From: Herbidospora galbida
GTDB taxonomy: Bacteria; Actinomycetota; Actinomycetes; Streptosporangiales; Streptosporangiaceae
Direction of reading: 5' to 3'
NCBI RefSeq assembly: GCF_005233835.1
Contig: NZ_SZQA01000026.1
Span: forward strand, 1-64,000
Length of the DNA: 64,000 nucleotides
The notes beneath the pieces were generated by a model that did no database searches, had not been told where the DNA came from, and saw only the letters and a program-made list of their open reading frames with translations. Numbering within the stretch: position 1 is the first letter of the stretch; the number at the start of each line of letters is the position of its first letter. The translations under genes were made by a program, and so were the position numbers. Shown piece after piece: positions 1 to 64,000 of the stretch.

Positions 1-132
1 GCCGAGCCGGTGCCCGCCGGCGCCGCGCCCGCTCCGGCGCCCAAGCCGGCTCCGCGCCGCAAGTCGCGGGCCCGCCGCGCCTCGGTGCCGTCGTGGGACG
101 AGATCATGTTCGGCGCGCCCAAGCAGGACTAG
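1..132 (+). CDS. sepH: Septation protein SepH, C-terminal end only
   Basis: Only the last 43 codons are inside the window, in frame from base 1 to the TAG at 130-132. The visible protein is an Ala/Pro/Lys/Arg-rich linker followed by the terminal motif RRASVPSWDEIMFG, the conserved C-terminal tail of SepH (DUF3071 family). SepH is an actinobacterial protein that binds FtsZ and stimulates its assembly at division septa. The catalytically irrelevant but diagnostic tail is all that can be judged; the DNA-binding-like N-terminal domain lies off the window. The stop codon overlaps the stop of the convergent PH-domain gene by four bases, so no intergenic terminator is possible here. Confidence 0.78.
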   Translation, partial: AEPVPAGAAPAPAPKPAPRRKSRARRASVPSWDEIMFGAPKQD

Positions 133-1577
133 CGCTTGAGGAAGGGCGCCATCCAGTCGGGGGTGACCTCGGCGGCGAACGCGGCCGCCTGGGTCTCTCC
201 GGCGTCGATCGCCTTGTAGCCGCCGCTGCCCGCGCCGACCCCGGCGATCACGGTCACCAGCCCGGCCCGCCGCTGGAACCACGACTGCTCGATGGTCCAG
301 CCGACGACGGCCCGGCGTTCGACGACCGCCTGGGCCCGGCGCAGCGACCCGGAGCGGACCGACAGCCGGGTGCCGTCGTAGGTGTGGCCCAGCGAGCGGT
401 AACGGTCGAGGCCGAGGGCGATTCCGGCCACGGCCAGGACGGTGGCGGCGACTCCGATGAGGGCGTAGCCCAGGGCGTACATGACCAGGGCGAGGACCAC
501 CCACGGCGCGATCGCCCGGAACAGGCGGCGGCGGCGCGCGGCCGGCGGGTGGGGGCGCAGCGCCTCGCTGAACGGGCCGACGGCCTCGGCGGCGATGTCG
601 TCGACGGCGGCGCGGGGGGCCACGGGGAGCAGCTGGCCTCGGGTCTGGGAGTCGCCGAGGCCGGTCACCACCGCCCACAGGCGGGCCACCCGGGCGCGGC
701 GCTCCAGCGGGCTCTCGGCGATCTCGTAGCCCCGGATACGGCGGCGTTCGAGGGAGACCACGCGCCGGTTGACGAGGCCGCGCTCGGCCACCAGGTGGTC
801 GCCCCGGCCGAACAGCACGAAGTTCCAGTTGAAGACGGCGTACATGGCCGTGGCCAGGAACGGCATCAGCACGACCAGCACGATCGCGGCGCCGACGAGG
901 AGCAGCGGGTGGCCCCAGAGCCATTCTCCGGCGGCCACCGCGTCGTCTTCGTCGAGGCCGAGCTCGCCGCCCCACTGGAAGGCCAGGCCGACCGCGCCGG
1001 CGACCAGCGCGAACGGGGTGAACAGGTAGGCGCCGGACAGCGGGCCGTAGCGCAGCCAGGCCATCGGGACCCGGAGGAACACGTGATCCTGCGGCGCGGC
1101 GGGCTGTTCCTGGGCGACGGGGGTGTGGCGGGACAGCAGCACCGCGCGCAGCCGCTCGGCCTCCTCGACGGTGATGCCGTCGAGCTCGCCCTCCTGTTTG
1201 TCGCCTCCGGCGCCGGTGTCGAGCTTGAGCACGGCCAGGCCGAGCAGCCGGTGGAGGAAGGGCGTGGTGACGTCGACGCCCCGGATGCGTTCCAGCGGGA
1301 TGACGCGGGTCGAGCGGCCGATGAAGGCGCGGGACAGTTCGAGCCGGCCGCCGGTGATGGTGTAGGAGAAGGTGGCCCAGCGCACGACGGCGTACAGGAC
1401 CGAACCGGCGACGCCGAACGCGGCCCAGATGAACGAGCGCGGCGAGAAGCCCCCGGCCACCAGCACCCCGGCGAGCGGCACGAGCAGCGAGGGCAGCACC
1501 CTGATCGGGTCGATGAGCAGCAGCTTGGGACTGAGCCGGGCGGCCTCCGGCACCGGCTCCTGGAAGGGCATGCTCAC
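129..1577 (-). CDS. PH-domain membrane protein, YdbT-like (bPH2)
   Basis: A 482-residue membrane protein with repeated bacterial PH-like (bPH2, formerly DUF304) modules separated by hydrophobic segments. The N-terminal segment after the start has two adjacent transmembrane stretches (about residues 15-55), followed by the first PH module with the typical 'I.L.RIRGVD...P.L.RLLGLAVL.L.T' pattern. Further helix pairs and PH modules follow. Bacterial YdbT proteins have this layout and work with a small partner, YdbS; YdbS/YdbT affect resistance to some antimicrobial peptides in Bacillus. The upstream ORF ends in TGA that overlaps the GTG used here (GTGA), so the pair is translationally coupled; an ATG two codons in is the alternative start. 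Exact biochemical role unknown. Confidence 0.8.
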   Translation of the reverse strand: MSMPFQEPVPEAARLSPKLLLIDPIRVLPSLLVPLAGVLVAGGFSPRSFIWAAFGVAGSVLYAVVRWATFSYTITGGRLELSRAFIGRSTRVIPLERIRGVDVTTPFLHRLLGLAVLKLDTGAGGDKQEGELDGITVEEAERLRAVLLSRHTPVAQEQPAAPQDHVFLRVPMAWLRYGPLSGAYLFTPFALVAGAVGLAFQWGGELGLDEDDAVAAGEWLWGHPLLLVGAAIVLVVLMPFLATAMYAVFNWNFVLFGRGDHLVAERGLVNRRVVSLERRRIRGYEIAESPLERRARVARLWAVVTGLGDSQTRGQLLPVAPRAAVDDIAAEAVGPFSEALRPHPPAARRRRLFRAIAPWVVLALVMYALGYALIGVAATVLAVAGIALGLDRYRSLGHTYDGTRLSVRSGSLRRAQAVVERRAVVGWTIEQSWFQRRAGLVTVIAGVGAGSGGYKAIDAGETQAAAFAAEVTPDWMAPFLKR

Positions 1578-2083
1578 GTCGCGTCGTCCCGGAGTTCCTG
1601 GGCCCGGCGCGACAGCTCCTCGGCCAGCCGCGCGGCCACCTCGTAGTCGAGGCCCTTGATGGTGGACGACCCCGCGTAGGAGGCGGTCCGGATCTCGACG
1701 GTCGCCAGCCCGAAGAAGCGCTCCAGCCAGCCCTGCGCCTTGTCGACGGTCTGGATGCGGGACACCGGCACGAACACCCACTTGCGCGACAGCCAGCCCG
1801 AGCGTGCGTAGACGACGTCTGCGGCCAGCTCCCAGCGGTGCACCGCGAACCGGACGACCGGCTCGGCGAGCACGAACGGCACGAGCACCAGCCCGATCAC
1901 CAGCGAAGCGACCCAGGTGCGGTCGAGCAGCCACTGGGGCAGGAACTCCCACCCCGTCATCCACATCGAGAGCAGCACCAGCCCGCCCACCAGCAGCACC
2001 GTCACGATGACGGCCTCCGCGAACCAGAGCGACCTGGCCCTCGGCGACACCTGGTTGGCGGGGTCACGCAGCGCGTCACGCAT
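1574..2083 (-). CDS. PH-domain membrane protein, YdbS-like (bPH2)
   Basis: A 169-residue protein with two N-terminal transmembrane helices (roughly residues 22-42 and 58-80) and one cytoplasmic bPH2 module at about 88-160, carrying the family signature 'W.FVPVSRIQTVD..QG.LER.FGLATVEI.TAS'. This is the small member of the YdbS/YdbT pair. It is first in a two-gene minus-strand operon and overlaps the next gene by four bases (GTGA). The ATG start at 2083 follows a short upstream out-of-frame ATG. The 238-bp region to the divergent lipoprotein gene should contain both promoters. Confidence 0.82.
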   Translation of the reverse strand: MRDALRDPANQVSPRARSLWFAEAVIVTVLLVGGLVLLSMWMTGWEFLPQWLLDRTWVASLVIGLVLVPFVLAEPVVRFAVHRWELAADVVYARSGWLSRKWVFVPVSRIQTVDKAQGWLERFFGLATVEIRTASYAGSSTIKGLDYEVAARLAEELSRRAQELRDDAT

Positions 2084-2321
2084 CTGGCATCACGATCCCA
2101 CCCTAAATCGTCGGGATGTGCCGTTGGTCACCCCCCAACCCGCGCTTGAAGATTTCTACCGGCCAGTACCACTTCCCCACCAGAATCATAGGAATCCCAG
2201 GTCACACGGGTCTGGCCCGGGTGGACCACGGTATGAACCCGGCGAATATGGAGATTCTTCTCGCTGTGGATCATCGCGATCGGGTCGGCGCACCTGCGGG
2301 ATCCGCGTAGCATCATCGGGC

Positions 2322-2879
2322 ATGGGGTCGCTGACGAAGTCCGTTCGCACGCGCCGAGCCGCTCTCATTCCGGCGGCCGTCGCAGCGCTGACGGCATCGG
2401 CCTCGGGCTGCGGAATCGTGGGCGGAGGTTCGCCCGCCGACCTCGACGTGATCAGTGTGTCGAGCCCGCAGTTCCGTGACGGCGACCCGCTGCCGTCGGG
2501 CTACTCGTGCAAGGGAGACCTGGGCAATCCGCCCCTCCGCTGGTCGGGTACGTCGGGCGCCAAGTCGGTGGCCCTCGTGGTCGACGACAACGCCGCGGGA
2601 GACAAGGCGATGGTGCACTGGGTGGTCTTCAACATCGAGCCCGACACCACCGAACTCGCGGAGAACGGCATCCCCCGGGGTGCACGGCAGGGGCAGACGA
2701 CTAGTGGAAAAGTCGGATATGTGCCCCCCTGCCAGCCCAATGACAGCTACCGTTTCACCGTCTACGCCCTGAACGAGAAACTGGACCTCCCGCAGGGTGC
2801 CCCCCTCTCGGAGAGTCTGGCCACGATCGCGTCGCACACGATCGCCCGAGGTCGCCTCACTGCGGCTGACATCGAGTGA
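2322..2879 (+). CDS. YbhB/YbcL-type (PEBP-like) lipoprotein
   Basis: A 185-residue secreted protein of the Raf-kinase-inhibitor-like / phosphatidylethanolamine-binding family. The ATG at 2322 gives an Arg-rich n-region (TKSVRTRRAAL), a hydrophobic core and a lipobox-like ASGC at about residues 25-28, so it is probably lipid-anchored outside the membrane. Family motifs are visible: 'F.DGDPLP..YSC.GD..NPPL.W.G', 'SVALVVDD' and 'MVHWVVFNI', ending in 'A..TIARGRLTA'. Bacterial members have no settled function; small-ligand binding is likely. A longer in-frame extension exists upstream but lacks a signal peptide at its start, so the shorter start is preferred. Confidence 0.82.
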   Translation: MGSLTKSVRTRRAALIPAAVAALTASASGCGIVGGGSPADLDVISVSSPQFRDGDPLPSGYSCKGDLGNPPLRWSGTSGAKSVALVVDDNAAGDKAMVHWVVFNIEPDTTELAENGIPRGARQGQTTSGKVGYVPPCQPNDSYRFTVYALNEKLDLPQGAPLSESLATIASHTIARGRLTAADIE

Positions 2880-3064
2880 CATGCTGATGACCGGAGGTAG
2901 TAGTGGTGGACCAATCTTCGCCTAGGGTGTGACAACGGTCATTGTGGTCGAGCAGAATCGGATCCTGAATTGCTGAGCGCAGGTGATCACAGGGGGCAGG
3001 TCGCGTCGATGGCCGCGCGATCTCACCGGCGCCGCTGGAAGGCCATGGCCTTGAGGGTGGTGCT

Positions 3065-4588
3065 ATGACCGCGGTCATTTTGGGCCTTGTCGCCGTTGTG
3101 CTGTTGGTGCTGATCGTCGTGGCACTCGGCATGCGGTCGATGAACCGGAGAGAGAGTGCGCTCTCCTCCGAGCGCATCAAGGCGATGGCCGAGGGCGCCG
3201 CGAAGAAGAAGGGCAGCCGGCCGGCCGAAGAGACGTTTTTCGAGAGCTTTCCCGAGGGCTTCGACGCCTTCGAGGAGCCGAAGAAGGCTCCGCCGAAACC
3301 GGCCGCCAAGGCCCCCGGCGCGCCGCCCCGTCCCGGCAGCCGCCAGGGCGCCAAGCAGCCGGCGCAGCGCGCCGGCGCCGGAGCCCCCCGTGGCAAGCGC
3401 GGGGTAGACGAATGGGGCGCCGACGACGACTACGACGACGACTACTGGTCGCGCGTCCGCGCCGACGACGGGGCGTTCGGCGGCACCATCAAGCAGCGCA
3501 TGGCCACCCCCCGTCCGGTCGAGCCCGAGCCCGCGGCGGCCGCCCCCACCCCCATCGCGTCGGTCACCCCCATCAGCGCCGTCGACCCCAACGCCGCGAC
3601 CGTCCAGGGCGTCCTCCCTCAGCGCCCGGCCGCGCAGCCGCCCGTACAGCCCGTCCCGACTCCGGGCGTCGTGACCCCCATCGCCGCCGCGCTCACCCCG
3701 GGGGTGGTCACCCCGATCGCCGGTCTGTCGACCGGCCCGCTGAACACCGGAACCCCGTCCAACGGGTTCCTGTCCCCCGACACCGGCATGGTCGACGGGC
3801 TGCGTGCCACCCCCTCCTCGCAGCTGGCCGAGCAGAAGACCGTCACCTTCTCCGCGCCGACCCCCGACCTCAGCAGCCCCGCGACCGGGCCGTTCACCCC
3901 GCCCGGCGCCTCGACCGGCCCGTTCTCCTCCGGTCCGTCGACCGGGATGTTCGAACGGCCGGCCGCCTACGACCAGCCCCCGACCGGACCGTTCCCCAGC
4001 CGCCCCGCCTACGACGGCGGCTACGACACCGGCTACACCAGCGGCAACTTCCCCACGCCCGCCGCGCCGCAGCCTGAACCGATCCCGCCGGCCTACCCCG
4101 AGCCCGCCGGCTGGCCCGCCCCGCCCGCGGGCGGCACCTACCAGCCGCCGGCCGCCGCTCCCCCGTCGTGGGGCAGCACCAGCGGCGACGTGTTCGACGA
4201 CCCCGAGCCGCCCCGTCCGGGCAGCGGGTCGACCTGGTCGACCGGTGAGGCGGCGGGCTACCAGATGCCCGCGGCGCCGCCCTCCTACAACGACTTCTCG
4301 ACCGGCGCCTACCAGACCGGCAACCTGCCGACCCCGGCGCCCGGCTCCTACGAGGTCAGCGCCGGCTGGGCGACGATCGACGACTCCGACTCCGTGGCCG
4401 GCTCCTACGGCTACGACCAGCAGCAGGGCTACCCCGGGGCCGTCCCGCCCGCCCCGCCGCAGAACAACGGCGGCAGCTGGCCCTCCTACGACGAGCTCTA
4501 CGGCGAGCAGACCACCCGCAGCGGCGGCGGCCGCCGGGGCACCCATCGGAACGGCCCCGAGACCGACCAACCCGACTATTACCGCTGA
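3065..4588 (+). CDS. Proline-rich membrane-anchored protein of unknown function
   Basis: I do not recognise this 507-residue protein. One strongly hydrophobic helix at residues 3-24 anchors it, followed by basic residues (RSMNRR), then a long low-complexity cytoplasmic or extracytoplasmic tail rich in Pro, Ala, Gly, Tyr and Asp. There is an acidic stretch (DDDYDDDYWSR) near residue 120. Imperfect tandem repeats of TPGVVTPIA lie at about 198-218, and scattered STGPF/PTGPF-like repeats at about 275-325. The C-terminus is rich in YxxP and YDQQQGY-like segments. Such a tail is expected to be disordered. The codon pattern is normal for the host. It might be a scaffold for other proteins; there is no enzymatic motif. 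Confidence 0.7.
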   Translation: MTAVILGLVAVVLLVLIVVALGMRSMNRRESALSSERIKAMAEGAAKKKGSRPAEETFFESFPEGFDAFEEPKKAPPKPAAKAPGAPPRPGSRQGAKQPAQRAGAGAPRGKRGVDEWGADDDYDDDYWSRVRADDGAFGGTIKQRMATPRPVEPEPAAAAPTPIASVTPISAVDPNAATVQGVLPQRPAAQPPVQPVPTPGVVTPIAAALTPGVVTPIAGLSTGPLNTGTPSNGFLSPDTGMVDGLRATPSSQLAEQKTVTFSAPTPDLSSPATGPFTPPGASTGPFSSGPSTGMFERPAAYDQPPTGPFPSRPAYDGGYDTGYTSGNFPTPAAPQPEPIPPAYPEPAGWPAPPAGGTYQPPAAAPPSWGSTSGDVFDDPEPPRPGSGSTWSTGEAAGYQMPAAPPSYNDFSTGAYQTGNLPTPAPGSYEVSAGWATIDDSDSVAGSYGYDQQQGYPGAVPPAPPQNNGGSWPSYDELYGEQTTRSGGGRRGTHRNGPETDQPDYYR

Positions 4589-4639
4589 TTTCGGCGTTCC
4601 AAGTAGGACCCTCGGCTGACCTTGGCATAAGGTCGCCGC

Positions 4640-6817
4640 ATGACCGGGGGTAACAGTTCGACCACGCAGCGTGTCGCATCCGTGCTGCGCCATGACGTTC
4701 CGGCCTCACTCGTGGTGTTCCTGGTGGCGGTTCCACTATCGCTGGGCATCGCGGTGGCGTCCGGGGCGCCGATCGCGGCCGGGCTGGTCGCGGCGATCGT
4801 CGGTGGCATCGTGGCGGGCGCGCTGGGCGGCTCCGTCGTCCAGGTGAGCGGTCCGGCGGCCGGGTTGTCGCTGGTCGTGGCCGACCTCGTGCAGGTCTAC
4901 GGCTGGCGGGCCACCTGCGCCATCACCCTGGCGGCCGGGCTGCTGCAGATCGTGCTCGGCGCGTTCCGGGTGGCCAGGGCCGCTCTGGGGGTCTCCCCCG
5001 CCGTCATCCACGGCATGCTGGCCGGGGTCGGCGTCGTCATCGCGCTCTCCCAGCTGCACATCGTGCTGGGCGGCAGCCCGCAGCGGTCGGCGCTCGACAA
5101 CCTGCTGGAGGTGCCGGCCCAGGTGGCCACCCTCCACGGCGACGCGGTGATGATCGGCCTGCTGACGATCGGGGTGCTGCTGATCTGGGACCGCATCCCC
5201 AAGGTCCGGCTGGTGCCCGCTCCGCTGGCCGCGCTCGCCATCGCGACGGTGACGGCGGCGCTGGCGGGCTGGAAGTTCACCGAGGTCGACCTGGCCAACG
5301 GGCTGAGCCAGCTGGCCGGGCCGATCCTGCCCACCGGCGACTGGCACGCGATCGCCGCCTCGATCCTGCTGGTGGCCGTGCTCGCCGGGGTCGAGTCGCT
5401 GCTGACGTGCGTGGCCGCCGACCGCATGCACGACGGGCCGCGCGCCGACCTCGACCGGGAGCTGTGCGCGCAGGGCGTCGCCAACGTGGTGTCGGGCGGG
5501 CTCGGCGGCCTGCCGGTGTCGGGCGTGGTGGTCCGGACGACCACGAACGTCCGGGCGGGCGCGCGGTCGCGCTGGTCGACGGTGCTGCACGGCGTGTGGG
5601 TGCTGATCGCCACGATCGCGTTCGCCTCGGCCCTCGGGCTGATCCCGATGGAGGCGCTGGCCGCCCTGCTGCTGTTCATCGGCGTGAAGATGGTCAACCT
5701 GGGCACCGCGCGCGGGCTGCGCGGCCACGGCGAGATGCCGATCTACTTCCTGACCATGGGCGCCGTCGTGCTGGTCGGGCTGGCCGAGGGCATCGTCATC
5801 GGGCTCGGCCTGGCCGCGCTGCTGGCCCTGCGGCGGCTGACCTGGGTGTCGGTCGAGGTCACCCCGAGCGGCGGGCGCTGGCGCGTCGTGGTGACCGGGT
5901 CGCTGATCTTCATCGGGGTGCCCCGGCTGACCGACTCGCTGCGCACGATCCCGCGCGGCGGCGACGTCGACCTGCTGCTCAACGTCGACTTCATGGACAA
6001 CGCGGCGTTCGAGGCGCTGCACAACTGGCGGCTGGAGCACGAACGGGGCGGCGGCACCGTCGAGATCGACGAGCTCCACGACGACTGGTACATGGCCGCC
6101 GCCAGCGGGACCCGGGTGTTCCCGGCCAAGACGCCGCCCAAGCTCGACTGGTCGTGGCTGCCGTGGGCCTACCGGCGGCCCCCGGCGGCCGAGCCCGGCG
6201 ACCTGCTGGAGGGCACCCGCGAATACCAGCGCCGGACCGCCCCGCTGATCCGGCCGCTGCTGACCCGGATGGCGCGCAAGCAGTCGCCGTCCCACCTGTT
6301 CATCACCTGCGCCGACTCGCGGGTGATGCCCTCGGTCATCACCGCGAGCGGGCCCGGCGACCTGTTCATGGTCCGCAACGTCGGCAACCTGGTGCCCCGC
6401 TTCGAGTCGGTGCCGGCCGACGACTCGGTGGCGGCGGCGATCGAGTACGCCGTCGGCGTCCTCGGCGTCAGCACGATCACGGTGTGCGGCCACTCGGGGT
6501 GCGGCGCGATGGCGGCGCTGCTCGGCGACGCGCCCACGGGCCTGACGGCGGTCGGCAACTGGCTGCGGCACGGGCACCACTCGGTCGAGCGGTTCGAGAA
6601 CACCCCCCACGGGCCCGAGCAGGCGCCGCTCGACCACCTGTGCCGGGTCAACGTGATCCAGCAGCTGGAGAACCTGCGCAGCCATCCGATGGTCGACCGG
6701 CTGGAACGTTCCGGGAAGCTGAGGCTGTCGGGGCTCTACTTCGACATCGCGACCGCCCGGGTGCACGTCCTCGACGAAGGGGGCTTCAGTCCCGTGCCGG
6801 AGCTTCGCACAGGGTGA
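4640..6817 (+). CDS. SulP anion transporter fused to beta-carbonic anhydrase
   Basis: A 725-residue fusion. Residues about 15-390 form an 11- to 12-helix SulP/SLC26 transporter core, beginning 'HDVPASLVVFLVAVPLSLGIA' and containing 'VSGPAAGLSLVVADLV' and the 'LPVSGVVVRTTTNVRAGARSR' signature. Residues about 400-500 replace the usual STAS domain with a degenerate STAS-like segment. From about 530 a beta-carbonic anhydrase follows, with zinc ligands C557 and D559 in CADSR and H618 and C621 in CGHSGCG. Joined SulP-carbonic anhydrase proteins are thought to couple bicarbonate transport to CO2/bicarbonate interconversion. All zinc ligands and the Asp/Arg dyad are intact, so the enzyme half should be active. 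It stands alone between unrelated genes. Confidence 0.9.
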   Translation: MTGGNSSTTQRVASVLRHDVPASLVVFLVAVPLSLGIAVASGAPIAAGLVAAIVGGIVAGALGGSVVQVSGPAAGLSLVVADLVQVYGWRATCAITLAAGLLQIVLGAFRVARAALGVSPAVIHGMLAGVGVVIALSQLHIVLGGSPQRSALDNLLEVPAQVATLHGDAVMIGLLTIGVLLIWDRIPKVRLVPAPLAALAIATVTAALAGWKFTEVDLANGLSQLAGPILPTGDWHAIAASILLVAVLAGVESLLTCVAADRMHDGPRADLDRELCAQGVANVVSGGLGGLPVSGVVVRTTTNVRAGARSRWSTVLHGVWVLIATIAFASALGLIPMEALAALLLFIGVKMVNLGTARGLRGHGEMPIYFLTMGAVVLVGLAEGIVIGLGLAALLALRRLTWVSVEVTPSGGRWRVVVTGSLIFIGVPRLTDSLRTIPRGGDVDLLLNVDFMDNAAFEALHNWRLEHERGGGTVEIDELHDDWYMAAASGTRVFPAKTPPKLDWSWLPWAYRRPPAAEPGDLLEGTREYQRRTAPLIRPLLTRMARKQSPSHLFITCADSRVMPSVITASGPGDLFMVRNVGNLVPRFESVPADDSVAAAIEYAVGVLGVSTITVCGHSGCGAMAALLGDAPTGLTAVGNWLRHGHHSVERFENTPHGPEQAPLDHLCRVNVIQQLENLRSHPMVDRLERSGKLRLSGLYFDIATARVHVLDEGGFSPVPELRTG

Positions 6818-6875
6818 AATCGGCTCCCGGTGAAACGGGGCAGACCCCCCGACATCGGGCACCCAGGATGGGGCC

Positions 6876-7877
6876 ATGAGAATTCTGGTGATCGGCGGCT
6901 CGGTGTTCCTCGGCCGGGCCGTCGTCGAGGAGGCCCTCGCGCGGGGCCACGACGTGACCGTGTTCAACCGGGGGGTGAGCCGCGCCGACCGTCCCGACGT
7001 CGAGTCGGTGCATGGCGACCGCGACAACCACGACGACCTGGTGCGCCTGGTCGAGGGCCGTGAGTGGGACGCCGTCGTCGACGTGTGCGGCTACACCCCC
7101 GCGAAGGTGCTCGACGGGGTGCGCGTGCTCAACGGGCACGCCTCCCACTACACGTTCATCTCCAGCATCAGCGCCTACAAGGGGTTTCCCGGCGAGATCG
7201 GCGTCAACGAGGAGTCGGAGCAGTTCCCCGGCGACCCCGAGGCGACCGAGGGAGACTACGGCCCGCTCAAGTCGGGCTGTGAGGTGGCCGTCAGCGAGAA
7301 CTTCGAGGGCGGCACCCTCATCGTCCAGCCGGGCCTGATCCTCGGCCCTCACGAGAACGTCGGCCGGCTGCCCTGGTGGCTGACCCGGATCGAGCGCGGC
7401 GGCCGGGTGGTCGCGCCCGGCAACCCCGACCGGGAGATGCAGCTCATCGACGCCCGCGACATCGCCGCGTTCACGATCGCGCAGGTCGAGAAGGGCACCA
7501 CGGGCAAGTTCCTGACCGGCGGCGTGCCGGCCAACACCACTTACGGCCAGTGGCTGCGCGAGTGCGTCGAGGTCACCGGGTCGGACGCGGAACTGGTCTG
7601 GGTCGACGACGCGGTGCTGCACGAGCACGGGGCGCAGATGTGGACGGAGTTCCCGCTGTGGGCCGACGACAGCATGCCCGGGGTGTGGCTGACCGACTCG
7701 TCGAAGGCGCACGAGGCCGGGCTGACGTGCCGCCCGGTCAGCGAGACGGTGCGCGACACGTGGGAGTGGCTGCGGCACGTCCCGGTCGGGGAGCGGGTGT
7801 TCGGGGCGCGGTTCACCCACGGCATCGATCCGGACAAGGAGGCCGCCATCCTGGCTGACTGGGACAGCAGGGGCTGA
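6876..7877 (+). CDS. NAD-dependent epimerase/reductase (extended SDR)
   Basis: A 333-residue Rossmann-fold protein. The N-terminus MRILVIGGSVFLGRAVVEEAL is the dinucleotide-binding motif in the variant GGSxFLG found in a subgroup of NAD-dependent epimerase/dehydratases. Residues 'YTFISSISAY' supply the Ser/Tyr area and 'YGPLKSGCE' the YxxxK-like motif, with cysteine two residues after Lys. The pattern matches plant CSP41/isoflavone-reductase-like bacterial proteins that lack a defined substrate. The ATG lies 58 bp after the SulP gene. No partner gene indicates its substrate. Confidence 0.82.
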   Translation: MRILVIGGSVFLGRAVVEEALARGHDVTVFNRGVSRADRPDVESVHGDRDNHDDLVRLVEGREWDAVVDVCGYTPAKVLDGVRVLNGHASHYTFISSISAYKGFPGEIGVNEESEQFPGDPEATEGDYGPLKSGCEVAVSENFEGGTLIVQPGLILGPHENVGRLPWWLTRIERGGRVVAPGNPDREMQLIDARDIAAFTIAQVEKGTTGKFLTGGVPANTTYGQWLRECVEVTGSDAELVWVDDAVLHEHGAQMWTEFPLWADDSMPGVWLTDSSKAHEAGLTCRPVSETVRDTWEWLRHVPVGERVFGARFTHGIDPDKEAAILADWDSRG

Positions 7878-7979
7878 CGACTTTCCCGGCATCCCCACCG
7901 AGAGCGGAACGGTGCCCCTAGGATTCACGAGCCGCGTTCAGACGGCTACGCCACGTGATGACTCGGGGAGAAGCGTTTC

Positions 7980-9728
7980 ATGGCAAGGTCCATCAAGGGG
8001 AACTCCGCCCTTGCCCGGCCCTACCGCGACCTCGTGTGGCTCGCCTATCTGACGCTGCCGCCCGACAGCGGCGAGCGGCGGGTGCTGCTCGCCCACCGCC
8101 TCGCCGCGCGGGCGCTGCTGCGGCGTCCGGGCGACCCGGCGCAGGCCCGTCTCGACGTGCTGAAACGGGTGCTGAAGCGGCGTCCCTACCCGCTGATCGG
8201 GTTCGGGCGCCGTCTCGAGGTGGTGCCCGCGGTCGTCCGCAGCGACGAGCGCGCCTTCACCGCCGCGCTGGAGGAGCTCCCGCCGGCCGCCCGCGCCGCT
8301 TACGCGCTCACCCGCATCGAGGGCCTCGACGCGGGCGAGGCCCGCCGCCTGCTGGGGGCCGCCGGGGTGGCCGAGCCGACGATCGCGCTGGCGCTCATCG
8401 ACGCGCTCGACGACGAACACGGCCGCCTCGAAGACCACCGCCCGGCCGCCGACCCGACGCTGGCCCGCATCTACGGCCGGGGCCCGTCCAAGGTCCTGAT
8501 CGCGCTGACCGCCGTCGGGGGCCTGCTCGCCGTCTCGGGCGTCCCCCACCTGCTGGGCCTGTACGACGTCCGCGCCGCCCCCGCCGCCCCCGCCTTACCC
8601 GAGGTCAGCCGGGTCTCCCCCGGCACCTGGCGGACCACCACCACCCTCGACCTGCACACCTGGGAGCCCCGGGGGGACCTGACCGACGACAACGGGCTCG
8701 TCGCCCGCGCGGTCCGGGCCTGGCAGGGCGAGGTGACCCCGCAGCCGGTGTCGGGCGCGCTGCCCAGCCCGCCGGTCGCGCCCCAGCTCCTCTACGCGGG
8801 CCGCCTCGACGGCACCACGGTCGTGCTGCTGCGCGACTCCGGCCGGGTCGCCCGCTACGCCGAGACCGGCCGGTCGCGGTCCGTGGAGGTGTTCCCCGAG
8901 CCCCGGCTGAAGGCCGACGGGTCGACCCCGCTGAAGCTGTCGGGCGGCCGTTACCTGGTGCCGCCGTGGGTGACCGAGGTGTCGGCGGCCAACCTGAGCC
9001 GGCTGGGCGCGAAGTGGCGTGCGGTCGCCCTGACCGGCGGGGTGACCGATCCGGTGCCGCAGGTGGCGGCCGGTCCGTGCTGGCGCGGCCCGGTGCTGCG
9101 GCTGCGTGCGCCGGGGGTGGCCCACGGCATGGCGTACACGATGCTCGATCTGGGGCGGCTCGCGCTGGCGAACGTGACCCACCAGGCGCCGCCGCCCGCC
9201 GAGATCAACCGGATGGGGCCGGAGGAGATCGACGTGTCGCCGGGCGGGTTCAGCGCGTGGGCGCACCTGTCGTGCGCGCTGCCGTTCCCCCCGGCCGAGG
9301 CCGAGGCGGCGACGGCCTGGGAGTTCTGGTCGGGCGAGCTGCCCGAGTCGGCGCGGGCGCGGTGGATGTGCGCCCGGTTCGGCAACGCCGACGGGAGCAG
9401 TTCGGTCAGGGCGGTGCTCGCCGTCGCCACCCCCGGCCGGACGGTGACGATCCCGACCGGCTCGCGCGCCGGCACGTGGGACTGCAGCCGCCTGAGGCGC
9501 CACGTGGTGGCGGCGACCTGGTGGCAGGCGCCGTCGGGCCAGTGGTACTACCTGGTCGCGGGCAGCCGCGACGTCGCCCGCATCACGGTGACCGGGCCGA
9601 CGGTCAAGGACGTCCTGGCCGGACGCGGCCTGATCGCCACCCTGGGCCCGAGCGGCGGCACGCAGCCGACCGGAGAGGTCACCGTGACGGCCGGCACGAC
9701 GACCGTGCTCCGCGAGACGGCCCCCTGA
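7980..9728 (+). CDS. Single-pass membrane protein with sigma-region-4-like N-terminus
   Basis: A 582-residue protein I cannot name. Residues 1-150 are helical and contain 'LPPAARAAYALTRIEGLDAGEARRLLGAAGVAEPT', which reads like the region-4 helix-turn-helix of ECF sigma factors but without a recognisable region 2. One transmembrane helix lies at about 168-190, followed by a roughly 390-residue outer domain with Trp-rich beta-type sequence and several cysteines (GPCW, LSCAL, WMCARF, TWDCSRL) that could form disulfides. The layout, a cytoplasmic DNA-binding-like helical part, one membrane pass and an external sensor, suggests a membrane-linked regulator, but this is inference. Start ATG chosen for the good hydrophilic N-terminus. 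Confidence 0.7.
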   Translation: MARSIKGNSALARPYRDLVWLAYLTLPPDSGERRVLLAHRLAARALLRRPGDPAQARLDVLKRVLKRRPYPLIGFGRRLEVVPAVVRSDERAFTAALEELPPAARAAYALTRIEGLDAGEARRLLGAAGVAEPTIALALIDALDDEHGRLEDHRPAADPTLARIYGRGPSKVLIALTAVGGLLAVSGVPHLLGLYDVRAAPAAPALPEVSRVSPGTWRTTTTLDLHTWEPRGDLTDDNGLVARAVRAWQGEVTPQPVSGALPSPPVAPQLLYAGRLDGTTVVLLRDSGRVARYAETGRSRSVEVFPEPRLKADGSTPLKLSGGRYLVPPWVTEVSAANLSRLGAKWRAVALTGGVTDPVPQVAAGPCWRGPVLRLRAPGVAHGMAYTMLDLGRLALANVTHQAPPPAEINRMGPEEIDVSPGGFSAWAHLSCALPFPPAEAEAATAWEFWSGELPESARARWMCARFGNADGSSSVRAVLAVATPGRTVTIPTGSRAGTWDCSRLRRHVVAATWWQAPSGQWYYLVAGSRDVARITVTGPTVKDVLAGRGLIATLGPSGGTQPTGEVTVTAGTTTVLRETAP

Positions 9729-9741
9729 CTATCGTGACCCC

Positions 9742-10017
9742 GTGGACCAATGCGTGTGCGGGCACGACCGGCATCGGGCGCCGCGTGACAAGACCGAGGG
9801 CCTGGTGCTGGCCGGGCACCTGCGGGTGATCGAGCCCATGCTCGAAGTGGTCGAGCGCGACGACTCGCGGTGGCTCGGCATCCTGCGGTGCACGTCCTGC
9901 GGCCGTTACTGGGCCGAAGACAGCATGTCGTCGGGGCACGCCGACCTGTTCTTCGTCTACCCGGTCGACACCGCCGACCCGCGCGCCTGGCTGGCGGCGG
10001 CCCGGCCGGTGCTCTAG
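9742..10017 (+). CDS. Small CxCGH/CxxC protein, unknown function
   Basis: A 91-residue protein with a GTG start 13 bases after the preceding stop, so probably cotranscribed with it. Four cysteines in two clusters (CVCGHDRH at residues 4-11 and CTSCG at about 50-54) could hold one zinc ion, giving a rubredoxin-like or zinc-ribbon mini-domain. The rest is not recognisable. It overlaps the stop of the convergent cupin gene by four bases. Small proteins of this kind are common in Streptosporangiaceae-like genomes; no function is known to me. Confidence 0.62.
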   Translation: MDQCVCGHDRHRAPRDKTEGLVLAGHLRVIEPMLEVVERDDSRWLGILRCTSCGRYWAEDSMSSGHADLFFVYPVDTADPRAWLAAARPVL

Positions 10018-10388
10018 GCGATCCAGGGCGGGGTGCCGTGGACGGTCCCGTCGGGCAGGATCGCCTTGGCGTCGCCGGCGGCCGTGACGACGGCGGTGAA
10101 GCCCTCGTCCGCGGCGGTGACCTGGCGGGCGGTGTGCGCCGGCATGACCACGGTGTCGCCCCCGGCGACCTCGAAGGTCTCGCCGCCGAGTTCGACGGTG
10201 GCGCCGCCGGTGACGAACGCCCAGATCTGCTCGCGGTCGAAGTCGTGCCTCGGCCCGGCGATCCCGGGGTTGCCCTCGACCCGCCACACGGAGTGTGCCG
10301 ACCCGCCCTGGCTGGGTGATGCGAAGGTGGTCATGACCCCGCCGGGGGTCTCGGAGCGGCGGGCCGCGGCGGCGCGGATGACGGTCAT
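10014..10388 (-). CDS. Cupin-domain protein
   Basis: A 124-residue single-cupin protein. The beta-barrel core 'GPRHDFDREQIWAFVTGGATVELGGETFEVAGGDTVVMPAHTARQV' has the G(x)5HxH-like first motif reduced to HDFDREQ and a second motif PAHTARQV, so at least part of the metal site is conserved. Cupins of this size bind metals and small ligands or act as simple dioxygenases. The gene is divergent from a MarR regulator and shares a 57-bp promoter region holding a palindromic operator, so it is the likely regulatory target. Confidence 0.85.
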   Translation of the reverse strand: MTVIRAAAARRSETPGGVMTTFASPSQGGSAHSVWRVEGNPGIAGPRHDFDREQIWAFVTGGATVELGGETFEVAGGDTVVMPAHTARQVTAADEGFTAVVTAAGDAKAILPDGTVHGTPPWIA

Positions 10389-10405
10389 TTCAGTCCTCTA
10401 AGATA

Positions 10406-10442
10406 GACAACATCGTTGTCCATATAGTCAATCAGGTTGTCT
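10406..10442. promoter_or_regulatory. Probable MarR operator between cupin and marR genes
   Basis: A perfect inverted repeat, GACAAC-ATC-GTTGTC, spans 10406-10420, and a third half-site GTTGTC sits at 10436-10441, two helical turns further. The site lies in the short divergent promoter region and would cover both starts; a TATAGT -10-like hexamer is at 10423-10428. The geometry is typical for a MarR dimer repressing itself and the cupin gene. Confidence 0.65.
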
Positions 10443-10445
10443 TTC

Positions 10446-10901
10446 ATGTCAAACGGGTTCGAGCTGCCGCTGCGGCTGCTGATGGCGTTCCGGGTGCTCA
10501 TCGACGCCCTCCACGAGGAGCTCGCCGAGCGGGGCCACCCCGGCATGCGGCCCATGCACGGCTTCGTGCTGCAGGCCGTCGCCCGGGGCGCCGACTCGGC
10601 CGCGTCGCTGGGCCGCACGCTGGGCGTCTCGAAACAGGCGGCCGGGAAGACCATCGAGACGCTGGAGGGGCTCGGGTACGTCACCCGGGTCCCCGATCCG
10701 GCCGACTCCCGCCGCAAGACGGTCGTGCTGACCGATCTGGGGGTGGACGCCCTGCGGCGGTCGGCCGAGGTGTTCGACGAACTGCGGACGCGGTGGGCCG
10801 CCGAACTCGGGGCCGGGCGGCTCGACGACCTGGAGGACGCCCTGCGCCGGATGACGCCGGGCGACCTGTTCCGGCTCGACGTGCCGGGGTGGTTCGGCTA
10901 G
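10446..10901 (+). CDS. MarR-family transcriptional regulator
   Basis: A 151-residue winged-helix protein. The recognition region is 'SAASLGRTLGVSKQAAGKTIETLEGLGYVTRVPDPADSRRKTVVLTDLG', the standard MarR helix-turn-helix followed by the wing with the conserved D-x-R-R motif. ATG at 10446 is preferred to an upstream in-frame TTG that would fall inside the operator half-site. Divergent from the cupin gene, with the palindromic operator between them; autoregulation plus cupin control is inferred. The stop overlaps the stop of the convergent gene by four bases. Confidence 0.9.
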   Translation: MSNGFELPLRLLMAFRVLIDALHEELAERGHPGMRPMHGFVLQAVARGADSAASLGRTLGVSKQAAGKTIETLEGLGYVTRVPDPADSRRKTVVLTDLGVDALRRSAEVFDELRTRWAAELGAGRLDDLEDALRRMTPGDLFRLDVPGWFG

Positions 10902-11860
10902 CTCCCCCAGCCGGGGACCGTCCGATCGAGGATCACCAGGGGCAGGTCGCGGGGCGACTTCGCCTCGTAGGTGGCGTACAGGGGGAAGATCTCGGTCATC
11001 GTCGGCCAGAGGTCCCGCTTCTCCTCCGGCGTCGCGGTGCGGGCGCGGGCGGTGAAGACCTCCGGGCCGACCTGGACCGTCACGTGGGGGTCGGCGGTCA
11101 GGTTGAGATACCAGGCGGGGTGGGCCGGGGAGCCCCCGTTCGAGGCGACCAGCAGGTGGCGGGGGCCGTCGGTGCCGTAGAAGAGGGCGGTGCGGCGGGG
11201 GCGGCCCGACTTCCGGCCGGTCGTGGTGAGCAGGAGGGCCGGTTTGCCCTGGTAGGTGTGGCCCTTCCGGCCGCCCGACTCGACGTAGGTCGCCACGTGG
11301 CTCGCCACCCAGCCCGTGGGGCTGCTCTCGATGTCGGCGCGGGGCCTGATGGGGGCGTACCGGCGGAAACCACCGCTGGTCATCCCGGGGAAGTCATAGA
11401 CCCGCTGCCAGGCCGGGCTGCGGAGGGTGAGCGCCTCCTCGTGGGCCTCGGCGCCGGTCCAGCCGGCCAGGTTGAGCATGCGGGTGCCGTCGAGGCTGGT
11501 GTGGAAGCGTCCCGAGATGCCGCCCGGGTGGGGGTCCTCGGCGGCCATGGCGTCGAAGACGGTGTCGATCCAGCGGCGCAGCCGGTCGGGGTCGGGGGCG
11601 TCGAACTCCGCCTCGACGGCGACCACGCAGCCGGGCTCGCGTCCGTCGGCCGCGTGCCGGTAGAGGTGGTAGGCGGTGGGGTCGGCGCCGGTGAGGTCCT
11701 TCAGGAAGGCGCCGCCGTCGGTGGTCCATCGGCTGTACGTCAGGACGGTGGTCGCGTCGAGGCTCTCGTACACCTCGAAGGAGACCAGCCCCTCGGGCCA
11801 CGGCGCGGGGGCCCACCCGTCGGCGGCGTTCGACTCGGTCGTGAAGAACAGGTCAGGCAA
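10898..11860 (-). CDS. Monooxygenase-like / deazaflavin-dependent nitroreductase fusion
   Basis: A 320-residue fusion. The first 190 residues hold two alpha-beta-barrel segments of the antibiotic-biosynthesis-monooxygenase (ABM) type, with 'SFEVYESLDATTVLTYSRW' and, in the second, 'GRFHTSLDGTRMLNLAGW'. From about 200 on, the sequence is a Ddn/DUF385 deazaflavin (F420)-dependent reductase: 'GRKGHTYQGKPALLLTTTGRKSGRPRRTALFYG' and 'WYLNLTADPHVTVQVG'. F420 enzymes of this family reduce quinones or nitro compounds. I chose the TTG at 11860, which follows GGAG by seven bases and overlaps the upstream FMN-reductase stop; the long upstream extension in this frame is a shadow. Coupled to the reductase, a small redox operon. 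Confidence 0.75.
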   Translation of the reverse strand: MPDLFFTTESNAADGWAPAPWPEGLVSFEVYESLDATTVLTYSRWTTDGGAFLKDLTGADPTAYHLYRHAADGREPGCVVAVEAEFDAPDPDRLRRWIDTVFDAMAAEDPHPGGISGRFHTSLDGTRMLNLAGWTGAEAHEEALTLRSPAWQRVYDFPGMTSGGFRRYAPIRPRADIESSPTGWVASHVATYVESGGRKGHTYQGKPALLLTTTGRKSGRPRRTALFYGTDGPRHLLVASNGGSPAHPAWYLNLTADPHVTVQVGPEVFTARARTATPEEKRDLWPTMTEIFPLYATYEAKSPRDLPLVILDRTVPGWGS

Positions 11861-12377
11861 CGGGGACTCCGTAGGGGTGAGCCCGGCGGGCCGACGCGAG
11901 AGCGCGCCCCCACCAGGTGAGCTGGTCGAGCAGCCGGTCGGCGGCGGCGCCGCACGGGCCGGGATCGAGCGGCCGCCCGTCGTCGCCGAACTGGCCCGGC
12001 GCCCAGACGAAGGAGACCGTCTCGCGGACGGTGACCGCGTGCAGCTCGGCGAAGACCTGCCGCAGGTGCTCGACCGCCCGCAGGCCACCCGAGATGCCGC
12101 CATAGGAGACGAACCCTATGGGTTTGGCCTGCCACGGCGTGACATGCCGGTCGATGGCAGTTTTCAGCGGGCCCGGGAAACTGTGGTTGTACTCCGGCGT
12201 GACCACGACGAACATGTCGGCCGCCAGCAGCGCCTCGTCCCCGGGGTCCCCGTCGACCAGGTCGACGACCTCGACGGTCAGGCCGGTCCGCTGCCGGGCG
12301 TGGCCGGTGAACCACTCGGCCACGACGGGCCCGAACCGGCCCTGGCGGGTACTGCCGACGATCACAACGAGCTTCAT
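11853..12377 (-). CDS. NADPH-dependent FMN reductase
   Basis: A 174-residue flavodoxin-like protein with the FMN phosphate loop 'VIVGSTRQGRFGPVVAEWF' at the N-terminus and the family motif 'VVTPEYNHSFPGPLKTAIDRHVTPWQAKPIGFVSYGGISGGLRAVEHLRQV'. It transfers electrons from NAD(P)H to FMN or to quinone/azo substrates. ATG at 12377 is used; an upstream TTG adds seven residues that do not fit the fold. First gene of a two-gene operon with the monooxygenase/Ddn fusion, to which it may pass reduced flavin. Confidence 0.9.
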   Translation of the reverse strand: MKLVVIVGSTRQGRFGPVVAEWFTGHARQRTGLTVEVVDLVDGDPGDEALLAADMFVVVTPEYNHSFPGPLKTAIDRHVTPWQAKPIGFVSYGGISGGLRAVEHLRQVFAELHAVTVRETVSFVWAPGQFGDDGRPLDPGPCGAAADRLLDQLTWWGRALASARRAHPYGVPVA

Positions 12378-12417
12378 GGCTCCACCCTGGAACCTCAACC
12401 GGGCTTGAGGTCAAGCC

Positions 12418-12798
12418 GTGATACTGGAGTCGTGCTCTCCACGGTCCGGTCGCGATTACGCGCCTTCGCTGAACACCGGGGTCGGCGCAGTGCTCGCGGC
12501 CTCGTGGAAGGACATCGGGCCGAACCCGTGGATCCTGCTGGTCGCGCTGGAGATCCAGTGTCTGGCGTGGTTCTGGATGGTGCGGTCGTACCGGCAGCTG
12601 AACAGCGCCAAATACGCCGTCATCGGCGCGCTCGAGGAACGGCTGCCCGCCTCGCCTTATTGGCGCGGGGAATGGGAGGCGCTCGGCCGGGGAGTCGATC
12701 CCGGCCGCTATTGGCCGCTGACGCGCGTCGAACAGTGGATTCCCCGCCTGTTCGCCGTCACGTACCTGGCGGCGTTCCTGGTGGCCCTGCTCGTCTGA
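12418..12798 (+). CDS. RipA-like membrane protein, probably 5'-truncated
   Basis: A 126-residue product beginning at GTG. Residues from about 20 resemble the C-terminal two-thirds of the RipA-type membrane protein family: '(L)NTGVGAVLAA', a Pro, then a hydrophobic helix, then 'RSYRQLNSAKYAVIGALEERLPASPYWRGEWEALGRG' and a final helix after 'LTRVEQWIPRLF'. Family members start with a soluble segment and the first complete helix, missing here: only 40 bp separate the start from the divergent FMN reductase. The first 18 residues look random. I therefore suspect a 5' deletion, with a non-functional or altered product. The 3' end overlaps the convergent lipoprotein gene by 41 bp. Confidence 0.55.
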   Translation: MILESCSPRSGRDYAPSLNTGVGAVLAASWKDIGPNPWILLVALEIQCLAWFWMVRSYRQLNSAKYAVIGALEERLPASPYWRGEWEALGRGVDPGRYWPLTRVEQWIPRLFAVTYLAAFLVALLV

Positions 12799-13567
12799 CG
12801 ACGCGGCCGGTGAAGTCGACCACGACGCGGTTGCCGAGCGGCTCCTTCAGGCTGAGCGTCGCCTTCCTGAGCGGCACGGCCACCCGCTGGTCGCAGTCGC
12901 CCGTCTCGGTGCTCGACACCCGCAGGCCGATCTGGACGAACGACGGGAACTCCACCACGGTCGGCACGATCTGCGGCTCCGGCGTCCCCGGGCACGGCAT
13001 CCCCCAGCTGACGGTGAAGGTCGCCGTCAGCCTCTGACCGTCGACGGACAGGTCGTTGACCAGCGTGGACGGAATGATCGAGCCCAGCCGCCAGAAATGG
13101 CTCGCCGTGAGGGCGGGCCAGGTCAGCGTGCCGCCCTCGGCCAGCCGGAACCGCCAGGCCGGGAGCTCGATCGGCCCCCGGTCGGTCGTGAAGGCCGACT
13201 CGGTGAGCTCCGTGGCCGCGATGCGGGCCTCGGGGCCGCCGGTCGTGAGGTGCGAGCGGAGGGCGGTGAGGGCGTCCTGGGGGCTGGTGAGGGTGACGTA
13301 CCGGGGCAGGCCCTGAACGGTGAGCTGCCTCGACGGCGGGGCGGTCCCGGGCAGGCTGGCCTCGGCCGGGGCGCGGCCCCTGGCCGCCTCGTCGGTGAGC
13401 GGCAGCGGGTCGAGGACGATGAGCGGGCGATCGAGCGCCGAGGTGACCGGGAAGTCGCGCCAGAGGTCGGCGACCTTCGGGCCCGGCGCCTTCGGCGGGG
13501 CCGCCGGGTCGGGGGTGCAGGCGGCGACGGCGAGGACGGCGGCCAGGAGCAAGAGGAACCTGCGCAT
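12758..13567 (-). CDS. Secreted lipoprotein, unknown function
   Basis: A 269-residue protein with a clear lipoprotein signal peptide, MRRFLLLLAAVLAVAAC, and lipid-modified Cys at 17, followed by a Pro/Ala linker. The mature part is mostly beta-type sequence with two cysteines (MPCPG and TGDCDQR) and a C-terminal basic tail. No family is recognised. It lies between a regulator pair and the RipA remnant and overlaps the latter tail to tail. The 70-bp stretch to the response-regulator stop leaves room for a promoter only. Confidence 0.72.
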   Translation of the reverse strand: MRRFLLLLAAVLAVAACTPDPAAPPKAPGPKVADLWRDFPVTSALDRPLIVLDPLPLTDEAARGRAPAEASLPGTAPPSRQLTVQGLPRYVTLTSPQDALTALRSHLTTGGPEARIAATELTESAFTTDRGPIELPAWRFRLAEGGTLTWPALTASHFWRLGSIIPSTLVNDLSVDGQRLTATFTVSWGMPCPGTPEPQIVPTVVEFPSFVQIGLRVSSTETGDCDQRVAVPLRKATLSLKEPLGNRVVVDFTGRVVRRAGPPGTPPGT

Positions 13568-13637
13568 GACGCCTCCCGTTTCGGGATCCCAACCGAAGAG
13601 ACGGATTCGGTGGACGAGAGGTTCGTTTCCGGGACCC

Positions 13638-14270
13638 TCAGATCAGGTTCTCACGCGCGTAGACGGCGGCCTCTGTCCGGTTGCGGACACCGATCTTGGC
13701 GAAGGCGTTGTTGATGTGCGTCTTCACGGTCGTCTCCGCGATGAACAGCGCCGCCCCGATCTCGGTGTTGCTGAGCCCCCGCGCGACCAGCCGCAGCACC
13801 TCGGCCTCCCGCCCGGTCAGCCCGTCGGGCAACGTCACGCTCGGTGGCGGCGCGGCGCGGACCAGCGCCTCGACCAGCCGCCGCGACACCGCGGCCGTGA
13901 AGGTCGACTGCCCGGCGGCGGCCGACCGGAGCGCGGCCGCGATCTCGGCCCGCCCGGCGTCCTTGGTGAGATAGCCGCGGGCCCCGGCGAGCAGTGCCGA
14001 GTCGACCGACCGGTCGTCGTCGTAGGTGGTCAGCACCACGACCGCCGTGCCGGGATACTGCCGGGCGATCCGCCGCGTGGCCTCCACGCCGTCCATGACG
14101 GGCATGCGCAGATCCATCAGGACGACGTCGGGACGCCTCTCCGCCACCAGGCGCAGGGCCTCCTCCCCGTTCCCGGCGTCGCCGACGACCTCGATTTCGT
14201 CGACCAGCCCGAGCAGCGCCACCAGCCCCTCGCGCATGACCTGCTGGTCGTCGACGACCACGACCCTCAC
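13638..14270 (-). CDS. NarL/LuxR-type response regulator
   Basis: A 210-residue regulator. The receiver domain (1-120) has the acidic pair D7/D8, phospho-acceptor D53 (VLMDLRMP), the conserved Thr (LTTYDDD) and Lys in 'GYLTKDAG'. The C-terminal LuxR helix-turn-helix (about 145-205) reads 'LTGREAEVLRLVARGLSNTEIGAALFIAETTVKTHINNAFAKIGVRNRTEA'. The GTG start overlaps the TGA of the kinase gene (GTGA); the longer in-frame extension is inside the kinase coding region. It receives phosphate from the coupled kinase. Targets cannot be read from the sequence; the neighbouring lipoprotein and small membrane protein are candidates. Confidence 0.95.
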   Translation of the reverse strand: MRVVVVDDQQVMREGLVALLGLVDEIEVVGDAGNGEEALRLVAERRPDVVLMDLRMPVMDGVEATRRIARQYPGTAVVVLTTYDDDRSVDSALLAGARGYLTKDAGRAEIAAALRSAAAGQSTFTAAVSRRLVEALVRAAPPPSVTLPDGLTGREAEVLRLVARGLSNTEIGAALFIAETTVKTHINNAFAKIGVRNRTEAAVYARENLI

Positions 14271-15367
14271 TCGGGCACCTCCGCGCGGACCACCCATTCG
14301 CCGCCGTCCGGCCCGGCGGTCAGCGTCCCGCCCGCCAGCGCCAGCCGCTCCCCCATGCCGCGCAGCCCGTGCCCGCTCGTGCCGGGCAGGCCGGCGCACG
14401 GGTTGCGCACCACCAGCCGGACCGCGTCGTCGCCGTACCCGAGCTCGACCGTGACCGGCGCGCTCGCGGCATGCCTGGCCGCGTTGGTCAGCGCCTCACG
14501 CGCCGTGCGCAGCAGGCACACTTCGGCCGCCGGGGTGATCGGCCGCCGGACCCCGGTCGTCCGCAGCTCGGCGGCGACGTCGTGATCGCGGCGATGCTCG
14601 GCGACGAGCAGGCTCAGCGCGTCGGGCAGCGGCGGCACGTCCTCACGCAGCGCCGCCACCGCCGACCGCGCCTCCAGCAGCCCTTCCCTGGCCAGCGCCC
14701 GGGATCGCCGAATGCGCGCCGCCGCCCCGTCGACGTCGCCCTTCTCGGTGAGCAAAACCTCGGCGACCTCCAGCTGCACCCCGAGCGCCCCGAGGGAGTG
14801 TGCGAGGACGTCGTGGAGCTCCCGCGCGATCCGGGCCCGCTCGGCCAGGGCCATCGCCCTGATCCGCTCGTGCTGGGCCCGGCGGTAGTGCCGGCGGTGC
14901 AGGGCGAACAGCACCGCGCACGTCATGACGGCCCCGCTGACGACGATCGCCGACCGTGGCTGCGTCCACCACAGCATGCTCGCGGCCATCAGCCCCAGAT
15001 CGGCCCCGGTGACCACGACGATCGCCGCCATCGGCGGCGTGAGATGCGCGGCGAACAGCAGCAGCGTGGCGAACAGGAACACCGTCGGCGCCGCCTCCGC
15101 CGACCCCGACACCGCCGCGGCCGCCCCCGAAGCGGCCGCGAGCAGGCTCGCGGCCGTTCTGGGACGACGGGCGTCGAGGAGGACGAAGGCCAGCCAGCAG
15201 GCCATCGACGCCCCGAGGGCCGACCAGACGAACGCGGGGGCGCGATCGGGCGAGGCGGTCACGAGAGACCAGCCCAGGACCAGCGTGATCAGCAGCCTGA
15301 CCAGGCGACCCGTCTCCGGGTCGTCGGCGGCCAGCAGGCGCATGACCCGCGCGCGCACCTCACGCAT
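14267..15367 (-). CDS. Sensor histidine kinase (HisKA_3 type)
   Basis: A 366-residue kinase. Four or five transmembrane helices occupy about residues 20-150 with no sizeable external loop, so the sensed signal is likely in or at the membrane. The dimerisation box 'ERARIARELHDVLAHSLGALGVQLE' places the phosphorylated His at 185, followed by a HATPase_c domain with an N-box 'EALTNAARHA' and G-box 'GHGLRGMGERL'. NarL-type kinases of this form pair with the following response regulator; the two genes overlap by four bases. Confidence 0.95.
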   Translation of the reverse strand: MREVRARVMRLLAADDPETGRLVRLLITLVLGWSLVTASPDRAPAFVWSALGASMACWLAFVLLDARRPRTAASLLAAASGAAAAVSGSAEAAPTVFLFATLLLFAAHLTPPMAAIVVVTGADLGLMAASMLWWTQPRSAIVVSGAVMTCAVLFALHRRHYRRAQHERIRAMALAERARIARELHDVLAHSLGALGVQLEVAEVLLTEKGDVDGAAARIRRSRALAREGLLEARSAVAALREDVPPLPDALSLLVAEHRRDHDVAAELRTTGVRRPITPAAEVCLLRTAREALTNAARHAASAPVTVELGYGDDAVRLVVRNPCAGLPGTSGHGLRGMGERLALAGGTLTAGPDGGEWVVRAEVPE

Positions 15368-15371
15368 CTGC

Positions 15372-15563
15372 TTAGCGGGCGTCCTTCAGGGTCAGAATCA
15401 TGTCCACCAAGATAAGGCGGAAGGCGACGAAGCCGACCACGACCAGGATGGCGACGACCACGATCGCGAGCAGGAGCTTGCCGTTCATCTTTCCCCCATT
15501 GGCGTCCAAGAGCCGGTGCAGCAGGTCGAGCCAGATGCCCGAGCGGTTTGTGGGTTTGGTCAT
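15372..15563 (-). CDS. Small single-pass membrane protein
   Basis: A 63-residue protein, or 38 residues if the second Met (MNGKLLLAIVVVAILVVVGF) is used. It has a short polar N-terminus and one long hydrophobic helix followed by 'RLILVDMILTLKDAR'. It ends five bases before the kinase start, so it is probably the first gene of the kinase/regulator operon and could be an accessory sensor or a target. A longer in-frame reading upstream lacks a ribosome site and is Pro-rich, so I reject it. No family recognised. Confidence 0.55.
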   Translation of the reverse strand: MTKPTNRSGIWLDLLHRLLDANGGKMNGKLLLAIVVVAILVVVGFVAFRLILVDMILTLKDAR

Positions 15564-15684
15564 GGGTGGGACGGTAGGGAGAAGGTGGGGTGGAGTTGGC
15601 CCTTCTTTGGGTGGAAAGGAGGGTGGAGGCCGACCGGCCGGCGGCGCGGCCTGCGCGCCCGCGGGCAGGGCTACGCTCGGTCGC

Positions 15685-16062
15685 ATGGCCATGCCGAGAA
15701 AGGGCTCGCGGCTCATCACCGTGGCCGACACGGTCTATCGGTGGCGGGTCCGCCACAGGCCCACATATTGCGAGGGCCTCGCCTGGAGTCCGCTGTCCTT
15801 TTCGGTGGAGCACGCCACGCGCCCCCGAAGCGCCCTCAAGGTCACTCTGCCCTGCGCCCGGCCCGACAACTGGCTCGGCGAGAAGACCATGACGCTCCGG
15901 CCGGCGCTGGTGGCATCGGTCATCCGGCGCGCGCTCGGCAGGGGATGGACGCCGGATGCCGGTGCCGGGGCCGTGTTTCTCGACATCACCGAGGACGAGC
16001 TGCCGGAGCTTCTGGGCGAGCCGCCCGAATATGTGCTCCCGTTTCTACGAGGCGGGATCTGA
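15685..16062 (+). CDS. Hypothetical protein, 125 residues
   Basis: An uncharacterised soluble protein with beta-rich start 'SRLITVADTVYRWRVRHRPTYC' and a C-terminal acidic 'FLDITEDELPELLGEPPEY'. Proteins of this layout occur singly in actinomycete genomes. It is the last chromosomal gene before the integrated element, in convergent orientation to the ancestral rnpB, and divergent from the small membrane protein at 15563. Confidence 0.6.
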   Translation: MAMPRKGSRLITVADTVYRWRVRHRPTYCEGLAWSPLSFSVEHATRPRSALKVTLPCARPDNWLGEKTMTLRPALVASVIRRALGRGWTPDAGAGAVFLDITEDELPELLGEPPEYVLPFLRGGI

Positions 16063-16433
16063 GCTCGGCCTCAGTCGAGGCTGGCGCGGACGTAGTCCGC
16101 TCGAGTCGGGGCGCTCATCTCATGCCTCGCCGGCGGAGCTGCCGTCAACCACCCCGATCGAGCGGGTCCAGGATCACCGGCTCGCCTTGGTCGCCGATGC
16201 AGGCTCTCGGGTGACGCTTAGGCTTGCCGGGTGAGCCATGAAGATCAGAGCGCGATCGAATCGGCAGATACTTCGGCCCTGGTCTTCCGCAGAGGACTCC
16301 TAGCTGGCGGCTGGCGAGCAAATGTCCAGGCTTGCCGCTGACGTCCGCGCCTTCTTGAACCGGCGGCCGTAGGAGCCTGCATGCCCGGGGGCCGATGTGC
16401 CCCGATGATGATCTGGCCGGCTCAGAGAATTAA
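16063..16433. other. Chromosomal stretch downstream of ancestral rnpB, no gene seen
   Basis: About 370 bp with no supportable gene; short ORFs here have neither ribosome sites nor family features. Before integration this segment lay directly 3' of rnpB. Read on the minus strand, the copy of the RNase P 3' end at 16465-16434 runs straight into TTTTAATT (16433-16427), so the P1 stem plus T-run could have been the native transcription end. Confidence 0.5.
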
Positions 16434-16465
16434 AAGGCGGACGAGTCGGCCTATAGGCCGGGTTC
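16434..16465. repeat. attL: 32-bp repeat, copy of rnpB 3' end
   Basis: Identical over all 32 bases to 36405-36436. The centre is a 14-bp palindrome CGGCCTATAGGCCG (16447-16460), a fitting crossover site for a tyrosine recombinase. Identity stops at both sides (preceding A versus C, following A versus T). This is the chromosomal-junction copy left downstream when the element entered rnpB. Confidence 0.88.
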
Positions 16466-16979
16466 ATATTCGGTATGGGCACTGCCTGCGACTACGCCGG
16501 CGGGACGGCTCGCTACCTGCGAGAACGATTCCACCTGTTCTCATCGCTTGCCAGCGCTTTCCGGCGCCATGTGCCCTAAAAGTGCCCGAGAGCCAGAGCA
16601 ACCACAAGCCCACCGCCGCCGACCACTTGGCCATGCGAGGGGCATTCGACCCTGTCAGACGACCCGGGCACGGATGCCTTCGACTACGAGAGCGCCCGAT
16701 AACGAACCAGATCCCGATCAAGCCAACAACCTCTGACAGGCCCAAATCCTGACCGCAGCAACCGTGTCGTCGCTGCGTCGGCTTTTGCAGCTCCATGTTT
16801 CCGCAGGTCATCCAGTGTGAGAGCAGCAAGAATGCTCTGAGTTAGATCAAGGGACGAGGGAAACCCCACCACTCGATCGGGCCCAGAACCTCATCGGCAG
16901 AGTAACCCCCGCCCAATCTCATGCGATACATCCTCGGTGCGCCGCTTCAGCCTGACGCGCACCTTTAGGTCAACGCGCC
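16466..16979. other. Left end of element: putative integrase arm sites, no gene
   Basis: No supportable gene in 514 bp. GTGCCC boxes in direct orientation lie at 16571-16576 and 16582-16587, 11 bp apart, with an inverted GGGCAC at 16477-16482. The right end has the same set (36334, 36345 and inverted 36376). The matched spacing suggests arm-type binding sites for the integrase or excisionase. Confidence 0.5.
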
Positions 16980-17312
16980 ATGTGGAGCATAGTGACGAAT
17001 AACATGAAGGACATCGCCCTCATCGGCACTATCATAATCGCCCTCTTGGGCGGGTACTACTTAAAATCGAATCACCGAGAGGAGATCGAATGCATGAAGG
17101 CCCGAATGGAATTCGAGAAAGCGGAGCTGGCCGCCTACTACAACAATGAGCTAGCCGGGCTTGGCCCAGCCTTACATCGCGACGCTTTGGAGCGGACCAA
17201 ATATGCCGCAGAAGCATCGATGAGATCGATGGCAAACGCAGTTCTTTTCCACGAGGACTGCTTCAGCACGACAGAGATAGGCAGGGCCCAAAAGCTTTCT
17301 GATAACCCATAG
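16980..17312 (+). CDS. Small membrane-anchored cargo protein
   Basis: A 110-residue protein not recognised. A hydrophobic helix at about residues 12-28 (IALIGTIIIALLGGYYL) is followed by a charged, helical and probably coiled-coil region (REEIECMKARMEFEKAELAAYYNNEL) and a soluble tail with two cysteines. Codon use is far more AT-tolerant than the host (many AAT, ATA, GAA), showing foreign origin. It is 87 bp ahead of another membrane gene, so the two may act together. A second Met at residue 9 is an alternative start. Confidence 0.5.
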   Translation: MWSIVTNNMKDIALIGTIIIALLGGYYLKSNHREEIECMKARMEFEKAELAAYYNNELAGLGPALHRDALERTKYAAEASMRSMANAVLFHEDCFSTTEIGRAQKLSDNP

Positions 17313-17399
17313 AAGTTCGATAGCTAGAAACTAGCAATGAAAGGCTAACAATTCAACATTGTAGATGATTTCGAAAGCTACTGACAGGGGCCCGCAGAA

Positions 17400-17912
17400 T
17401 TGGGAAATCAGGCTATCGGCTACTTTGAGGCGTGGGTCGCATGGGCTAGCGGCACCGACATCCGCCATCGATTACTCTGGGGATTAGCAATCTACTGGTG
17501 GGCTCGGGCTTCTAAGGTTGCCGCACTCATTGCAGGTCTCGTGATTGTTATGGACATCATTGGAGAACGAAGGCTCAAAAAATATCTCGAAAACAAGAAA
17601 GACAGAAGAGCCAATAGGACCGCCAGGGTGGCGACATATATTACGCTCGCAAGCTCGGGATATGTGGCGGCCGTACTAATCTCACCTCAAGAGGCCAGCA
17701 TATTTACGTTTACATGGCCAAGTTGGCAGATTCTTCTGGGTACAGCAATCGCCGAGCTAGCAGTCGGCATAGGACTATTCACGCTCGGCGCACATCGCAT
17801 AGTGTCCACCTTCCTTTGGCTCTATAATCACGAGAATATAAAACGCGCCGCACTCGCCCTCAGCGCACTACTTCTCCTTTTAGCATTTCATTTTGACTTT
17901 CTTGCCTCGTGA
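17400..17912 (+). CDS. Four-helix membrane cargo protein, unknown
   Basis: A 170-residue hydrophobic protein with helices at about 23-52, 73-96, 103-130 and 147-168, separated by a basic cytoplasmic loop (GERRLKKYLENKKDRRANRTARV). Start is a TTG placed about ten bases after an AGGGG site. No family recognised. Foreign codon use like its upstream neighbour. Small multi-helix proteins beside a second TM protein in element cargo are often membrane-acting effectors or immunity partners, but nothing here proves that. Confidence 0.5.
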   Translation: MGNQAIGYFEAWVAWASGTDIRHRLLWGLAIYWWARASKVAALIAGLVIVMDIIGERRLKKYLENKKDRRANRTARVATYITLASSGYVAAVLISPQEASIFTFTWPSWQILLGTAIAELAVGIGLFTLGAHRIVSTFLWLYNHENIKRAALALSALLLLLAFHFDFLAS

Positions 17913-17925
17913 ACCCGGGTTGCAG

Positions 17926-18588
17926 TCAAGAAGGCTCTTGGCGCTCAATTGTCTGAGCAAGTGGCAGTCCATCAGTTATCAAGAATTCAACACGGTATTT
18001 CGCTCCAAACGAGTCCTTGACAACAACATCCCAGCTCTCCGACGAAATATTATACGACTCCGAAACCAACTCAAGACTGTCGCTCTCATCTGGGAAGTCG
18101 ATGTTCGCCGATGCATATGTGTTTCGCAGCAATTTGCTATATCTACTCCAGATCATCCACCGAGCAAAACTAATAGCTTCATCTCGGTCCATTTCGCGGA
18201 AGTTACCGAAATCATCGGCAAAATTCCGAGCACTTTCCCCGGCTCGTTGAAATCTGGCTTGCAGGGAAGCAAACAATTTCAGCGTCGTTGCGGCAATGAG
18301 TCCATCAACAGTGGACTGAGCCAAGAATATCGAGATCTCATAGAACGGGCCCCCGTCAGCACCCCAAGAGTACCGCCCTTCATGTGCATCGATGAAATGA
18401 GCAGGCACCCGCTCGATGTCCTCTAAGAACAACCGCTCTAAGTCTTCTCGGATCGTCCGCGCTTCCGATCGCGGGAGTGCAATCGTGGTCAACCATATTT
18501 TTGTGCTCCCGAGAGAATCTCCTTTTCCTTCGGCCACCGTGACCGTGACCCGCGTCATTTCGTTTGCTCGATCGAAAAGCGAACTCAT
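17926..18588 (-). CDS. Hypothetical cargo protein, 220 residues
   Basis: A soluble, mostly helical protein that I cannot assign. The ATG at 18588 is preceded by GGAGG six bases upstream, a strong ribosome site, so this start is firm. Notable segments are 'RVTVTVAEGKGDSLGSTKIWLTTIALPRSEARTIREDLERLF' (beta-alpha start) and 'GGPFYEISIFLAQSTVDGLIAATTLKLFASLQARF'. It converges on the membrane gene with a 13-bp gap. Base composition is low-GC like the rest of the left cargo. Function unknown. Confidence 0.6.
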   Translation of the reverse strand: MSSLFDRANEMTRVTVTVAEGKGDSLGSTKIWLTTIALPRSEARTIREDLERLFLEDIERVPAHFIDAHEGRYSWGADGGPFYEISIFLAQSTVDGLIAATTLKLFASLQARFQRAGESARNFADDFGNFREMDRDEAISFARWMIWSRYSKLLRNTYASANIDFPDESDSLELVSESYNISSESWDVVVKDSFGAKYRVEFLITDGLPLAQTIERQEPS

Positions 18589-19173
18589 TTCGCACCTCCA
18601 TGTCATTGCAGCATACGGACTTGGACCCTACATCAGCGCGGACATTCGATCACCTCGTACGCCGTCGTCCCACCCCGGAGGGGCAGCGGGCCGGAGCCGG
18701 AGGGGCAAGCCCGGCTTTACGTGTACCTGTTCCCGGTGACATTCCTCATCCGCTGGTTGCCCTGCGTGCAGAGCCGGGCTTGAGCCGGAGTCTCCGGTCT
18801 GCTGGGCTTGCCTGGGACGACGGTGTGCGAGGTGATCCCCCGCCACCGCTTAAGAACCCGTCACGTCTTGCACCCACGATCACCTCGGGGCCGGAATCCC
18901 CGCCGGAGGCAAAACCCCTGATCTCCTGCGATCGGCAATGTCATTGCTCCGCCGAGGTCCGGTTCTCATCCGGCTACATGGTTGAACCGCTGTTCCGAGT
19001 CGGGCGCGGGGAGGTGGCGCGGCCGGGACCGGCCCGAAGAGGCCGCACGCCCGGCCGTGCCAGGCCGTACCGCGCCGCCGGCGCCCGCAGGGCGGCGGCT
19101 TGAACCCGTAAAGAAGGTTGTAACCGGCACTCGTACGTGAGGCTTCTTGCAGCGCACAGACAGCAATCCGTGC
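18589..19173. other. GC-rich island with nested inverted repeats, no gene
   Basis: A 585-bp gap whose composition jumps back to very GC-rich between AT-richer cargo genes. A 25-bp inverted repeat with two mismatches (18648-18672 and 18813-18837) encloses a second stem GGCAAGCCC/GGGCTTGCC (18704-18712 and 18804-18812), a CCCC-GGA-GGGG hairpin (18673-18683) and an alternative pairing AAGCCCGGCT/AGCCGGGCTT (18707-18716 and 18772-18781). It could be a structured RNA, a palindromic non-autonomous insertion, or a regulatory site. The part from 18880 to 19110 is also unusually GC-rich with smaller palindromes. ORFs across it look random. Confidence 0.5.
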
Positions 19174-22100
19174 CTACCGAGTCCTCTCAGCGATAAGGTC
19201 CCGAAGATCAATGCCGTAGTCCCTGACAAGCAGGCTGATCACTATTCGGGAGGTTGTCACCGCAGTGAGATCTCCTGCCAAGCCAACGCGCACGATTTGG
19301 CGAACGCTGTCGATATGTCGGACTATCCGCCACGGTTTTGGGCTTACACGGAGCCATCGGTCTAAGATTGCCAAACTAACTTGAGTGTGCTCAGAGGCTA
19401 TTTCTGCAAGCTTGGAAAATACGGAGCCGTCAACCTCAATACGACCAGCTAAAGTGAGTGTCACGAGGACTTGTTTTGATGACCATGATGCGTCAAAACA
19501 ACCACTGGCGAACCAGCGGCCAAATTCAGCCAATTCACCCGCGTCACTACCGTTTCGAGCGGCCTCTACCCGGAACTCCCACAATCTAGTGAGGCGCTCA
19601 ATTAGGGCAGGGTCAGAATAATCCAGTTCCTTTAACCCGAAGCCAACTGACCGGAGAAGATCCTTTGCGACTTCCTTCGATGCATGCAGATAAAATCGGC
19701 GCAAAAGCGAGTTGTGGCTCTCTAGGTCTATTTGACCATTCCACAGACGATTGATTAGATGACTTCCAAGTGCCTCAACACGGAATTCCGCCACCCTATC
19801 TTGATCTTCCGACTCCATCCGATCAACCATGGCGCTATAGACGTCAGTTAGCAGATCCCAGGTTTCGGAATTCAAATTCCCTCGAAGTAAATAGCCATCC
19901 CAAGCCGCCTCTAGTAAATGCGACTGATCTAAATCGAGCGGGAAGATTCTTGACGCATTCCGCCGCGTCCATTCACGGTCCATCAACACCAGGCGAGCAA
20001 ATTCTTCACCGTAAACAGAACGCACTGCTCGGGATGGCTCGTAGCTCGAATCGAGATGGCGGTCCAAGAGTATAAGCAAGTACTCGATCACCGAGTCAGG
20101 CGATCGTTGCCGAAGTCGCAGCCCGTAGGAAACAGCAGAACGCAACCCCTGAGGCCGTATTGTACTCTCGGCGAGCGCTAAGAATACACTTCTCTCTTCT
20201 AGCGCTTGGCCAGCTTCATCTTCGAGCGTAGGCGTGGGGTCCTGACAACAAGATTCGATGATTGACCAAATCTTAAGGTCGAGGTCAGAGGAATTTGAGC
20301 CGGACTGTCGAGTAAGTCCAACGGCCAGGAGTTGGATCATTTCAAGGCGAAGGCCGCGCCATTCTCCGCCGACGCTGGAATCCGCTTCACCAACCAGCGC
20401 GGATTCCGCTTCCCGATTAATCCACGCCAGGAGCTCCAGAATTCCGGCCCAGTCAAGGTGAACATTGGTTTGCGCGGCTTGCCATAGCCCATTCAACACA
20501 GCGCTGACATAGATAGCAGGAAGCCCAATGAATGCGCTGGCTTCATTCGACCATCGCGCAGGCTCACGCTGCACGACTGAACTAAGCGCTCCACGCAACG
20601 ATGCTGAACTCACGGCCGGCCAGCGATCATTTGATGGCTGCCAGGTCCGTAAAAGTTCAATCAGATCATCGGTAGGCATAGTCGCTAGCTCGCCCGGCCT
20701 GATTGCCTCCTCGATTTGCCCGGACCATACAGCAAAAGACTGAGGGGCGGGTAAGGTTGGATCAGGCGCTTCTCCATATTCAGCGACTAAAGCCTGATAA
20801 CGTGCGTCACGATCCGGCGGCAAAGCGCTTCGGATAGCACCGAGTCGATCCCGCTTCCACCGTGCCACACGTTCCGGCGCGAGCGGCTCAGCTATTCGCG
20901 AATTCGCGGTCGGCGAGAGCGCTCCGATTCGAGCGGCCTGAGGCTGAGGACCCTCATCAATAAGATTGATTAGTCGACGTAGACTGTACGGATTGAGACA
21001 AGAAGCTCCATGATGGGCAAGCAACAGGTACTCGTGGTCCAGATGCGAGTCCTGAATAATCTCCCTATTCACTAGATGAGAATTTACGAGATCGCATGCT
21101 TTATTCACATATTGTGAAAGCACATAGAGAGCTAGACGACGAAATATGGGCCACGAGTGCGACTCCAGCTCACCAACGACCTCGGAAATCTTATCTTGAT
21201 CCGAATCAATGATGGCCTGCGCACTATCGCGTACAACATCTACAAGCATATGCCTTAGGTCGGACTCGTGGGCCACTTGGCGACCTGCAATATTCGGCCG
21301 CCAAATCATTGACCCATCATAACTTTGTTCTTCACCGCGCTCCTCCATTTCACGGCTGATCACTTTGGCGAGTTGTACCGACAACTCTGCGAGCACATCC
21401 ACCCCTACTTTGTCTACAAGAAGAGGCACATATTGCTGCAATACTAACCCATATTCGTATGCGTCAACGCTACTTGTGGGACCATAACGGTTCGGTAATT
21501 GTGCTAGTAAAACTCTGGCCAGCGTCATAGCAGCATCGACCTCACCACCTTGACACAAGGCCGCCATCAGTGCGCCGACCTCATCGGGAAACCACATTCC
21601 GAATCTACTCTGGATTCCTTGAACGATGGTCGGCACGAGTCGAGCGCCTAGCTCTGGTGACACCGCACCACCAACCATGACAATGTCGCGATGCACTCGG
21701 CTATTGTCGGTAGCGGGCATCAATAGCACCGTCTCGACCGCTGCTTTCGGAGCCGCTGATGCGATTCTGGCCAGATATTCTGATTCCGCCCAGCTAGGCA
21801 TCTGTACCGTACCAGCGTTGTCATCCACTTCTGGAGAAGGTGGTGAACTGAAATAGCCGACTTGACGCAACGGCAGGAGCCAAGTTGCAGAAGCCCGCGA
21901 GAAGAAGTATCCAGAGACCACCTGTGTATGCGGGAAGCTCTGCTTCAAGGTATTGGCATCAGCTTTAGTCGGAGTAGATATTTTCAGGAGAAGATCGAGA
22001 CGCTCGAAGACCTGAAAGTATCTCGACTCAAACTGCTCCATGATCGCATCGAGCACTTGCTCAAATCGATCGATAAGCCCTAAGAAATCTTCATCTACGG

Positions 22101-22503
22101 GGCGAGGGGGATCTAATGCCAATCGATGAGCCCGGCCAGCCAAATTATCTGGACTATCCTGCCCCGCCATCCCCAGCCAAAAGACCGCTACTGCATCCTC
22201 ATGCGATATGCCTAGGTCGTCCAGAACCGCACGGATCTTTGCCCGGTGACGGTCTTCCTTGACTCCCTCCGCTGCATCTGCAGGCTCCAGTACCGACTGA
22301 ACGGCGCTAGCCAACTCACGGAACGCGTGCGCGACCAGATGTGTCACTGTACGCCGACGTGGATTTTCCGCCATCAACTCACAGGCATCACGGAAGAACG
22401 CAGCCGGGCCAGGACCTACCTGTGTCAGCAGCCAGCGAGCAATCCTCTCCTGACGAGGAGATAGGGGCAGATCTCTGCTAGAGGATGGCGATGAACTCAA
22501 CAA
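19174..22503 (-). CDS. Large helical-repeat protein, candidate defence cargo
   Basis: A 1,109-residue soluble protein, almost entirely alpha-helical in appearance, without signal peptide, membrane helix, P-loop or nuclease motif that I can see. The N-terminal part (1-230) begins 'LSPRQERIARWLLTQVGPGPAAFFRDACELM' and includes 'FFSRASATWLLPLRQVGYF', followed by HEAT-like solenoid segments to the end, e.g. 'VVRDSAQAIIDSDQDKISEVVGELESHSWPIFRRLALYVLSQYV'. The C-terminal half has 'RAVRSVYGEEFARLVLMDREW...RIFPLD' and 'AAWDGYLL', a pattern I associate with large proteins of phage-defence loci, but I cannot name the family. TTG start after GGAGAG. Foreign codon use. Sensor or scaffold role is inference. 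Confidence 0.7.
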   Translation of the reverse strand: MLSSSPSSSRDLPLSPRQERIARWLLTQVGPGPAAFFRDACELMAENPRRRTVTHLVAHAFRELASAVQSVLEPADAAEGVKEDRHRAKIRAVLDDLGISHEDAVAVFWLGMAGQDSPDNLAGRAHRLALDPPRPVDEDFLGLIDRFEQVLDAIMEQFESRYFQVFERLDLLLKISTPTKADANTLKQSFPHTQVVSGYFFSRASATWLLPLRQVGYFSSPPSPEVDDNAGTVQMPSWAESEYLARIASAAPKAAVETVLLMPATDNSRVHRDIVMVGGAVSPELGARLVPTIVQGIQSRFGMWFPDEVGALMAALCQGGEVDAAMTLARVLLAQLPNRYGPTSSVDAYEYGLVLQQYVPLLVDKVGVDVLAELSVQLAKVISREMEERGEEQSYDGSMIWRPNIAGRQVAHESDLRHMLVDVVRDSAQAIIDSDQDKISEVVGELESHSWPIFRRLALYVLSQYVNKACDLVNSHLVNREIIQDSHLDHEYLLLAHHGASCLNPYSLRRLINLIDEGPQPQAARIGALSPTANSRIAEPLAPERVARWKRDRLGAIRSALPPDRDARYQALVAEYGEAPDPTLPAPQSFAVWSGQIEEAIRPGELATMPTDDLIELLRTWQPSNDRWPAVSSASLRGALSSVVQREPARWSNEASAFIGLPAIYVSAVLNGLWQAAQTNVHLDWAGILELLAWINREAESALVGEADSSVGGEWRGLRLEMIQLLAVGLTRQSGSNSSDLDLKIWSIIESCCQDPTPTLEDEAGQALEERSVFLALAESTIRPQGLRSAVSYGLRLRQRSPDSVIEYLLILLDRHLDSSYEPSRAVRSVYGEEFARLVLMDREWTRRNASRIFPLDLDQSHLLEAAWDGYLLRGNLNSETWDLLTDVYSAMVDRMESEDQDRVAEFRVEALGSHLINRLWNGQIDLESHNSLLRRFYLHASKEVAKDLLRSVGFGLKELDYSDPALIERLTRLWEFRVEAARNGSDAGELAEFGRWFASGCFDASWSSKQVLVTLTLAGRIEVDGSVFSKLAEIASEHTQVSLAILDRWLRVSPKPWRIVRHIDSVRQIVRVGLAGDLTAVTTSRIVISLLVRDYGIDLRDLIAERTR

Positions 22504-22608
22504 CGTGATCAGCTCTCCGCTCGGCGACCAAGACTAGGCCGAGCCTGCCACATGCAAGTGCATCTTTACGGGTATAAGCGCTCTTTTCGCGTACCCGGTT
22601 CCCTCGTG

Positions 22609-22872
22609 CTAATACGCGAGGCCGGCAAGCAACGATACCCACAGCTCGTGCCCTGCGCCGGTCGACATCCGAGGCGTCTCGCACGTCACCCCACGGCGCC
22701 GACGACGGATGAACGTCTGCCCTCCGGCCGCGCACAGCTCATAGACAGTCGGCTGGCACTCACACGTCCAAGCAAGCGACCGAACCCGCCCCATAGTCTC
22801 CGTCCGCCACCACGTCAGTTTGACGTGCTTGTCCTGCGCCGGCGCAGGATGCGGACTCAGGCACGAGTTCAT
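22609..22872 (-). CDS. Small conserved AICE-associated protein
   Basis: An 87-residue protein starting at an ATG that overlaps the stop of the upstream ATPase (ATGA). The core 'VKLTWWRTETMGRVRSLAWTCECQPTVYELCAAGGQTFIRR' with three cysteines in a CxC...C pattern resembles short proteins often found next to anti-sigma-type ATPases in actinomycete integrative elements. Function unknown; coupling to the ATPase suggests a joint regulatory role. Base composition returns to host-like GC here, marking the left edge of the AICE core. Confidence 0.62.
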   Translation of the reverse strand: MNSCLSPHPAPAQDKHVKLTWWRTETMGRVRSLAWTCECQPTVYELCAAGGQTFIRRRRRGVTCETPRMSTGAGHELWVSLLAGLAY

Positions 22873-23279
22873 GCGCACGGAAGCGGCGAACCCATCGCCA
22901 CCGTCGCCCACACGGTCCGACTCCGCTCGTCTCCATGTACGCCCCACGCCTGCGCCAGGTGGTCGACGAGATCGAGGCCACGCCCGCACTCCTGGCGATC
23001 GTCAGGCTTGCGCACCTCGGGGCGCCCCGCTCCCCCTTCATCGAGCACGCCAAGCCACACCCGCGACGCCTCCACACGGACCGTGACCATGAACCGGCCC
23101 CCGGGCTCGCCGCTGCCCGTGTGCCGGATGGCGTTCGTCGCCAACTCCGAGACGATCAACTGGGCAGTCTCGACCTCGGCCCGTGGGGGTAGATGCTCCG
23201 CCACGAACCGGCGGGCTTCGCTGACCTGTCTGGTGATTCCGGGAAAGGTGCGGCGCCACTCAAAGGGGTGGGCGTTCAT
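22869..23279 (-). CDS. Anti-sigma-factor-type ATP-binding protein (HATPase_c_2)
   Basis: A 136-residue GHKL ATPase of the RsbW/SpoIIAB class. The N-box 'AQLIVSELATNAIRHTGSG', the D-box 'GVLDEGG' and the G-box 'ECGRGLDLVDHLAQAWGV' are in order. Such proteins bind sigma factors or phosphorylate anti-sigma antagonists; many stand-alone copies occur in actinomycetes and in AICE regulatory regions. Met at 23279 is preferred (GAGG nine bases upstream). Divergent from the monooxygenase/XRE operon across a 188-bp region full of AGTACT motifs, so probably controlled by that regulator. Confidence 0.88.
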   Translation of the reverse strand: MNAHPFEWRRTFPGITRQVSEARRFVAEHLPPRAEVETAQLIVSELATNAIRHTGSGEPGGRFMVTVRVEASRVWLGVLDEGGAGRPEVRKPDDRQECGRGLDLVDHLAQAWGVHGDERSRTVWATVAMGSPLPCA

Positions 23280-23329
23280 CTCGGCGCACCTCACGATCAT
23301 GCAGGTCACACACGGTCAGCTCGCGATCG

Positions 23330-23399
23330 GTACTTAAAGTACTGCTACAGTATTCCAAGTACAAGTCACTTCCAGTACTTGCCACGCACATTAAGTACT
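23330..23399. promoter_or_regulatory. AGTACT repeat array in divergent promoter region
   Basis: Perfect palindrome GTACTT-A-AAGTAC at 23330-23342, then AGTATT (23349), AAGTAC (23357-23362), AGTACTT (23374-23380) and AAGTACT (23393-23399). Copies of the same AGTACT word recur directly after the XRE gene (24980-25008). The array sits between the ATPase gene and the monooxygenase/XRE operon and is the likely binding region of the XRE regulator. Confidence 0.62.
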
Positions 23400-23467
23400 G
23401 ATCGCATGGGAAGCGGCGACTCCAACGGGCCACACGAACGGCCCCACACACGAAAGGAAGGGGTGTC

Positions 23468-23776
23468 ATGTTCGGCCTAGTAGTCCGGTTCACCTGCAAG
23501 GACGACACCACCGCAGAGGCGTTCGACCAGCTCATCGGCGAGACCATCGAGGGCATCAAGGCGCACGAGCCGGGCACGCTCGTCTACACCGTCCACAAGG
23601 TCGAGGGTGAGCCGCTGCTGCGGATCTTCTACGAGCTCTACCGCGACCGCGCCGCCTTCGACTTCCACGAGGAGCAGGAGCACACCAAGCGGTTCCTCGG
23701 CGCCCGGGACGACCTGCTCGCGGATGTCGAAGTCGACTGGCTCGACCTCCAGGTCGGCAAGGTCACGACCCCGTGA
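23468..23776 (+). CDS. Antibiotic biosynthesis monooxygenase-like protein
   Basis: A 102-residue ferredoxin-like alpha-beta protein of the ABM family: 'GLVVRFTCKDDTTAEAFDQLIGETIEGIKAHEPGTLVYTVHKV', then 'RIFYELYRDRAAFDFHEEQEHTKRFL'. Family members oxidise aromatic substrates or catabolise haem without cofactor, although many are of unknown use. The ATG has an AAGGAAGGGG ribosome site. Its TGA overlaps the GTG of the XRE regulator, so the two are coupled. Conserved beside such regulators in AICEs, which suggests a part in sensing rather than in metabolism; this is inference. Confidence 0.82.
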   Translation: MFGLVVRFTCKDDTTAEAFDQLIGETIEGIKAHEPGTLVYTVHKVEGEPLLRIFYELYRDRAAFDFHEEQEHTKRFLGARDDLLADVEVDWLDLQVGKVTTP

Positions 23777-24975
23777 GCGAGGAGTACCAGCGCGCCTTGG
23801 GCCGGCGGATCGCCCAGGAGCGCAAGCGGCGTGGTCTTTCCCAAGTGGAGCTGGCCAACCTCGTCGGCCGGTCGGTCGCCTGGGTCTCGCAGGTCGAGCG
23901 CGGCGTTCGCAAGATCGACCGTATGTCGGTGCTGGAGAAGGTCGCCGAGACCCTCGAAGTGCCCTTGTCCGAGTTGGCCGCTGAGGCGCCGATCGTCGCC
24001 GCCACCGCTGAGGAGATCCCCGGCTCGGCGAACCTGCGCCTCGTACTCTCCGGGGCGCACGCGTTGCGGGCGATGCTGCACGCGGCTCCCGTACCGCTGG
24101 CTGATGAGATCCGGCCGCAGGTCGAGCGGGCTTGGCATCTCACCCACGAAAGCCAGTACGTCGAGCTCGGAGACCTGCTGCGCAGCCTCATTCCGGTGTT
24201 GGAAGGGGCGGGCCGGTCGGCGCCCGAGGAACGGCGGCCGGAACTGTTCGAGATGCTCGCCGCGCTCTACCAAGCGTGCTCGGCGGCGCTGGCCAAGCTC
24301 GGCGAGCCCGAGGCGGCATGGATCGCCGCCGACCGCGCCATGGTCGCGGCCGAACGTGGCGGTGACCCGCTGATGGTGGCCGCCGGCGCTTTCCGGCTCG
24401 GCTTCGTGTTCCTCGGTGCCCGTCTCTTCGACCAGGCCGAGGAGACCGCGCGGACCGCCGCCGAGGCGTTGTGGTTCCTGGCCGACCAGGGCAAGCCCGA
24501 GGCTATGTCGTTGTGGGGCGGGCTCACGCTGCAACGTGCGGTCGCGGCGTCGCGGCTCAACCACGCCGACGCGGCTTACGACCATCTCGCCCGTGCCCGG
24601 GGCATCGCCGAGAAGCTCGGTGAAGGGCGCAACGACTACAACACGGAGTTCGGCCCGGCGAACGTCGCCCTCTATGAGGTCGCGGTGGCGGTCGAGCTGG
24701 GCGACGCCGGTCACGCTCTGCGGGTCGGTACGGCGGTCGACACGTCCTCGTTGTCGAGTGAACGCCGCGCCCGGCTGCACATCGACGTGGCCCGTGCGCA
24801 TGCCCAGCGCCGTCAGGTCGCCGAGGCGACGAACGCGCTTCTCGAAGCGGAGAGGATCACACCCGAGCAGCTTCGCAACCATCGCATGGCCCGGCAGCTC
24901 GTCTCCGATCTGCTCACCATGCAGGACCCGCCCACCTCTGACCTGCGAGAACTCGCAGAGCGGATCGGCGCGTAG
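23773..24975 (+). CDS. XRE-family regulator with TPR-like sensor domain
   Basis: A 400-residue regulator. The helix-turn-helix (about 8-65) reads 'LGRRIAQERKRRGLSQVELANLVGRSVAWVSQVERGVRKIDRMSVLEKVAETL'. The remaining 330 residues are tetratricopeptide-like helix pairs, e.g. 'AALYQACSAALAKLGEPEAAWIAADRAMVAAERGG', as in peptide- or ligand-controlled regulators of streptomycete plasmids and elements. GTG start overlaps the upstream stop (GTGA). Arrays of AGTACT motifs both before the operon and right after this gene suggest it represses its own promoter, the divergent ATPase and the transfer operon downstream. Confidence 0.88.
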   Translation: MSEEYQRALGRRIAQERKRRGLSQVELANLVGRSVAWVSQVERGVRKIDRMSVLEKVAETLEVPLSELAAEAPIVAATAEEIPGSANLRLVLSGAHALRAMLHAAPVPLADEIRPQVERAWHLTHESQYVELGDLLRSLIPVLEGAGRSAPEERRPELFEMLAALYQACSAALAKLGEPEAAWIAADRAMVAAERGGDPLMVAAGAFRLGFVFLGARLFDQAEETARTAAEALWFLADQGKPEAMSLWGGLTLQRAVAASRLNHADAAYDHLARARGIAEKLGEGRNDYNTEFGPANVALYEVAVAVELGDAGHALRVGTAVDTSSLSSERRARLHIDVARAHAQRRQVAEATNALLEAERITPEQLRNHRMARQLVSDLLTMQDPPTSDLRELAERIGA

Positions 24976-24979
24976 GAAA

Positions 24980-25026
24980 AGTACTAGAACCAGTACTTAT
25001 AGTACTAGCTAATATTCGGAGTACCA
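24980..25026. promoter_or_regulatory. Second AGTACT array, before the transfer operon
   Basis: AGTACT occurs at 24980-24985, 24992-24997 and 25001-25006, two of them followed by AG, with a related GGAGTACC at 25018-25025. The spacing is 12 and 9 bp. It lies between the XRE gene and the SCO3933-like gene and would place the promoter of the conjugation/replication block under the same regulator. Confidence 0.6.
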
Positions 25027-25034
25027 GGTAGCGT

Positions 25035-25086
25035 CTGTGTTGGCGCTGAGGTCCCTGAAGCACCAGGGATCACGGCCCCAGCACAG
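25035..25086 (+). promoter_or_regulatory. Two-stem leader structure upstream of SCO3933-like gene
   Basis: Outer stem CTGTGTTGG (25035-25043) with CCAGCACAG (25078-25086), nine pairs including one G-U; inner hairpin TCCCTG (25052-25057) with CAGGGA (25064-25069), loop AAGCAC. It lies in the untranslated leader 68 bp before the ATG. Function not known; a leader regulator or protein-binding site is possible. Confidence 0.45.
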
Positions 25087-25153
25087 GCGCTTTCTGCGTT
25101 TCCAGGCCGCCACTCACGGCGGCGAACATCAACAGCCAAGAGATGAGTTCAGC

Positions 25154-25483
25154 ATGCGCAACATCCCCGTTGACCTGTCCGCCCTGTCCTTCATCGTGGC
25201 CGGCGAACCCGAACCCAAGCTCCTCGACCGCGCCACCGGTGAGGTCAAGAAGGACGCCGAGGGCCGCGAGCTCTACACCATCCCCCTGCTGCCCAAGCCC
25301 AACGACGACCGCCGCAACCCCGTGATCGTCGTGACGTTCCCGTCCGCCACGTTCCCGAGCATCCCCGAGGGTGTGCAGGTCCGGCCGGTCGGCCTGGCCG
25401 CCTTCTACTGGCAGATGGACGGCCGCTCCGGGCTCGGCTTTCGCGCCGAGGCCATCCTTCCGGCCAACGTCAAGGCCGCCTGA
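25154..25483 (+). CDS. SCO3933-like regulatory protein of AICE
   Basis: A 109-residue protein starting MRNIPVDLSALSFIVAGEPEPKLLDRATGEVKKDAEGRELYTIPLL and ending in 'GRSGLGFRAEAIL', the layout of the SCO3933 family found in almost all pSAM2-like elements before the FtsK-type gene. The family is described as regulatory, with unknown mechanism. An upstream in-frame extension covers the structured leader and is not used. It is the first gene of the plus-strand block that runs to the integrase. Confidence 0.8.
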   Translation: MRNIPVDLSALSFIVAGEPEPKLLDRATGEVKKDAEGRELYTIPLLPKPNDDRRNPVIVVTFPSATFPSIPEGVQVRPVGLAAFYWQMDGRSGLGFRAEAILPANVKAA

Positions 25484-25498
25484 CCGGCGACATCCCGC

Positions 25499-25544
25499 GC
25501 CCCGGGAGCGGGTCTAAGCCTGCCAGCTCCCCTGCTCCCGGGGC
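25499..25544 (+). promoter_or_regulatory. Hairpin with conserved loop, copy 1 (upstream of FtsK-type gene)
   Basis: Arms GCCCCGGGAGC (25499-25509) and GCTCCCGGGGC (25534-25544) are perfectly complementary. The segment 25508-25532, which contains GCCTGCCAGCTCCCC, is repeated with two changes at 27758-27782 inside another hairpin whose stem sequence is different. The structure ends 33 bp before the transfer-gene ATG. Conserved loop with changed stem points to a functional RNA element; attenuation or termination is also possible. Confidence 0.6.
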
Positions 25545-25577
25545 CTTCCCTTCGCTCACCGAAGAGAGGCACCAAGT

Positions 25578-26936
25578 ATGACCGACCTACTCGATTCACT
25601 CGCCCCGATCGGGGTCGTCCTGGCCTTCGTCGCCGCGCTCCTCGTGACCTGGCGATACCTTCACCCACCGTCGTTCTGGCTCGGCGTCGGCTACCCCTTA
25701 CGGGCCATGCGCGTCTACCTCACCTGGCCGAGCGTCGCCGCCGGCTGCGGGCTGACCACCAAACGGCGTCGTCTCCGGCGACGGCTCGACGGCGTCGAAG
25801 TCCTCAACCTCATCGCGACGGGCCGCGACCACAAGCGCCGAGTGCACCGCGTCGCCGTCGACAAGGCGCCCTGGCTCGGCCTGGTCCTGCCGCTGCGGCA
25901 CGGCTTCAAGCTGTGGGTACGTCTTCCGGACGGCCACACCCCCGACCACTACGCCGCCAAGCTCGACCATCTCGCCCACGCCTGGCGTGTGCACTCGGTC
26001 CGGGTACTGGGCTGGAAGCCCGGCAAGGTGCAGCTTCAGGCGACCGTGTACGACCCGCTCACCTCCGTCAGCGCGCCCATCGTCGACCGGTTCCTGAAGG
26101 TGTGCGTCGGGCGGCTGGAGACCAATGCGCCCTGGGTCATCGACTTCCTGACCGTCCCGCACTGGCTCATCACGGGCGCGACGCAGTCCGGCAAGTCGAC
26201 GCTCATCAACCGGCTCATCTGCGGCCTGGCGCCGCAACGACTCGCCCTCATCGGATGCGATCTCAAGGGCGGGGTCGAGCTCACCCCGTACGAAGACCGG
26301 TTGACGGCGCTCGCCACCGACCGCGCGCAGATGACGGCGGTGCTGAACCGGCTCGTCGACGAGATCCGGCGCCGCATGGCGATCTGCCGTGACTTTCGGG
26401 TGCGCAACATCTGGCAGCTCCCCGAGAGCGGTCAGCCCATCCCCATCGTCGTGTTCGTTGACGAGGTCGCCGAACTGTTCCTGATGGTCGACAAGTCGGA
26501 GAAGGACGAGATCGCCGCGACGGCGACCAACCTCATCCGCATCGCCCAGCTCGGCCGGGCGTTCGGGGTCTATCTCGTCATCTGCGGCCAACGAGTCGGC
26601 TCCGACCTCGGGCCTGGAGTCACCGCGCTCCGCGCCCAACTCTCCGGCCGCGTCTGCCATCGCGTCAACGACCCCGAGACGGCGAACATGACGCTCGGCG
26701 ACATGGACCCGGCCGCGCTCAACGCCGCGCGGCTCATCCCCGCCGAGACGCCCGGCCTGGCCGTCGTCACCGGTTCGGACGGCCGTTGGTACAAAGCCCG
26801 GTCCGAGTACGTCACCGAACAGCAGGCGGAGCAAGCCGCGGTGACCTACGCCCACATGACACCCACGTGGGCCGACATCACGACCGTGAACGTCGAACCC
26901 GTCAGCGACGACGAGTTCGACCAGTACGCGGCCTGA
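25578..26936 (+). CDS. FtsK/SpoIIIE-type DNA translocase (AICE transfer protein)
   Basis: A 452-residue transfer ATPase. A transmembrane helix at about 11-27 and a second short hydrophobic region anchor it. The FtsK motor domain (about 175-400) has Walker A GATQSGKST (K206) and Walker B VVFVDEVAEL (D295, E296), followed by 'LIRIAQLGRAFGVYLVICGQRVGSDL', which is the sensor-like region. TraSA/TraB-like proteins move double-stranded DNA between mycelia of actinomycetes without single-strand processing, so no relaxase is expected. ATG preceded by GAGAGG. Followed after two bases by the SpdB-like gene. Confidence 0.92.
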   Translation: MTDLLDSLAPIGVVLAFVAALLVTWRYLHPPSFWLGVGYPLRAMRVYLTWPSVAAGCGLTTKRRRLRRRLDGVEVLNLIATGRDHKRRVHRVAVDKAPWLGLVLPLRHGFKLWVRLPDGHTPDHYAAKLDHLAHAWRVHSVRVLGWKPGKVQLQATVYDPLTSVSAPIVDRFLKVCVGRLETNAPWVIDFLTVPHWLITGATQSGKSTLINRLICGLAPQRLALIGCDLKGGVELTPYEDRLTALATDRAQMTAVLNRLVDEIRRRMAICRDFRVRNIWQLPESGQPIPIVVFVDEVAELFLMVDKSEKDEIAATATNLIRIAQLGRAFGVYLVICGQRVGSDLGPGVTALRAQLSGRVCHRVNDPETANMTLGDMDPAALNAARLIPAETPGLAVVTGSDGRWYKARSEYVTEQQAEQAAVTYAHMTPTWADITTVNVEPVSDDEFDQYAA

Positions 26937-26938
26937 CC

Positions 26939-27460
26939 ATGCGCCGGCACCTCCTCGACTCCGGCCCGGTCGCCGTCCTGGCGGTCATCGCGGCGGTCGG
27001 CTCCTTCACCCACATCAGTTCGCTCGCCGCCAAGCACGGTCAGCCCGGCTGGCAGTCCTGGGCCGTGGCCGTCTGCATCGACCTCATGTGCGTCATGGCG
27101 ACCCGCGAACTCCAGCGCGACAAGCGCACCGGCCGCCCTCGACGTGGGCTCGTCTCGTGGCCCGGCCTGGTCCTGGCCGGCGGGATCGTGCTCACCCTGG
27201 CGGCCAACCTCGCCGAGGCCGAACCGACCGCCTGGGGCTGGATCACTTCGGCGACTCCGGCCGTCGCCTTCCTGGTAGCGGTGTCGATGCTCGAACGCCG
27301 CTCCTCACACCAGCCCGAAGAACCCGCACCCGAAGACGACCTGATCAGCAGAGCGCGGCATATCGCCGAGGAACACGGCGCCCCGCTCACCTGGGAAGTG
27401 CTCAGCGAGCGTCTCGACGTCGCCCCAGATGTCGCCTTCGACCTGCTGACCCGCATCTGA
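26939..27460 (+). CDS. SpdB-like membrane protein (DUF2637)
   Basis: A 173-residue protein with about four transmembrane helices in the first 115 residues: 'GPVAVLAVIAAVGSFTHISSLAAKHGQPGWQSWAVAVCIDLMCVMATRELQRDKRTGR' is the DUF2637 signature. A soluble C-terminal tail with a possible winged-helix segment (AEEHGAPLTWEVLSERLDVAPDVAFDLL) follows. SpdB-type proteins help spread plasmid DNA between hyphal compartments after conjugation. Gene order FtsK-type / DUF2637 / Rep is standard for this element class. ATG two bases after the FtsK-type stop. Confidence 0.88.
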   Translation: MRRHLLDSGPVAVLAVIAAVGSFTHISSLAAKHGQPGWQSWAVAVCIDLMCVMATRELQRDKRTGRPRRGLVSWPGLVLAGGIVLTLAANLAEAEPTAWGWITSATPAVAFLVAVSMLERRSSHQPEEPAPEDDLISRARHIAEEHGAPLTWEVLSERLDVAPDVAFDLLTRI

Positions 27461-27473
27461 AGGGAGACCGCTC

Positions 27474-27629
27474 ATGGCCAGACCCCGGAAGAAGAAGCCC
27501 GTCCCCTGCCCGGCCTGCAACGGTGAGGGCCAGATAGAGGCCACCATCACCGTCAAGCGGGGCCGCACCATCGTCCAGCTCGACACCTGGGCGTTCTGCT
27601 TCGACTGCACCGGAAACGGCGCCTCGTGA
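27474..27629 (+). CDS. Mini zinc-knuckle protein 1 (51 residues)
   Basis: A tiny basic protein starting MARPRKKKPVPCPACNGEGQIEA and ending CFDCTGNGAS. Two CxxCxGxG-type knuckles, as in the DnaJ zinc domain, can bind one zinc ion. AGGGAG ribosome site 6-11 bases upstream of ATG. Its last codon overlaps the GTG of a second, similar mini-protein (GTGA). These are common between spd and rep genes in AICEs; role unknown, maybe RNA or DNA binding. Confidence 0.65.
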   Translation: MARPRKKKPVPCPACNGEGQIEATITVKRGRTIVQLDTWAFCFDCTGNGAS

Positions 27630-27742
27630 TCCGCTCCCGCTGCTGCACCTGCGCCGGCACCGGGCTCGTCAACGACGACCAGGGCGAGGCCGTCACCTGC
27701 CTCGACTGCCTGGGAACCGGCATCGACAACCACGGCATCTGA
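27626..27742 (+). CDS. Mini zinc-knuckle protein 2 (38 residues)
   Basis: A 38-residue product with GTG start overlapping the previous stop. It has CCTCAGTG and CLDCLGTG, again a pair of CxxCxGxG knuckles, with an acidic spacer (NDDQGEAV). Together with its neighbour it repeats the DnaJ-type motif in two separate short chains, which suggests they act as a pair. Too short for database gene callers, so possibly missed in other elements. Confidence 0.58.
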   Translation: MIRSRCCTCAGTGLVNDDQGEAVTCLDCLGTGIDNHGI

Positions 27743-27752
27743 ACCCCTCGAC

Positions 27753-27789
27753 GCGAGGCGGGTCCACGCCTGCCAGCTCCCCGCCTCGC
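27753..27789 (+). promoter_or_regulatory. Hairpin with conserved loop, copy 2 (upstream of rep)
   Basis: Arms GCGAGGCGGG (27753-27762) and CCCGCCTCGC (27780-27789) pair perfectly. The segment 27758-27782 matches 25508-25532 in 23 of 25 positions, while the outer stem bases differ from copy 1 yet still pair. It lies 42 bp before the rep ATG. Same element type as copy 1. Confidence 0.6.
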
Positions 27790-27831
27790 CTCCCCACCCC
27801 TCAGCTCACCTGGAGAACCCTTGTCTTTCGC

Positions 27832-29178
27832 ATGCCTTCGGGCGGTCGCATGACCCCCACCTCGATCTCCGACCTCCTCGGCCCGGTCCTCCGCGACCTC
27901 GCCCGACGCTCTGGACACGACCTCAACCGCTGGCTGGAACAGGTCGACCGCCTCGGCGGCTGCCGCGAACCGATGCGGCTCACCGGCCACGCGGAAACGG
28001 TCGACACCCGCACCGGTCAGGTCATCGCCACGTACGACACCAACCGCGAACCCCACGGACACCTCCTCCTGCGCTGCGGCAACCGGCGTGCGTCCCGATG
28101 CCCGTCGTGCGCCGAGGTCTACCGGCGCGACACCTTCCACCTGATCCGCGCCGGACTCCTCGGCGGGGACAAGGGTGTACCGGAGACCGTCAGCACGCAC
28201 CCGCGTGTCCTGGCCACGCTCACCGCCACTTCCTTCGGGCCGGTCCATCGCGGTCCCGGCAAGGACGGCAAGACCGTCGTGTGCCATCCCCGGCGGACCG
28301 GCCCGTCATGTCACCGCTGGCACAAGGCCGGCGACCAGCGTATCGGGCAGGCTCTCGACCCCGACACGTACGACTACACCGGCCACGTGTTGTGGAACGC
28401 CCACGCGGGGGACCTCTGGCGGCGTTTCGCCATCTACCTCCGTCGCCACCTGGCCGCCGCCGCCGGACTGACCCGGGCCGTCTTCAACGACACCGTTCGG
28501 GTCTCCTTCGCCAAGGTCGCCGAATACCAGGCGCGCGGCCTGGTCCACTTCCACGCCGTCATGAGACTCGACGGCCGATCAACTGTTGGCCTTCACGCTC
28601 CTCCCGACTGGGCCACCATCGATCTGCTCGACGCGGCGATCAGGTCGGCGGCGGTGTCGGTCAGCCTCGACGTCCCCGGCCGTGATGAGCCGCTCCGCTG
28701 GGGGCGACAAGTCGACGTCTCCCCGATCACGGCCGGGGCCATGACCGAACGCGCCGTCGCCGGATACGTCGCCAAGTACGCCACGAAGTCCGCCGAGACC
28801 TCCGGCACCCTCGACCGGCCCGTCAAGGCCCACGACATCGCCCGCCTGGACGCCCAGGGCGTGCCCAATCACACCGCCCGCCTGATCCGCACCGCCTGGC
28901 GGCTCGGCAACCACCTCGTCCACCCCGAGTACGCCCACCTCCGCCTCCGGGAGTGGGCTCACATGCTCGGCTTCCGGGGCCACTTCTCCACCAAGAGCCG
29001 CCTCTACTCGACCACCCTTACCGAGCTCCGTCAGGCTCGCGCCGACTTCCGCATCAGGTTCACTCGCGACCCGGCGACCACGCTCGTCCTCGGCAACTGG
29101 ACGTACGCGGGTCAGGGCTTCACCCGAGGGGAGCGCGCCTTGGTCGCCGAACTCCGGGCGGAGGAGGTGGGCCGATGA
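27832..29178 (+). CDS. RepSA-like rolling-circle replication initiator
   Basis: A 448-residue initiator of the pSAM2 RepSA type. It has a zinc-like cluster 'CGNRRASRCPSCAEVYRRDTFHL', the metal-binding HFH motif (H239, H241 in 'GLVHFHAVMRLDG') and the catalytic region 'GYVAKYATKSAE' with Y312/Y316 and lysines K315/K319. It nicks the element origin to start rolling-circle replication before transfer. The ATG at 27832 or the in-frame ATG at 27850 may be used. The stop overlaps the excisionase ATG (ATGA). The double-strand origin is not visible to me; in related elements it is inside or next to rep. Confidence 0.9.
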   Translation: MPSGGRMTPTSISDLLGPVLRDLARRSGHDLNRWLEQVDRLGGCREPMRLTGHAETVDTRTGQVIATYDTNREPHGHLLLRCGNRRASRCPSCAEVYRRDTFHLIRAGLLGGDKGVPETVSTHPRVLATLTATSFGPVHRGPGKDGKTVVCHPRRTGPSCHRWHKAGDQRIGQALDPDTYDYTGHVLWNAHAGDLWRRFAIYLRRHLAAAAGLTRAVFNDTVRVSFAKVAEYQARGLVHFHAVMRLDGRSTVGLHAPPDWATIDLLDAAIRSAAVSVSLDVPGRDEPLRWGRQVDVSPITAGAMTERAVAGYVAKYATKSAETSGTLDRPVKAHDIARLDAQGVPNHTARLIRTAWRLGNHLVHPEYAHLRLREWAHMLGFRGHFSTKSRLYSTTLTELRQARADFRIRFTRDPATTLVLGNWTYAGQGFTRGERALVAELRAEEVGR

Positions 29179-29351
29179 GGAAGAACGACCGCCTGTGGTC
29201 CGTGGACGACCTCGCCGACTTCCTCGGCGTCCCGGCCGGGACCATCTACCAGTGGCGCACGCGCCGGACGGGACCTCCCGGCCGCAAGATCGGCCGTCAC
29301 CTGAAGTACCTCCCCGAAGACGTCTACGCCTGGGTGCGTGAGCAGTCATGA
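29175..29351 (+). CDS. xis: Excisionase (MerR-like helix-turn-helix)
   Basis: A 58-residue DNA-binding protein: 'LWSVDDLADFLGVPAGTIYQWRTRRTGPPGRKIGRHLKYLPEDVYAWVREQ' is the helix-turn-helix_17/excisionase motif. ATG overlaps the rep stop and its TGA overlaps the integrase ATG, so rep-xis-int are translationally linked. Xis bends attachment-site DNA and pushes the integrase towards excision. Confidence 0.9.
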   Translation: MRKNDRLWSVDDLADFLGVPAGTIYQWRTRRTGPPGRKIGRHLKYLPEDVYAWVREQS

Positions 29352-30502
29352 CGGTCTGGGACCAGTGGCACAAGACCCACCCCAAGCCGGGTGAGGCGAA
29401 GTGTCCCGAACACAAGCGCGTACCAACCGCCCTGCACGGTCAGGGCACGCGCTGGCAGGTCCGCTACCGCGACGAGAAGGGCCACCAGCGCAAGCGCAAC
29501 TTCGAGAAGAAGGCCGACGCCGACCGCTTCGACGCCACCCGTCGCGCCGACGAGCCGCGCGGCGAGTGGATCGACCCCAAGCTCGGCCTCACCCGATTCG
29601 AGGCGTACGCGGCCACGTGGTTGGCCTCACGGCTCCACAAGCCCGGCACCTCGACGACCTACACAGCCCACCTGAAGAAGCACATCTACCCCATCTTCGG
29701 CTTGGTGCCCCTGGTGACCATCCGCCCCACGGCGGTGCAGAAGTGGGTCAAGGACCTGAACGCCAAGGGCCTCGGCCCCCGGACCGTAGAGACCATCTAC
29801 GTGATCTTCTCCAGCATCATGCGCGGTGCCGTCCGGGATGGCATGATCCGCCGCTCCCCCTGCATCGACATCCGTCTTCCCGACGCCGACAAGACGACCA
29901 TTCGCCTGCTGACACCCGCTCAGGTGATGGCTCTCTACCGGGCCATACGACCGGAGTACGCCCCGCTGATCCTCCTGGGCGCGGCGGCCGGCCTCCGCCA
30001 GGGTGAAGCCTTCGGGGTCGCCCTCGACCGCATCGACTTCGTCGAGGGCATGCTCACAGTGAACCAACAGGTCGTGATCGTCGACCGGCGCCCTACGTTG
30101 GCCGTCCCCAAGACGAGAGCCTCGATCCGAGACGTGCCGCTCCCGGAGCTCCTGTCCGACGCACTCGCCCGTCATATCGAGAAGTACGCCCCCGAGGATG
30201 TTCTCTTCCGAACCGGCCAGGACAACCTCATCCGTCGCGACTACTTCAACGCCAGGGTTCTCAAGCCCGCGATACTCGCCGCCGGCGTCCCCGCCGACAT
30301 GACGTTCCACGACCTACGCCACACCTTCGCGAGCACAGCCCTCGCCGAGGGCGTCCCCATTTCCGAGGTCTCCTGCTGGCTCGGCCACGAGTCCATCACG
30401 ACCACTGTCGACCTCTACGGCCATCTCGTCCCCGAAGCGTCCGGACGAGTTCGCGACGCGCTCGACTCCGCCTACGCCGCCGCTCTACTCCTCGACACCT
30501 AA
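29348..30502 (+). CDS. int: Tyrosine site-specific integrase
   Basis: A 384-residue tyrosine recombinase. N-terminal arm-binding region (residues 20-80, with RWQVRYRDEKGHQRKRNF), SAM-like core-binding domain (about 85-180) and catalytic domain with R217 (GLRQGEAFG), H321 and R324 (FHDLRHTF), H347 (LGHESI) and nucleophile Y357 (VDLYGHL), so all catalytic residues are present. It is the only integrase in the region and the best candidate for the insertion in rnpB. In related elements the att site lies within a few hundred bases of int; here the nearest repeat is 5.9 kb downstream. Confidence 0.93.
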   Translation: MTVWDQWHKTHPKPGEAKCPEHKRVPTALHGQGTRWQVRYRDEKGHQRKRNFEKKADADRFDATRRADEPRGEWIDPKLGLTRFEAYAATWLASRLHKPGTSTTYTAHLKKHIYPIFGLVPLVTIRPTAVQKWVKDLNAKGLGPRTVETIYVIFSSIMRGAVRDGMIRRSPCIDIRLPDADKTTIRLLTPAQVMALYRAIRPEYAPLILLGAAAGLRQGEAFGVALDRIDFVEGMLTVNQQVVIVDRRPTLAVPKTRASIRDVPLPELLSDALARHIEKYAPEDVLFRTGQDNLIRRDYFNARVLKPAILAAGVPADMTFHDLRHTFASTALAEGVPISEVSCWLGHESITTTVDLYGHLVPEASGRVRDALDSAYAAALLLDT

Positions 30503-30834
30503 CGCTACGCGTTCATCGCATCCCAAGTCGAAAATTCCCGCTGTAATCTTGTGAGCAGTAGTCACAGCCCTAGCTTCATTTCCGCTCCGGCAACTGTCTC
30601 CAACCTCGCTTTTTCGCTTAGGACGGTCTGTGGTTAGCAGACCTTTGGGGTGCCAATCACGGACCGTTTACGTTTGTGTATATAGGTACACACCTCCAGT
30701 CCTCACACCAGAGTACTTTTAGCCCATTAAATTCACCGACTTTTATAGGCTAGAGATGACTCAATAATCCCCCCAGAAATCAGACTCAGAATCCAGGGAA
30801 AAATCTTCTTGGGACCCCGCGCCAGACATTCAGG
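30503..30834. other. AT-rich gap between integrase and caspase cargo
   Basis: No gene or att-like repeat in 332 bp. Composition drops sharply after the integrase stop, marking the border between AICE core and cargo. An inverted repeat GTGTA-N6-TACAC lies at 30676-30691. It may hold the transcription ends of both convergent genes. I found no second copy of the rnpB repeat here. Confidence 0.45.
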
Positions 30835-33800
30835 TCAGCAGGTATCCCGGAATGCGATAGTCGCCGGAATGTAATTCCGCCATTCTTGCTCAGTAAGGCC
30901 ACCATCGGCTCTGACGCAAACCATTGCAGGTGCATCTTCAATCGTGATATCGATCTCTTTGAGGTTACCAGCGGCCTCCAATGTATAGAGGGTACGGCCG
31001 TCAGAACTGAATGACACGGCTATAACGTCACTGCCATAACCGGTAATTGGTACACCTATGAGTGCGTGGGTCTTTACATCCCAGATTCGCACGCTTCGAT
31101 CCTTACTAGCTGTCGCAATCATGGTTCCATCTGCGGAAAATGCGGCAGCAACGGTCGGTCCAGTGTGGCCCGACAAAGGGGGATTGATCGGTTTCAGTGT
31201 TTCTGTATCCCAGAGCCAGACCCGAGCGTCAATAGTGGGACCGATCTGGCCTCCGCAGGAACAGTCGTTCTCACCACGCACTAAGAGGGTACGACCATTA
31301 GGACTCACAGCAAGAGCTTCACTGCTTGCCTCCATAGTGGAGCCCTCACCTAGTTCGCTACTTGCTGTGGACGGGTCCCAAATTGTCGTATGGGTCGTAT
31401 GACTGAGCGCAAGGCGTTTATCGGGAGTCCAAACAAGCGTGGAGACGACAAAAGGAGTGGTGACAATGGTTTGAGAGTTGCGGCGGATGTCCCAAAGTCG
31501 CAGATGGAAATCGCGGTCAGAAATTGCCAGAGTATGGCCATCCGGATGGAAGGCAATAGCCATGACTTCGTCCATGTCCTCGTCTCGCTCTGACACGGTG
31601 ATGCGAGACTTCTCCCGCATGCGGGACACATCAATAAGGGATATCACGTGGTTCGAGCGCACGATTGCCAAGGTCTGCCCGTCAGGTGAGTATGACATGG
31701 CCGGTACGCTAACAGCGGGGGGTTGGATCGTGTCCCAATTGACATCCCATGGCCCCTTTATGTCTGCGCCAATCTGTCGACCAGTACTTCGGTCCCATAG
31801 TCTGACAGCACTATCCGCCACTGTCGCAACGGTACGTCCATCTGGGCTGAACAGCGCTCCTCGAATGGGGCCACCCAAGGCGCCGGTATGGGCGAGCAGC
31901 GACTTGGGACGAGTAAAGGAGCTAACGTCTACGACACGAGAGGTAGCGTCATGACTTCCAATATGCAACGCCGCGTCGTCTCGCATGAGTGCCACAGTAT
32001 TGATAGAAAATCCGGGATAGGTAAGGCGATGCAATTCGGCCATAGTCTCCGTGTCCCACAATTGAACCGCCCAGCCGTTTGAAGTGACCAGTACGCGGCC
32101 GTCCTGGCTGAAGACTCCATCCACAACACCTGGTGAGTCCACTGCACCACTAGCCCAATTTAGCGACCTGGCTTTTACTTTGCCCGTGAGGTCCAGCAAC
32201 CGAGCGCCCTGGCCAGTCGTCATTACCCACCTCTTATTTGAGCTAATTCGTATGCCATATTCCGTCGGACCGCCATCGTCCCTTTTCATTCGCAGCCTGT
32301 ATATCCGGGTGGCGGTCGCTCCAATCTTGTACACATCAACATTCCTGCCGTTGACCAATGCCACTAGATCGCCTGCTGCATTTGTGTCAATACGCTGGAC
32401 TTGAGTGGGTAAACCAGGTACTGGCGTTACGTCAGGCAGTCGAATGAGAGTCTCCTCAGCCTGTTTACCTATAGAGGCACCGAATTTTTCTGATGCCACG
32501 AGACGAATGACACCTGATGGCTCGGCCATTATCTGGCCGCTTCTGGAGTTCCACACCATGCTGCGATTCGCACCACTATCATCACCAAAGGTTGCTCCCA
32601 CTAATTGTCCATCGTGGCTAAGAGTTGTCTCAGCCACATCCTGATTCACATGCAGCGTTCTTCTTAAGCGGCGAGCCCTTAGGTCCCAGATTTGTATGTT
32701 GTGGCCGACGACCACCGCCCCAGTGGATCCATCTCCGCTAAATTTTGCACGATTGGTGGTGGCGAGTGTAAATACCGACAGTTCTGGTTGCAGCAAAGAC
32801 CCGAGCAACGCTGATCGGGTCTCCGCTGTAGCACTGATGGCATAAGCGGCTAAGGTAAGCCGCATAGCCGTGAGGGGATCTGATTGGCGGAGTTGTGAAG
32901 CTGCAGCTGTTACGTTGCTGCTCTCAGCGACATCACGCTGAAGGTTGGCCTCGCGACGAAGATTATCGGCCAAAATGACTAGGCCGATGCTGATGATAAA
33001 CAAGAGCGTTAAGCCGATGATGGCTGCAGTACGCAAACGCCCTCTCGTGAGGGTCGCCGCATGCTCAATGGCCTCGAGGCTGACGCTGGCATCTAGGAAT
33101 TCCTGAGCTAAAGTTCCCAAAGCGTCGCGGCGTCCCGCGTGTCCAGCCCAGTCAACAATGAGGGCTAGGCGGCTGCCTCGGTAGAGGCTGCCAGAGTCGC
33201 GGCCGTCAGCGTTCCATATGCGGGCAGCCTCAATCAGCTCTTGCTGAACGAGTAGGCCAGCTCTATCTGCGTCGATCCAGGAACGGAGAGATGGCCAGGC
33301 GTAAATTAGCGCCTCATGGGTGATCTCGACGACTCCGTTGTCCACAGTGATGAGCCGAGCGTCGTCGGCAGCGAAGCAGTCGATCAACTTCACAACTTCG
33401 TCCTCGGCCTGCGGCAACTCCGCTAAAAGTTGTTCGCGACTAACCCGCCTGCGGGTATCTTCTGTTCCCTCACTGACGTGAACGAGACGCAAGAAAAACG
33501 GCCGGGCGAGTGCACGCGTAGGTTCGTCGAGCTGGCGCAGTACTCGATCTGCGGTGTGGGCGAGTGCACCCTGAATTCTGCCAGTCTCAATATAGGATGC
33601 AACGGTTAGCAACCGACTTTCACTCTGTCGCCAAGTCGCCCGAAGGGCGTGTGAGAGAAGTGGCAGCCGACCCGCTTCATATGACCCACCATCCTCACGA
33701 CTACCAAGGTCTCGAAGCAATAAATCGGTGAGTCCTGGCTCCATCTCTAGCTCGACAACGTTAGCCGGACGCTCGATCACCGCACGTACTTCCGTACTGG

Positions 33801-35241
33801 TCATCGGTCCGATGACAATGGGGTGCGCCAACGTGCGGGCAAGTTCAGGGTAGTCGGCGCAACGTCCGAGGAAGTCGGCACGCATCCCCAGCAGTACTGA
33901 CGCGGCCGACCCTGCAGCGTGTAACGCACGAATGAAGGCATGTCGGCGTGACTTATCCCCGCATTCGGTAAATATCTCTTCGAACTGATCGACCACAACA
34001 AGTAGGTGTCCAGGCACGGTCTTATGTGGATCAGCGGCGCCGGCCGCCTCCTGCCATACAGCCGCCGCCTCATCAGCGCTGAGCGCGAGCCGTGTAGCCA
34101 ACTCATGAGAGGAGCCAGCCGTCAGCGGAGCTAGGCGCGATGCTAAAACGGTCACCGGATCATTCGATGGCGTGAGTACGAGCCGTTGCCACCCGACTGC
34201 ACCTTGGATATTGAGCTCGCCACGCGCCACAGCAGGTAGAAGGCCGGCACGGAGGAGCGATGTCTTGCCCGATCCCGATGCTCCTATAACCAGGAGAGGG
34301 CCAGAGGCGTCGTCGTAACAGGCACTAACTCGTCTGCATAGCTCGGCCGTGAGCTTTTCTCGACCGAAGAACCAAGCGCTGTCCGCTTCGGTGAACGACG
34401 TCAATCCGGGATAGGGGCAAAGGCCATCCATCGAGGGCATTGCGTGGTCGGATGATTCAGCTCTGGTCTCGGCACTGAGCTGGCGAGCTGGATTCCTCAT
34501 GAGAATTAGGTCGCCAGCCATTCCGGTCGACTTCCGCCTCGGTCGAGGGCAGCCAGCTGCGGGCAGCACCCGGCTTAAGTACCGGAAGACGTGGTTCAGT
34601 GTCAAATTCTTAGGCCCAGCGGGGTCACCGTTGCTGAGCAAGCGGATCAGAGCGCCAAGGAAGGCAGTATTGGTGGCACCAACGGGCGCGAGTGCTAGTT
34701 CGTTGTGGCCCGCAGAGGTAAGTACGAAGGCGCCGGAGATTTCGGTCAGTTCAGCGATCTCTTCGGAGTCGCTCAATGACCCCACCGCCCGGCCGGAGAA
34801 GCAACAGTCCAGGATCACGATTTTCACACGCGCCGGACTGTCTAGCACGAACTGCCGAAGATAGTCGTAGGACCACGCGGTGTATTCATGTCTTTCGTCT
34901 CTACCACTTTCTCGGGTAGCTAGATGCAAGCCTCCCCGTTCAGTTAATAGGCCGTGTCCAACAAAGCTGACCATCAGCACGTCCGCTGCCCGCTCCGTGA
35001 CGGACTGCAGCGCGTTTCCGAACTCCCTATTGTCCGCAGGATTAAGGAGTGTTTGGATTCGATCTCGCGGTACGCGGCAATGCCGAACTAGTGCCTCAGT
35101 TAGATCAGAGAGTGTATGAGGTACCGCCAACACGTCTGGCAGTCGCGATCCGGGGAGATGCAGAGATGTGCCTACAAGCAAGATCTCAGCGTTCGCAAGA
35201 CCAAAGAATTTCTCTTTTTGATCATCAGCCAGTTGTGTCAT
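30835..35241 (-). CDS. Caspase-like protease fused to STAND NTPase and WD40 repeats
   Basis: A 1,468-residue modular protein. Residues 1-250 are a caspase-fold (C14) protease with catalytic H96 (SFVGHG) and C147 (ILDCCFSG). Residues about 275-700 are a STAND NTPase that begins 'CPYPGLTSFTEADSAWFFGRE' and has Walker A K326 (GASGSGKTS) and Walker B 'LLVVVDQFEEIF'. A transmembrane helix lies at about 736-757, then about 15 WD40-like repeats, e.g. 'ALFSPDGRTVATVADSAVRLWD' and 'AAFSADGTMIATASKDRSVRIWD'. This layout is known from bacterial conflict/programmed-death systems, where a WD40 sensor triggers NTPase oligomerisation and protease activation. Preceded by and overlapping the EACC1-like gene. 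GC lower than host. Confidence 0.88.
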   Translation of the reverse strand: MTQLADDQKEKFFGLANAEILLVGTSLHLPGSRLPDVLAVPHTLSDLTEALVRHCRVPRDRIQTLLNPADNREFGNALQSVTERAADVLMVSFVGHGLLTERGGLHLATRESGRDERHEYTAWSYDYLRQFVLDSPARVKIVILDCCFSGRAVGSLSDSEEIAELTEISGAFVLTSAGHNELALAPVGATNTAFLGALIRLLSNGDPAGPKNLTLNHVFRYLSRVLPAAGCPRPRRKSTGMAGDLILMRNPARQLSAETRAESSDHAMPSMDGLCPYPGLTSFTEADSAWFFGREKLTAELCRRVSACYDDASGPLLVIGASGSGKTSLLRAGLLPAVARGELNIQGAVGWQRLVLTPSNDPVTVLASRLAPLTAGSSHELATRLALSADEAAAVWQEAAGAADPHKTVPGHLLVVVDQFEEIFTECGDKSRRHAFIRALHAAGSAASVLLGMRADFLGRCADYPELARTLAHPIVIGPMTSTEVRAVIERPANVVELEMEPGLTDLLLRDLGSREDGGSYEAGRLPLLSHALRATWRQSESRLLTVASYIETGRIQGALAHTADRVLRQLDEPTRALARPFFLRLVHVSEGTEDTRRRVSREQLLAELPQAEDEVVKLIDCFAADDARLITVDNGVVEITHEALIYAWPSLRSWIDADRAGLLVQQELIEAARIWNADGRDSGSLYRGSRLALIVDWAGHAGRRDALGTLAQEFLDASVSLEAIEHAATLTRGRLRTAAIIGLTLLFIISIGLVILADNLRREANLQRDVAESSNVTAAASQLRQSDPLTAMRLTLAAYAISATAETRSALLGSLLQPELSVFTLATTNRAKFSGDGSTGAVVVGHNIQIWDLRARRLRRTLHVNQDVAETTLSHDGQLVGATFGDDSGANRSMVWNSRSGQIMAEPSGVIRLVASEKFGASIGKQAEETLIRLPDVTPVPGLPTQVQRIDTNAAGDLVALVNGRNVDVYKIGATATRIYRLRMKRDDGGPTEYGIRISSNKRWVMTTGQGARLLDLTGKVKARSLNWASGAVDSPGVVDGVFSQDGRVLVTSNGWAVQLWDTETMAELHRLTYPGFSINTVALMRDDAALHIGSHDATSRVVDVSSFTRPKSLLAHTGALGGPIRGALFSPDGRTVATVADSAVRLWDRSTGRQIGADIKGPWDVNWDTIQPPAVSVPAMSYSPDGQTLAIVRSNHVISLIDVSRMREKSRITVSERDEDMDEVMAIAFHPDGHTLAISDRDFHLRLWDIRRNSQTIVTTPFVVSTLVWTPDKRLALSHTTHTTIWDPSTASSELGEGSTMEASSEALAVSPNGRTLLVRGENDCSCGGQIGPTIDARVWLWDTETLKPINPPLSGHTGPTVAAAFSADGTMIATASKDRSVRIWDVKTHALIGVPITGYGSDVIAVSFSSDGRTLYTLEAAGNLKEIDITIEDAPAMVCVRADGGLTEQEWRNYIPATIAFRDTC

Positions 35242-35647
35242 CGCCCTGTTCCACTGCCGAGGGCCTTTCAGGGCTGCCAGCTAACCACTTATTCAGCTCC
35301 GAGGTGAGGCTACTAAGAACAGTTGCGTCTAACGAGCGGACCCGTTGTGCCGAGATATCAATTTTGGCGCCATCGTCGCGTTGAATGGTGATTCTCGTAT
35401 TACCAGTACGGTGGCGGATCCATGTGATGACGGTGGCAGATAGAATGGTCAAAGCCCCGCCAGGGGCAAGCACCAGCGTAAGCACTTCCACTAAACTGCC
35501 CAGATATCCCGACGACACAGCCGGCTCTTCTGTTCTGACGTGCCCACCCAACTCCTCCTCGGCAGCTAGCCACGCGCGCAGACTGTGAGCATCTCCTCCG
35601 GCGCCATCAACTGGCACTAGTACAGTGATAGTTGCCATACCGACCAT
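35225..35647 (-). CDS. EACC1-like effector-associated membrane protein
   Basis: A 140-residue protein with ATG seven bases after GGAGG. The N-terminal 'ATITVLVPVDGAGGDAHSLRAWLAAEEELGGHV' is followed by a membrane region at about 48-77 ('LVEVLTLVLAPGGALTILSATVITWI') and then by a beta segment 'RITIQRDDGAKIDISAQRV'. This is the pattern of the effector-associated constant component family (EACC1), found beside caspase, trypsin and other effector proteins of bacterial conflict systems. Its 3' end overlaps the caspase gene by 17 bases. Likely role: membrane-linked partner that conveys the signal to, or restrains, the protease. Role is inference. Confidence 0.78.
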   Translation of the reverse strand: MVGMATITVLVPVDGAGGDAHSLRAWLAAEEELGGHVRTEEPAVSSGYLGSLVEVLTLVLAPGGALTILSATVITWIRHRTGNTRITIQRDDGAKIDISAQRVRSLDATVLSSLTSELNKWLAGSPERPSAVEQGDDTTG

Positions 35648-36404
35648 CCTTCGTCCTCCATAGGCGTCCTGAGTCACCCCACACCCATCCCATCATCAGA
35701 AATCGTTCGAGTAAAGATAACGTTTGGCCCGAAGTTGGCACCAAAGAAGTTGGGATTCCAGATCACCTCTCCTTCAATTTCCATGTTTTGCTGCTAATCA
35801 CTGGAATTGCTTGTTACAGAAATGGTCTAGTGAGCCTTTTGAGGTCGCTTGTCCTAATGGAGTGCGGGGGACTGCAGCGACTCTGTAGATGTGATCGCTA
35901 GCCCCCCTCGGAACGGCTCGTGATTGACGCCTCTTCGAGGCGGTTGTGACGAGCCGTTCGTCGATTAGCCCGGGTGCTTCTGAGACATGCGTCGCTGAAT
36001 GCAGACGAACAGGTTGATTTCGGTCAATCCAGCGCACGGAATCGACTGGCGAGGCGACGCCTCGCCCTCGCTAGCAGTGACCCCACAGCTTAGGGTCTTC
36101 GCATACTGGCAAGACGCTGTTCCTGAGCCTCACTCGGACCCAGTAAATGCCCGCAAGTCATAGGTTGCGGCCCGGGACGGTAAGTTGGTCCGACATGGTC
36201 GGCGAGCCATGCGGTGGCTCCAGATCTGCTCCAGTCGGCCGCGAGTGTATGCAGTGACACTCGATCCGAGGCATCTTGGCAGCGACTCGCCGCACTCGAT
36301 TTCTTATTCTCTTGCCTCTAGATCACTGGCACTGTGCCCGAATTGTGCCCTCTAGGTTGTTGGATCATGCCCGGAGGGCACACCCATGCAGGTCAGAAGC
36401 CTGC
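35648..36404. other. Right end of element: palindromes and arm sites, no gene
   Basis: No supportable gene in 757 bp. A long hairpin has outer arms GAACGGCTCGT (35911-35921) and ACGAGCCGTTC (35949-35959) with an inner CGCCTC-TTC-GAGGCG (35928-35942). A 19-bp palindrome GGCGAGGCG-A-CGCCTCGCC is at 36048-36066. GTGCCC boxes 11 bp apart are at 36334-36339 and 36345-36350 with an inverted GGGCAC at 36376-36381, mirroring the left end. A promoter for the EACC1-caspase operon must lie just above 35647. Confidence 0.5.
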
Positions 36405-36436
36405 AAGGCGGACGAGTCGGCCTATAGGCCGGGTTC
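36405..36436. repeat. attR: 32-bp repeat at the rnpB 3' end
   Basis: Identical to 16434-16465. It covers the final 32 bases of rnpB, including the 3' strand of the P1 helix and the palindrome CGGCCTATAGGCCG. The host gene thus keeps a full 3' end after insertion, the usual strategy of elements that enter stable-RNA genes. Confidence 0.88.
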
Positions 36437-36811
36437 TGTGGTCATCGCTGACCGACGGCCATCCATCTAGGGCCACGATTGCTCGTGGTCTCAAGCGGTC
36501 TACCCGCGCACCATCGGACGGGCAGTCCTCAAGCGGCGCGCGCGGGAACCCGAAAGTCCCCTTCTTGACCTTGCTCCGGGTGGGGTTTACCTAGCCGCCC
36601 CCGTCACCGGGGGCGCTGGTGGTCTCTTACACCACCGTTTCACCCTTACCTCCCCCGTAAGGGAAAGGCGGTCTGTTCTCTGTGGCACTGTCCCGCGGGT
36701 CACCCCGGGTCGGCGTTACCGACCACCCTGCCCTGTGGAGCCCGGACCTTCCTCGGCGGAACCCCCGTGACAGGAGTTCCGACGCGGCCGTCCGGCCGGC
36801 TCGTCCGCCGT
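36405..36811 (-). ncRNA. rnpB: RNase P catalytic RNA
   Basis: About 405 nt on the minus strand, recognisable from conserved pieces of bacterial type A RNase P RNA. Near the 5' end come GAGGAAGGTCCGGGCTCCACAG-like sequence (36757-36736) and GTGACCCGCGGGACAGTGCCACAG, then 'AACGGTGGTGTAAGAGACCACC', 'GGCTAGGTAAACCCCACCCGGAGCAAGGTCAAG' and 'CCCTAGATGGATGGCCGTC', ending ACAGAACCCGGCC...CTCGTCCGCC. Bases GGCGGACGAG at the 5' end (36809-36800) pair perfectly with CTCGTCCGCC at the 3' end, forming P1. It trims the 5' leaders of tRNA precursors. The 3' 32 nt are element-derived or shared. Confidence 0.93.
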
Positions 36812-36843
36812 ACGTCCAACCCTATCGGCTCTCCAAGCCCCCG

Positions 36844-36924
36844 TTGTGGCCCACTCCAAGTGGCCCATCGGCCAGCAGGGAGACGAGCTGCGGAAACACG
36901 AAGTGGCCCCCCGCCAAGTGGCCC
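36844..36924. repeat. Iterated GTGGCCC boxes upstream of rnpB
   Basis: TTGTGGCCC (36844-36852), AAGTGGCCC (36858-36866), AAGTGGCCC (36901-36909) and AAGTGGCCC (36916-36924) form two pairs, 14 and 15 bp apart within the pair, all in one direction. They are in the region between divergent rnpB and the GNAT gene. Protein-binding sites for a regulator of either gene are likely; duplicated spacer DNA is the alternative. Confidence 0.5.
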
Positions 36925-37043
36925 GATTCTCAAGTCCACCCCAACCGTCCGGCAAGCGGCTGCGCGTCCAATGTCACAGAACGTGGTCGCGGATGCGGCT
37001 ACACAAGGTGTCGCCACGATATCCACAGGGGGGTAGTCGAACG

Positions 37044-37628
37044 ATGAACGCCACGAACCGGCCGCCGAGAGGGCCACGGCCGATCCGGGTCGGTCAGCAG
37101 GCCCATCCACGCCTCAGGGTCGACGGGATCGACCTGGTCACGCGGCCCATGACGCTGGACGACGCCCAGGGCGTACGGGAGATGCACGAACGGTGTTCCC
37201 CGGAGTCGCTGCGGTCCCGTTACTTCGGGCCGGTGCCCCGGCTGAGTGACGCGGTCATGCGGCTGTTCACCGATCCGGAGCGGGGGACCACGCTGGTCAC
37301 GCAGGTCTCCGGCGAGGGGGGCATCGTCGCGATGACGAACCTCATGGACCTCGCGCCCGGGGAGGCCGAGGTGGCGATGCTGGTCGAGGATCGCTGGCAG
37401 GGGCGGGGGCTCGGGCGGGTGCTGATGGGATGTGCGCTGGCTCTCGCGCCGTCGAGGCGGGTGCGGGTGATCACCGCCAGTGTGTACGCCGCCAACACGC
37501 GCATGCTGTCGATTCTCGAAGGCGCGGGGGCCGAGAAGCCGTCGATGACCGGGCTGATCCTCGACGTCCGGCTCCCGCTCGCCTCCTCCGACGTCAGCGC
37601 TGGAGCGACAGGTGGGCCGTGTCGTTGA
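37044..37628 (+). CDS. GNAT-family N-acetyltransferase
   Basis: A 194-residue acetyltransferase. Motif 'EVAMLVEDRWQGRGLGRVLMGCALALA' carries the acetyl-CoA pyrophosphate loop QGRGLG. The N-terminal region 'RPMTLDDAQGVREMHERCSPESLRSRYFGPVPRLS' resembles the acetyltransferase part of Pat-type protein lysine acetyltransferases, which act on ligases and other enzymes, so protein acetylation is possible. ATG after the promoter with GTGGCCC boxes. Its 3' end overlaps the convergent RNase H/phosphatase gene by 35 bp. Confidence 0.85.
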   Translation: MNATNRPPRGPRPIRVGQQAHPRLRVDGIDLVTRPMTLDDAQGVREMHERCSPESLRSRYFGPVPRLSDAVMRLFTDPERGTTLVTQVSGEGGIVAMTNLMDLAPGEAEVAMLVEDRWQGRGLGRVLMGCALALAPSRRVRVITASVYAANTRMLSILEGAGAEKPSMTGLILDVRLPLASSDVSAGATGGPCR

Positions 37629-38862
37629 AGACGCGCAGGACCGACGGGCCGTCGCTGTAGTAGTCGATCGCCGACAGGCAGGCCAGGTCGAGGTGCATCC
37701 GGTAGAGCGCTTCGGGGGGCGCGTTGAGGGCGTACCGGACCAGGAGTTTGATCGGGGTCACGTGGGAGACCAGCAGCACGGTCTCGCCGGGGTGACCGGC
37801 CAGGATGCGTTCTCTGGCCCGTTGCACGCGGTGGCCGGCCGCCTGGAAGCTCTCGCCTCCCGGCGGGGCCACCGCCGGGTCGGCCAGCCAGGCGTTCATC
37901 TCGTGGGGCCAGCGGTCTCTGATCTCGGCGAAGGTGCGGCCCTCCCACGCGCCGAAGTCGGTCTCGCGCAGGTCTTCGTCGACGTGGACGCGCAGGCCGG
38001 TGGCCTTGGCCACGGCTTCGGCCGTCTGGCGGGCGCGGCCGAGCGGGGAGGAGACGATCGCGTCGAGCTTCGCGCCGGCCAGGCGGGCGGCGGCCTTCTC
38101 GGCCTGGGCCTCGCCCAGCTCGGTGAGGGGCGGGTCGCCCAGGCCGGAGAAGCGCTTCTCGACCGAGAGGGCGGTCTGGCCGTGGCGCAGCAGGACCAGC
38201 GTGGTGGCCACGCGGGTGGCGCCGGTCCACGGATTTCCCGTCTTTCCCGACGTGCTCGTCGAAACGGAACCGGGCCGCGAGCCGGAGAGAGAGCCGTCTA
38301 GAAGATCCGTCTCAGCAGTCGGGCCAGCAGCCGTCTCAGCAGGCTCCTCCGGCGGCCCGTCCGCAGCCTGACCCTCGTCTTTCCGCGCCGGATCCGGATC
38401 CGCGTCGACGAACCGCGTCGTCGTATGCGTACTCGTACTCGTCCATTTTTCGCCACGTGCCGCCGCATCCATCGCTTGGTTGGCCAGGCCGTCGGCGTGG
38501 GTGTTGCGTTCGCGGGGGATCCACGTCCACGTCACGCGGAAGCGGCGCGCCAGGGCGGCCGCCTCGGTGGCCAGGGGCCGGAGGCCTTCGTTCTTGATCT
38601 TCCAGCGGCCGGCCATCTGCTCGATGACCAGCTTCGAGTCCATGCGGACCTCGACCGGGACGCCGTCGAGGCCGAGGCCCGACAGCGCGGTCAGGCCGGC
38701 GATGAGGCCCCGGTATTCGGCCACGTTGTTGGTGGTCACGCCGATCGACTCGGCGGCCTCGGCGACGACCGTGCCGTCGGGGGCGAAGACGACCGCGCCG
38801 TAGCCCGCCGGGCCCGGGTTGCCCCGGGAGCCGCCGTCGGCCTCGATGGAGTAGCTCGTCAC
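37594..38862 (-). CDS. Bifunctional RNase H / histidine phosphatase
   Basis: A 422-residue two-domain enzyme typical of actinobacteria (Rv2228c type). Residues 1-140 form a type I RNase H: active-site D in 'EADGGSRGNPG', E in 'NNVAEYRGL' and D in 'VRMDSKLV', with 'ERNTHADGLAN' completing the site. A Pro/Asp-rich linker of about 70 residues follows. The phosphatase domain from about 215 has the RHG motif 'LVLLRHGQTALS' and later His in 'LLVSHVTPIK'. The GTG start overlaps the stop of the zinc-ribbon gene (GTGA). The phosphatase acts on alpha-ribazole-5'-phosphate (CobC-like) in related proteins; the nuclease removes RNA from RNA:DNA hybrids. Confidence 0.92.
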   Translation of the reverse strand: MTSYSIEADGGSRGNPGPAGYGAVVFAPDGTVVAEAAESIGVTTNNVAEYRGLIAGLTALSGLGLDGVPVEVRMDSKLVIEQMAGRWKIKNEGLRPLATEAAALARRFRVTWTWIPRERNTHADGLANQAMDAAARGEKWTSTSTHTTTRFVDADPDPARKDEGQAADGPPEEPAETAAGPTAETDLLDGSLSGSRPGSVSTSTSGKTGNPWTGATRVATTLVLLRHGQTALSVEKRFSGLGDPPLTELGEAQAEKAAARLAGAKLDAIVSSPLGRARQTAEAVAKATGLRVHVDEDLRETDFGAWEGRTFAEIRDRWPHEMNAWLADPAVAPPGGESFQAAGHRVQRARERILAGHPGETVLLVSHVTPIKLLVRYALNAPPEALYRMHLDLACLSAIDYYSDGPSVLRVFNDTAHLSLQR

Positions 38863-39599
38863 AGGCCCGACTCGTTGGTGCGGACGAGGATCCGGCGGCA
38901 CTCCTCACACCGCACGACCTCGTCGGGCTTGGCGGCCCTGATGGCGTTCAGGTCGGCGATCGACATGGTGGTGCGGCAGCCGAGGCAGCGGCCACCGTGG
39001 AGGAGGGCGGCGCCCACGCCGCTCGACTCGCGCAGCTTCTCGTAGAGGGCCAGCAGGTCGGCGGGGATCTCCCCGGCGATCGCCTTGCGGCGGGCGGTGA
39101 CTTCGGAGCCGTCCTTGTCGATCTCGGCGAAGGCGGTGTCGCGGCGGCTCTCGGCGCCGACCAGGTCGGCGGTGATGGTCTCGCGCTCGGCGCGCAGGGC
39201 GTCGACGCGGGCGTCGGCCGTCTCGCGGCGTTCCATGATCTCCAGGACGACCTCTTCGAGGTCGCCCTGCCTGCGGTGCAGGGAGGCGATCTCGGACTGG
39301 AGGCCGGCCAGGTCGCGCGGGGAGGACACCGCGCCGGAGTCGAGGCGCTTCTGGTCGCGCTCGGCCCGCTGGCGGACGGCGTCGACGTCGGACTCGGCCT
39401 TCGACTGCTCGCGGCCCAGGTCGGTGGCCTCGGTCTCGGCGGCGATGATCTGGGTGGCGATCTGGGCCAGGCGTTTGCTCAGGTCGTCGATGCCGGCCAG
39501 TTCGGGGAGGGTGCGGCGGCGGTGACGGAGCCGGTCGAGGGCTGCGTCTTGCTCAGCCAGGTCAAGGAGGCGCTTCTGTGCGTCCGGTGCGGCTTTCAT
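38859..39599 (-). CDS. Coiled-coil zinc-ribbon protein (CdsZ/Rv2229c-like)
   Basis: A 246-residue protein with a long antiparallel coiled coil (about 10-190) and a C-terminal C4 zinc ribbon with cysteine pairs CLGC (about 205-208) and CEEC near the end. The family sits between Nif3 and RNase H genes in many actinobacteria and is predicted to bind nucleic acid or a secretion/cell-division partner; the true function is unsettled. It is coupled by four bases to the RNase H/phosphatase gene and starts two bases after the Nif3-like stop. Confidence 0.88.
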   Translation of the reverse strand: MKAAPDAQKRLLDLAEQDAALDRLRHRRRTLPELAGIDDLSKRLAQIATQIIAAETEATDLGREQSKAESDVDAVRQRAERDQKRLDSGAVSSPRDLAGLQSEIASLHRRQGDLEEVVLEIMERRETADARVDALRAERETITADLVGAESRRDTAFAEIDKDGSEVTARRKAIAGEIPADLLALYEKLRESSGVGAALLHGGRCLGCRTTMSIADLNAIRAAKPDEVVRCEECRRILVRTNESGL

Positions 39600-39601
39600 C
39601 C

Positions 39602-40432
39602 CTATCCTCGCTGTGCTGTTGTGGTCCAGGCGTCGGTGACCCTCTCGGAGACGCGCGCCTCCACATTATTGCCCGTCGCCGCGAGAGCCTGGGTCAGCCT
39701 TTCTGCGGCATCGGTGAGCCAGGGCCACTCCGTCGCCCAGTGGGCGGCGTCGATCAGGGCGGGGCCGTCGTCCTCGGCGTACTCGCTCGCCGGGTGGTGG
39801 CGCAGGTCGGCGGTGAGGAACACGTCGACGGCGGCCCGCCTGGCCGCTCTGAGCAGGGAGTCTCCGGCGCCGCCCGAGACGGCGACGGTCTTGACCAGGC
39901 GGTCGGGGTCGCCGGAGACGCGCAGGCCCCCGGACGTCCGGGGCAGGCCGTGGGCGGCCAGGGCGGCGAACTTGGCCAGCGTCATCGACACCGGGAGCTG
40001 CCCCACCCGGCCGAGGCCCATGCGGGGGCGGTCGGGCAGCGGGGCGAGCGGGCGGAGCGGGCCGGTCAGGCCGACCGCGCGGGCCAGCGCGTCGGAGACG
40101 CCGGGGTCGGCGACGTCGGCGTTGGTGTGGGCGGTGTAGAGGCCGACGTTCGCCCTGATCAGGCGGTGGACGATGCGGCCCTTGGCGGTGGTGGCGGCGA
40201 CCGAGGTGACGCCCTTGAGGTAGAGCGGGTGGTGCGTGACGATCAGGTCGGCGCCCCAGTCGAGGGCCTCCTCGGCCACGGCGGTCACCGGGTCGACGGC
40301 GAACAGCACCTTCCCCACCGGCTGGGCGGGGTCGCCGCAGACGAGGCCGACGGCGTCCCACGACTCCGCGGTGGCGGGGTCGTAAGCCGACTCCAGCGTG
40401 CGAATGACCGTTTGCAGGGTGGTCTCAGTCAC
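39602..40432 (-). CDS. Nif3-like dinuclear metal-centre protein
   Basis: A 276-residue Nif3/YqfO family protein. Metal-binding motifs are visible: 'LIVTHHPLYLKG' (HH pair), 'YTAHTNAD' and, near the end, 'DLRHHPASEYAEDDGPALIDAAHWATE' with the further His/Glu ligands. These proteins form toroidal hexamers with a dinuclear metal site; GTP cyclohydrolase-like activity has been reported for some. GTG start at 40432. First gene of the three-gene minus-strand operon conserved in actinobacteria, with only 38 bp to the divergent monooxygenase gene. Confidence 0.92.
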   Translation of the reverse strand: MTETTLQTVIRTLESAYDPATAESWDAVGLVCGDPAQPVGKVLFAVDPVTAVAEEALDWGADLIVTHHPLYLKGVTSVAATTAKGRIVHRLIRANVGLYTAHTNADVADPGVSDALARAVGLTGPLRPLAPLPDRPRMGLGRVGQLPVSMTLAKFAALAAHGLPRTSGGLRVSGDPDRLVKTVAVSGGAGDSLLRAARRAAVDVFLTADLRHHPASEYAEDDGPALIDAAHWATEWPWLTDAAERLTQALAATGNNVEARVSERVTDAWTTTAQRG

Positions 40433-40470
40433 CCTGGGAGGTTACCGGCCCCCGGGTTAGCGTGGTCTCC

Positions 40471-41892
40471 ATGCGCGTCGCCATCGTCGGAGCCGGGTTC
40501 GGCGGCCTGTGCATGGCCGTGAAGCTGACTCGCAGCGGGATCCCCCACGTCGTCTTCGAGAAGGGCGCCGGGGTCGGCGGGACCTGGCGTGACAACACCT
40601 ATCCGGGGGCGGGCTGCGACATCCCCTCGCACCTGTACTCCTACTCGTTCGACCCCTACTGCGACTGGTCGCGGCGCTATCCGGGGCAGCCGGAGATCCT
40701 CGCCTACCTGGAGATGATCGCGGCCAAGCACGGGATCCGGCCCCGGTTCGGCACCGAGGTGACCGAACTCGCCCACGACGGCGCCGGCTGGCTCGTGGTC
40801 ACGCCCGGCTCGGTCGAGCGGTTCGACGTGGTGGTCACCGCCGTCGGGCAGCTCAACCGGCCGCACGTGCCCGACATCGCGGGCGCCGGGTCCTTCGCGG
40901 GCGACGCCTTCCACTCGGCCCGCTGGGCGGGCCGCGACCTCACGGGGCAGCGGGTCGCCGTCATCGGCACGGGCTCCTCCGCCGCCCAGCTCATCCCGCC
41001 GGTGGCCGAGACCGCCGGGCACGTGGACGTCTACCAGCGCACGCCCAACTGGGTGCTGCCGAAGGCCGACGCCGAGTTCGCGCCGCTGACCAGGGCGATG
41101 TTCCGATGGGTGCCGGGGGCGCATCGGGCGTACCGGCGATGGTTCTTCGGCTACGTCGAGAAGACGCTCTGGCCGGCCCTGGTCGGCGGGTGGAGCACCG
41201 ACCTCGTCCGGCAGAAGGCGCTCGCGCACCTGCGCCGCCAGGTCCCCGATCCCGGGCTCCGCCGCGCGCTGACCCCCGGCTATCCGCCCGGCTGCAAGCG
41301 GGTGGTCTTCGACAGCCTCTTCTATCCGGCGCTGACCAGGCCGAACGTCGACCTGGTCACCGAGCCGATCGTGCGGATCGCCCCCGAAGGGGTGGAGACG
41401 CCCTCCGGGCTCAGAAGAGCCGACACGATCGTGTACGCCACCGGCTTCCACTCCACCGAATTCCTCCTGCCGATGACCGTCACCAACGCCGACGGCCGCG
41501 ACCTGCACGACCAGTGGAAGGACGGCGCCGAGGCCTACCTGGGCCTGGCCGCCCCCGGCTTCCCCAACCTCTTCTTCCTGTACGGCCCCAACACCAACCT
41601 CGGCCACAACTCCATCGTCTACATGCTGGAGGCCCAGGTCAGGTACGTCATGGGCTGCCTCGACCTGATCGCCCGGAGAGGCCGGATGGAGGTGACGGAG
41701 GGGGCGATGTCGGCGTACACGAGTGCTCTGAACAGGGCTCTGGCCGCCACGGTCTGGAGCCGCGACTGCCACAGCTGGTACAAGACCGCCGACGGGAAGA
41801 TCACCAACAACTGGCCCCGGACCGCCCGCGAGTACCGCCGAATCACCCGGCGTCCCAGGCCAGGGGCATACAAGTTCGGGGCGGGGCGGTAA
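40471..41892 (+). CDS. Flavin-dependent monooxygenase (Baeyer-Villiger type)
   Basis: A 473-residue class B flavoprotein monooxygenase. It has an FAD-binding GAGFGG motif at the N-terminus, an NADPH-binding GTGSSAAQ motif, and the Baeyer-Villiger fingerprint FxGxxxHxxxW realised as FAGDAFHSARW. 'YATGFHSTEF' is the typical C-terminal ATG motif. It should insert oxygen next to a ketone or into a heteroatom. The first ATG that gives the Rossmann strand is used. No neighbouring gene names the substrate; the peptidase operon begins 36 bp after the stop. Confidence 0.9.
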   Translation: MRVAIVGAGFGGLCMAVKLTRSGIPHVVFEKGAGVGGTWRDNTYPGAGCDIPSHLYSYSFDPYCDWSRRYPGQPEILAYLEMIAAKHGIRPRFGTEVTELAHDGAGWLVVTPGSVERFDVVVTAVGQLNRPHVPDIAGAGSFAGDAFHSARWAGRDLTGQRVAVIGTGSSAAQLIPPVAETAGHVDVYQRTPNWVLPKADAEFAPLTRAMFRWVPGAHRAYRRWFFGYVEKTLWPALVGGWSTDLVRQKALAHLRRQVPDPGLRRALTPGYPPGCKRVVFDSLFYPALTRPNVDLVTEPIVRIAPEGVETPSGLRRADTIVYATGFHSTEFLLPMTVTNADGRDLHDQWKDGAEAYLGLAAPGFPNLFFLYGPNTNLGHNSIVYMLEAQVRYVMGCLDLIARRGRMEVTEGAMSAYTSALNRALAATVWSRDCHSWYKTADGKITNNWPRTAREYRRITRRPRPGAYKFGAGR

Positions 41893-41928
41893 CGTCCGGT
41901 AGACGCTTTCCCCGGAAGGAGCCCCGCC

Positions 41929-42951
41929 ATGCTGCACTTCGACGCGGTGGTGGCCGACACCCACAACGACCTCCTGATGGCCGTGGCCGCACGCCCCCCG
42001 AAACACTGGGCCCGGTACTTCCGCGACACCTGGCTCCCCCAGCTCACCGAGGGCGGAGTGGACCTCCAGGTCCTGCCGGTGTTCATCGACGACTGGTACC
42101 GCCCCGAGGGCGCCCTGCGGCAGACCCTCCGCATGATCGAGGCCGCCCATGTGATCGCCGCCGAGGTCGACGAGGTGCGCCTGTGCCTCGACGGCGACGA
42201 CATCTCCGCCGCCCTGTCCGACGAGAAGATCGCGCTGGTCCTGGCCATGGAGAGCATGCCCGGCCTCGACTCCAGCGTGGAGCTCATCCCGACGCTCCAC
42301 CGGCTCGGCGTGCGGGTGGCCTCGATCGCGCACTGGGGCCGCACCCCCCTGGCCGACGGCAGCGGGGAGGACGCCACCGGCTCCCGGCTGACGGCGGCGG
42401 GGGTCGAGGCCCTGGCGACCATGGAAGACCTCGGGATCGTCTTCGACGTCTCCCACCTGGGCGCCTCCGGCGTCGCCCACGTGCTGGAGCTGGCCCGGCG
42501 GCCGGTGATGGCGACCCACTCGTCGGCGCGGGCCCTGCTCGACCACCACCGGAACCTGACCGACGACCAGCTGCGCGGCGTCGCCGCCACGGGCGGCGTG
42601 ATCTGCGTGAACTTCCTCCCGGCGTTCCTCACCGAGCATCCGCGCAAGGTCACGGTCGACGACCTGGTCGACCACATCGCCCACATCGCCTCGGTGGCCG
42701 GCATCGAGCACGTGGGGCTCAGCCCCGACTTCATCCGCGAGGTCCTCCACGACGTGACCCCGCCCTGCTGCGAAGCCGCCCCGTCGGGCCTCGACGTCGA
42801 CGCGGTCATCCCCGACCTCGACGGCCCGCGCGGCCTGCCGCTGGTGACCGAGGCGCTGGAGAAGCACGGCTTCTCCCCCGAGGAGATCCGGCTGATCCTG
42901 GGCGAGAACGTGCTGCGCCTGTTCCGCGCCGAACTGGGGGTCCGCCGGTGA
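41929..42951 (+). CDS. Membrane-dipeptidase-like peptidase (M19)
   Basis: A 340-residue amidohydrolase-fold peptidase. Zinc ligands are in 'VADTHNDLLMAV' (HxD), 'LVLAMES' (Glu bridge), and the His residues in 'VFDVSHLG' and 'MATHSSARAL', ending with 'VGLSPDF', the remaining Asp. M19 enzymes cleave dipeptides, including ones with D-residues. No signal peptide is present, so it is cytoplasmic. GGAAGGAG ribosome site. The stop overlaps the GTG of the next gene. First of a three-gene operon with an M20 peptidase and a GNAT protein. Confidence 0.92.
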   Translation: MLHFDAVVADTHNDLLMAVAARPPKHWARYFRDTWLPQLTEGGVDLQVLPVFIDDWYRPEGALRQTLRMIEAAHVIAAEVDEVRLCLDGDDISAALSDEKIALVLAMESMPGLDSSVELIPTLHRLGVRVASIAHWGRTPLADGSGEDATGSRLTAAGVEALATMEDLGIVFDVSHLGASGVAHVLELARRPVMATHSSARALLDHHRNLTDDQLRGVAATGGVICVNFLPAFLTEHPRKVTVDDLVDHIAHIASVAGIEHVGLSPDFIREVLHDVTPPCCEAAPSGLDVDAVIPDLDGPRGLPLVTEALEKHGFSPEEIRLILGENVLRLFRAELGVRR

Positions 42952-44051
42952 GCCTCGACCAGATGATCGACGACCTGGAGGAACTGGTCGGCTGCGAGTC
43001 GTTCTCCGCCGACCACGCGGCGGTGGCGAAGAGCGCCGAGGTGGTCGCCGAGGTCGGCACCCGGCGGCTGGGCGCCGCTCCCGAGCGGGTGACCATCCGG
43101 GGGGTGTCGCACCTGCGGTGGACCTTCGGGCAGCCGCGCGTGCTGCTGCTCGGCCACCACGACACGGTGTGGCCGGTCGGCACCCTGCGCGACATGCCGT
43201 GGAGCTGCCGCGACGGCGTCGCCCGCGGCCCCGGCGTCTTCGACATGAAGGCCGGCCTGGTGCAGCTCTTCCACGCCCTGTCCGGCCTGCCCTCCCTCGA
43301 CGGGGTGTCGGTGCTGGTCGTCGGCGACGAGGAGCTCGGCTCCCCCACCTCGCAGCCGCTGATCGAGGAGTCGGCCCGGGGCCTGTCCGCCGCGTTCGTC
43401 CTGGAGGCGAGCGCCGACGGCGGGGCGTTGAAACTGGCCCGCAAGGGCATCTCCCGGTACGAACTCCTGGTGCACGGGCGAGCGGCCCACGCCGGCCTCG
43501 AACCCGAGAAGGGCGCCAACGCCGGCATCGAGCTGGCCCACCAGATCATCGCCATCACCCGGATCGCCGGGAACGTCTCGTCGTCGTCCCGCCCCGGCTC
43601 GCTCTCGGTGACCCCGACATTGATGTCGGCCGGGACGTCCACGAACACGATCCCCGCCCTCGGACGGGTGGCCATCGACGTGCGCGTGCCCGACGTGGCC
43701 TCGCAGCAGCGGGTCGACGAGCTGATGCGGGCCCTGACCCCCGTCCTCGACGGCACCCGACTGGAGCTGCTGGGCGGCCCGAACCGCCCGCCGTTCGACG
43801 GAACCGCCTCCGCCGCCCTGTTCGAGCGCGCCGTGGAGATCGCCGCCTCGCTGGGGATGCCCCCGCTGACCGGGGTCTCCGTCGGCGGCGCCTCCGACGG
43901 GAACTTCACCGCCGGGGTCGGCACCCCCACCCTCGACGGGCTGGGCGCCCTCGGCGGCGGGGCGCACGCCCCCGAGGAGCACGTCCTGGTCGAACACATG
44001 CCCGTGCGGGCCCGGCTGCTGACGGAACTGGTGCGGTCGGTGCTGGCGTGA
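42948..44051 (+). CDS. M20-family metallopeptidase (ArgE/CPG2-like)
   Basis: A 367-residue amidohydrolase of the M20 family. Zinc-site motifs: 'LLLGHHDTVWPVG', 'GVFDMKAGL', 'VLVVGDEELGSP' (catalytic Glu) and the C-terminal 'GGGAHAPEEHVLV' His. The lid domain 'RKGISRYELLVHGRAAHAGLEPEKGANA' is typical for carboxypeptidase G2-like enzymes, which remove C-terminal Glu or acyl groups. GTG overlaps the M19 stop, and its own TGA overlaps the GTG of the GNAT gene, so the three genes are tightly coupled. Confidence 0.92.
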   Translation: MSLDQMIDDLEELVGCESFSADHAAVAKSAEVVAEVGTRRLGAAPERVTIRGVSHLRWTFGQPRVLLLGHHDTVWPVGTLRDMPWSCRDGVARGPGVFDMKAGLVQLFHALSGLPSLDGVSVLVVGDEELGSPTSQPLIEESARGLSAAFVLEASADGGALKLARKGISRYELLVHGRAAHAGLEPEKGANAGIELAHQIIAITRIAGNVSSSSRPGSLSVTPTLMSAGTSTNTIPALGRVAIDVRVPDVASQQRVDELMRALTPVLDGTRLELLGGPNRPPFDGTASAALFERAVEIAASLGMPPLTGVSVGGASDGNFTAGVGTPTLDGLGALGGGAHAPEEHVLVEHMPVRARLLTELVRSVLA

Positions 44052-44779
44052 TCGTGCGGGAACTGACCACCCTGGCCGAGTTCGAGGCCCTCTACGGGGT
44101 GTTCGACGCGATCTGGCGGCCCGATCCCACCAACCCTCCGGTGACCGTCGAGCTGATGCGGGCCTTCTCCCACTCCGGGAACTACGTGGCGGGGGCGTTC
44201 GTCGAGGGGCGGCTGGCCGGGGGGTCGGTGGGGTTCTGCGCGCCTCCCCGGGAGGCGTCGTTGCACTCCCACGTGACCGGGGTGGTCGCGCCCGGGGCCG
44301 GGCTGGCGCTCAAGCGGCACCAGCGGTCGTGGGCGCTGGACCGGGGGATCTCGACCATCACGTGGACCTTTGATCCGCTCGTCCGGCGCAACGCCTACTT
44401 CAACCTGGTGAAGCTGGGGGCGCGGCCGGAGAGGTACTACGAGAACTTCTACGGGGCGATGGGCGACGAGGTGAACGCGGGCGACGAGTCCGACCGGGCG
44501 CTGGCGGTCTGGCGGCTCGCCGATCCCGGCCCGGCCGACGAGGGGTTGGAGGCGGCGGTCGCCGTCGCCGACGGTCCCGTCGTGAACGAGGTCTCCTCGC
44601 CCGTCGTGCTGATCCGGCTGCCGGAGGACATCGAGCGGCTGCGGCGGGATGACCCGGTCCTGGCCAAGCGGTGGCGGATGGCCGTCCGGGAGGAATTGGG
44701 CGGACGGCTCCAAAACGGGTGGCGGGTGACCGGGTTCCGCGACGGCGGCTACGTGCTGCGGTCGCCCTCGGCCAGGTAG
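44048..44779 (+). CDS. GNAT-like protein (COG3375 type)
   Basis: A 243-residue protein related to predicted GNAT acetyltransferases (COG3375): '[26 protein letters not shown]', '[52 protein letters not shown]' and '[16 protein letters not shown]'. The co-transcription with two amidohydrolases suggests it acylates or deacylates the same amino-acid-like pool. The GTG start is coupled (GTGA) to the M20 gene. The last 31 bp overlap the convergent acyl-CoA synthetase gene. Confidence 0.82.
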
Positions 44780-46197
44780 GCCGTCCTGACCTTGGTCCGC
44801 GACAGCTTCCCCGTCGGCGTCCGGGGCAGGTCGTCCCGGAACTCGATCACCCTCGGGTGCTTGAACCTGGCCAGCCGGGGCCCCAGGTGCTCCCTGAGCT
44901 CCTCCTCCGTCACCTTCTCCGCCGGCTGGACGAGCGCCACCACCGCGTGCCCCCACTCCTCGTCGGGCACGCCGATCACCGCCGCGTCCGCCACGCCGGG
45001 GTGTGAGAGCAGGGCGGCCTCGATCTCGGCGGGGTAGATGTTCACGCCGCCGCTCACGATCAGGTCCGTCCGCCGGTCGAGCAGGAAGAGGTACCCGTCG
45101 GGGTCGAGGTAGCCGATGTCGCCGGGGGCGTACCATTCGCCGCGTTTGGAGGCGGCGGTCTTGGCCGGGTCCTTGCGGTATTCGAAGGTGCCCAGCGACG
45201 ACTTCACGTAGATCATTCCGGGCTCGCCGGGCGGGAGCTCCTCGCCGTCCTCGTCGAGGATGCGGGCCTTGGTGCCGGGGACGGGGCGGCCGACCGTGCC
45301 GGGGTGGGCGAGCCACTCGTCGGGTTTCACGGCGAAGGCGATGGTCGACTCGGTCGAGCCGTAGTACTCGTAGAGGACCGGGCCGAACCACTCCATCATC
45401 GCCTGTTTCACCGGTACGGGGCAGGCGGCGGCCGTGTGGGTGACCTGGCGCAGCGAGGAGACGTCGAAGCGCTCCCTGGTCTCGGCCGGGAGGCGGAGCA
45501 TGCGGTGGAACATGGTCGGGACCATCATCGTGTCGGTCACCCGGTGGCGTTCGATCAGTTCCAGCACGGGTTCGGGGTCGAACCTCGGGGCGATGACGAC
45601 CGTGTGGCCCAGGTGGAGGGCGAACTGGGCGTGCGCGCAGGGGGCCGAGTGGTACATCGGCGAGGTCACCAGGTGCACGCCGTCGCCCGGCCGCAGGTCG
45701 AGCACCTGGTCGATGAACCACAGGTAGAGCGGCAGGACCTCTTCGGGGGTCTTGGACGTCCGGGGCCGCTGGACGCCCTTCGGGAAGCCCGTGGTGCCGC
45801 TCGTGTACCACATGACCTGGCCGTACGTCCGGTCGGGCGGGTCGGTGACCGGGTTGCCCAAAGCCAGGGCGGCGACGTCCTCCGGGGTCCGGACGACCAG
45901 TTTCGCGTCGCTGTCGGTGACGATGTAGCCGATCTCGGCCTCGGTCAGGTGCCAGTTGACCGGCACGTAGTAGAGGCCCGTCTGGCCGGTGGCCAGGAGC
46001 ATGACGAGGGCGTCCAGGCCGTTGCGTAGCGTGCCCGCGACGACGTCGCCGGCGGACAGGCCCTGGTCGCGCAGGCCGTGGGAGACCTGGTTGGCGAGGG
46101 CGAGCAGTTCCCCGGCGCGGACCTCCGTGCCGTCGACGTCGATCACCGCGAGGCGGTCGGGGTCCGTCCGGGCGATCAGGTAGAAGCTCGGGTCCAT
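44749..46197 (-). CDS. AMP-forming acyl-CoA synthetase
   Basis: A 482-residue ANL-superfamily ligase. Motif A5-like '[13 protein letters not shown]' binds ATP phosphates, '[11 protein letters not shown]' is the aromatic/adenine region, '[26 protein letters not shown]' the hinge and '[11 protein letters not shown]' the catalytic Lys. It activates a carboxylic acid to acyl-AMP and then acyl-CoA. Slightly short for long-chain ligases, suggesting a medium or aromatic substrate. Starts at ATG 46197, with 72 bp to the divergent histidine kinase. It could supply substrates to the acyl-CoA dehydrogenase operon further right. Confidence 0.93.
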
Positions 46198-46269
46198 ACA
46201 TCGAGCATTACGCCAGACGACCTGTTTGCCCAGCCTTGACCACCTTGAGTAGCCGGGATCCGACTTTCT

Positions 46270-47643
46270 GTGATCATCTGGGACATCAGGGGGAACAGGT
46301 TGTTCGGATGGCGCCGATGGTCGATGCGGGGCCGGTTGACGTTCGTCGCCGGTCTGGTCATGACGCTTCTGTGCCTGGCCGTGCTGGCGACCGCCCTCAT
46401 CGGACTGCGGGGGCTGGCGAACCAGTACAACGTCGACCGGATCGTGCGGGTCACCCTCAAGACCATCCACATGCTGAAGAACGACCAGATCCCGTCCGTG
46501 CTGCCGTCCCAGGGCATCGCCGGGGTGCAGGTGATCCGGCCCGACGGGTCCGTGGAGTCCTCCAGCGTGCTGCTGCAGGGCAAGCCGCGGATGGCGTTCT
46601 TCCAGCCGCCCGACACGACCGTGCGGCAGGACATGGTCCACTGCGACTCCACACTGTGGCCCGACCAGTGCATGGTGATCGTCGCCATCCGCGTCTACAG
46701 CCCCAACGGCGACTACCTGATCTACGCCGCCGACCCGGTGGTGCCCTGGTACGTCGACCCGAGGGTCGACCTGCTGCTGTTCCTCGGCGCGGGGCTCATC
46801 GTCGCGGTGACGACCTTCGGCACGTACCTGCTGGTGGGCAGGGCGCTGCGGCCGGTCGACGCGATCAGCGAGGAGCTCGCCACGATCACCGCCAGCGACC
46901 TGGACCACCGGGTGCCGGTGCCCAGGAACCACGACGAGATCCGCCGCCTGGCCGAGACCGCCAACGCCACCCTCGACCGCCTGGAGGAGGCCGTCGAGCA
47001 GCAGCGCCGCTTCGCCTCCGACGCCTCCCACGACCTGCGCAGCCCCCTGACCGCCATGCGCGCCGAGGTCGAGGGCGCCCTCCTCGACGTCGAGACGGCC
47101 GACTGGGAACACACCGGCGAGGCCATCCTCGGGAGCATCGACCGCCTCCAGGCCCTGGTGGACGACCTGCTCCAGATCGCCCGCCTCGACTCGGGCGCCC
47201 CCGGGCGGATGGACCCCGTCGACCTGGCCCACCTCGCCGCGACGGAGATCGACCGGCGCAGGCGCCGGGTGCGGATCATCCGGGAACTGCAGCCCGGCGT
47301 GATCATCATGGGCGACCGGCTGCGGCTCGCCCGGGTGCTGACCAACCTGCTCGACAACGCCGAACGACACGCCAACTCGGTCGTCGTCGTCAAGGTCTAC
47401 GAGGAGGCGGGCTGCGGCGTGCTGGAGGTCCTGGACGACGGGGCCGGGGTCCCCCACGACAAGCGCGAGCACGTCTTCCAGCGGTTCACCCGCCTCGACG
47501 CCGCCCGCTCCCGCGACGCCGGCGGGACCGGCCTCGGGCTCGCCATCGCCCGGCAGATCTGCGAGGGCCACGGCGGCACCCTCGGCATCGAGGACAGCGT
47601 GAAAGGCGCCCGGTTCGTACTGCGAATCCCCGTGTCGCGCTAG
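46270..47643 (+). CDS. Orphan sensor histidine kinase (EnvZ-type)
   Basis: A 457-residue kinase with two transmembrane helices (about 22-45 and 172-194) and an external domain of about 120 residues with one Cys pair (HCDS...QCMV). A HAMP domain follows, then a HisKA domain with H254 in '[16 protein letters not shown]' and a HATPase_c domain ([26 protein letters not shown]). No response regulator is adjacent; the next gene is a TetR regulator, so it is an orphan or pairs with a regulator elsewhere. GTG start used; ATG at 46324 (MRGRLTF) is an alternative. Confidence 0.93.
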
Positions 47644-47652
47644 GGTTCCGAT

Positions 47653-48255
47653 GTGGCACGGGGAATCAGCCGCATGCGCCGGGAGGATCTGCTCAAGGTC
47701 GCCTGCGAGGTCATCGCGGCCCAGGGATTCGGGCATACCCGCACCGTCGACATCGCCCAGGCTGCGGGGGTGAGCCAGGCGCTGCTCTTCTACCATTTCG
47801 AGACGAAGGAGAAACTGTTCGCCGCTGCCTTCGGATATGCGGCCGAACGCGACCTCGACAATCTGGAGGCGCTGCTCGATTCGGCCGGGGGGCCGGTCGA
47901 CAAACTGCGGGCGATGCTCAAGTTGTATTCGCCGAGCGGTAAATCGAAATCGTGGGCGCTGTGGATCGACGCCTGGTCGGAGTCGATGCGGAACCCGGCT
48001 CTCGAAGACGTCTCCCGGGCGCTCGACCTGCGCTGGAAGGACGCCCTCCGGGAGATCCTGGCGGCCGGGGCCGACGACGGGGTGTTCAAGTGCCCCGACC
48101 CCGAAGGGGCGGCCTGGCGGTTGATGTCGCTGATCGACGGGCTCACCGTTCAGGTGACCGTGCACAAGAGGATGCTGACCCGGGCGCGGCTGTTCGAACT
48201 GGTGCGGACCGCCGCCGCCGTCGAACTCGGGCTGGAGCCCGATCAGCTGGCGTAG
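47653..48255 (+). CDS. TetR-family transcriptional regulator
   Basis: A 200-residue regulator. Helix-turn-helix: '[48 protein letters not shown]', with the rest forming the helical ligand domain ('[29 protein letters not shown]'). GTG start. It converges on, and overlaps by 13 bp, the end of the ADP-forming ligase gene, the last gene of the catabolic operon, so it is a plausible controller of that operon and of the acyl-CoA synthetase. A candidate site TGAGT-CGCT-ACTCA is at 56168-56181, in front of the operon. Confidence 0.9.
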
Positions 48256-50189
48256 GCGTCGAGCGCGAGGCCGTCTTTCAGCGGGTTGATCTCGATCTCG
48301 GTGAGCTCCGGGCGGGCGTCGAGGATTCCGCCCAGTACGACCATCGCGTGCGCCACGGCGTCGACGTCGGCGGGCGGAGCGCCGCGCCAGCCGTTCAGCA
48401 CCCGGGAGACGCGGGTCGTCGCGATCAGGTCCTTCGCCCGCTCATGGGTGAGCGGGGCGAGGGCCGTCACGGTGTCGGCGATGAGCTCGGCGAGGACTCC
48501 CCCGGCGCCGAAGGTGACGACCGGCCCGGCGTGCGGGTCGCGGTGCGCGCCGACGATCAGCTCCACCCCCGGCGAGACCACCTGCTCCTCGACCCAGAGC
48601 GGCAGGCCGCCGAGCCGGTCCCGCATCCGCCGCGCCTCCCGGTGGAGTTCCTCCGGGGTGCCGACGCCGAGGACGACGCCGCCCACCTCGGTCTTGTGGG
48701 CCGGGCCCAGGGCCTTGAGGACCACGGGGTAGGTCAGGCCGGGGTCGCCGCCGTCGTAGAGCGTGCCGTCGGGGAAGGAGATCCCGGAGGCCAGGAGGGT
48801 GCGACGCAGGGCGACGAATCCAGATATGTCGCCCAGGGGCGTGGAAGAGGCCGCCGGTGGCGTCCAGACCTCCCGGGAGAAGGTCAGCGCGCTCAGGCCG
48901 GTCATGACGGCGTCGATCGTGCCGTGGACGGGGACGCCCGCCGCTCGCAGGAAGTCCACGGTCGGGCCCTCGGGGCGCATCGTGTGGATCAGGCAGGGCC
49001 GCGTGGTGAGCGTCTCGGCCAGGTGGGCGGCGGCGGTGAGCTCCGCGCCCTCCAGCGCCGGGCTGTCGGCGGCGTAGCTGGCGAAGTAGCCGGTGAGAAC
49101 GACCGCGTCGACCTCGGGCGCGACGAGCTCCGCGATCTTCGGGTACGTCGCCAGGTCGGCCTCCCCCGCCCCCGCCAGGTCGACCGGGTTCGACAGGCCC
49201 GCCTCCGGCGGCAGGAGGGCCCTCAGCGCCTCGGCCGTGGCCGGGCTGAACGCGGGGACCTCCAGGCCGAGGCGTTCGGCCAGTTCGGCGGCAATCGCCC
49301 CCTGACCGCCGCTGTCGGCCACCACCGCGACCCGCCGTACGGGGGCCGGGACGGCCAGGCACGCCTGGGCGATGTGGATCGCCTCCTGCGGGGTGCGGGC
49401 GCGCAGGACGCCCGCCGCCCGGCACAGCGCGTCGACGACCGCGTCGGGGGTGGCGAGCGCGCCGGTGTGGGAGGTGACCGCGCGGCGGCCCGCCGCCGAG
49501 CCGCCGACGGTCAGCAGGATGACGGGCTTGCCGCCCGCCAGCGCGATCAGGTCGCGGCCGATCGACAGGTCTTCGAGGTAGAGGATGACGACACGGGTGT
49601 GCGGGGCGGCGACGACCGCCTCGGCCAGTTCCCGGACGCCCAGGTCGGCGGCGGCCCCGACGGAGACGAACCGCGACAGGCCGAGGCCCTCCTTCGCGGC
49701 CAGATAGCCGAGTTCCAGGCCGACCGAGCCGCTCTGCGAGACGACGCCGATCGGGCCGGGGGTCAGCGTGCCCCAGGTGAGGGCGAGGGCGGAGGCGGAG
49801 TCGTACACCCCCATGCTGGTCGGGCCCACGAGACGGGCCCCGGCCGAGCGCACCCGCTCGGCCAGCGCGGGCAGGCCGCCGGGGTAGACGACCCCGGCGG
49901 TGATCGCGACGAGGGCGCGGGCCCCGGCGTCGAGGGCGTCGCCGACGACCTGCTCGTAGGTGTGCGGCGGGGTCGCGATCGCGACCAGGTCGGGGGTCTC
50001 GCGGAGGTCGCGCAGCGAGTGGTGGGTGGGGTGGCCGAGGACGTCGGCGCCGCGGGCGTTCACCAGGTGGACCGGGCGGCGCGAGGCGCCGCTCAGGGCG
50101 CCCCTGGCCAGCCAGTAGCCCCATTTGGCGGGGTCGCCGGAGGCGCCGACGACGGCGACCGTGCGGGGGTCGAACAGGGCCTCGGTCAT
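48243..50189 (-). CDS. ADP-forming acyl-CoA synthetase (acetyl-CoA synthetase II type)
   Basis: A 648-residue single-chain NDP-forming acyl-CoA synthetase. N-terminal CoA-binding Rossmann domain ('[27 protein letters not shown]'), succinyl-CoA-ligase-like middle with '[17 protein letters not shown]' and '[27 protein letters not shown]', then an ATP-grasp domain near the C-terminus ('[27 protein letters not shown]' and '[11 protein letters not shown]'). It makes ATP from an acyl-CoA or activates acids. Last gene of the minus-strand operon; ATG overlaps the dehydrogenase stop (ATGA). Confidence 0.93.
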
Positions 50190-51304
50190 CGCCCGGCCGC
50201 CATGTTGCGGTCGCTCAGGTCATGGGCGACCTCTCGCGGCGTCCGGCCGGGGTCGGACATGATCTCGGTCGTCACCCGGCGCATCCAGGAGCGGATCTTC
50301 GCGAAGGCGGCGTCGGCATCGGCGGGGATGTCGCCGAACAGGGTCCACCACCACCACGAGTTGGTCGCCGAGTTGGCCACCACGTCCGGGACGACCACCA
50401 CTCCCCTGGCGGCGAGCGCGCGTTCGGCCTCCGGGGTGACCGGCACGTTGGCCGCCTCCACCACCAGCCGGGCCCGCACGCGCGGGGCCTCCGCCGCCCC
50501 GACGCAGTAGGAGACGGCGGCCGGGATCAGCAGGTCGCAGTCGACGTCGAGCCACCCGTCGCGGGGCCGTTTCTCGCCCGGGATCCGGCCGAAGGGGTCC
50601 CGGGCGCGGAGCAGCGCCTCCACGTCGAGGCCGCCGGGATCGGTCAGGAGGCCGTCGGCGTCGGCGACGCCGACGATCCGCACCCCCGCCCGCGCCAGGA
50701 ACCGCGCGGTCGCGCCGCCCATGGAGCCGAAGCCCTGGACGACCGCCGTCGGGTTCCGGATGCCCAGACGGTCGAGCGCCGTCAGGGCCGACTCGGCCAC
50801 GCCGCAGCCGCCGGCCAGGTCGCCCAGGCCGATACCGTCGACCGTGACGGCGAAGGCGGCGTCCAGGCGCTTCAGTGCCGTGTCGGGGTCGTCGAGGAGC
50901 GGCAGCACGGCGTCGATCGAGGTGCGCAGGCCGGCCGCGTGGCAGGCCTCCTCGATCGACTCCTGGCGCAGGCCCAGGTCCTCGCCGGTCGCCCAGTAGG
51001 TGGCCAGCAGGGGCTTCATCGCGGCGATGTAGCGGTGCAGCATCCCGGTCGCCTCGGGGTCGAGGGGATCGCAGTCGATGCCGCCCTTCGCGCCGCCGAG
51101 CGGCTGGTAGGCCAGGCCCGGCTCGTAGGCGATGGCCTCCTTGCGGGACATGCCCCGGGCCAGGTCGGCGACCTCGTCCAGGGTCACCCCGGCGCGCATC
51201 CGCAGCCCGCCGCTGCTGACGCCCCGGCCGAGCCGGTCGATGACGAGGTAACCGGGCCGGCCGGTGACGTCGTCGGTCCAGACGACCTGGAGGAACGGGG
51301 TCAT
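50186..51304 (-). CDS. Glu/Leu/Phe/Val-type amino-acid dehydrogenase
   Basis: A 372-residue ELFV dehydrogenase. Substrate loop 'AYQPLGGAKGGIDCDP' holds the substrate-binding Lys, and 'AVVQGFGSMGGATARFLARAGVRIVGVADADG' is the NAD(P)-binding Rossmann motif. These enzymes interconvert amino acids with 2-oxo acids and ammonia. It sits between the ThDP enzyme and the acyl-CoA ligase, so the operon may deaminate an amino acid, then decarboxylate the oxo acid. Four-base overlaps at both ends show tight coupling. Confidence 0.93.
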   Translation of the reverse strand: MTPFLQVVWTDDVTGRPGYLVIDRLGRGVSSGGLRMRAGVTLDEVADLARGMSRKEAIAYEPGLAYQPLGGAKGGIDCDPLDPEATGMLHRYIAAMKPLLATYWATGEDLGLRQESIEEACHAAGLRTSIDAVLPLLDDPDTALKRLDAAFAVTVDGIGLGDLAGGCGVAESALTALDRLGIRNPTAVVQGFGSMGGATARFLARAGVRIVGVADADGLLTDPGGLDVEALLRARDPFGRIPGEKRPRDGWLDVDCDLLIPAAVSYCVGAAEAPRVRARLVVEAANVPVTPEAERALAARGVVVVPDVVANSATNSWWWWTLFGDIPADADAAFAKIRSWMRRVTTEIMSDPGRTPREVAHDLSDRNMAAGR

Positions 51305-52887
51305 GACTGCTCCTGGATGACGATCACCGTGGGGCGGTCGGCGGCGAACGCCGCCTCGATCTCGCCCGTCAGGTCGTGCGGGTGTCCGACGCCACGGGCG
51401 CCGAACGCCTCGGCCAGCCGGACGAAGTCGGGGGCGTGCAGGTCGACCGCCACCGGGGGCATGGGGCGGGCCTTCATCTCGGCCCGGATCTCGCCGTAGC
51501 CGCCGTTGACCGCGACGACGATCGGCAGGTTGAGACCGAGCTCGACGGCGGTGGCCAGCTCTTGGACGGTGAACTGCAGCGCGCCGTCACCGGCCAGGAC
51601 GCAGACGGGGAGGTCGGGGTCGGCGACCTTGGCGCCGATGGCGGCGGGGAGGGCGTAGCCGAGGGTGCCGAAGCCGGTGGGGAACAGGAACCGGCGCCGG
51701 AGGACGGCCAGGGCGCCGTAGTAACAGAACATCGAGTTGTCGGCGGCGATGACGGCGTCACCGGAGAGGGCCCTGGCGATGGCGTCGAGCTCGGCCCGCC
51801 AGGGGGCGGCGAGGTCGGCGCGCTCCCGCGCGATCCGGTGAGCGACCTCAGCCAGAGGCCCACGTGTCTCGCCGTCAGGCCCCGGATCGGTGCCGGCTGC
51901 CTCGCCATGCCGACTGGTCGCGGGCATGACCGGGTCGGTGCGGGAGTCGGCCGTCTGGCTGACCTTCGCCAGGAGGGCCGGAAGGGCCGTTTCCGCGCGG
52001 GCGGTGATCGGGATCGTCGCGTCCACCGTCTGGTCCGGGTCGACGTCGACGCGGATGAGGGTGCCCTCATAGGCGAAGTCGGTCCACAGGTCCGAGGGGG
52101 CCAGCTCCGTGCCCACGGCCAGCAGCACGTCGCACGACTTCAGCCACGTCTGGGTGGACTTCAGGAAGAGGGCCGGGCCGAGGTTGCGGTGATGGTCTGT
52201 AGGGAGGATCCCGGTCCCGTTGATGGTGCTCACGATGAGGGCGTCCACCGTCTCGGCTAGCCGGAGGGCCGCCTCCCCTGCGCCTCGGGCGCCGCCGCCG
52301 AGGACGATGCCCACACGCCGGGCCCCGGTCAGGGCCGCCGCCGCCTCCGGGAGGCCGCCCCGCGCCGGGACGGTGAACTCTCCCTCCGCGTCGAGGAGGT
52401 CGGCCGGGATCTCGATGTGCACGGGTCTCGGGCGGCCCGCCGCGAAGAAGGCGAACGCCGCCGCGAGCGCCGCCGGGATCTCGGCCACCGCCGTCACGCG
52501 GTGGCTCCACGCGCAGACCGCGTCCATGGCCGCCGACTGGTTCTTCGTCTCATGCAGGTAGCCGGCGCTCCGGCGCGGATGGGTCGTCGGCACGCCCGGC
52601 GAGAGCAGCAGCAGCGGGATCGAGTCGGAGTAGGCCTGCCCGGCCGCCGCGGCGGCGTTCAGGATGCCGGGGCCGGTCGTGGTCAGCACGACGCCGGGCC
52701 GCCCCGAGATCCGGGCGTAGCCGTCGGCGGCGTAGCCGGCGCCCTGCTCGTGCCGGGGAGTGACCAGCCGGGTGCCCTGGCGGGCGAGGGCCTCGTACAG
52801 GGCGAGGTTGTGGGTTCCGGGGATGCCGAACACCGTGTCGACCCCGTAGGCGGCCAGGGTGGCCGCGACCGCCGTCGCGCCCGTCAT
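51301..52887 (-). CDS. Thiamine-diphosphate enzyme (acetolactate synthase / benzoylformate decarboxylase type)
   Basis: A 528-residue ThDP enzyme with three domains: PYR domain with the activating Glu in 'TPRHEQGAGYAADGYARISGRPGVVLTTTGPG', middle domain, and PP domain with the ThDP motif 'LAGDGALQFTVQELATAVELGLNLPIVVAVNGGYG'. Chain length and the absence of a regulatory subunit favour a decarboxylase or carboligase over anabolic acetolactate synthase. ATG overlaps the acyl-CoA dehydrogenase stop. The frame continues upstream as a shadow within that gene. Confidence 0.92.
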   Translation of the reverse strand: MTGATAVAATLAAYGVDTVFGIPGTHNLALYEALARQGTRLVTPRHEQGAGYAADGYARISGRPGVVLTTTGPGILNAAAAAGQAYSDSIPLLLLSPGVPTTHPRRSAGYLHETKNQSAAMDAVCAWSHRVTAVAEIPAALAAAFAFFAAGRPRPVHIEIPADLLDAEGEFTVPARGGLPEAAAALTGARRVGIVLGGGARGAGEAALRLAETVDALIVSTINGTGILPTDHHRNLGPALFLKSTQTWLKSCDVLLAVGTELAPSDLWTDFAYEGTLIRVDVDPDQTVDATIPITARAETALPALLAKVSQTADSRTDPVMPATSRHGEAAGTDPGPDGETRGPLAEVAHRIARERADLAAPWRAELDAIARALSGDAVIAADNSMFCYYGALAVLRRRFLFPTGFGTLGYALPAAIGAKVADPDLPVCVLAGDGALQFTVQELATAVELGLNLPIVVAVNGGYGEIRAEMKARPMPPVAVDLHAPDFVRLAEAFGARGVGHPHDLTGEIEAAFAADRPTVIVIQEQS

Positions 52888-54050
52888 GAGCGGGCCAGCG
52901 ACCGGGAGATGATCAGCCGCTGGATGTCGGAGGTGCCCTCTTCGAGCTCCTCCAGCTTGGCGTCGCGCAGCCACTTCTCCACGAGGAACTCCCTCGAGTA
53001 GCCCCACCCGCCGAACGTCTGCATGGCCGCCCACGCGCACCAGACCGCGTTCTCCGACGCCGTCAGCTTGGCGATCGCGGCCTCCTCGGTGATGGGGTGG
53101 CCGGAGTCGTACAGGTCGGCGGCCCGGCGCGTCAGCAGCGCCGACACGTCGGTCTTGGCGGCCATGTCGGCCAGCCGGAACGCCACCGCCTGGTGGCCGA
53201 TGATGGGCGTGCCGAACTGCTCCCGCTCCTTCGCGTACGCCAGCGAGACGTCCAGGGCCGCGCGCGACAACCCCGTGCAGGCGGCGGCGATGAGCACCCG
53301 GGAGGCGTCGAAGGTCCGCATGAGCCCGCGGAACCCCTGGCCCTCCCCGCCGAGGCGGTCGGCGACCGGCACGCGGACCCCGTCGAGGAACAGCTCCGCG
53401 CACGCGATGCCGCGCTGTCCCATCTTCGGCATCGGCGCCCCGACCGTGAAGCCGGGCGCGTCCCGGTGCACGACGAAGGCGGTCACCCCCTTGGAGCGGG
53501 TGCCGGGCGCGACCGTCGCGAAGACGACGAACCACTCGGCGAAGGGCGCGTTGGAGATCCACGTCTTCTGGCCGGTCAGCACGTAGTGGTCGCCGTCGCG
53601 CTCGGCCCGGGTGGTGATCGACGCCGCGTCGGAGCCGACGCCGGGCTCGGTCGTGGCCAGCGCGGTCAGGGGCGGGTCGTCGCCGGCCAGCGGCGCGAGC
53701 AGACGTTCCCGCTGGGAAGGGGTGCCGAGCTCCAGCACGGGCGAGGCGAAGAACCCCCCGGAGGTGATCAGGTTCCCGATGGAGATGTCGCCGTGGCACA
53801 GCTCCTCCTGCACCAGGCACTGGGTGACCAGGTCGGTGACCCCGCCCCCGCCGTACTCCTCGGGGATCATGAACGAGGTCAGCCCGGCCTTCGCCGCCTT
53901 CGCCCAGATCTCCCGGGGGAAGACGTGGTCGCCCTCGTCGACCTCGCGGGCCCGGGGCCGGATCTCCTCGGCGGCGAACCTGCGGGCCAGCGCGACGACG
54001 TCGGCCTGCTCCGGGCTCAGCTCACGGCCGAGACGGGGGACTCTGGGCAT
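52884..54050 (-). CDS. Acyl-CoA dehydrogenase
   Basis: A 388-residue FAD enzyme. Signature 'ALATTEPGVGSDAASITTRAERDGDHYVLTGQKTWISNA' binds FAD and substrate, 'GYSREFLVEKWLRDAK' precedes the catalytic-base region 'EEGTSDIQRLIISR'. It oxidises an acyl-CoA to a 2,3-enoyl-CoA and passes electrons to ETF. ATG chosen by its AGGAGAGACC ribosome site. The start overlaps the 3' end of the transporter gene by 34 bp. Confidence 0.94.
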   Translation of the reverse strand: MPRVPRLGRELSPEQADVVALARRFAAEEIRPRAREVDEGDHVFPREIWAKAAKAGLTSFMIPEEYGGGGVTDLVTQCLVQEELCHGDISIGNLITSGGFFASPVLELGTPSQRERLLAPLAGDDPPLTALATTEPGVGSDAASITTRAERDGDHYVLTGQKTWISNAPFAEWFVVFATVAPGTRSKGVTAFVVHRDAPGFTVGAPMPKMGQRGIACAELFLDGVRVPVADRLGGEGQGFRGLMRTFDASRVLIAAACTGLSRAALDVSLAYAKEREQFGTPIIGHQAVAFRLADMAAKTDVSALLTRRAADLYDSGHPITEEAAIAKLTASENAVWCAWAAMQTFGGWGYSREFLVEKWLRDAKLEELEEGTSDIQRLIISRSLARS

Positions 54051-54916
54051 GGTCTCTCCTCGGGTACGGGCCGGGCCACGATCCCCATGGCGGCCAGCAT
54101 GCAGCCGCCGCCGACGAGGACGGTCCAGGTGAGCGGCTCGCCGTACAGGACGGCGGCGAACGCGGTCGCCCACACGGGCTCGACCGCGATGACGACGGCG
54201 GCGGCGGTCGGCGGCACGTGCGCCTGCGCCCACGTCTGGGCGAGGAACGTCCCGGCCCCGGCGACGGTGGCGAGGTAGACCACGCCGGTCCAGTCGACGG
54301 CGCTCTGCGGCAGGGTGATCCCGCCGGGCGCGGCGGCGACGGTCATGACGACGGCCAGCGTGAGGATCTGCACGACCGAGAGCGCGTACGCGTCCTCCGG
54401 CCGCGACCACTTCCCGAGCGCGACCAGGTGCACGGCGTACAGCGCCGCCGACACGGCGGTCAGCGCGACCGCGCCCGCGGGTGCGCCGACCGGCCCGCTG
54501 AGCAGGCTGAACGAGGCGGTGCCGACGGCGGCGAGCCCGACAGCCGCCCAGGTCGGCCGGCTGACCCGGGTCTTCAGCCAGACCAGGGCGATCAGCGGGG
54601 TCATGACGAGGTAGGACCCGGTGACGAATCCGGAGACCGACGAGGGCAGCTCGGCCAGCCCGATGGTCTGCAGGGTCAGCGCGACGCCGTAGACGCCGCC
54701 AAGCAGAGCGCCCGTCCCCCACAGGCGCGGGGTCAGGTTCCGGAGCGCGCGCGGCCTGATCGCGATCAGGACCAGCACGGCGAGCCCGAACCGGGCGGCG
54801 TAGAGGTCGGCGATCGGCAGGCGGGCGACCAGGTCCTTGGTCAGCGGGAACGTGGATCCCCAGACGGCGGTGACCGAGACCAGCGCGAGCACGCCCAGGT
54901 GGTAGTGGCGCTTCAC
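54017..54916 (-). CDS. DMT-superfamily (EamA) transporter
   Basis: A 299-residue protein with ten transmembrane helices in two EamA repeats, e.g. 'LVSVTAVWGSTFPLTKDLVARLPIADLYAARF' in the first and 'VVYLATVAGAGTFLAQTWAQAHVPPTAAAVVIAVEPVWATAFAAVLYGEPLTW' in the second. DMT transporters mostly export metabolites such as amino acids. GTG overlaps the amidohydrolase stop (GTGA). In this operon it could move the operon's substrate or relieve its overload. Confidence 0.92.
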   Translation of the reverse strand: MKRHYHLGVLALVSVTAVWGSTFPLTKDLVARLPIADLYAARFGLAVLVLIAIRPRALRNLTPRLWGTGALLGGVYGVALTLQTIGLAELPSSVSGFVTGSYLVMTPLIALVWLKTRVSRPTWAAVGLAAVGTASFSLLSGPVGAPAGAVALTAVSAALYAVHLVALGKWSRPEDAYALSVVQILTLAVVMTVAAAPGGITLPQSAVDWTGVVYLATVAGAGTFLAQTWAQAHVPPTAAAVVIAVEPVWATAFAAVLYGEPLTWTVLVGGGCMLAAMGIVARPVPEERPCPESPVSAVS

Positions 54917-56145
54917 GGGCTGCGCCGCAGGGTGTCCTTGACGACCTCGCCGCCCTTCATCACGAACGCCACGTCGGCGAACTTCGTGATGTCGAGCTCG
55001 CCGGGGACGGCCACGAGGTCGGCGTACCGGCCCGGAGACAGGGATCCGACCCGGTCGTCCCACCCCATGCACTCGGCGCTCGTCAGGGTCGCCGCCTTCA
55101 GCGCCTGGATCGGCGTGAGCCCGTGGTCGACCATGGTGGCCAGCTGGCGGCCCTGGAGCCCGTGGGGGAAGCCGCCGGCGTCGGTGCCGAAGCCGATCTT
55201 CACCCCGGCCCGCACCGCCCTGCGGAACCCCTCGCGCTGCGCCTCGGCGGTCTCGTCGTTCTTGCGGAGCTGTTCGGCGTCGTAGCCCTGCGACGGGCCG
55301 GTCTCGCGGATCCAGTCGGCCCACCAGATGTCGGCCGACAGGTAGGTGCCGTGGGCGGCCATCAGGTCGGCGGCCTCGTCGTCGAGGAAGCAGGCGTGCT
55401 CGATCGACCGCACGCCGGCGCGCACGGCCCGCTTGATGCCCTCGGCGCCGTGGGCGTGGGCGGCGACGTACCGGCCGTACCAGGACGCCTCCTCGACGGC
55501 GGCGCGCATCTGCGCCTCGGTCAGCTCGGGCGCGCCGGGGATGGTGCCGCTGGCCAGCACGGCGCCGGTGGCGATCAGCTTGATCAGGTCGGCGCCGTGG
55601 AAGACGATCTCCCGGACCCGCTCGCGGATGTCGTCGACGGAGCGCGTCTCGCCGAACCGGAACTCCTTCGGCACCTCGACGTCGTGGGCGAACCCGGTCA
55701 GCATCCCGCCGCCGCCGCGCACGGTCACATAGGCGCCGGCCACGGCCATGCGGGGGCCGAGCACGTGCCCGGCGTCGATCGCGTCGCGCAGCGCGACGTC
55801 GACGAAGGCGCGGAAGGTCCCGACGTCGCGGACGGTGGTGAAGCCGGCGAGCAGCGTGTCGCGGGCGTTGGGGATGGAGGCGAAGGCCTGCCGGGCGGCG
55901 CTGTGCTTGAGCTCCTGGGCGTAGTCGCCGCACGCCGCCACCCCGACGAGATGGGTGTGCAGGTCGATCAGCCCGGGGGCCACGGTGACGTCGCCGAGGT
56001 CGCGGAGCTCGAGGACCTCCCCCTCGAACCCGGCGTGAGGACCCGTCGAGACGATCCGGTCGCCCTCGATGACGATGAGCTGATCGGTCAGCAACCGCTC
56101 GCCGACGACGTCGACGAACCGGGCGCACCGCACCGCTCTGGCCAC
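54913..56145 (-). CDS. Metal-dependent amidohydrolase
   Basis: A 410-residue amidohydrolase of the prolidase/imidazolonepropionase-like group. Metal ligands are HTH in 'GLIDLHTHLVGVAA', the Lys of 'HGADLIKLIATGA', His residues in 'VAAHAHGAEGI' and 'IEHACFLD', and Asp in 'IGFGTDAGGFPHG'. It hydrolyses an amide or cyclic amide; substrate not readable. GTG start at 56145. First gene of the six-gene operon; the divergent promoter region to the S9 peptidase contains an inverted repeat. Confidence 0.92.
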   Translation of the reverse strand: MARAVRCARFVDVVGERLLTDQLIVIEGDRIVSTGPHAGFEGEVLELRDLGDVTVAPGLIDLHTHLVGVAACGDYAQELKHSAARQAFASIPNARDTLLAGFTTVRDVGTFRAFVDVALRDAIDAGHVLGPRMAVAGAYVTVRGGGGMLTGFAHDVEVPKEFRFGETRSVDDIRERVREIVFHGADLIKLIATGAVLASGTIPGAPELTEAQMRAAVEEASWYGRYVAAHAHGAEGIKRAVRAGVRSIEHACFLDDEAADLMAAHGTYLSADIWWADWIRETGPSQGYDAEQLRKNDETAEAQREGFRRAVRAGVKIGFGTDAGGFPHGLQGRQLATMVDHGLTPIQALKAATLTSAECMGWDDRVGSLSPGRYADLVAVPGELDITKFADVAFVMKGGEVVKDTLRRSP

Positions 56146-56167
56146 CGGTCCTCCCCTCCTGTTTTAC

Positions 56168-56181
56168 TGAGTCGCTACTCA
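56168..56181. promoter_or_regulatory. Candidate operator TGAGT-N4-ACTCA
   Basis: Inverted repeat TGAGT-CGCT-ACTCA in the 75-bp region between the divergent amidohydrolase and S9 peptidase genes. It is suitably placed to control both promoters. The TetR gene at the far end of the operon is the best candidate binder. No second copy was noticed in the window. Confidence 0.45.
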
Positions 56182-56220
56182 AACACAGCAGGGTTTACCT
56201 TGGCAATAACGGGAGCGCCG

Positions 56221-58005
56221 ATGCAACCGAAGGACCTGGCGACCGACCGTCTGCTCACCGAACTGACCGTCTCCCCCGACGGCTCGCGCGTCGCCGTCGT
56301 CGAACGCCGCGTCGTCGCGGGCCGCGAGCGCCACCGCCTCCTGCTCGTCCCGACGACCGGCGGCCCGCCCCGGGTCCTCACCGCCGAGGCCTCCGCGCCG
56401 GCGTTCTCTCCTTCCGGTACGTCCATCGCCTACCTGCACAAGAACCAGGTCTGTGTACGCCCCCTCGACGGCGGCCCCGCCCGCACGGTGACGGCGTTCA
56501 AGCGGGGCGTCGTCGAGTTCGCCTGGCTCGACGAGACCCGCTTCGCCGTGCTGGCCCCCGACGACACGTCGCCCGTGATGCGCGGCGACGTCGCCCGCGT
56601 CGTCCGCCGCCTCGACTGGCGCGAGGAGGGCCACGGCCTGCGCCTGCACCCCACGCACGTCCACGTGGTGGGCGCGGAGGTGACCAGGCTGACCGGCGGC
56701 GACTGGTGGGCGTCGTGTCTGCGCGTCCACGGAGACAAGATCGGCTTCATCGCCGACCGGGGCGACGACCGCGACCCCCACCCCCAGGTCCACGAGGTCA
56801 CCCTGAGCGGCGAGGTGACCCAGCGCACCAGCCTGACCGGCCCGGTCCTCCGCTTCACCTACACCGAGGAGGGCGACGTCGTCGCCGTCGCACCCCCGGT
56901 ACGCCGCCCCACCGACTGGGACCCGGAAACCGTCTGGCACGAGACCGAGCCGCTGACCGCCCATCTGGACCGCTTCGCCGGCCAGGCCCCCACCACCGAC
57001 GAACGCCTGACGGTCGTCTGCGACGACGGCCGCGAATACGCCCGCGACCTGCGAACCGGCCGCGACCTCACCCCACGGGAGCTGGACCCGGTGGTGCACG
57101 CCCTGGCGGAGGGCGGCGGCGTCGTCTGCGCCATCGCGTCGTTCGGCGGCGCCGCCCGCCCCGACCTCTACCGCCTCGACCCCCTGAAGCGACTGATGCC
57201 CTCGGGCTCGGTCTGGCTCGCTCGGCACCCGGCCCCCGTCCAACGGGAGATCGAGATCGACGGCGTCCAGGTCTTCCTGACCGCCCCGCCCGGCACCGAC
57301 CTCGACACCGCCCGCGGCCTCCCCACGGTCCTGGCCCTGCACGGCGGCCCGGCGTGGGCCTGGCCGGTGGCCCCCGACTCCGACGCGCTGCTGCTGGCGT
57401 CGGCGGGCTACCTGGTCGTGCGTCCCAACATCCGGGGATCCTTCCACCGGGGCCGCGCCTGGGGCGACGCGCTCGGCGCGAACTGGGGCGGCCCGGACGC
57501 CGACGACTGCCACAGCGTCGTCGACCACCTGACGGAGTCGGGCCTGGCCGGGAAACTGGCCTGCTACGGCAACTCCTACGGAGGCTTCCTGGTCAACTGG
57601 CTCATCGGCACGAGCGACCGCTTCGCGGCGGCCATCAGCCAGAACGGGGTGACGAACCAGGTGTCGGGCTTCGCCGCCTGCGACCTCGGAGCCGTCTACG
57701 ACGTGGACTCGGGCCTGGGCGACACCTGGACGGAAGAGGGGGTGAACCACCTCTGGAAGATCAGTCCCCTGCGCAACGTGGCGAGGATCAGCACACCGCT
57801 GCTGCTGTTGCAGGGAGAACAGGACTACCGCTGCCCGCCGTCGGACGCGGAGCAGATGTTCGTGGCACTGCGACGGCTGAGGAGGGAGGTGGAATACATC
57901 CTCTATCCGGACTCGGGCCACTCGATGACCCACGACGCCCGCCTGGATCGACGCATCGACCGCTCAGAGAGAATGCTCCACTGGCTCAACCGCCACCTGC
58001 GCTAG
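56221..58005 (+). CDS. S9-family (prolyl-oligopeptidase-type) peptidase
   Basis: A 594-residue serine peptidase. An N-terminal beta-propeller-like half with TolB/WD-type repeats ('LTVSPDGSRVAVVERRVV', 'PAFSPSGTSIAYLHKN') precedes an alpha/beta-hydrolase domain with S452 in 'YGNSYGGF', Asp in 'LQGEQDYRCP' and His in 'PDSGHSM'. It cleaves short peptides, as acylaminoacyl- or dipeptidyl-peptidases do. No signal peptide, so it is cytoplasmic. GGGAG ribosome site. The long upstream in-frame extension lies in the divergent amidohydrolase gene and is rejected. Confidence 0.93.
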   Translation: MQPKDLATDRLLTELTVSPDGSRVAVVERRVVAGRERHRLLLVPTTGGPPRVLTAEASAPAFSPSGTSIAYLHKNQVCVRPLDGGPARTVTAFKRGVVEFAWLDETRFAVLAPDDTSPVMRGDVARVVRRLDWREEGHGLRLHPTHVHVVGAEVTRLTGGDWWASCLRVHGDKIGFIADRGDDRDPHPQVHEVTLSGEVTQRTSLTGPVLRFTYTEEGDVVAVAPPVRRPTDWDPETVWHETEPLTAHLDRFAGQAPTTDERLTVVCDDGREYARDLRTGRDLTPRELDPVVHALAEGGGVVCAIASFGGAARPDLYRLDPLKRLMPSGSVWLARHPAPVQREIEIDGVQVFLTAPPGTDLDTARGLPTVLALHGGPAWAWPVAPDSDALLLASAGYLVVRPNIRGSFHRGRAWGDALGANWGGPDADDCHSVVDHLTESGLAGKLACYGNSYGGFLVNWLIGTSDRFAAAISQNGVTNQVSGFAACDLGAVYDVDSGLGDTWTEEGVNHLWKISPLRNVARISTPLLLLQGEQDYRCPPSDAEQMFVALRRLRREVEYILYPDSGHSMTHDARLDRRIDRSERMLHWLNRHLR

Positions 58006-58844
58006 ACGAACAGTTCGGCCGCGTCGTCGACCAGCGCCGCCCGGACGACCAGATCGCTGAGGTGTTCGGGCTCGGCGCACTCGGTGATGCGGGCGCGCTG
58101 CTCGTCGGTGAGCGCGATCTTCCGCGCTTCGAGCACCGCCAGCACGTCGGCGACGCCCTGCTCGACCCTGCCCACGCCGACGTACTTCTTGCCGGTCGGG
58201 CTGTTGACCGGCCAGTTGGTGAGCATGAACTCCTCCATGTTCGCCTTCACCGCCAGAGCGGCGAGTTGATGGGTGTATTCATAGTACGACGCAGCGTCAC
58301 CAGGGGGCAGGTCCTTGAACCCGCGCATGATGTCGGCCACGACCTCGCGGTCGGCGCCGTGGGCCATCAGCGAGAGCACCGCGAGATGCGGGTTCTCCGC
58401 CGCCTGCACCCGACCGACCACCGGAATGCTGTCAGGCCCGACGGCGAGGGGGTCGATGTAGAAGGTCTCGAGCTCGGTGGGCATGCGGCTGGCGGCCCAG
58501 CGGGCCGTGCGCCTGTCGGGGCAGACGACCACGACGTGGACGGGACAGTCGAGGTGCAGCCACACCGCGGCCGCGTAGCGCGGTAGCTGGCGGGCCTTCG
58601 CCTCCGAGGGCTGCAGCTGCATCTCGACGATCAGCGCGGCGTAGGGCTCCCGCTCGGGACCGAGCGTGAGCAGCAGGTCGGGACGGAGCTCCTTGGAGAC
58701 GCGGTCGCTCAGTTCGAGCTGGTGTGCCCGGACGGGGAGACCGTCGGGCACCTCCAGCAGTTTGGCCCGCCTGACCAGGTCGAGGGCGAGCTGAGGCCGT
58801 TCTCGGAAGAGCTGGTTGAGTGAATCGTGTTGTGTTGTGGGCAC
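58002..58844 (-). CDS. Rpn-like PD-(D/E)xK nuclease-fold protein
   Basis: A 280-residue protein with a likely PD-(D/E)xK core: 'LRPDLLLTLGPEREPYAALIVEMQLQPSEAKARQLPRYAAAVWLHLDCPVHVVVVCPD' supplies the D and ExQ positions. The pattern resembles transposase-associated Rpn/YhgA nucleases and is common as many paralogues in Streptosporangiaceae-like genomes. Function in the cell is unproven; related Rpn proteins are DNases that promote recombination. GTG start. The TAG stop overlaps the stop of the S9 gene by four bases. Confidence 0.68.
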   Translation of the reverse strand: MPTTQHDSLNQLFRERPQLALDLVRRAKLLEVPDGLPVRAHQLELSDRVSKELRPDLLLTLGPEREPYAALIVEMQLQPSEAKARQLPRYAAAVWLHLDCPVHVVVVCPDRRTARWAASRMPTELETFYIDPLAVGPDSIPVVGRVQAAENPHLAVLSLMAHGADREVVADIMRGFKDLPPGDAASYYEYTHQLAALAVKANMEEFMLTNWPVNSPTGKKYVGVGRVEQGVADVLAVLEARKIALTDEQRARITECAEPEHLSDLVVRAALVDDAAELFV

Positions 58845-58909
58845 GCGTCAGGAAGTTACCGACCGATTACCGTCCGCGCATCCGATTCAGTAGAACAGGC
58901 ACTCGAATT

Positions 58910-60442
58910 TCACAACGCCTGATAGTCAAACCAGGCAAAATGCGCCGAATTCGAGCTCTCCCGCCCCTCCGACGTCGCGTAGAGAGCGATCATGGCCCCG
59001 ATGAAGCCCCCCGCCACCGTCGAGCTCAGGATGCGGCCGTCGAGCGGCGGGCCCAACGGACGCCACTCGCCCGGTGAGAGGGCGTAGCGGGCCTGGTAGT
59101 CCTGACCGTGGGCCTCGAAGCTCAGCCACACGCGGCCCCCGGTGGCGTCGGCCCACCCGGCCAGGGTGTCGACGCCTTCGGCGCGGTGGATGAGTTCGAG
59201 GCCGTCGGGCCGCCGGGACAGGCGGATGTGGAAGTCGTCGTTCTGGATCAGGGCCAGGCCCGCGTGCTCGCCCGGCCCCGGGGTGAAGGTGAGTTCGGTG
59301 TGGACGGCGAAGTCGATGTGGGCCTGCGGGCGGGCCACCAGGCTGGGGTTGCCGTGCTCGGTCAGGCCCGGCGGGCGCACCTTGAGGGTCAGGCCGTCGC
59401 CGACCGTCCAGAACGTCTCGCGCGGGGTGCGGAGGAACTGCCAGGCGGGGGCGAGCCGGTCGAAGTGGTCGCACGCGGGGGTGGCCGGCCATCGGTGGAC
59501 CGGCAGCGAGGGGCCCGCGAAGTCGAGGGTCACCTGGTCGAAGACGGGCCATTCGTCTTCCCAGCGCACGCGGGTCAGGAAGGTCTCGCGGCCCAGGTTG
59601 TAGCCGTGTTCCCGGCGGACGGCCGCCATGTCGGGCGGGGTGGCGTCGGTGCCGCCGTAGGGACGGGTGGCCAGCAGGACCGACCACCACTCGCCGTCGG
59701 GGGTCTCGACCAGGTCGGGGTGGCCCGTGGAGGTGATCGGGTGGCGCAGGCCCAGGTGGCGGTGGGTCAGCACGGGGTTGCGCGGGTTGCCCGCATAGGG
59801 GCCGGTGACCGTGCGGGAGCGGGCCACCATGACGGCGTGCTCCTCGGCGGTGCCGCCCTCGGAGGTCACCAGGTAGTACCAGCCGCCCGACTTGTAGATG
59901 TGGGGGCCCTCGGCCCAGATCGCGCCGCGCAGGTGGGGCGTCCAGACGACGTGCTCGTCGCCGACGAGCTTCAGCGAGGTCAGGTCGAGTTCGCGCAGCC
60001 AGATCTCGGTGTCGCCGGAGAACTCCTTGTTCTCGCGTTCGCGGGCGCCGTGCATCCAGCAGCGGCCGTCGTCGTCGAAGAACAGGGAGGGGTCGAAGCC
60101 GCGCGTCTCGGGGAACCAGACCGGCTCGGTCCACGGCCCCTCGGGCGAGGTGGCGGTGACCAGGAAGTTGCCCGCCGTCTCCATCAAGGTCGTGATCATG
60201 TAGAAGACGCCGTCGTGGTGGCGGATGGTGGGGGCGTAGATGCCCGCCGACGGCTTGAGGCCGTCGAGGTCCAGGTCGTGGCACACGTGGCCGAGCTGCC
60301 GCCAGTGCGTCAGGTCTCTGCTGTGGAAGATCGGGACGCCGGGGAACCACTCGAACGACGAGGTCACCAGGTAGTAGTCGTCGCCGACGCGGCAGATCGA
60401 GGGGTCGGGGTGGAAACCGGAGAGGATCGGATTCGTGGACAC
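58910..60442 (-). CDS. Glycoside hydrolase family 43 (beta-xylosidase / arabinofuranosidase type)
   Basis: A 510-residue GH43 enzyme. The catalytic triad is visible: Asp in 'GFHPDPSICRVGDDYYLVTSSFEWFPGVPIFHSRDLTHW', the pKa-modulating Asp in 'GFDPSLFFDDDG' and the acid Glu in 'GAIWAEGPHIYK'. A C-terminal beta-sandwich (from about 320) with 'FDRLAPAWQFLRTPRETFW' is typical for the xylosidase subgroup. No signal peptide, so it acts on oligosaccharides inside the cell. GTG start. It follows the xylanase gene after a strong stem-loop. Confidence 0.93.
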   Translation of the reverse strand: MSTNPILSGFHPDPSICRVGDDYYLVTSSFEWFPGVPIFHSRDLTHWRQLGHVCHDLDLDGLKPSAGIYAPTIRHHDGVFYMITTLMETAGNFLVTATSPEGPWTEPVWFPETRGFDPSLFFDDDGRCWMHGARERENKEFSGDTEIWLRELDLTSLKLVGDEHVVWTPHLRGAIWAEGPHIYKSGGWYYLVTSEGGTAEEHAVMVARSRTVTGPYAGNPRNPVLTHRHLGLRHPITSTGHPDLVETPDGEWWSVLLATRPYGGTDATPPDMAAVRREHGYNLGRETFLTRVRWEDEWPVFDQVTLDFAGPSLPVHRWPATPACDHFDRLAPAWQFLRTPRETFWTVGDGLTLKVRPPGLTEHGNPSLVARPQAHIDFAVHTELTFTPGPGEHAGLALIQNDDFHIRLSRRPDGLELIHRAEGVDTLAGWADATGGRVWLSFEAHGQDYQARYALSPGEWRPLGPPLDGRILSSTVAGGFIGAMIALYATSEGRESSNSAHFAWFDYQAL

Positions 60443-60465
60443 CGGCGGGAGCCTCCGAAATGAGT

Positions 60466-60507
60466 GGCGCCGGGCCCCGCACGCTGCGGAAGGCGGGGCC
60501 CGGCGCC
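60466..60507 (-). terminator. 15-bp hairpin between xylanase and GH43 genes
   Basis: Perfectly complementary arms at 60466-60480 and 60493-60507 (GGCGCCGGGCCCCGC and its complement) with a 12-base loop, in the 85-bp gap between the stop of the xylanase and the start of GH43. Actinomycete terminators often lack a T-run, so it may end transcription, or protect the upstream part of a common message. Confidence 0.6.
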
Positions 60508-60527
60508 AGAACCTATTGGACCATGCA

Positions 60528-63473
60528 CTACTTACCGAGCCGTAGCACTCCCCATCGCGCCGTGGACAGATAGCTCTGTCCGGTCGGGTCGTGCCAGGTC
60601 ACCGCCGCGGTACGCGCGGTGCCGGTGGCGTCGTTGATCTGCACGTCGAAGCCGAGGACCCGGTCGCGGGACAGGGTCACCGTGGGCAGTTTGATCGCCG
60701 CCTCGACGATGTAGCCGTTGGAGGTGCGCGACACGGCGCTGGTCAGGTTGCCGCGGATCGCGAAGGCGTCGAAGGTGCCGCCGATCGACTCGGCGCCGGT
60801 GAAGGAGATCCGGTACTGGCCGTCGTCGTCGTCATAGCCCTTGGTCTTGTTGTTGCCGGGGTCGACGAAGATCTCGACGCTGTCCTCCTCCCACGCGTTC
60901 GGCGACTCCTCGCTGAGGACGGGGTCGGTGACCTTCGCCAGGACGTACAGGACGCCCGAGGGCGACCACAGCGCCCGGACTTTGGCCGTCGCGCCCGACG
61001 TGCCCTGGATCCAGGTGCCGGTCTCGACCGGAGTGGCCTTGTTCCAGACCGCCTCGGCGACGCCGTCGACGACCGGGGTCTCCTTCGGCGCGGTGAGCTC
61101 CTTCACCTCGGGGACGAAGGTCAGGGCGCCGCTCCAGGCGGCGTCCGGGCCGGTGCTCGCGTCGTCGACCGTCAGGTCGAGGGTCGCGGCCGATCCGGAG
61201 GGCAGCAGGGCCTCGGCCTGCCAGCCGGTGGCGGTCTTCCTGGTGTGCGCCTTGAAGCCCTGGGCGTGCGGGGCGCCGCGCTGGATCTTGTACGTCGCCG
61301 ACCCGGCCTTCAGGGACAGGGAGTCGGTCCGGTCGTCGGTCGGGTCGGTCACGTCCGCGAAGACGTACACACCCGAAGGGGCCTTGCGCAGCTGGAAGGA
61401 GGCCGACACCGGCCCCGAGCGGGCCACGGGCTGGTCCGCCTGGCGGTCCCACTGCTCGTCGCGCCTGCCGTCGACGGTGACGGTCCCGGCGGGCACCACC
61501 AGCGCGAGCCGCGACGCGGGCAGCTTCGACGGGTCGGCGACGCCCCAGAAGGCCGGCTTGGCCTGGAGCTCGTCGTCGAAGGGCAGCGGCGCGTTCACGC
61601 GGGTGATCGGGAACGTCGACAGCCAGGTCTCGTCGTCGGCCACGCCCCAGACGGTCACCGACGTCAGCTCGGCGGCCTGGCGGCGGAAGACGTCGAAGAT
61701 CTCCTTGTACCGGTGCCCCTGCCGGGCGAGGACCTCGTCAGGCACCGTCGCGTAGGTCGACACGAAGTCGGTGTAGACCGACACGTCGAGCTCGGTGACC
61801 TGCTGCTCCACGTCGAGGGTCGCGAACCGCTCGATGCTGTCCTCGATGTGGTAGGCGGGCGGCTGCTCGATGTTGACGTGGAGCTGGTGCCCGACGGCGT
61901 CGATCGGCACGCCCTCGTCGAGGAGCTGTTTGACGACCTTGTACATCGCCTCCCGCTTGCGCGGGAACTCGGTGTTGTAGTCGTTGAACACCAGCGTCGC
62001 GGCGGGGTCGACCTCGCGGGCGACCCGGAACGCGGTCCGGATGTAGTCGAGGCCGGTGATCTCGAACCACGGCGAGCGGCGCAGGCCGTCGGGCTGGTTC
62101 TCGTCGATGACCTCGTTGACGACGTCCCAGGTGCCGATGCGGCCCTTGTAGCGGCCCATCACGGCGCGGATGTGGTTCTCCACGCGCTGGAGCAGGACCT
62201 CCTTGGTGGCGCCCTCGAAGACCCACGCGGGGGTCTGGCTGTGCCAGACGAGGGTGTGGCCGCGGAACTCCAGGCCGTTGTCGGTCGCGAAGTCGACCAG
62301 GGCGTCGCCCTCGCCGAAGGTGAACTGGCCTTCGACCGGCTCGGTCGCGTCCCACTTCAGCGCGTTGCCGGGGGTGACGCTCCCGTAGTGCTTGTTGATC
62401 AGCTTGGCGTGCTCGCCGAGGGTGGCGCCCCGATGGAAGGCCGCGCCGAGCGTGAAGGGCACGGTGTCCTTGAGCGAGGGGATGTCGGTCTGGATGGGCT
62501 TCGGCTCGACGTACTCCAGCGTGAAGTCGTCGAGCTCGAACGGCAGGACGCCCTCACTCGACTCGACGTAGACGCTCAGGAAGTCGACGTCGTGGGCCGG
62601 CGTGTACGTCCCGCTCAGCCGCGTCCATCCGGTGACCGAGACGGGGGCGACGACCCGCTCGTAGGACGGCGTGCCGTTCTGCCGCCGCTCGATCGACAGG
62701 CCGAGCGACTGCGCCTCGGCGCTGCGGACCCAGACCGACAGCGTGTACTTGGAGCCCTTGGCCAGCTTGCCCAGGACGTTCAGCGACGGGCCGTCCCACG
62801 ACGCCTGGCGGTTGGCGACGGCGAGGCCGTACGACCCCGCGTGCGCGGCGGCGCCCGACGCGGTCAGCGTCGCCCCGCCGCGCGGGTTCCAGCCCTGCGC
62901 GGTCCCCGTCTCGAAGTCGGTGGACAGGCCCGACTGCGTGGGATCGCTGTCCGACGTGACGACGATGTCGTCGACCGTGAACTCGGCCGTCGCGTCGGAG
63001 CTCTCGAAGTAGAGGTTCAGGGCGGAGTCGGCGGAGTAGGAGTACGACCCGGACAGTTCGGTGAACTCGCCGGGAGCCGACGTCGCCGCCCCGACCCGCT
63101 CCCAGGTCGTCGAACCGCCGGCGGGGGTCCGCTCGACGGTCAGCGCGACCGACCCCGACACCTTCGCGGTGACGTTGTAGGTCACGCCCTTCTCGAAGGG
63201 CGGGGTGATCTGGGCGCCCATCCAGGTCTGGGTCCGCCCGCTCACCCGCAGGTTCCCGGCGGAGGTGTCGAGGACGACGCCGTCGCCGCGCGGGCCCCAG
63301 CCCTGGGCGCCGGACGCGAAGTCGTAGGTGGCGATCGTGGTGACATCCGCCCTGGCCGGGACGGCCAGGCATGACAGGACGAGCAGCAGGGCCGTCACGG
63401 CTCGGAAGGAGCGACCCAGGGCCGGCCTTCGGCCGGCCCTGGGTCGCGCCCATGAATCTGCCTCGATGAGCAA
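60528..63473 (-). CDS. Secreted modular GH10 endo-beta-1,4-xylanase
   Basis: A 981-residue multidomain enzyme. A signal peptide of about 42 residues has an Arg-rich n-region and a core ending AVPARA. Two CBM4/9-like carbohydrate modules (about 45-185 and 190-330) precede a GH10 barrel (about 335-665) with acid/base E454 (DVVNEVIDE) and nucleophile E561 (VTELDVS). Two CBM9-like domains fill the C-terminus (from 680 and 795). It cuts xylan backbones outside the cell. I use the TTG at 63473 because AGGAG lies seven bases upstream; a shorter GTG start inside would lose the basic n-region. A 17-bp hairpin sits in codons 9-21. Confidence 0.93.
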   Translation of the reverse strand: MLIEADSWARPRAGRRPALGRSFRAVTALLLVLSCLAVPARADVTTIATYDFASGAQGWGPRGDGVVLDTSAGNLRVSGRTQTWMGAQITPPFEKGVTYNVTAKVSGSVALTVERTPAGGSTTWERVGAATSAPGEFTELSGSYSYSADSALNLYFESSDATAEFTVDDIVVTSDSDPTQSGLSTDFETGTAQGWNPRGGATLTASGAAAHAGSYGLAVANRQASWDGPSLNVLGKLAKGSKYTLSVWVRSAEAQSLGLSIERRQNGTPSYERVVAPVSVTGWTRLSGTYTPAHDVDFLSVYVESSEGVLPFELDDFTLEYVEPKPIQTDIPSLKDTVPFTLGAAFHRGATLGEHAKLINKHYGSVTPGNALKWDATEPVEGQFTFGEGDALVDFATDNGLEFRGHTLVWHSQTPAWVFEGATKEVLLQRVENHIRAVMGRYKGRIGTWDVVNEVIDENQPDGLRRSPWFEITGLDYIRTAFRVAREVDPAATLVFNDYNTEFPRKREAMYKVVKQLLDEGVPIDAVGHQLHVNIEQPPAYHIEDSIERFATLDVEQQVTELDVSVYTDFVSTYATVPDEVLARQGHRYKEIFDVFRRQAAELTSVTVWGVADDETWLSTFPITRVNAPLPFDDELQAKPAFWGVADPSKLPASRLALVVPAGTVTVDGRRDEQWDRQADQPVARSGPVSASFQLRKAPSGVYVFADVTDPTDDRTDSLSLKAGSATYKIQRGAPHAQGFKAHTRKTATGWQAEALLPSGSAATLDLTVDDASTGPDAAWSGALTFVPEVKELTAPKETPVVDGVAEAVWNKATPVETGTWIQGTSGATAKVRALWSPSGVLYVLAKVTDPVLSEESPNAWEEDSVEIFVDPGNNKTKGYDDDDGQYRISFTGAESIGGTFDAFAIRGNLTSAVSRTSNGYIVEAAIKLPTVTLSRDRVLGFDVQINDATGTARTAAVTWHDPTGQSYLSTARWGVLRLGK
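63411..63447 (-). promoter_or_regulatory. 17-bp perfect hairpin at the start of the xylanase gene
   Basis: Arms GCGACCCAGGGCCGGCC (63411-63427) and its exact complement (63431-63447) with a three-base loop. It overlaps the codons for the signal-peptide n-region 27 bases after the TTG start. In RNA it would be extremely stable. It could slow translation or terminate transcripts from upstream; alternatively the real start lies after it. Confidence 0.65.
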
Positions 63474-63483
63474 GGGGGGTCTC

Positions 63484-64000
63484 CTAGTGCAGGTTCTCGT
63501 TGAGCAGGTCGAGCAGCGGCTGACGCCGGGCGCACGAGGCGAGCGCGAAGGAGTCGGCCAGGGCCAGCAGTTCCTCGTCGGAGCGGCCGCGGAACACCTC
63601 GGCGTACTCGGGGACGAGCGCCTGGGCGATGAGGATGTGCCGGATGAGGTCGTCGATCTGGTAGCGGGCGCCCCAGGGGTAGGGGTCCCAGGAGGGGAAC
63701 TCGGTCTCCATGAGCTGGTGCAGCGGCCTCAGTTCCGCCGTGTTCTCCTCCATGGTCGAACCCCACCGGTCGGCCCCGAGACGGCCCTTCTTGGCGATGA
63801 AATCGCCGAAGACTCCGATGTAAGGTTCACCGGCCGTCACGAGTCCCTGGAGACCCACGTCCTTGTACGTCCACAGCGACCACCCCGCCGAATGCGCGTC
63901 GAAGATCTCCAGCTGGTCGCGCAGGATCTGGTAGCGCTGCGCGTCGACGTCGGGCTTGCCGGTGTAGACGGGGCCGAACTCGCCCACCCAGATGGGGGTC
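63484..64000 (-). CDS. GH5-like glycoside hydrolase, C-terminal part (runs off the window)
   Basis: The visible 172 residues are the C-terminal end of a larger gene that continues past base 64,000. 'TPIWVGEFGPVYTG' holds the Glu nucleophile of a (beta/alpha)8 clan-A glycosidase, followed by 'LEIFDAHSAGWSLWTYKDVGLQGLV', the last barrel strand with the aromatic Trp. The tail after about residue 70 is a helical extension unlike standard cellulases ('LHQLMETEFPSWDPYPWGARYQIDDLIRHILIAQAL'). The stop is 10 bp before the xylanase start and overlaps its AGGAG site, so the two genes are one operon. Substrate not decided. Confidence 0.75.
   Translation of the reverse strand, partial: TPIWVGEFGPVYTGKPDVDAQRYQILRDQLEIFDAHSAGWSLWTYKDVGLQGLVTAGEPYIGVFGDFIAKKGRLGADRWGSTMEENTAELRPLHQLMETEFPSWDPYPWGARYQIDDLIRHILIAQALVPEYAEVFRGRSDEELLALADSFALASCARRQPLLDLLNENLH

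Follow-up and report, generated by a model that had tools for sequence, protein, structure and literature searches.

The window, that is, the whole 64-kb stretch of Herbidospora galbida DNA analysed here, holds the gene for the RNase P RNA (rnpB) and, across 20 kb of other genes, a second copy of the end of that gene. The locus raises the question of how the second copy arose, and of whether the DNA in between is a mobile element that attaches itself at rnpB. We give a probability of about 0.92 to the reading that this DNA is an actinomycete integrative and conjugative element (AICE) and that the chromosomal attachment site of its tyrosine integrase is the 3′-end of rnpB. The features on which the following sections draw are collected in Table 1.

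Table 1. Features of the element and of the adjoining rnpB gene (positions in the 64-kb window)
Feature	Position	Strand	Evidence or remark
Distal att core, displaced rnpB 3′-end, 32 bp	16434..16465	+	Repeat search, window and genome
Left arm pair GTGCCC-N5-GTGCCC, proposed integrase arm site	16571..16587	+	105 bp from core
Left cargo, Dsr1-like protein, 1109 aa	19174..22503	-	PADLOC Dsr1 4.8e-28, residues 345-940
HATPase_c_2 protein	22869..23309	-	Domain match
ABM-domain protein	23468..23776	+	PF03992
XRE-type regulator, 400 aa	23773..24975	+	HTH_31
SCO3933-family regulatory protein	25037..25483	+	NF051478
FtsK/SpoIIIE-type Tra, 452 aa	25578..26936	+	PF01580, 100 bits
DUF2637 protein	26936..27460	+	Domain match
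RepSA replication initiator, 448 aa	27832..29178	+	PF20199, 517 bits
Xis-like protein, 58 aa	29175..29351	+	HTH_17; function inferred from HTH_17 and position
Tyrosine integrase, 384 aa	29348..30502	+	PF00589, alignment
Right cargo, caspase (EACC1-associated)-nSTAND1-WD40 protein, 1468 aa	30835..35241	-	Pfam, NCBIfam
Right cargo, EACC1 protein	35225..35677	-	PF19953
Right arm pair GTGCCC-N5-GTGCCC, proposed integrase arm site	36334..36350	+	54 bp from core
rnpB-side att core, 3′-end of rebuilt gene	36405..36436	+	RF00010 match and repeat search
rnpB, RNase P RNA class A, complete	36409..36803	-	RF00010, 304.4 bits

Two copies of the 3′-end of rnpB bound the element

The two core copies are identical over 32 bp, and when up to three mismatches were allowed the window contained these two matches and no others, and 100 shuffles contained none. 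A search of the 8.3-Mb genome with 30 of the 32 core bases, again with up to three mismatches, led to the same two places only. The right copy belongs to a complete rnpB, which matches RF00010 over model positions 1–367 (gathering score 100), and the core takes up the last 28 nt of the gene (model positions 340–367) together with 4 bases beyond it. RF00010 occurs only once in the window, which makes the left copy a displaced end of the gene rather than another RNA gene; no tRNA genes were found when they were sought in the 64 kb. The initial annotation had equated the repeat with the 3′-end of rnpB, and the exact repeat and the full-length RF00010 match bear this out, the single match also speaking against the repeat being part of an unrelated duplicated RNA gene, which that annotation had named as one of two cases that would overturn it. 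Its bounds of 16434 and 36436 are the outer edges of the two copies, but rnpB itself reaches 36803, and the inserted DNA proper spans approximately 16466–36404. Moreover, the 14-bp palindrome CGGCCTATAGGCCG that it had placed at the middle of the core is present in both copies (16447–16460 and 36418–36431), but is offset by ∼4 bp from the centre of the 32-mer. The centre of the core is CTGTAG in most listed relatives, and the palindrome is thus imperfect there.

The gene content is that of an AICE

In plus-strand order, the 20 kb between the cores encode an XRE regulator, an SCO3933-family regulator, an FtsK/SpoIIIE-type Tra, a DUF2637 protein, RepSA, an HTH_17 protein and the tyrosine integrase. 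GC content is 65–70% in this backbone (23–30 kb) and 50–60% in the cargo on either side of it, compared with ∼70% or above in most of the chromosome, so that the profile matches and the GC values agree with the earlier description of AICE genes accompanied by low-GC cargo. The traits that define an AICE are found here as an integrase with flanking att repeats, a plasmid-type replication initiator, a single FtsK/SpoIIIE-type transfer protein and an Xis-type gene between rep and int (the HTH_17 protein, 29175–29351). The initiator scores 506 bits with the NCBIfam RepSA equivalog, below its cut-off of 700, and the Tra protein scores 37.6 with the NCBIfam TraB model (cut-off 800). A 3′-end of a tRNA gene, the usual but non-defining target of AICEs, is replaced by rnpB. 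Genes of PICI satellites (small terminase, packaging interference) were not seen among the element proteins scanned with Pfam and NCBIfam.

Putative arm sites and a proposed mechanism

The motif GTGCCC-N5-GTGCCC occurs exactly twice in the window, once just inside each end of the element, against an expectation of 0.02, and no shuffle out of 100 reached two. We read these pairs as putative arm-type integrase sites. A similar spacing recurs in the collected loci, which gave 105 distinct core sites: 7-mers that recur unchanged 11 bp further on were found in 39 of 105 left flanks and in 28 of 50 right flanks without rnpB, compared with 0–8 left and 0–5 right flanks for every other shift from 7 to 30, although the core sites are related to each other and these counts are thus not independent. 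Among the listed loci, other arm motifs surround the same core: G642, G649 and G425 have paired copies of CTGCGGAC, and GGAACAG is the paired motif next to the second integrase of G021 and at other places.

Under the proposed mechanism, attP of the excised circle would consist of the right GTGCCC pair, the 32-bp rnpB core and the left GTGCCC pair. Bound to both arms and core, the integrase would catalyse recombination between attP and the 3′-end of the host's rnpB. The last 28 nt of rnpB are contained in the core, so that integration would keep the RNA gene whole: its 5′ part would continue into a complete 3′-end supplied by the element, and the displaced end would remain at the other border. 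The Xis-like protein would drive excision, and the circle would be replicated by RepSA and transferred by the FtsK-type Tra. That the insertion rebuilds the end of rnpB, as had been suggested at first, is supported by the repeat, the gene set, the arm-like pairs, the sister element of Herbidospora solisilvae and the clade of integrases found beside rnpB (see below). An essential gene whose end is fixed by the function of its RNA is a dependable target, and imprecise loss of the element would presumably be harmful to the host.

Cargo genes occupy two slots

Cargo lies in two slots, at the left end and between int and the right arm. The 1109-aa protein of the left slot matches part of Dsr1 only, and its score with the NCBIfam Dsr1 model is 35.6 bits, far below the cut-off of 1400; Pfam gave no hit to the protein, and thus no sirtuin domain, so that it does not qualify as a Dsr1 defence protein, and it could be the sensor part of Dsr1 with a different N terminus. 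The 1468-aa protein of the right slot scores 191.8 bits with the NCBIfam model caspase_w_EACC1, above the cut-off of 140. Both cargo sets resemble anti-phage or conflict genes, the names of their families being what suggests a role in defence.

The distance between integrase and core is 66–96 bp in G021, G234, G181 and G073, and is 5.9 kb in the window, 1.3 kb in G005 and 1.0 kb in G100. Judged by these distances, the slot between int and core would have been filled either by insertion of cargo or by absorption of a second element. In the latter case the right cargo (30503–36317) would be a second element beside rnpB, with the intervening core lost and the two elements fused. Tandem elements at rnpB are known in G021, G011 and G338, the cargo sits exactly between the end of int and the right arm, and in G005 and G100 the slot is taken by different DNA. 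However, there is neither a core nor an arm pair at the junction of int and cargo, and a simple insertion of cargo accounts for the slot equally well, so that a composite origin is possible but in our view doubtful.

The same distance could also mean that the element is an old integration at rnpB that is now immobile, its integrase parted from the right arm by 5.8 kb of cargo and the cargo domesticated, and worn copies and integrase remnants are indeed common at the rnpB site. The Int, Rep, Tra and Xis-like frames are nevertheless open and full length, both arm pairs and a perfect core are kept, the backbone is close to that of H. solisilvae, and a long distance between int and attP need not block action in trans. 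We regard such a stranded remnant as unlikely, and keep to an AICE with its own integrase and attachment site.

Herbidospora relatives and the search for an empty site

Six genomes of the genus (G001–G006) were compared. H. solisilvae NEAU-GS84 (G005) has two cores 12 kb apart that bound a sister element at the same place, with integrase, Tra and RepSA proteins 96, 99 and 92% identical to those of the window. At the DNA level, identity is 93.9% across 7.9 kb of shared backbone, 87.7% across 2.3 kb of the left flank and 90.2% on the rnpB side; since species of the genus can be up to 94.5% identical in other chromosomal stretches, the value for the backbone is weak evidence of recent exchange. 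The sister element lacks the caspase cargo and carries instead a Septu-like pair (L037 10984–13040), which matches the PtuA (1.2e-139) and PtuB (6.3e-92) models best and type IV restriction models second best (3e-100 and 2.3e-70).

The remaining genomes differ at this place. The three cores of G001 enclose stretches of 1.6 and 0.8 kb and the two of G003 a stretch of 1.6 kb; no match to the window integrase was found in either locus. Between the end of the conserved left flank and the distal core there are 213 bp in G001, 226 bp in G005 and ∼420–470 bp in the window, and the inserts of G001 and G005 differ from that of the window. A single core is present in G002, G004 and G006. The initial annotation had predicted that in a relative without the element the sequence up to 16433 would be joined directly to rnpB, and this join was not recovered cleanly: the gap between left flank and rnpB is filled with other genes in G002 (2.9 kb) and G004 (2.0 kb), in G006 the left flank is matched at length only as far as window position 13625, and window positions 16019–16433 have no clear match in the relatives. 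Hence none of the six Herbidospora genomes offers a clean empty site, nor did the flanks of distal cores show a clean join in genus g80 (11 genomes) or genus g6 (16 genomes), the query's own genome being included in each. The left flank of the distal core of G339 matches G331 at 89% over ∼720 bp (L205, C2:1102571-1103290), but this place is 3.3 Mb from rnpB, so that the flank of G339 may itself be mobile or rearranged; the position of the flank in G331 is covered by none of the explanations proposed here. Between flank and rnpB, G002 carries a protein that by eye appears radical-SAM-like (L034 12202–13323), with a small repeat-rich frame upstream.

The missing empty site is what could be said for a left copy that is a stray fragment of rnpB, arisen by chance or by an unrelated duplication, with the AICE inserted elsewhere, for example in a tRNA gene. 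Such an origin is highly improbable given that the repeat was absent from all shuffles, that the window has no tRNA gene, that arm pairs lie at both borders, that all 22 listed close homologues of the integrase are found by rnpB, and that no att core was seen elsewhere at the borders of the AICE.

Integrases beside rnpB within the family

At a threshold of 1e-40, the window integrase had a match in 134 of 338 genomes of the family. Among the matches listed, all 22 with at least 51% identity adjoin a copy of the rnpB end, 21 of them within 1.3 kb and the window itself at 5.9 kb, and several of the 22 are integrase remnants. The 13 loci examined from the 36–41% identity class (L087–L089 and L091–L100) gave a different picture, with a core in one (L097) and a tRNA near another (L087). 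Outside those 13 loci, weaker matches in G021 (its second integrase), G179, G176 and G283 also abut cores.

A tree was built from 46 integrases, of which 21 were linked to rnpB, 21 were not and 4 were ambiguous (3–4 core mismatches, label not counted); partial integrases (L080, L081, L084, L085, L086, L090, L112 and L121) and those with an internal stop (L077, L106 and L113) were left out. The window integrase falls in a clade of 10 members with an SH-aLRT support of 100, and all 10 are linked to rnpB. Over the whole tree the rnpB label requires 7 changes (gains and losses undivided), at least 4 of them forced by starred branches, compared with a mean of 15.5 for shuffled labels. Since the clade is linked to rnpB throughout and the label is also found elsewhere on the tree, the target is stable within the clade and is used by other lineages as well.

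Core copies, arrays and mini-elements

A 31-base core pattern with up to three mismatches was found in 239 of 341 genomes of the family, and the same pattern read backwards had no match among the genomes listed in the pattern table. By hand count, 44 of these 239 genomes have at least two copies, and in 34 of the 44 the copies lie on one contig and strand within ∼22 kb. The pattern is blind to worn copies and to rnpB ends that have diverged, it also picks up some copies away from rnpB on other contigs, and the second copy of G060 is a longer piece of rnpB; the pattern count is thus not a count of elements.

Arrays and fragments take several forms. In G021, a Planomonospora sp., a tandem pair extends from L039 4031 to L040 19580, with integrases 82% and ∼35% identical to that of the window. 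Mini-elements with ∼0.8–1.9 kb between cores are seen at L033 9601–11955, L035 1589–3156, L126 1689–2463, L146 1553–3481 and L156 1605–3033, of which some keep no more than the final portion of an integrase and others have no match to the window integrase; by their structure, they may be moved by integrases made elsewhere. Core copies are also seen on contig stretches without rnpB (L141–L145, L147–L150 and L152–L155, in G123, G100, G105, G108, G235, G236 and G237), most of which then run into sequence like the left arm of the element, and these are secondary sites, rearrangements or contig breaks.

The rnpB site in other families, phages and plasmids

In a search at the level of the class, the integrase had a match at 1e-55 in 34 of 394 genomes. 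When 20 of the class loci were scanned with Rfam, five from other families (G642, G649, G580, G425 and G426) had a complete rnpB beside the integrase end, and the integrases of these five are 38–41% identical to that of the window; a tRNA was present in 2 of the 20. Core copies without rnpB (up to two mismatches) were found in G052, G496 and G502. The 22 of 22 listed close homologues beside rnpB, together with distant integrases on the same core, show that attachment to the 3′-end of rnpB recurs in the class.

A phage appears to use the same core. The integrase of a 35-kb IMG/VR contig shares 73% identity with the second one of G021, and the contig encodes large terminase, portal, head protease, major head and tape-measure proteins, which identify a tailed phage. 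The whole record has one core (up to three mismatches) with GGAACAG pairs on both sides, and RF00010 had no match in the 6 kb scanned. This is how the attP of a free phage should look, although a junction between tandem elements would look alike locally. A search of this record for RepSA gave no match, and control genomes likewise gave none. More distant matches were found in a plasmid collection (8 records at 1e-20, 27–33% identical) and in a phage collection (543 records, all below 60%, the 20 listed being 28–32% identical).

We consider it likely that the 3′-end of rnpB is a class-wide, uncatalogued hotspot of actinomycetes, at which several integrase lineages with their own 11-bp tandem arm motifs would bring in AICEs, at least one tailed phage, tandem arrays, mini-elements without integrase and swapped anti-phage systems.

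Relation to known elements

In the parts of the AICE survey available to us (PMC3218068), the 3′-ends of tRNA genes are the targets of the vast majority of AICEs with tyrosine integrases, the pSLS subfamily excepted, and rnpB is not named as a target. The window element agrees with AICEs of the pSAM2 kind described there in gene set and gene order, but differs from them in its target and in the cargo between int and core. A putative PICI that splits rnpB is described for Clostridium novyi sensu lato in the accessible passages of PMC8473940; like the window element it is integrated in rnpB, but it is described as a phage satellite and comes from another phylum, the comparison with the window element being one of descriptions. 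The islands collected by Islander resemble the window element in that a piece of the target gene restores the gene and a displaced fragment is left behind, as far as the main text of PMC4383910 describes them; its targets are tRNA and tmRNA genes, so that islands at rnpB fall outside its scope, and the term ‘rnpB’ is absent from that main text.

In the open-licence literature, to which the survey mostly kept, subscription papers lying largely outside it, an element in rnpB was reported once, in the clostridial case above, and the passages retrieved from other papers bring up rnpB only in connection with promoters, annotation, phylogeny or references. The remark in the initial annotation that rnpB is rarely noted as an attachment gene fits with this single report and with the tRNA-centred survey of AICEs, within the portions of these sources that were available. 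The element itself is an AICE with an unusual target, and the wider pattern of several integrase lineages at rnpB is the interesting part. Island finders limited to tRNA and tmRNA genes miss the rnpB site. Should rnpB prove to be used repeatedly as an attachment gene, a single fixed position could be inspected across actinomycete genomes for mobile and defence cargo, and a pair of integrase and att site that reaches a single-copy essential RNA gene could serve the genetics of genera with few tools. It would then also become testable why integrases favour the ends of functionally fixed RNA genes, and whether imprecise loss that harms rnpB helps to keep such elements in place.

Other records with core-like sequence

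Two unannotated gut records labelled as phage, which contain the rnpB core, were rejected as attP candidates; they have a complete rnpB and no integrase match in the stretches examined, and were thus taken as bacterial DNA. With a 60-base attP query, one Streptomyces plasmid record matched over 27 bases. In G123, a group II intron match (RF00029; L125 11670–11746) lies just past the most distal core of the array at rnpB.
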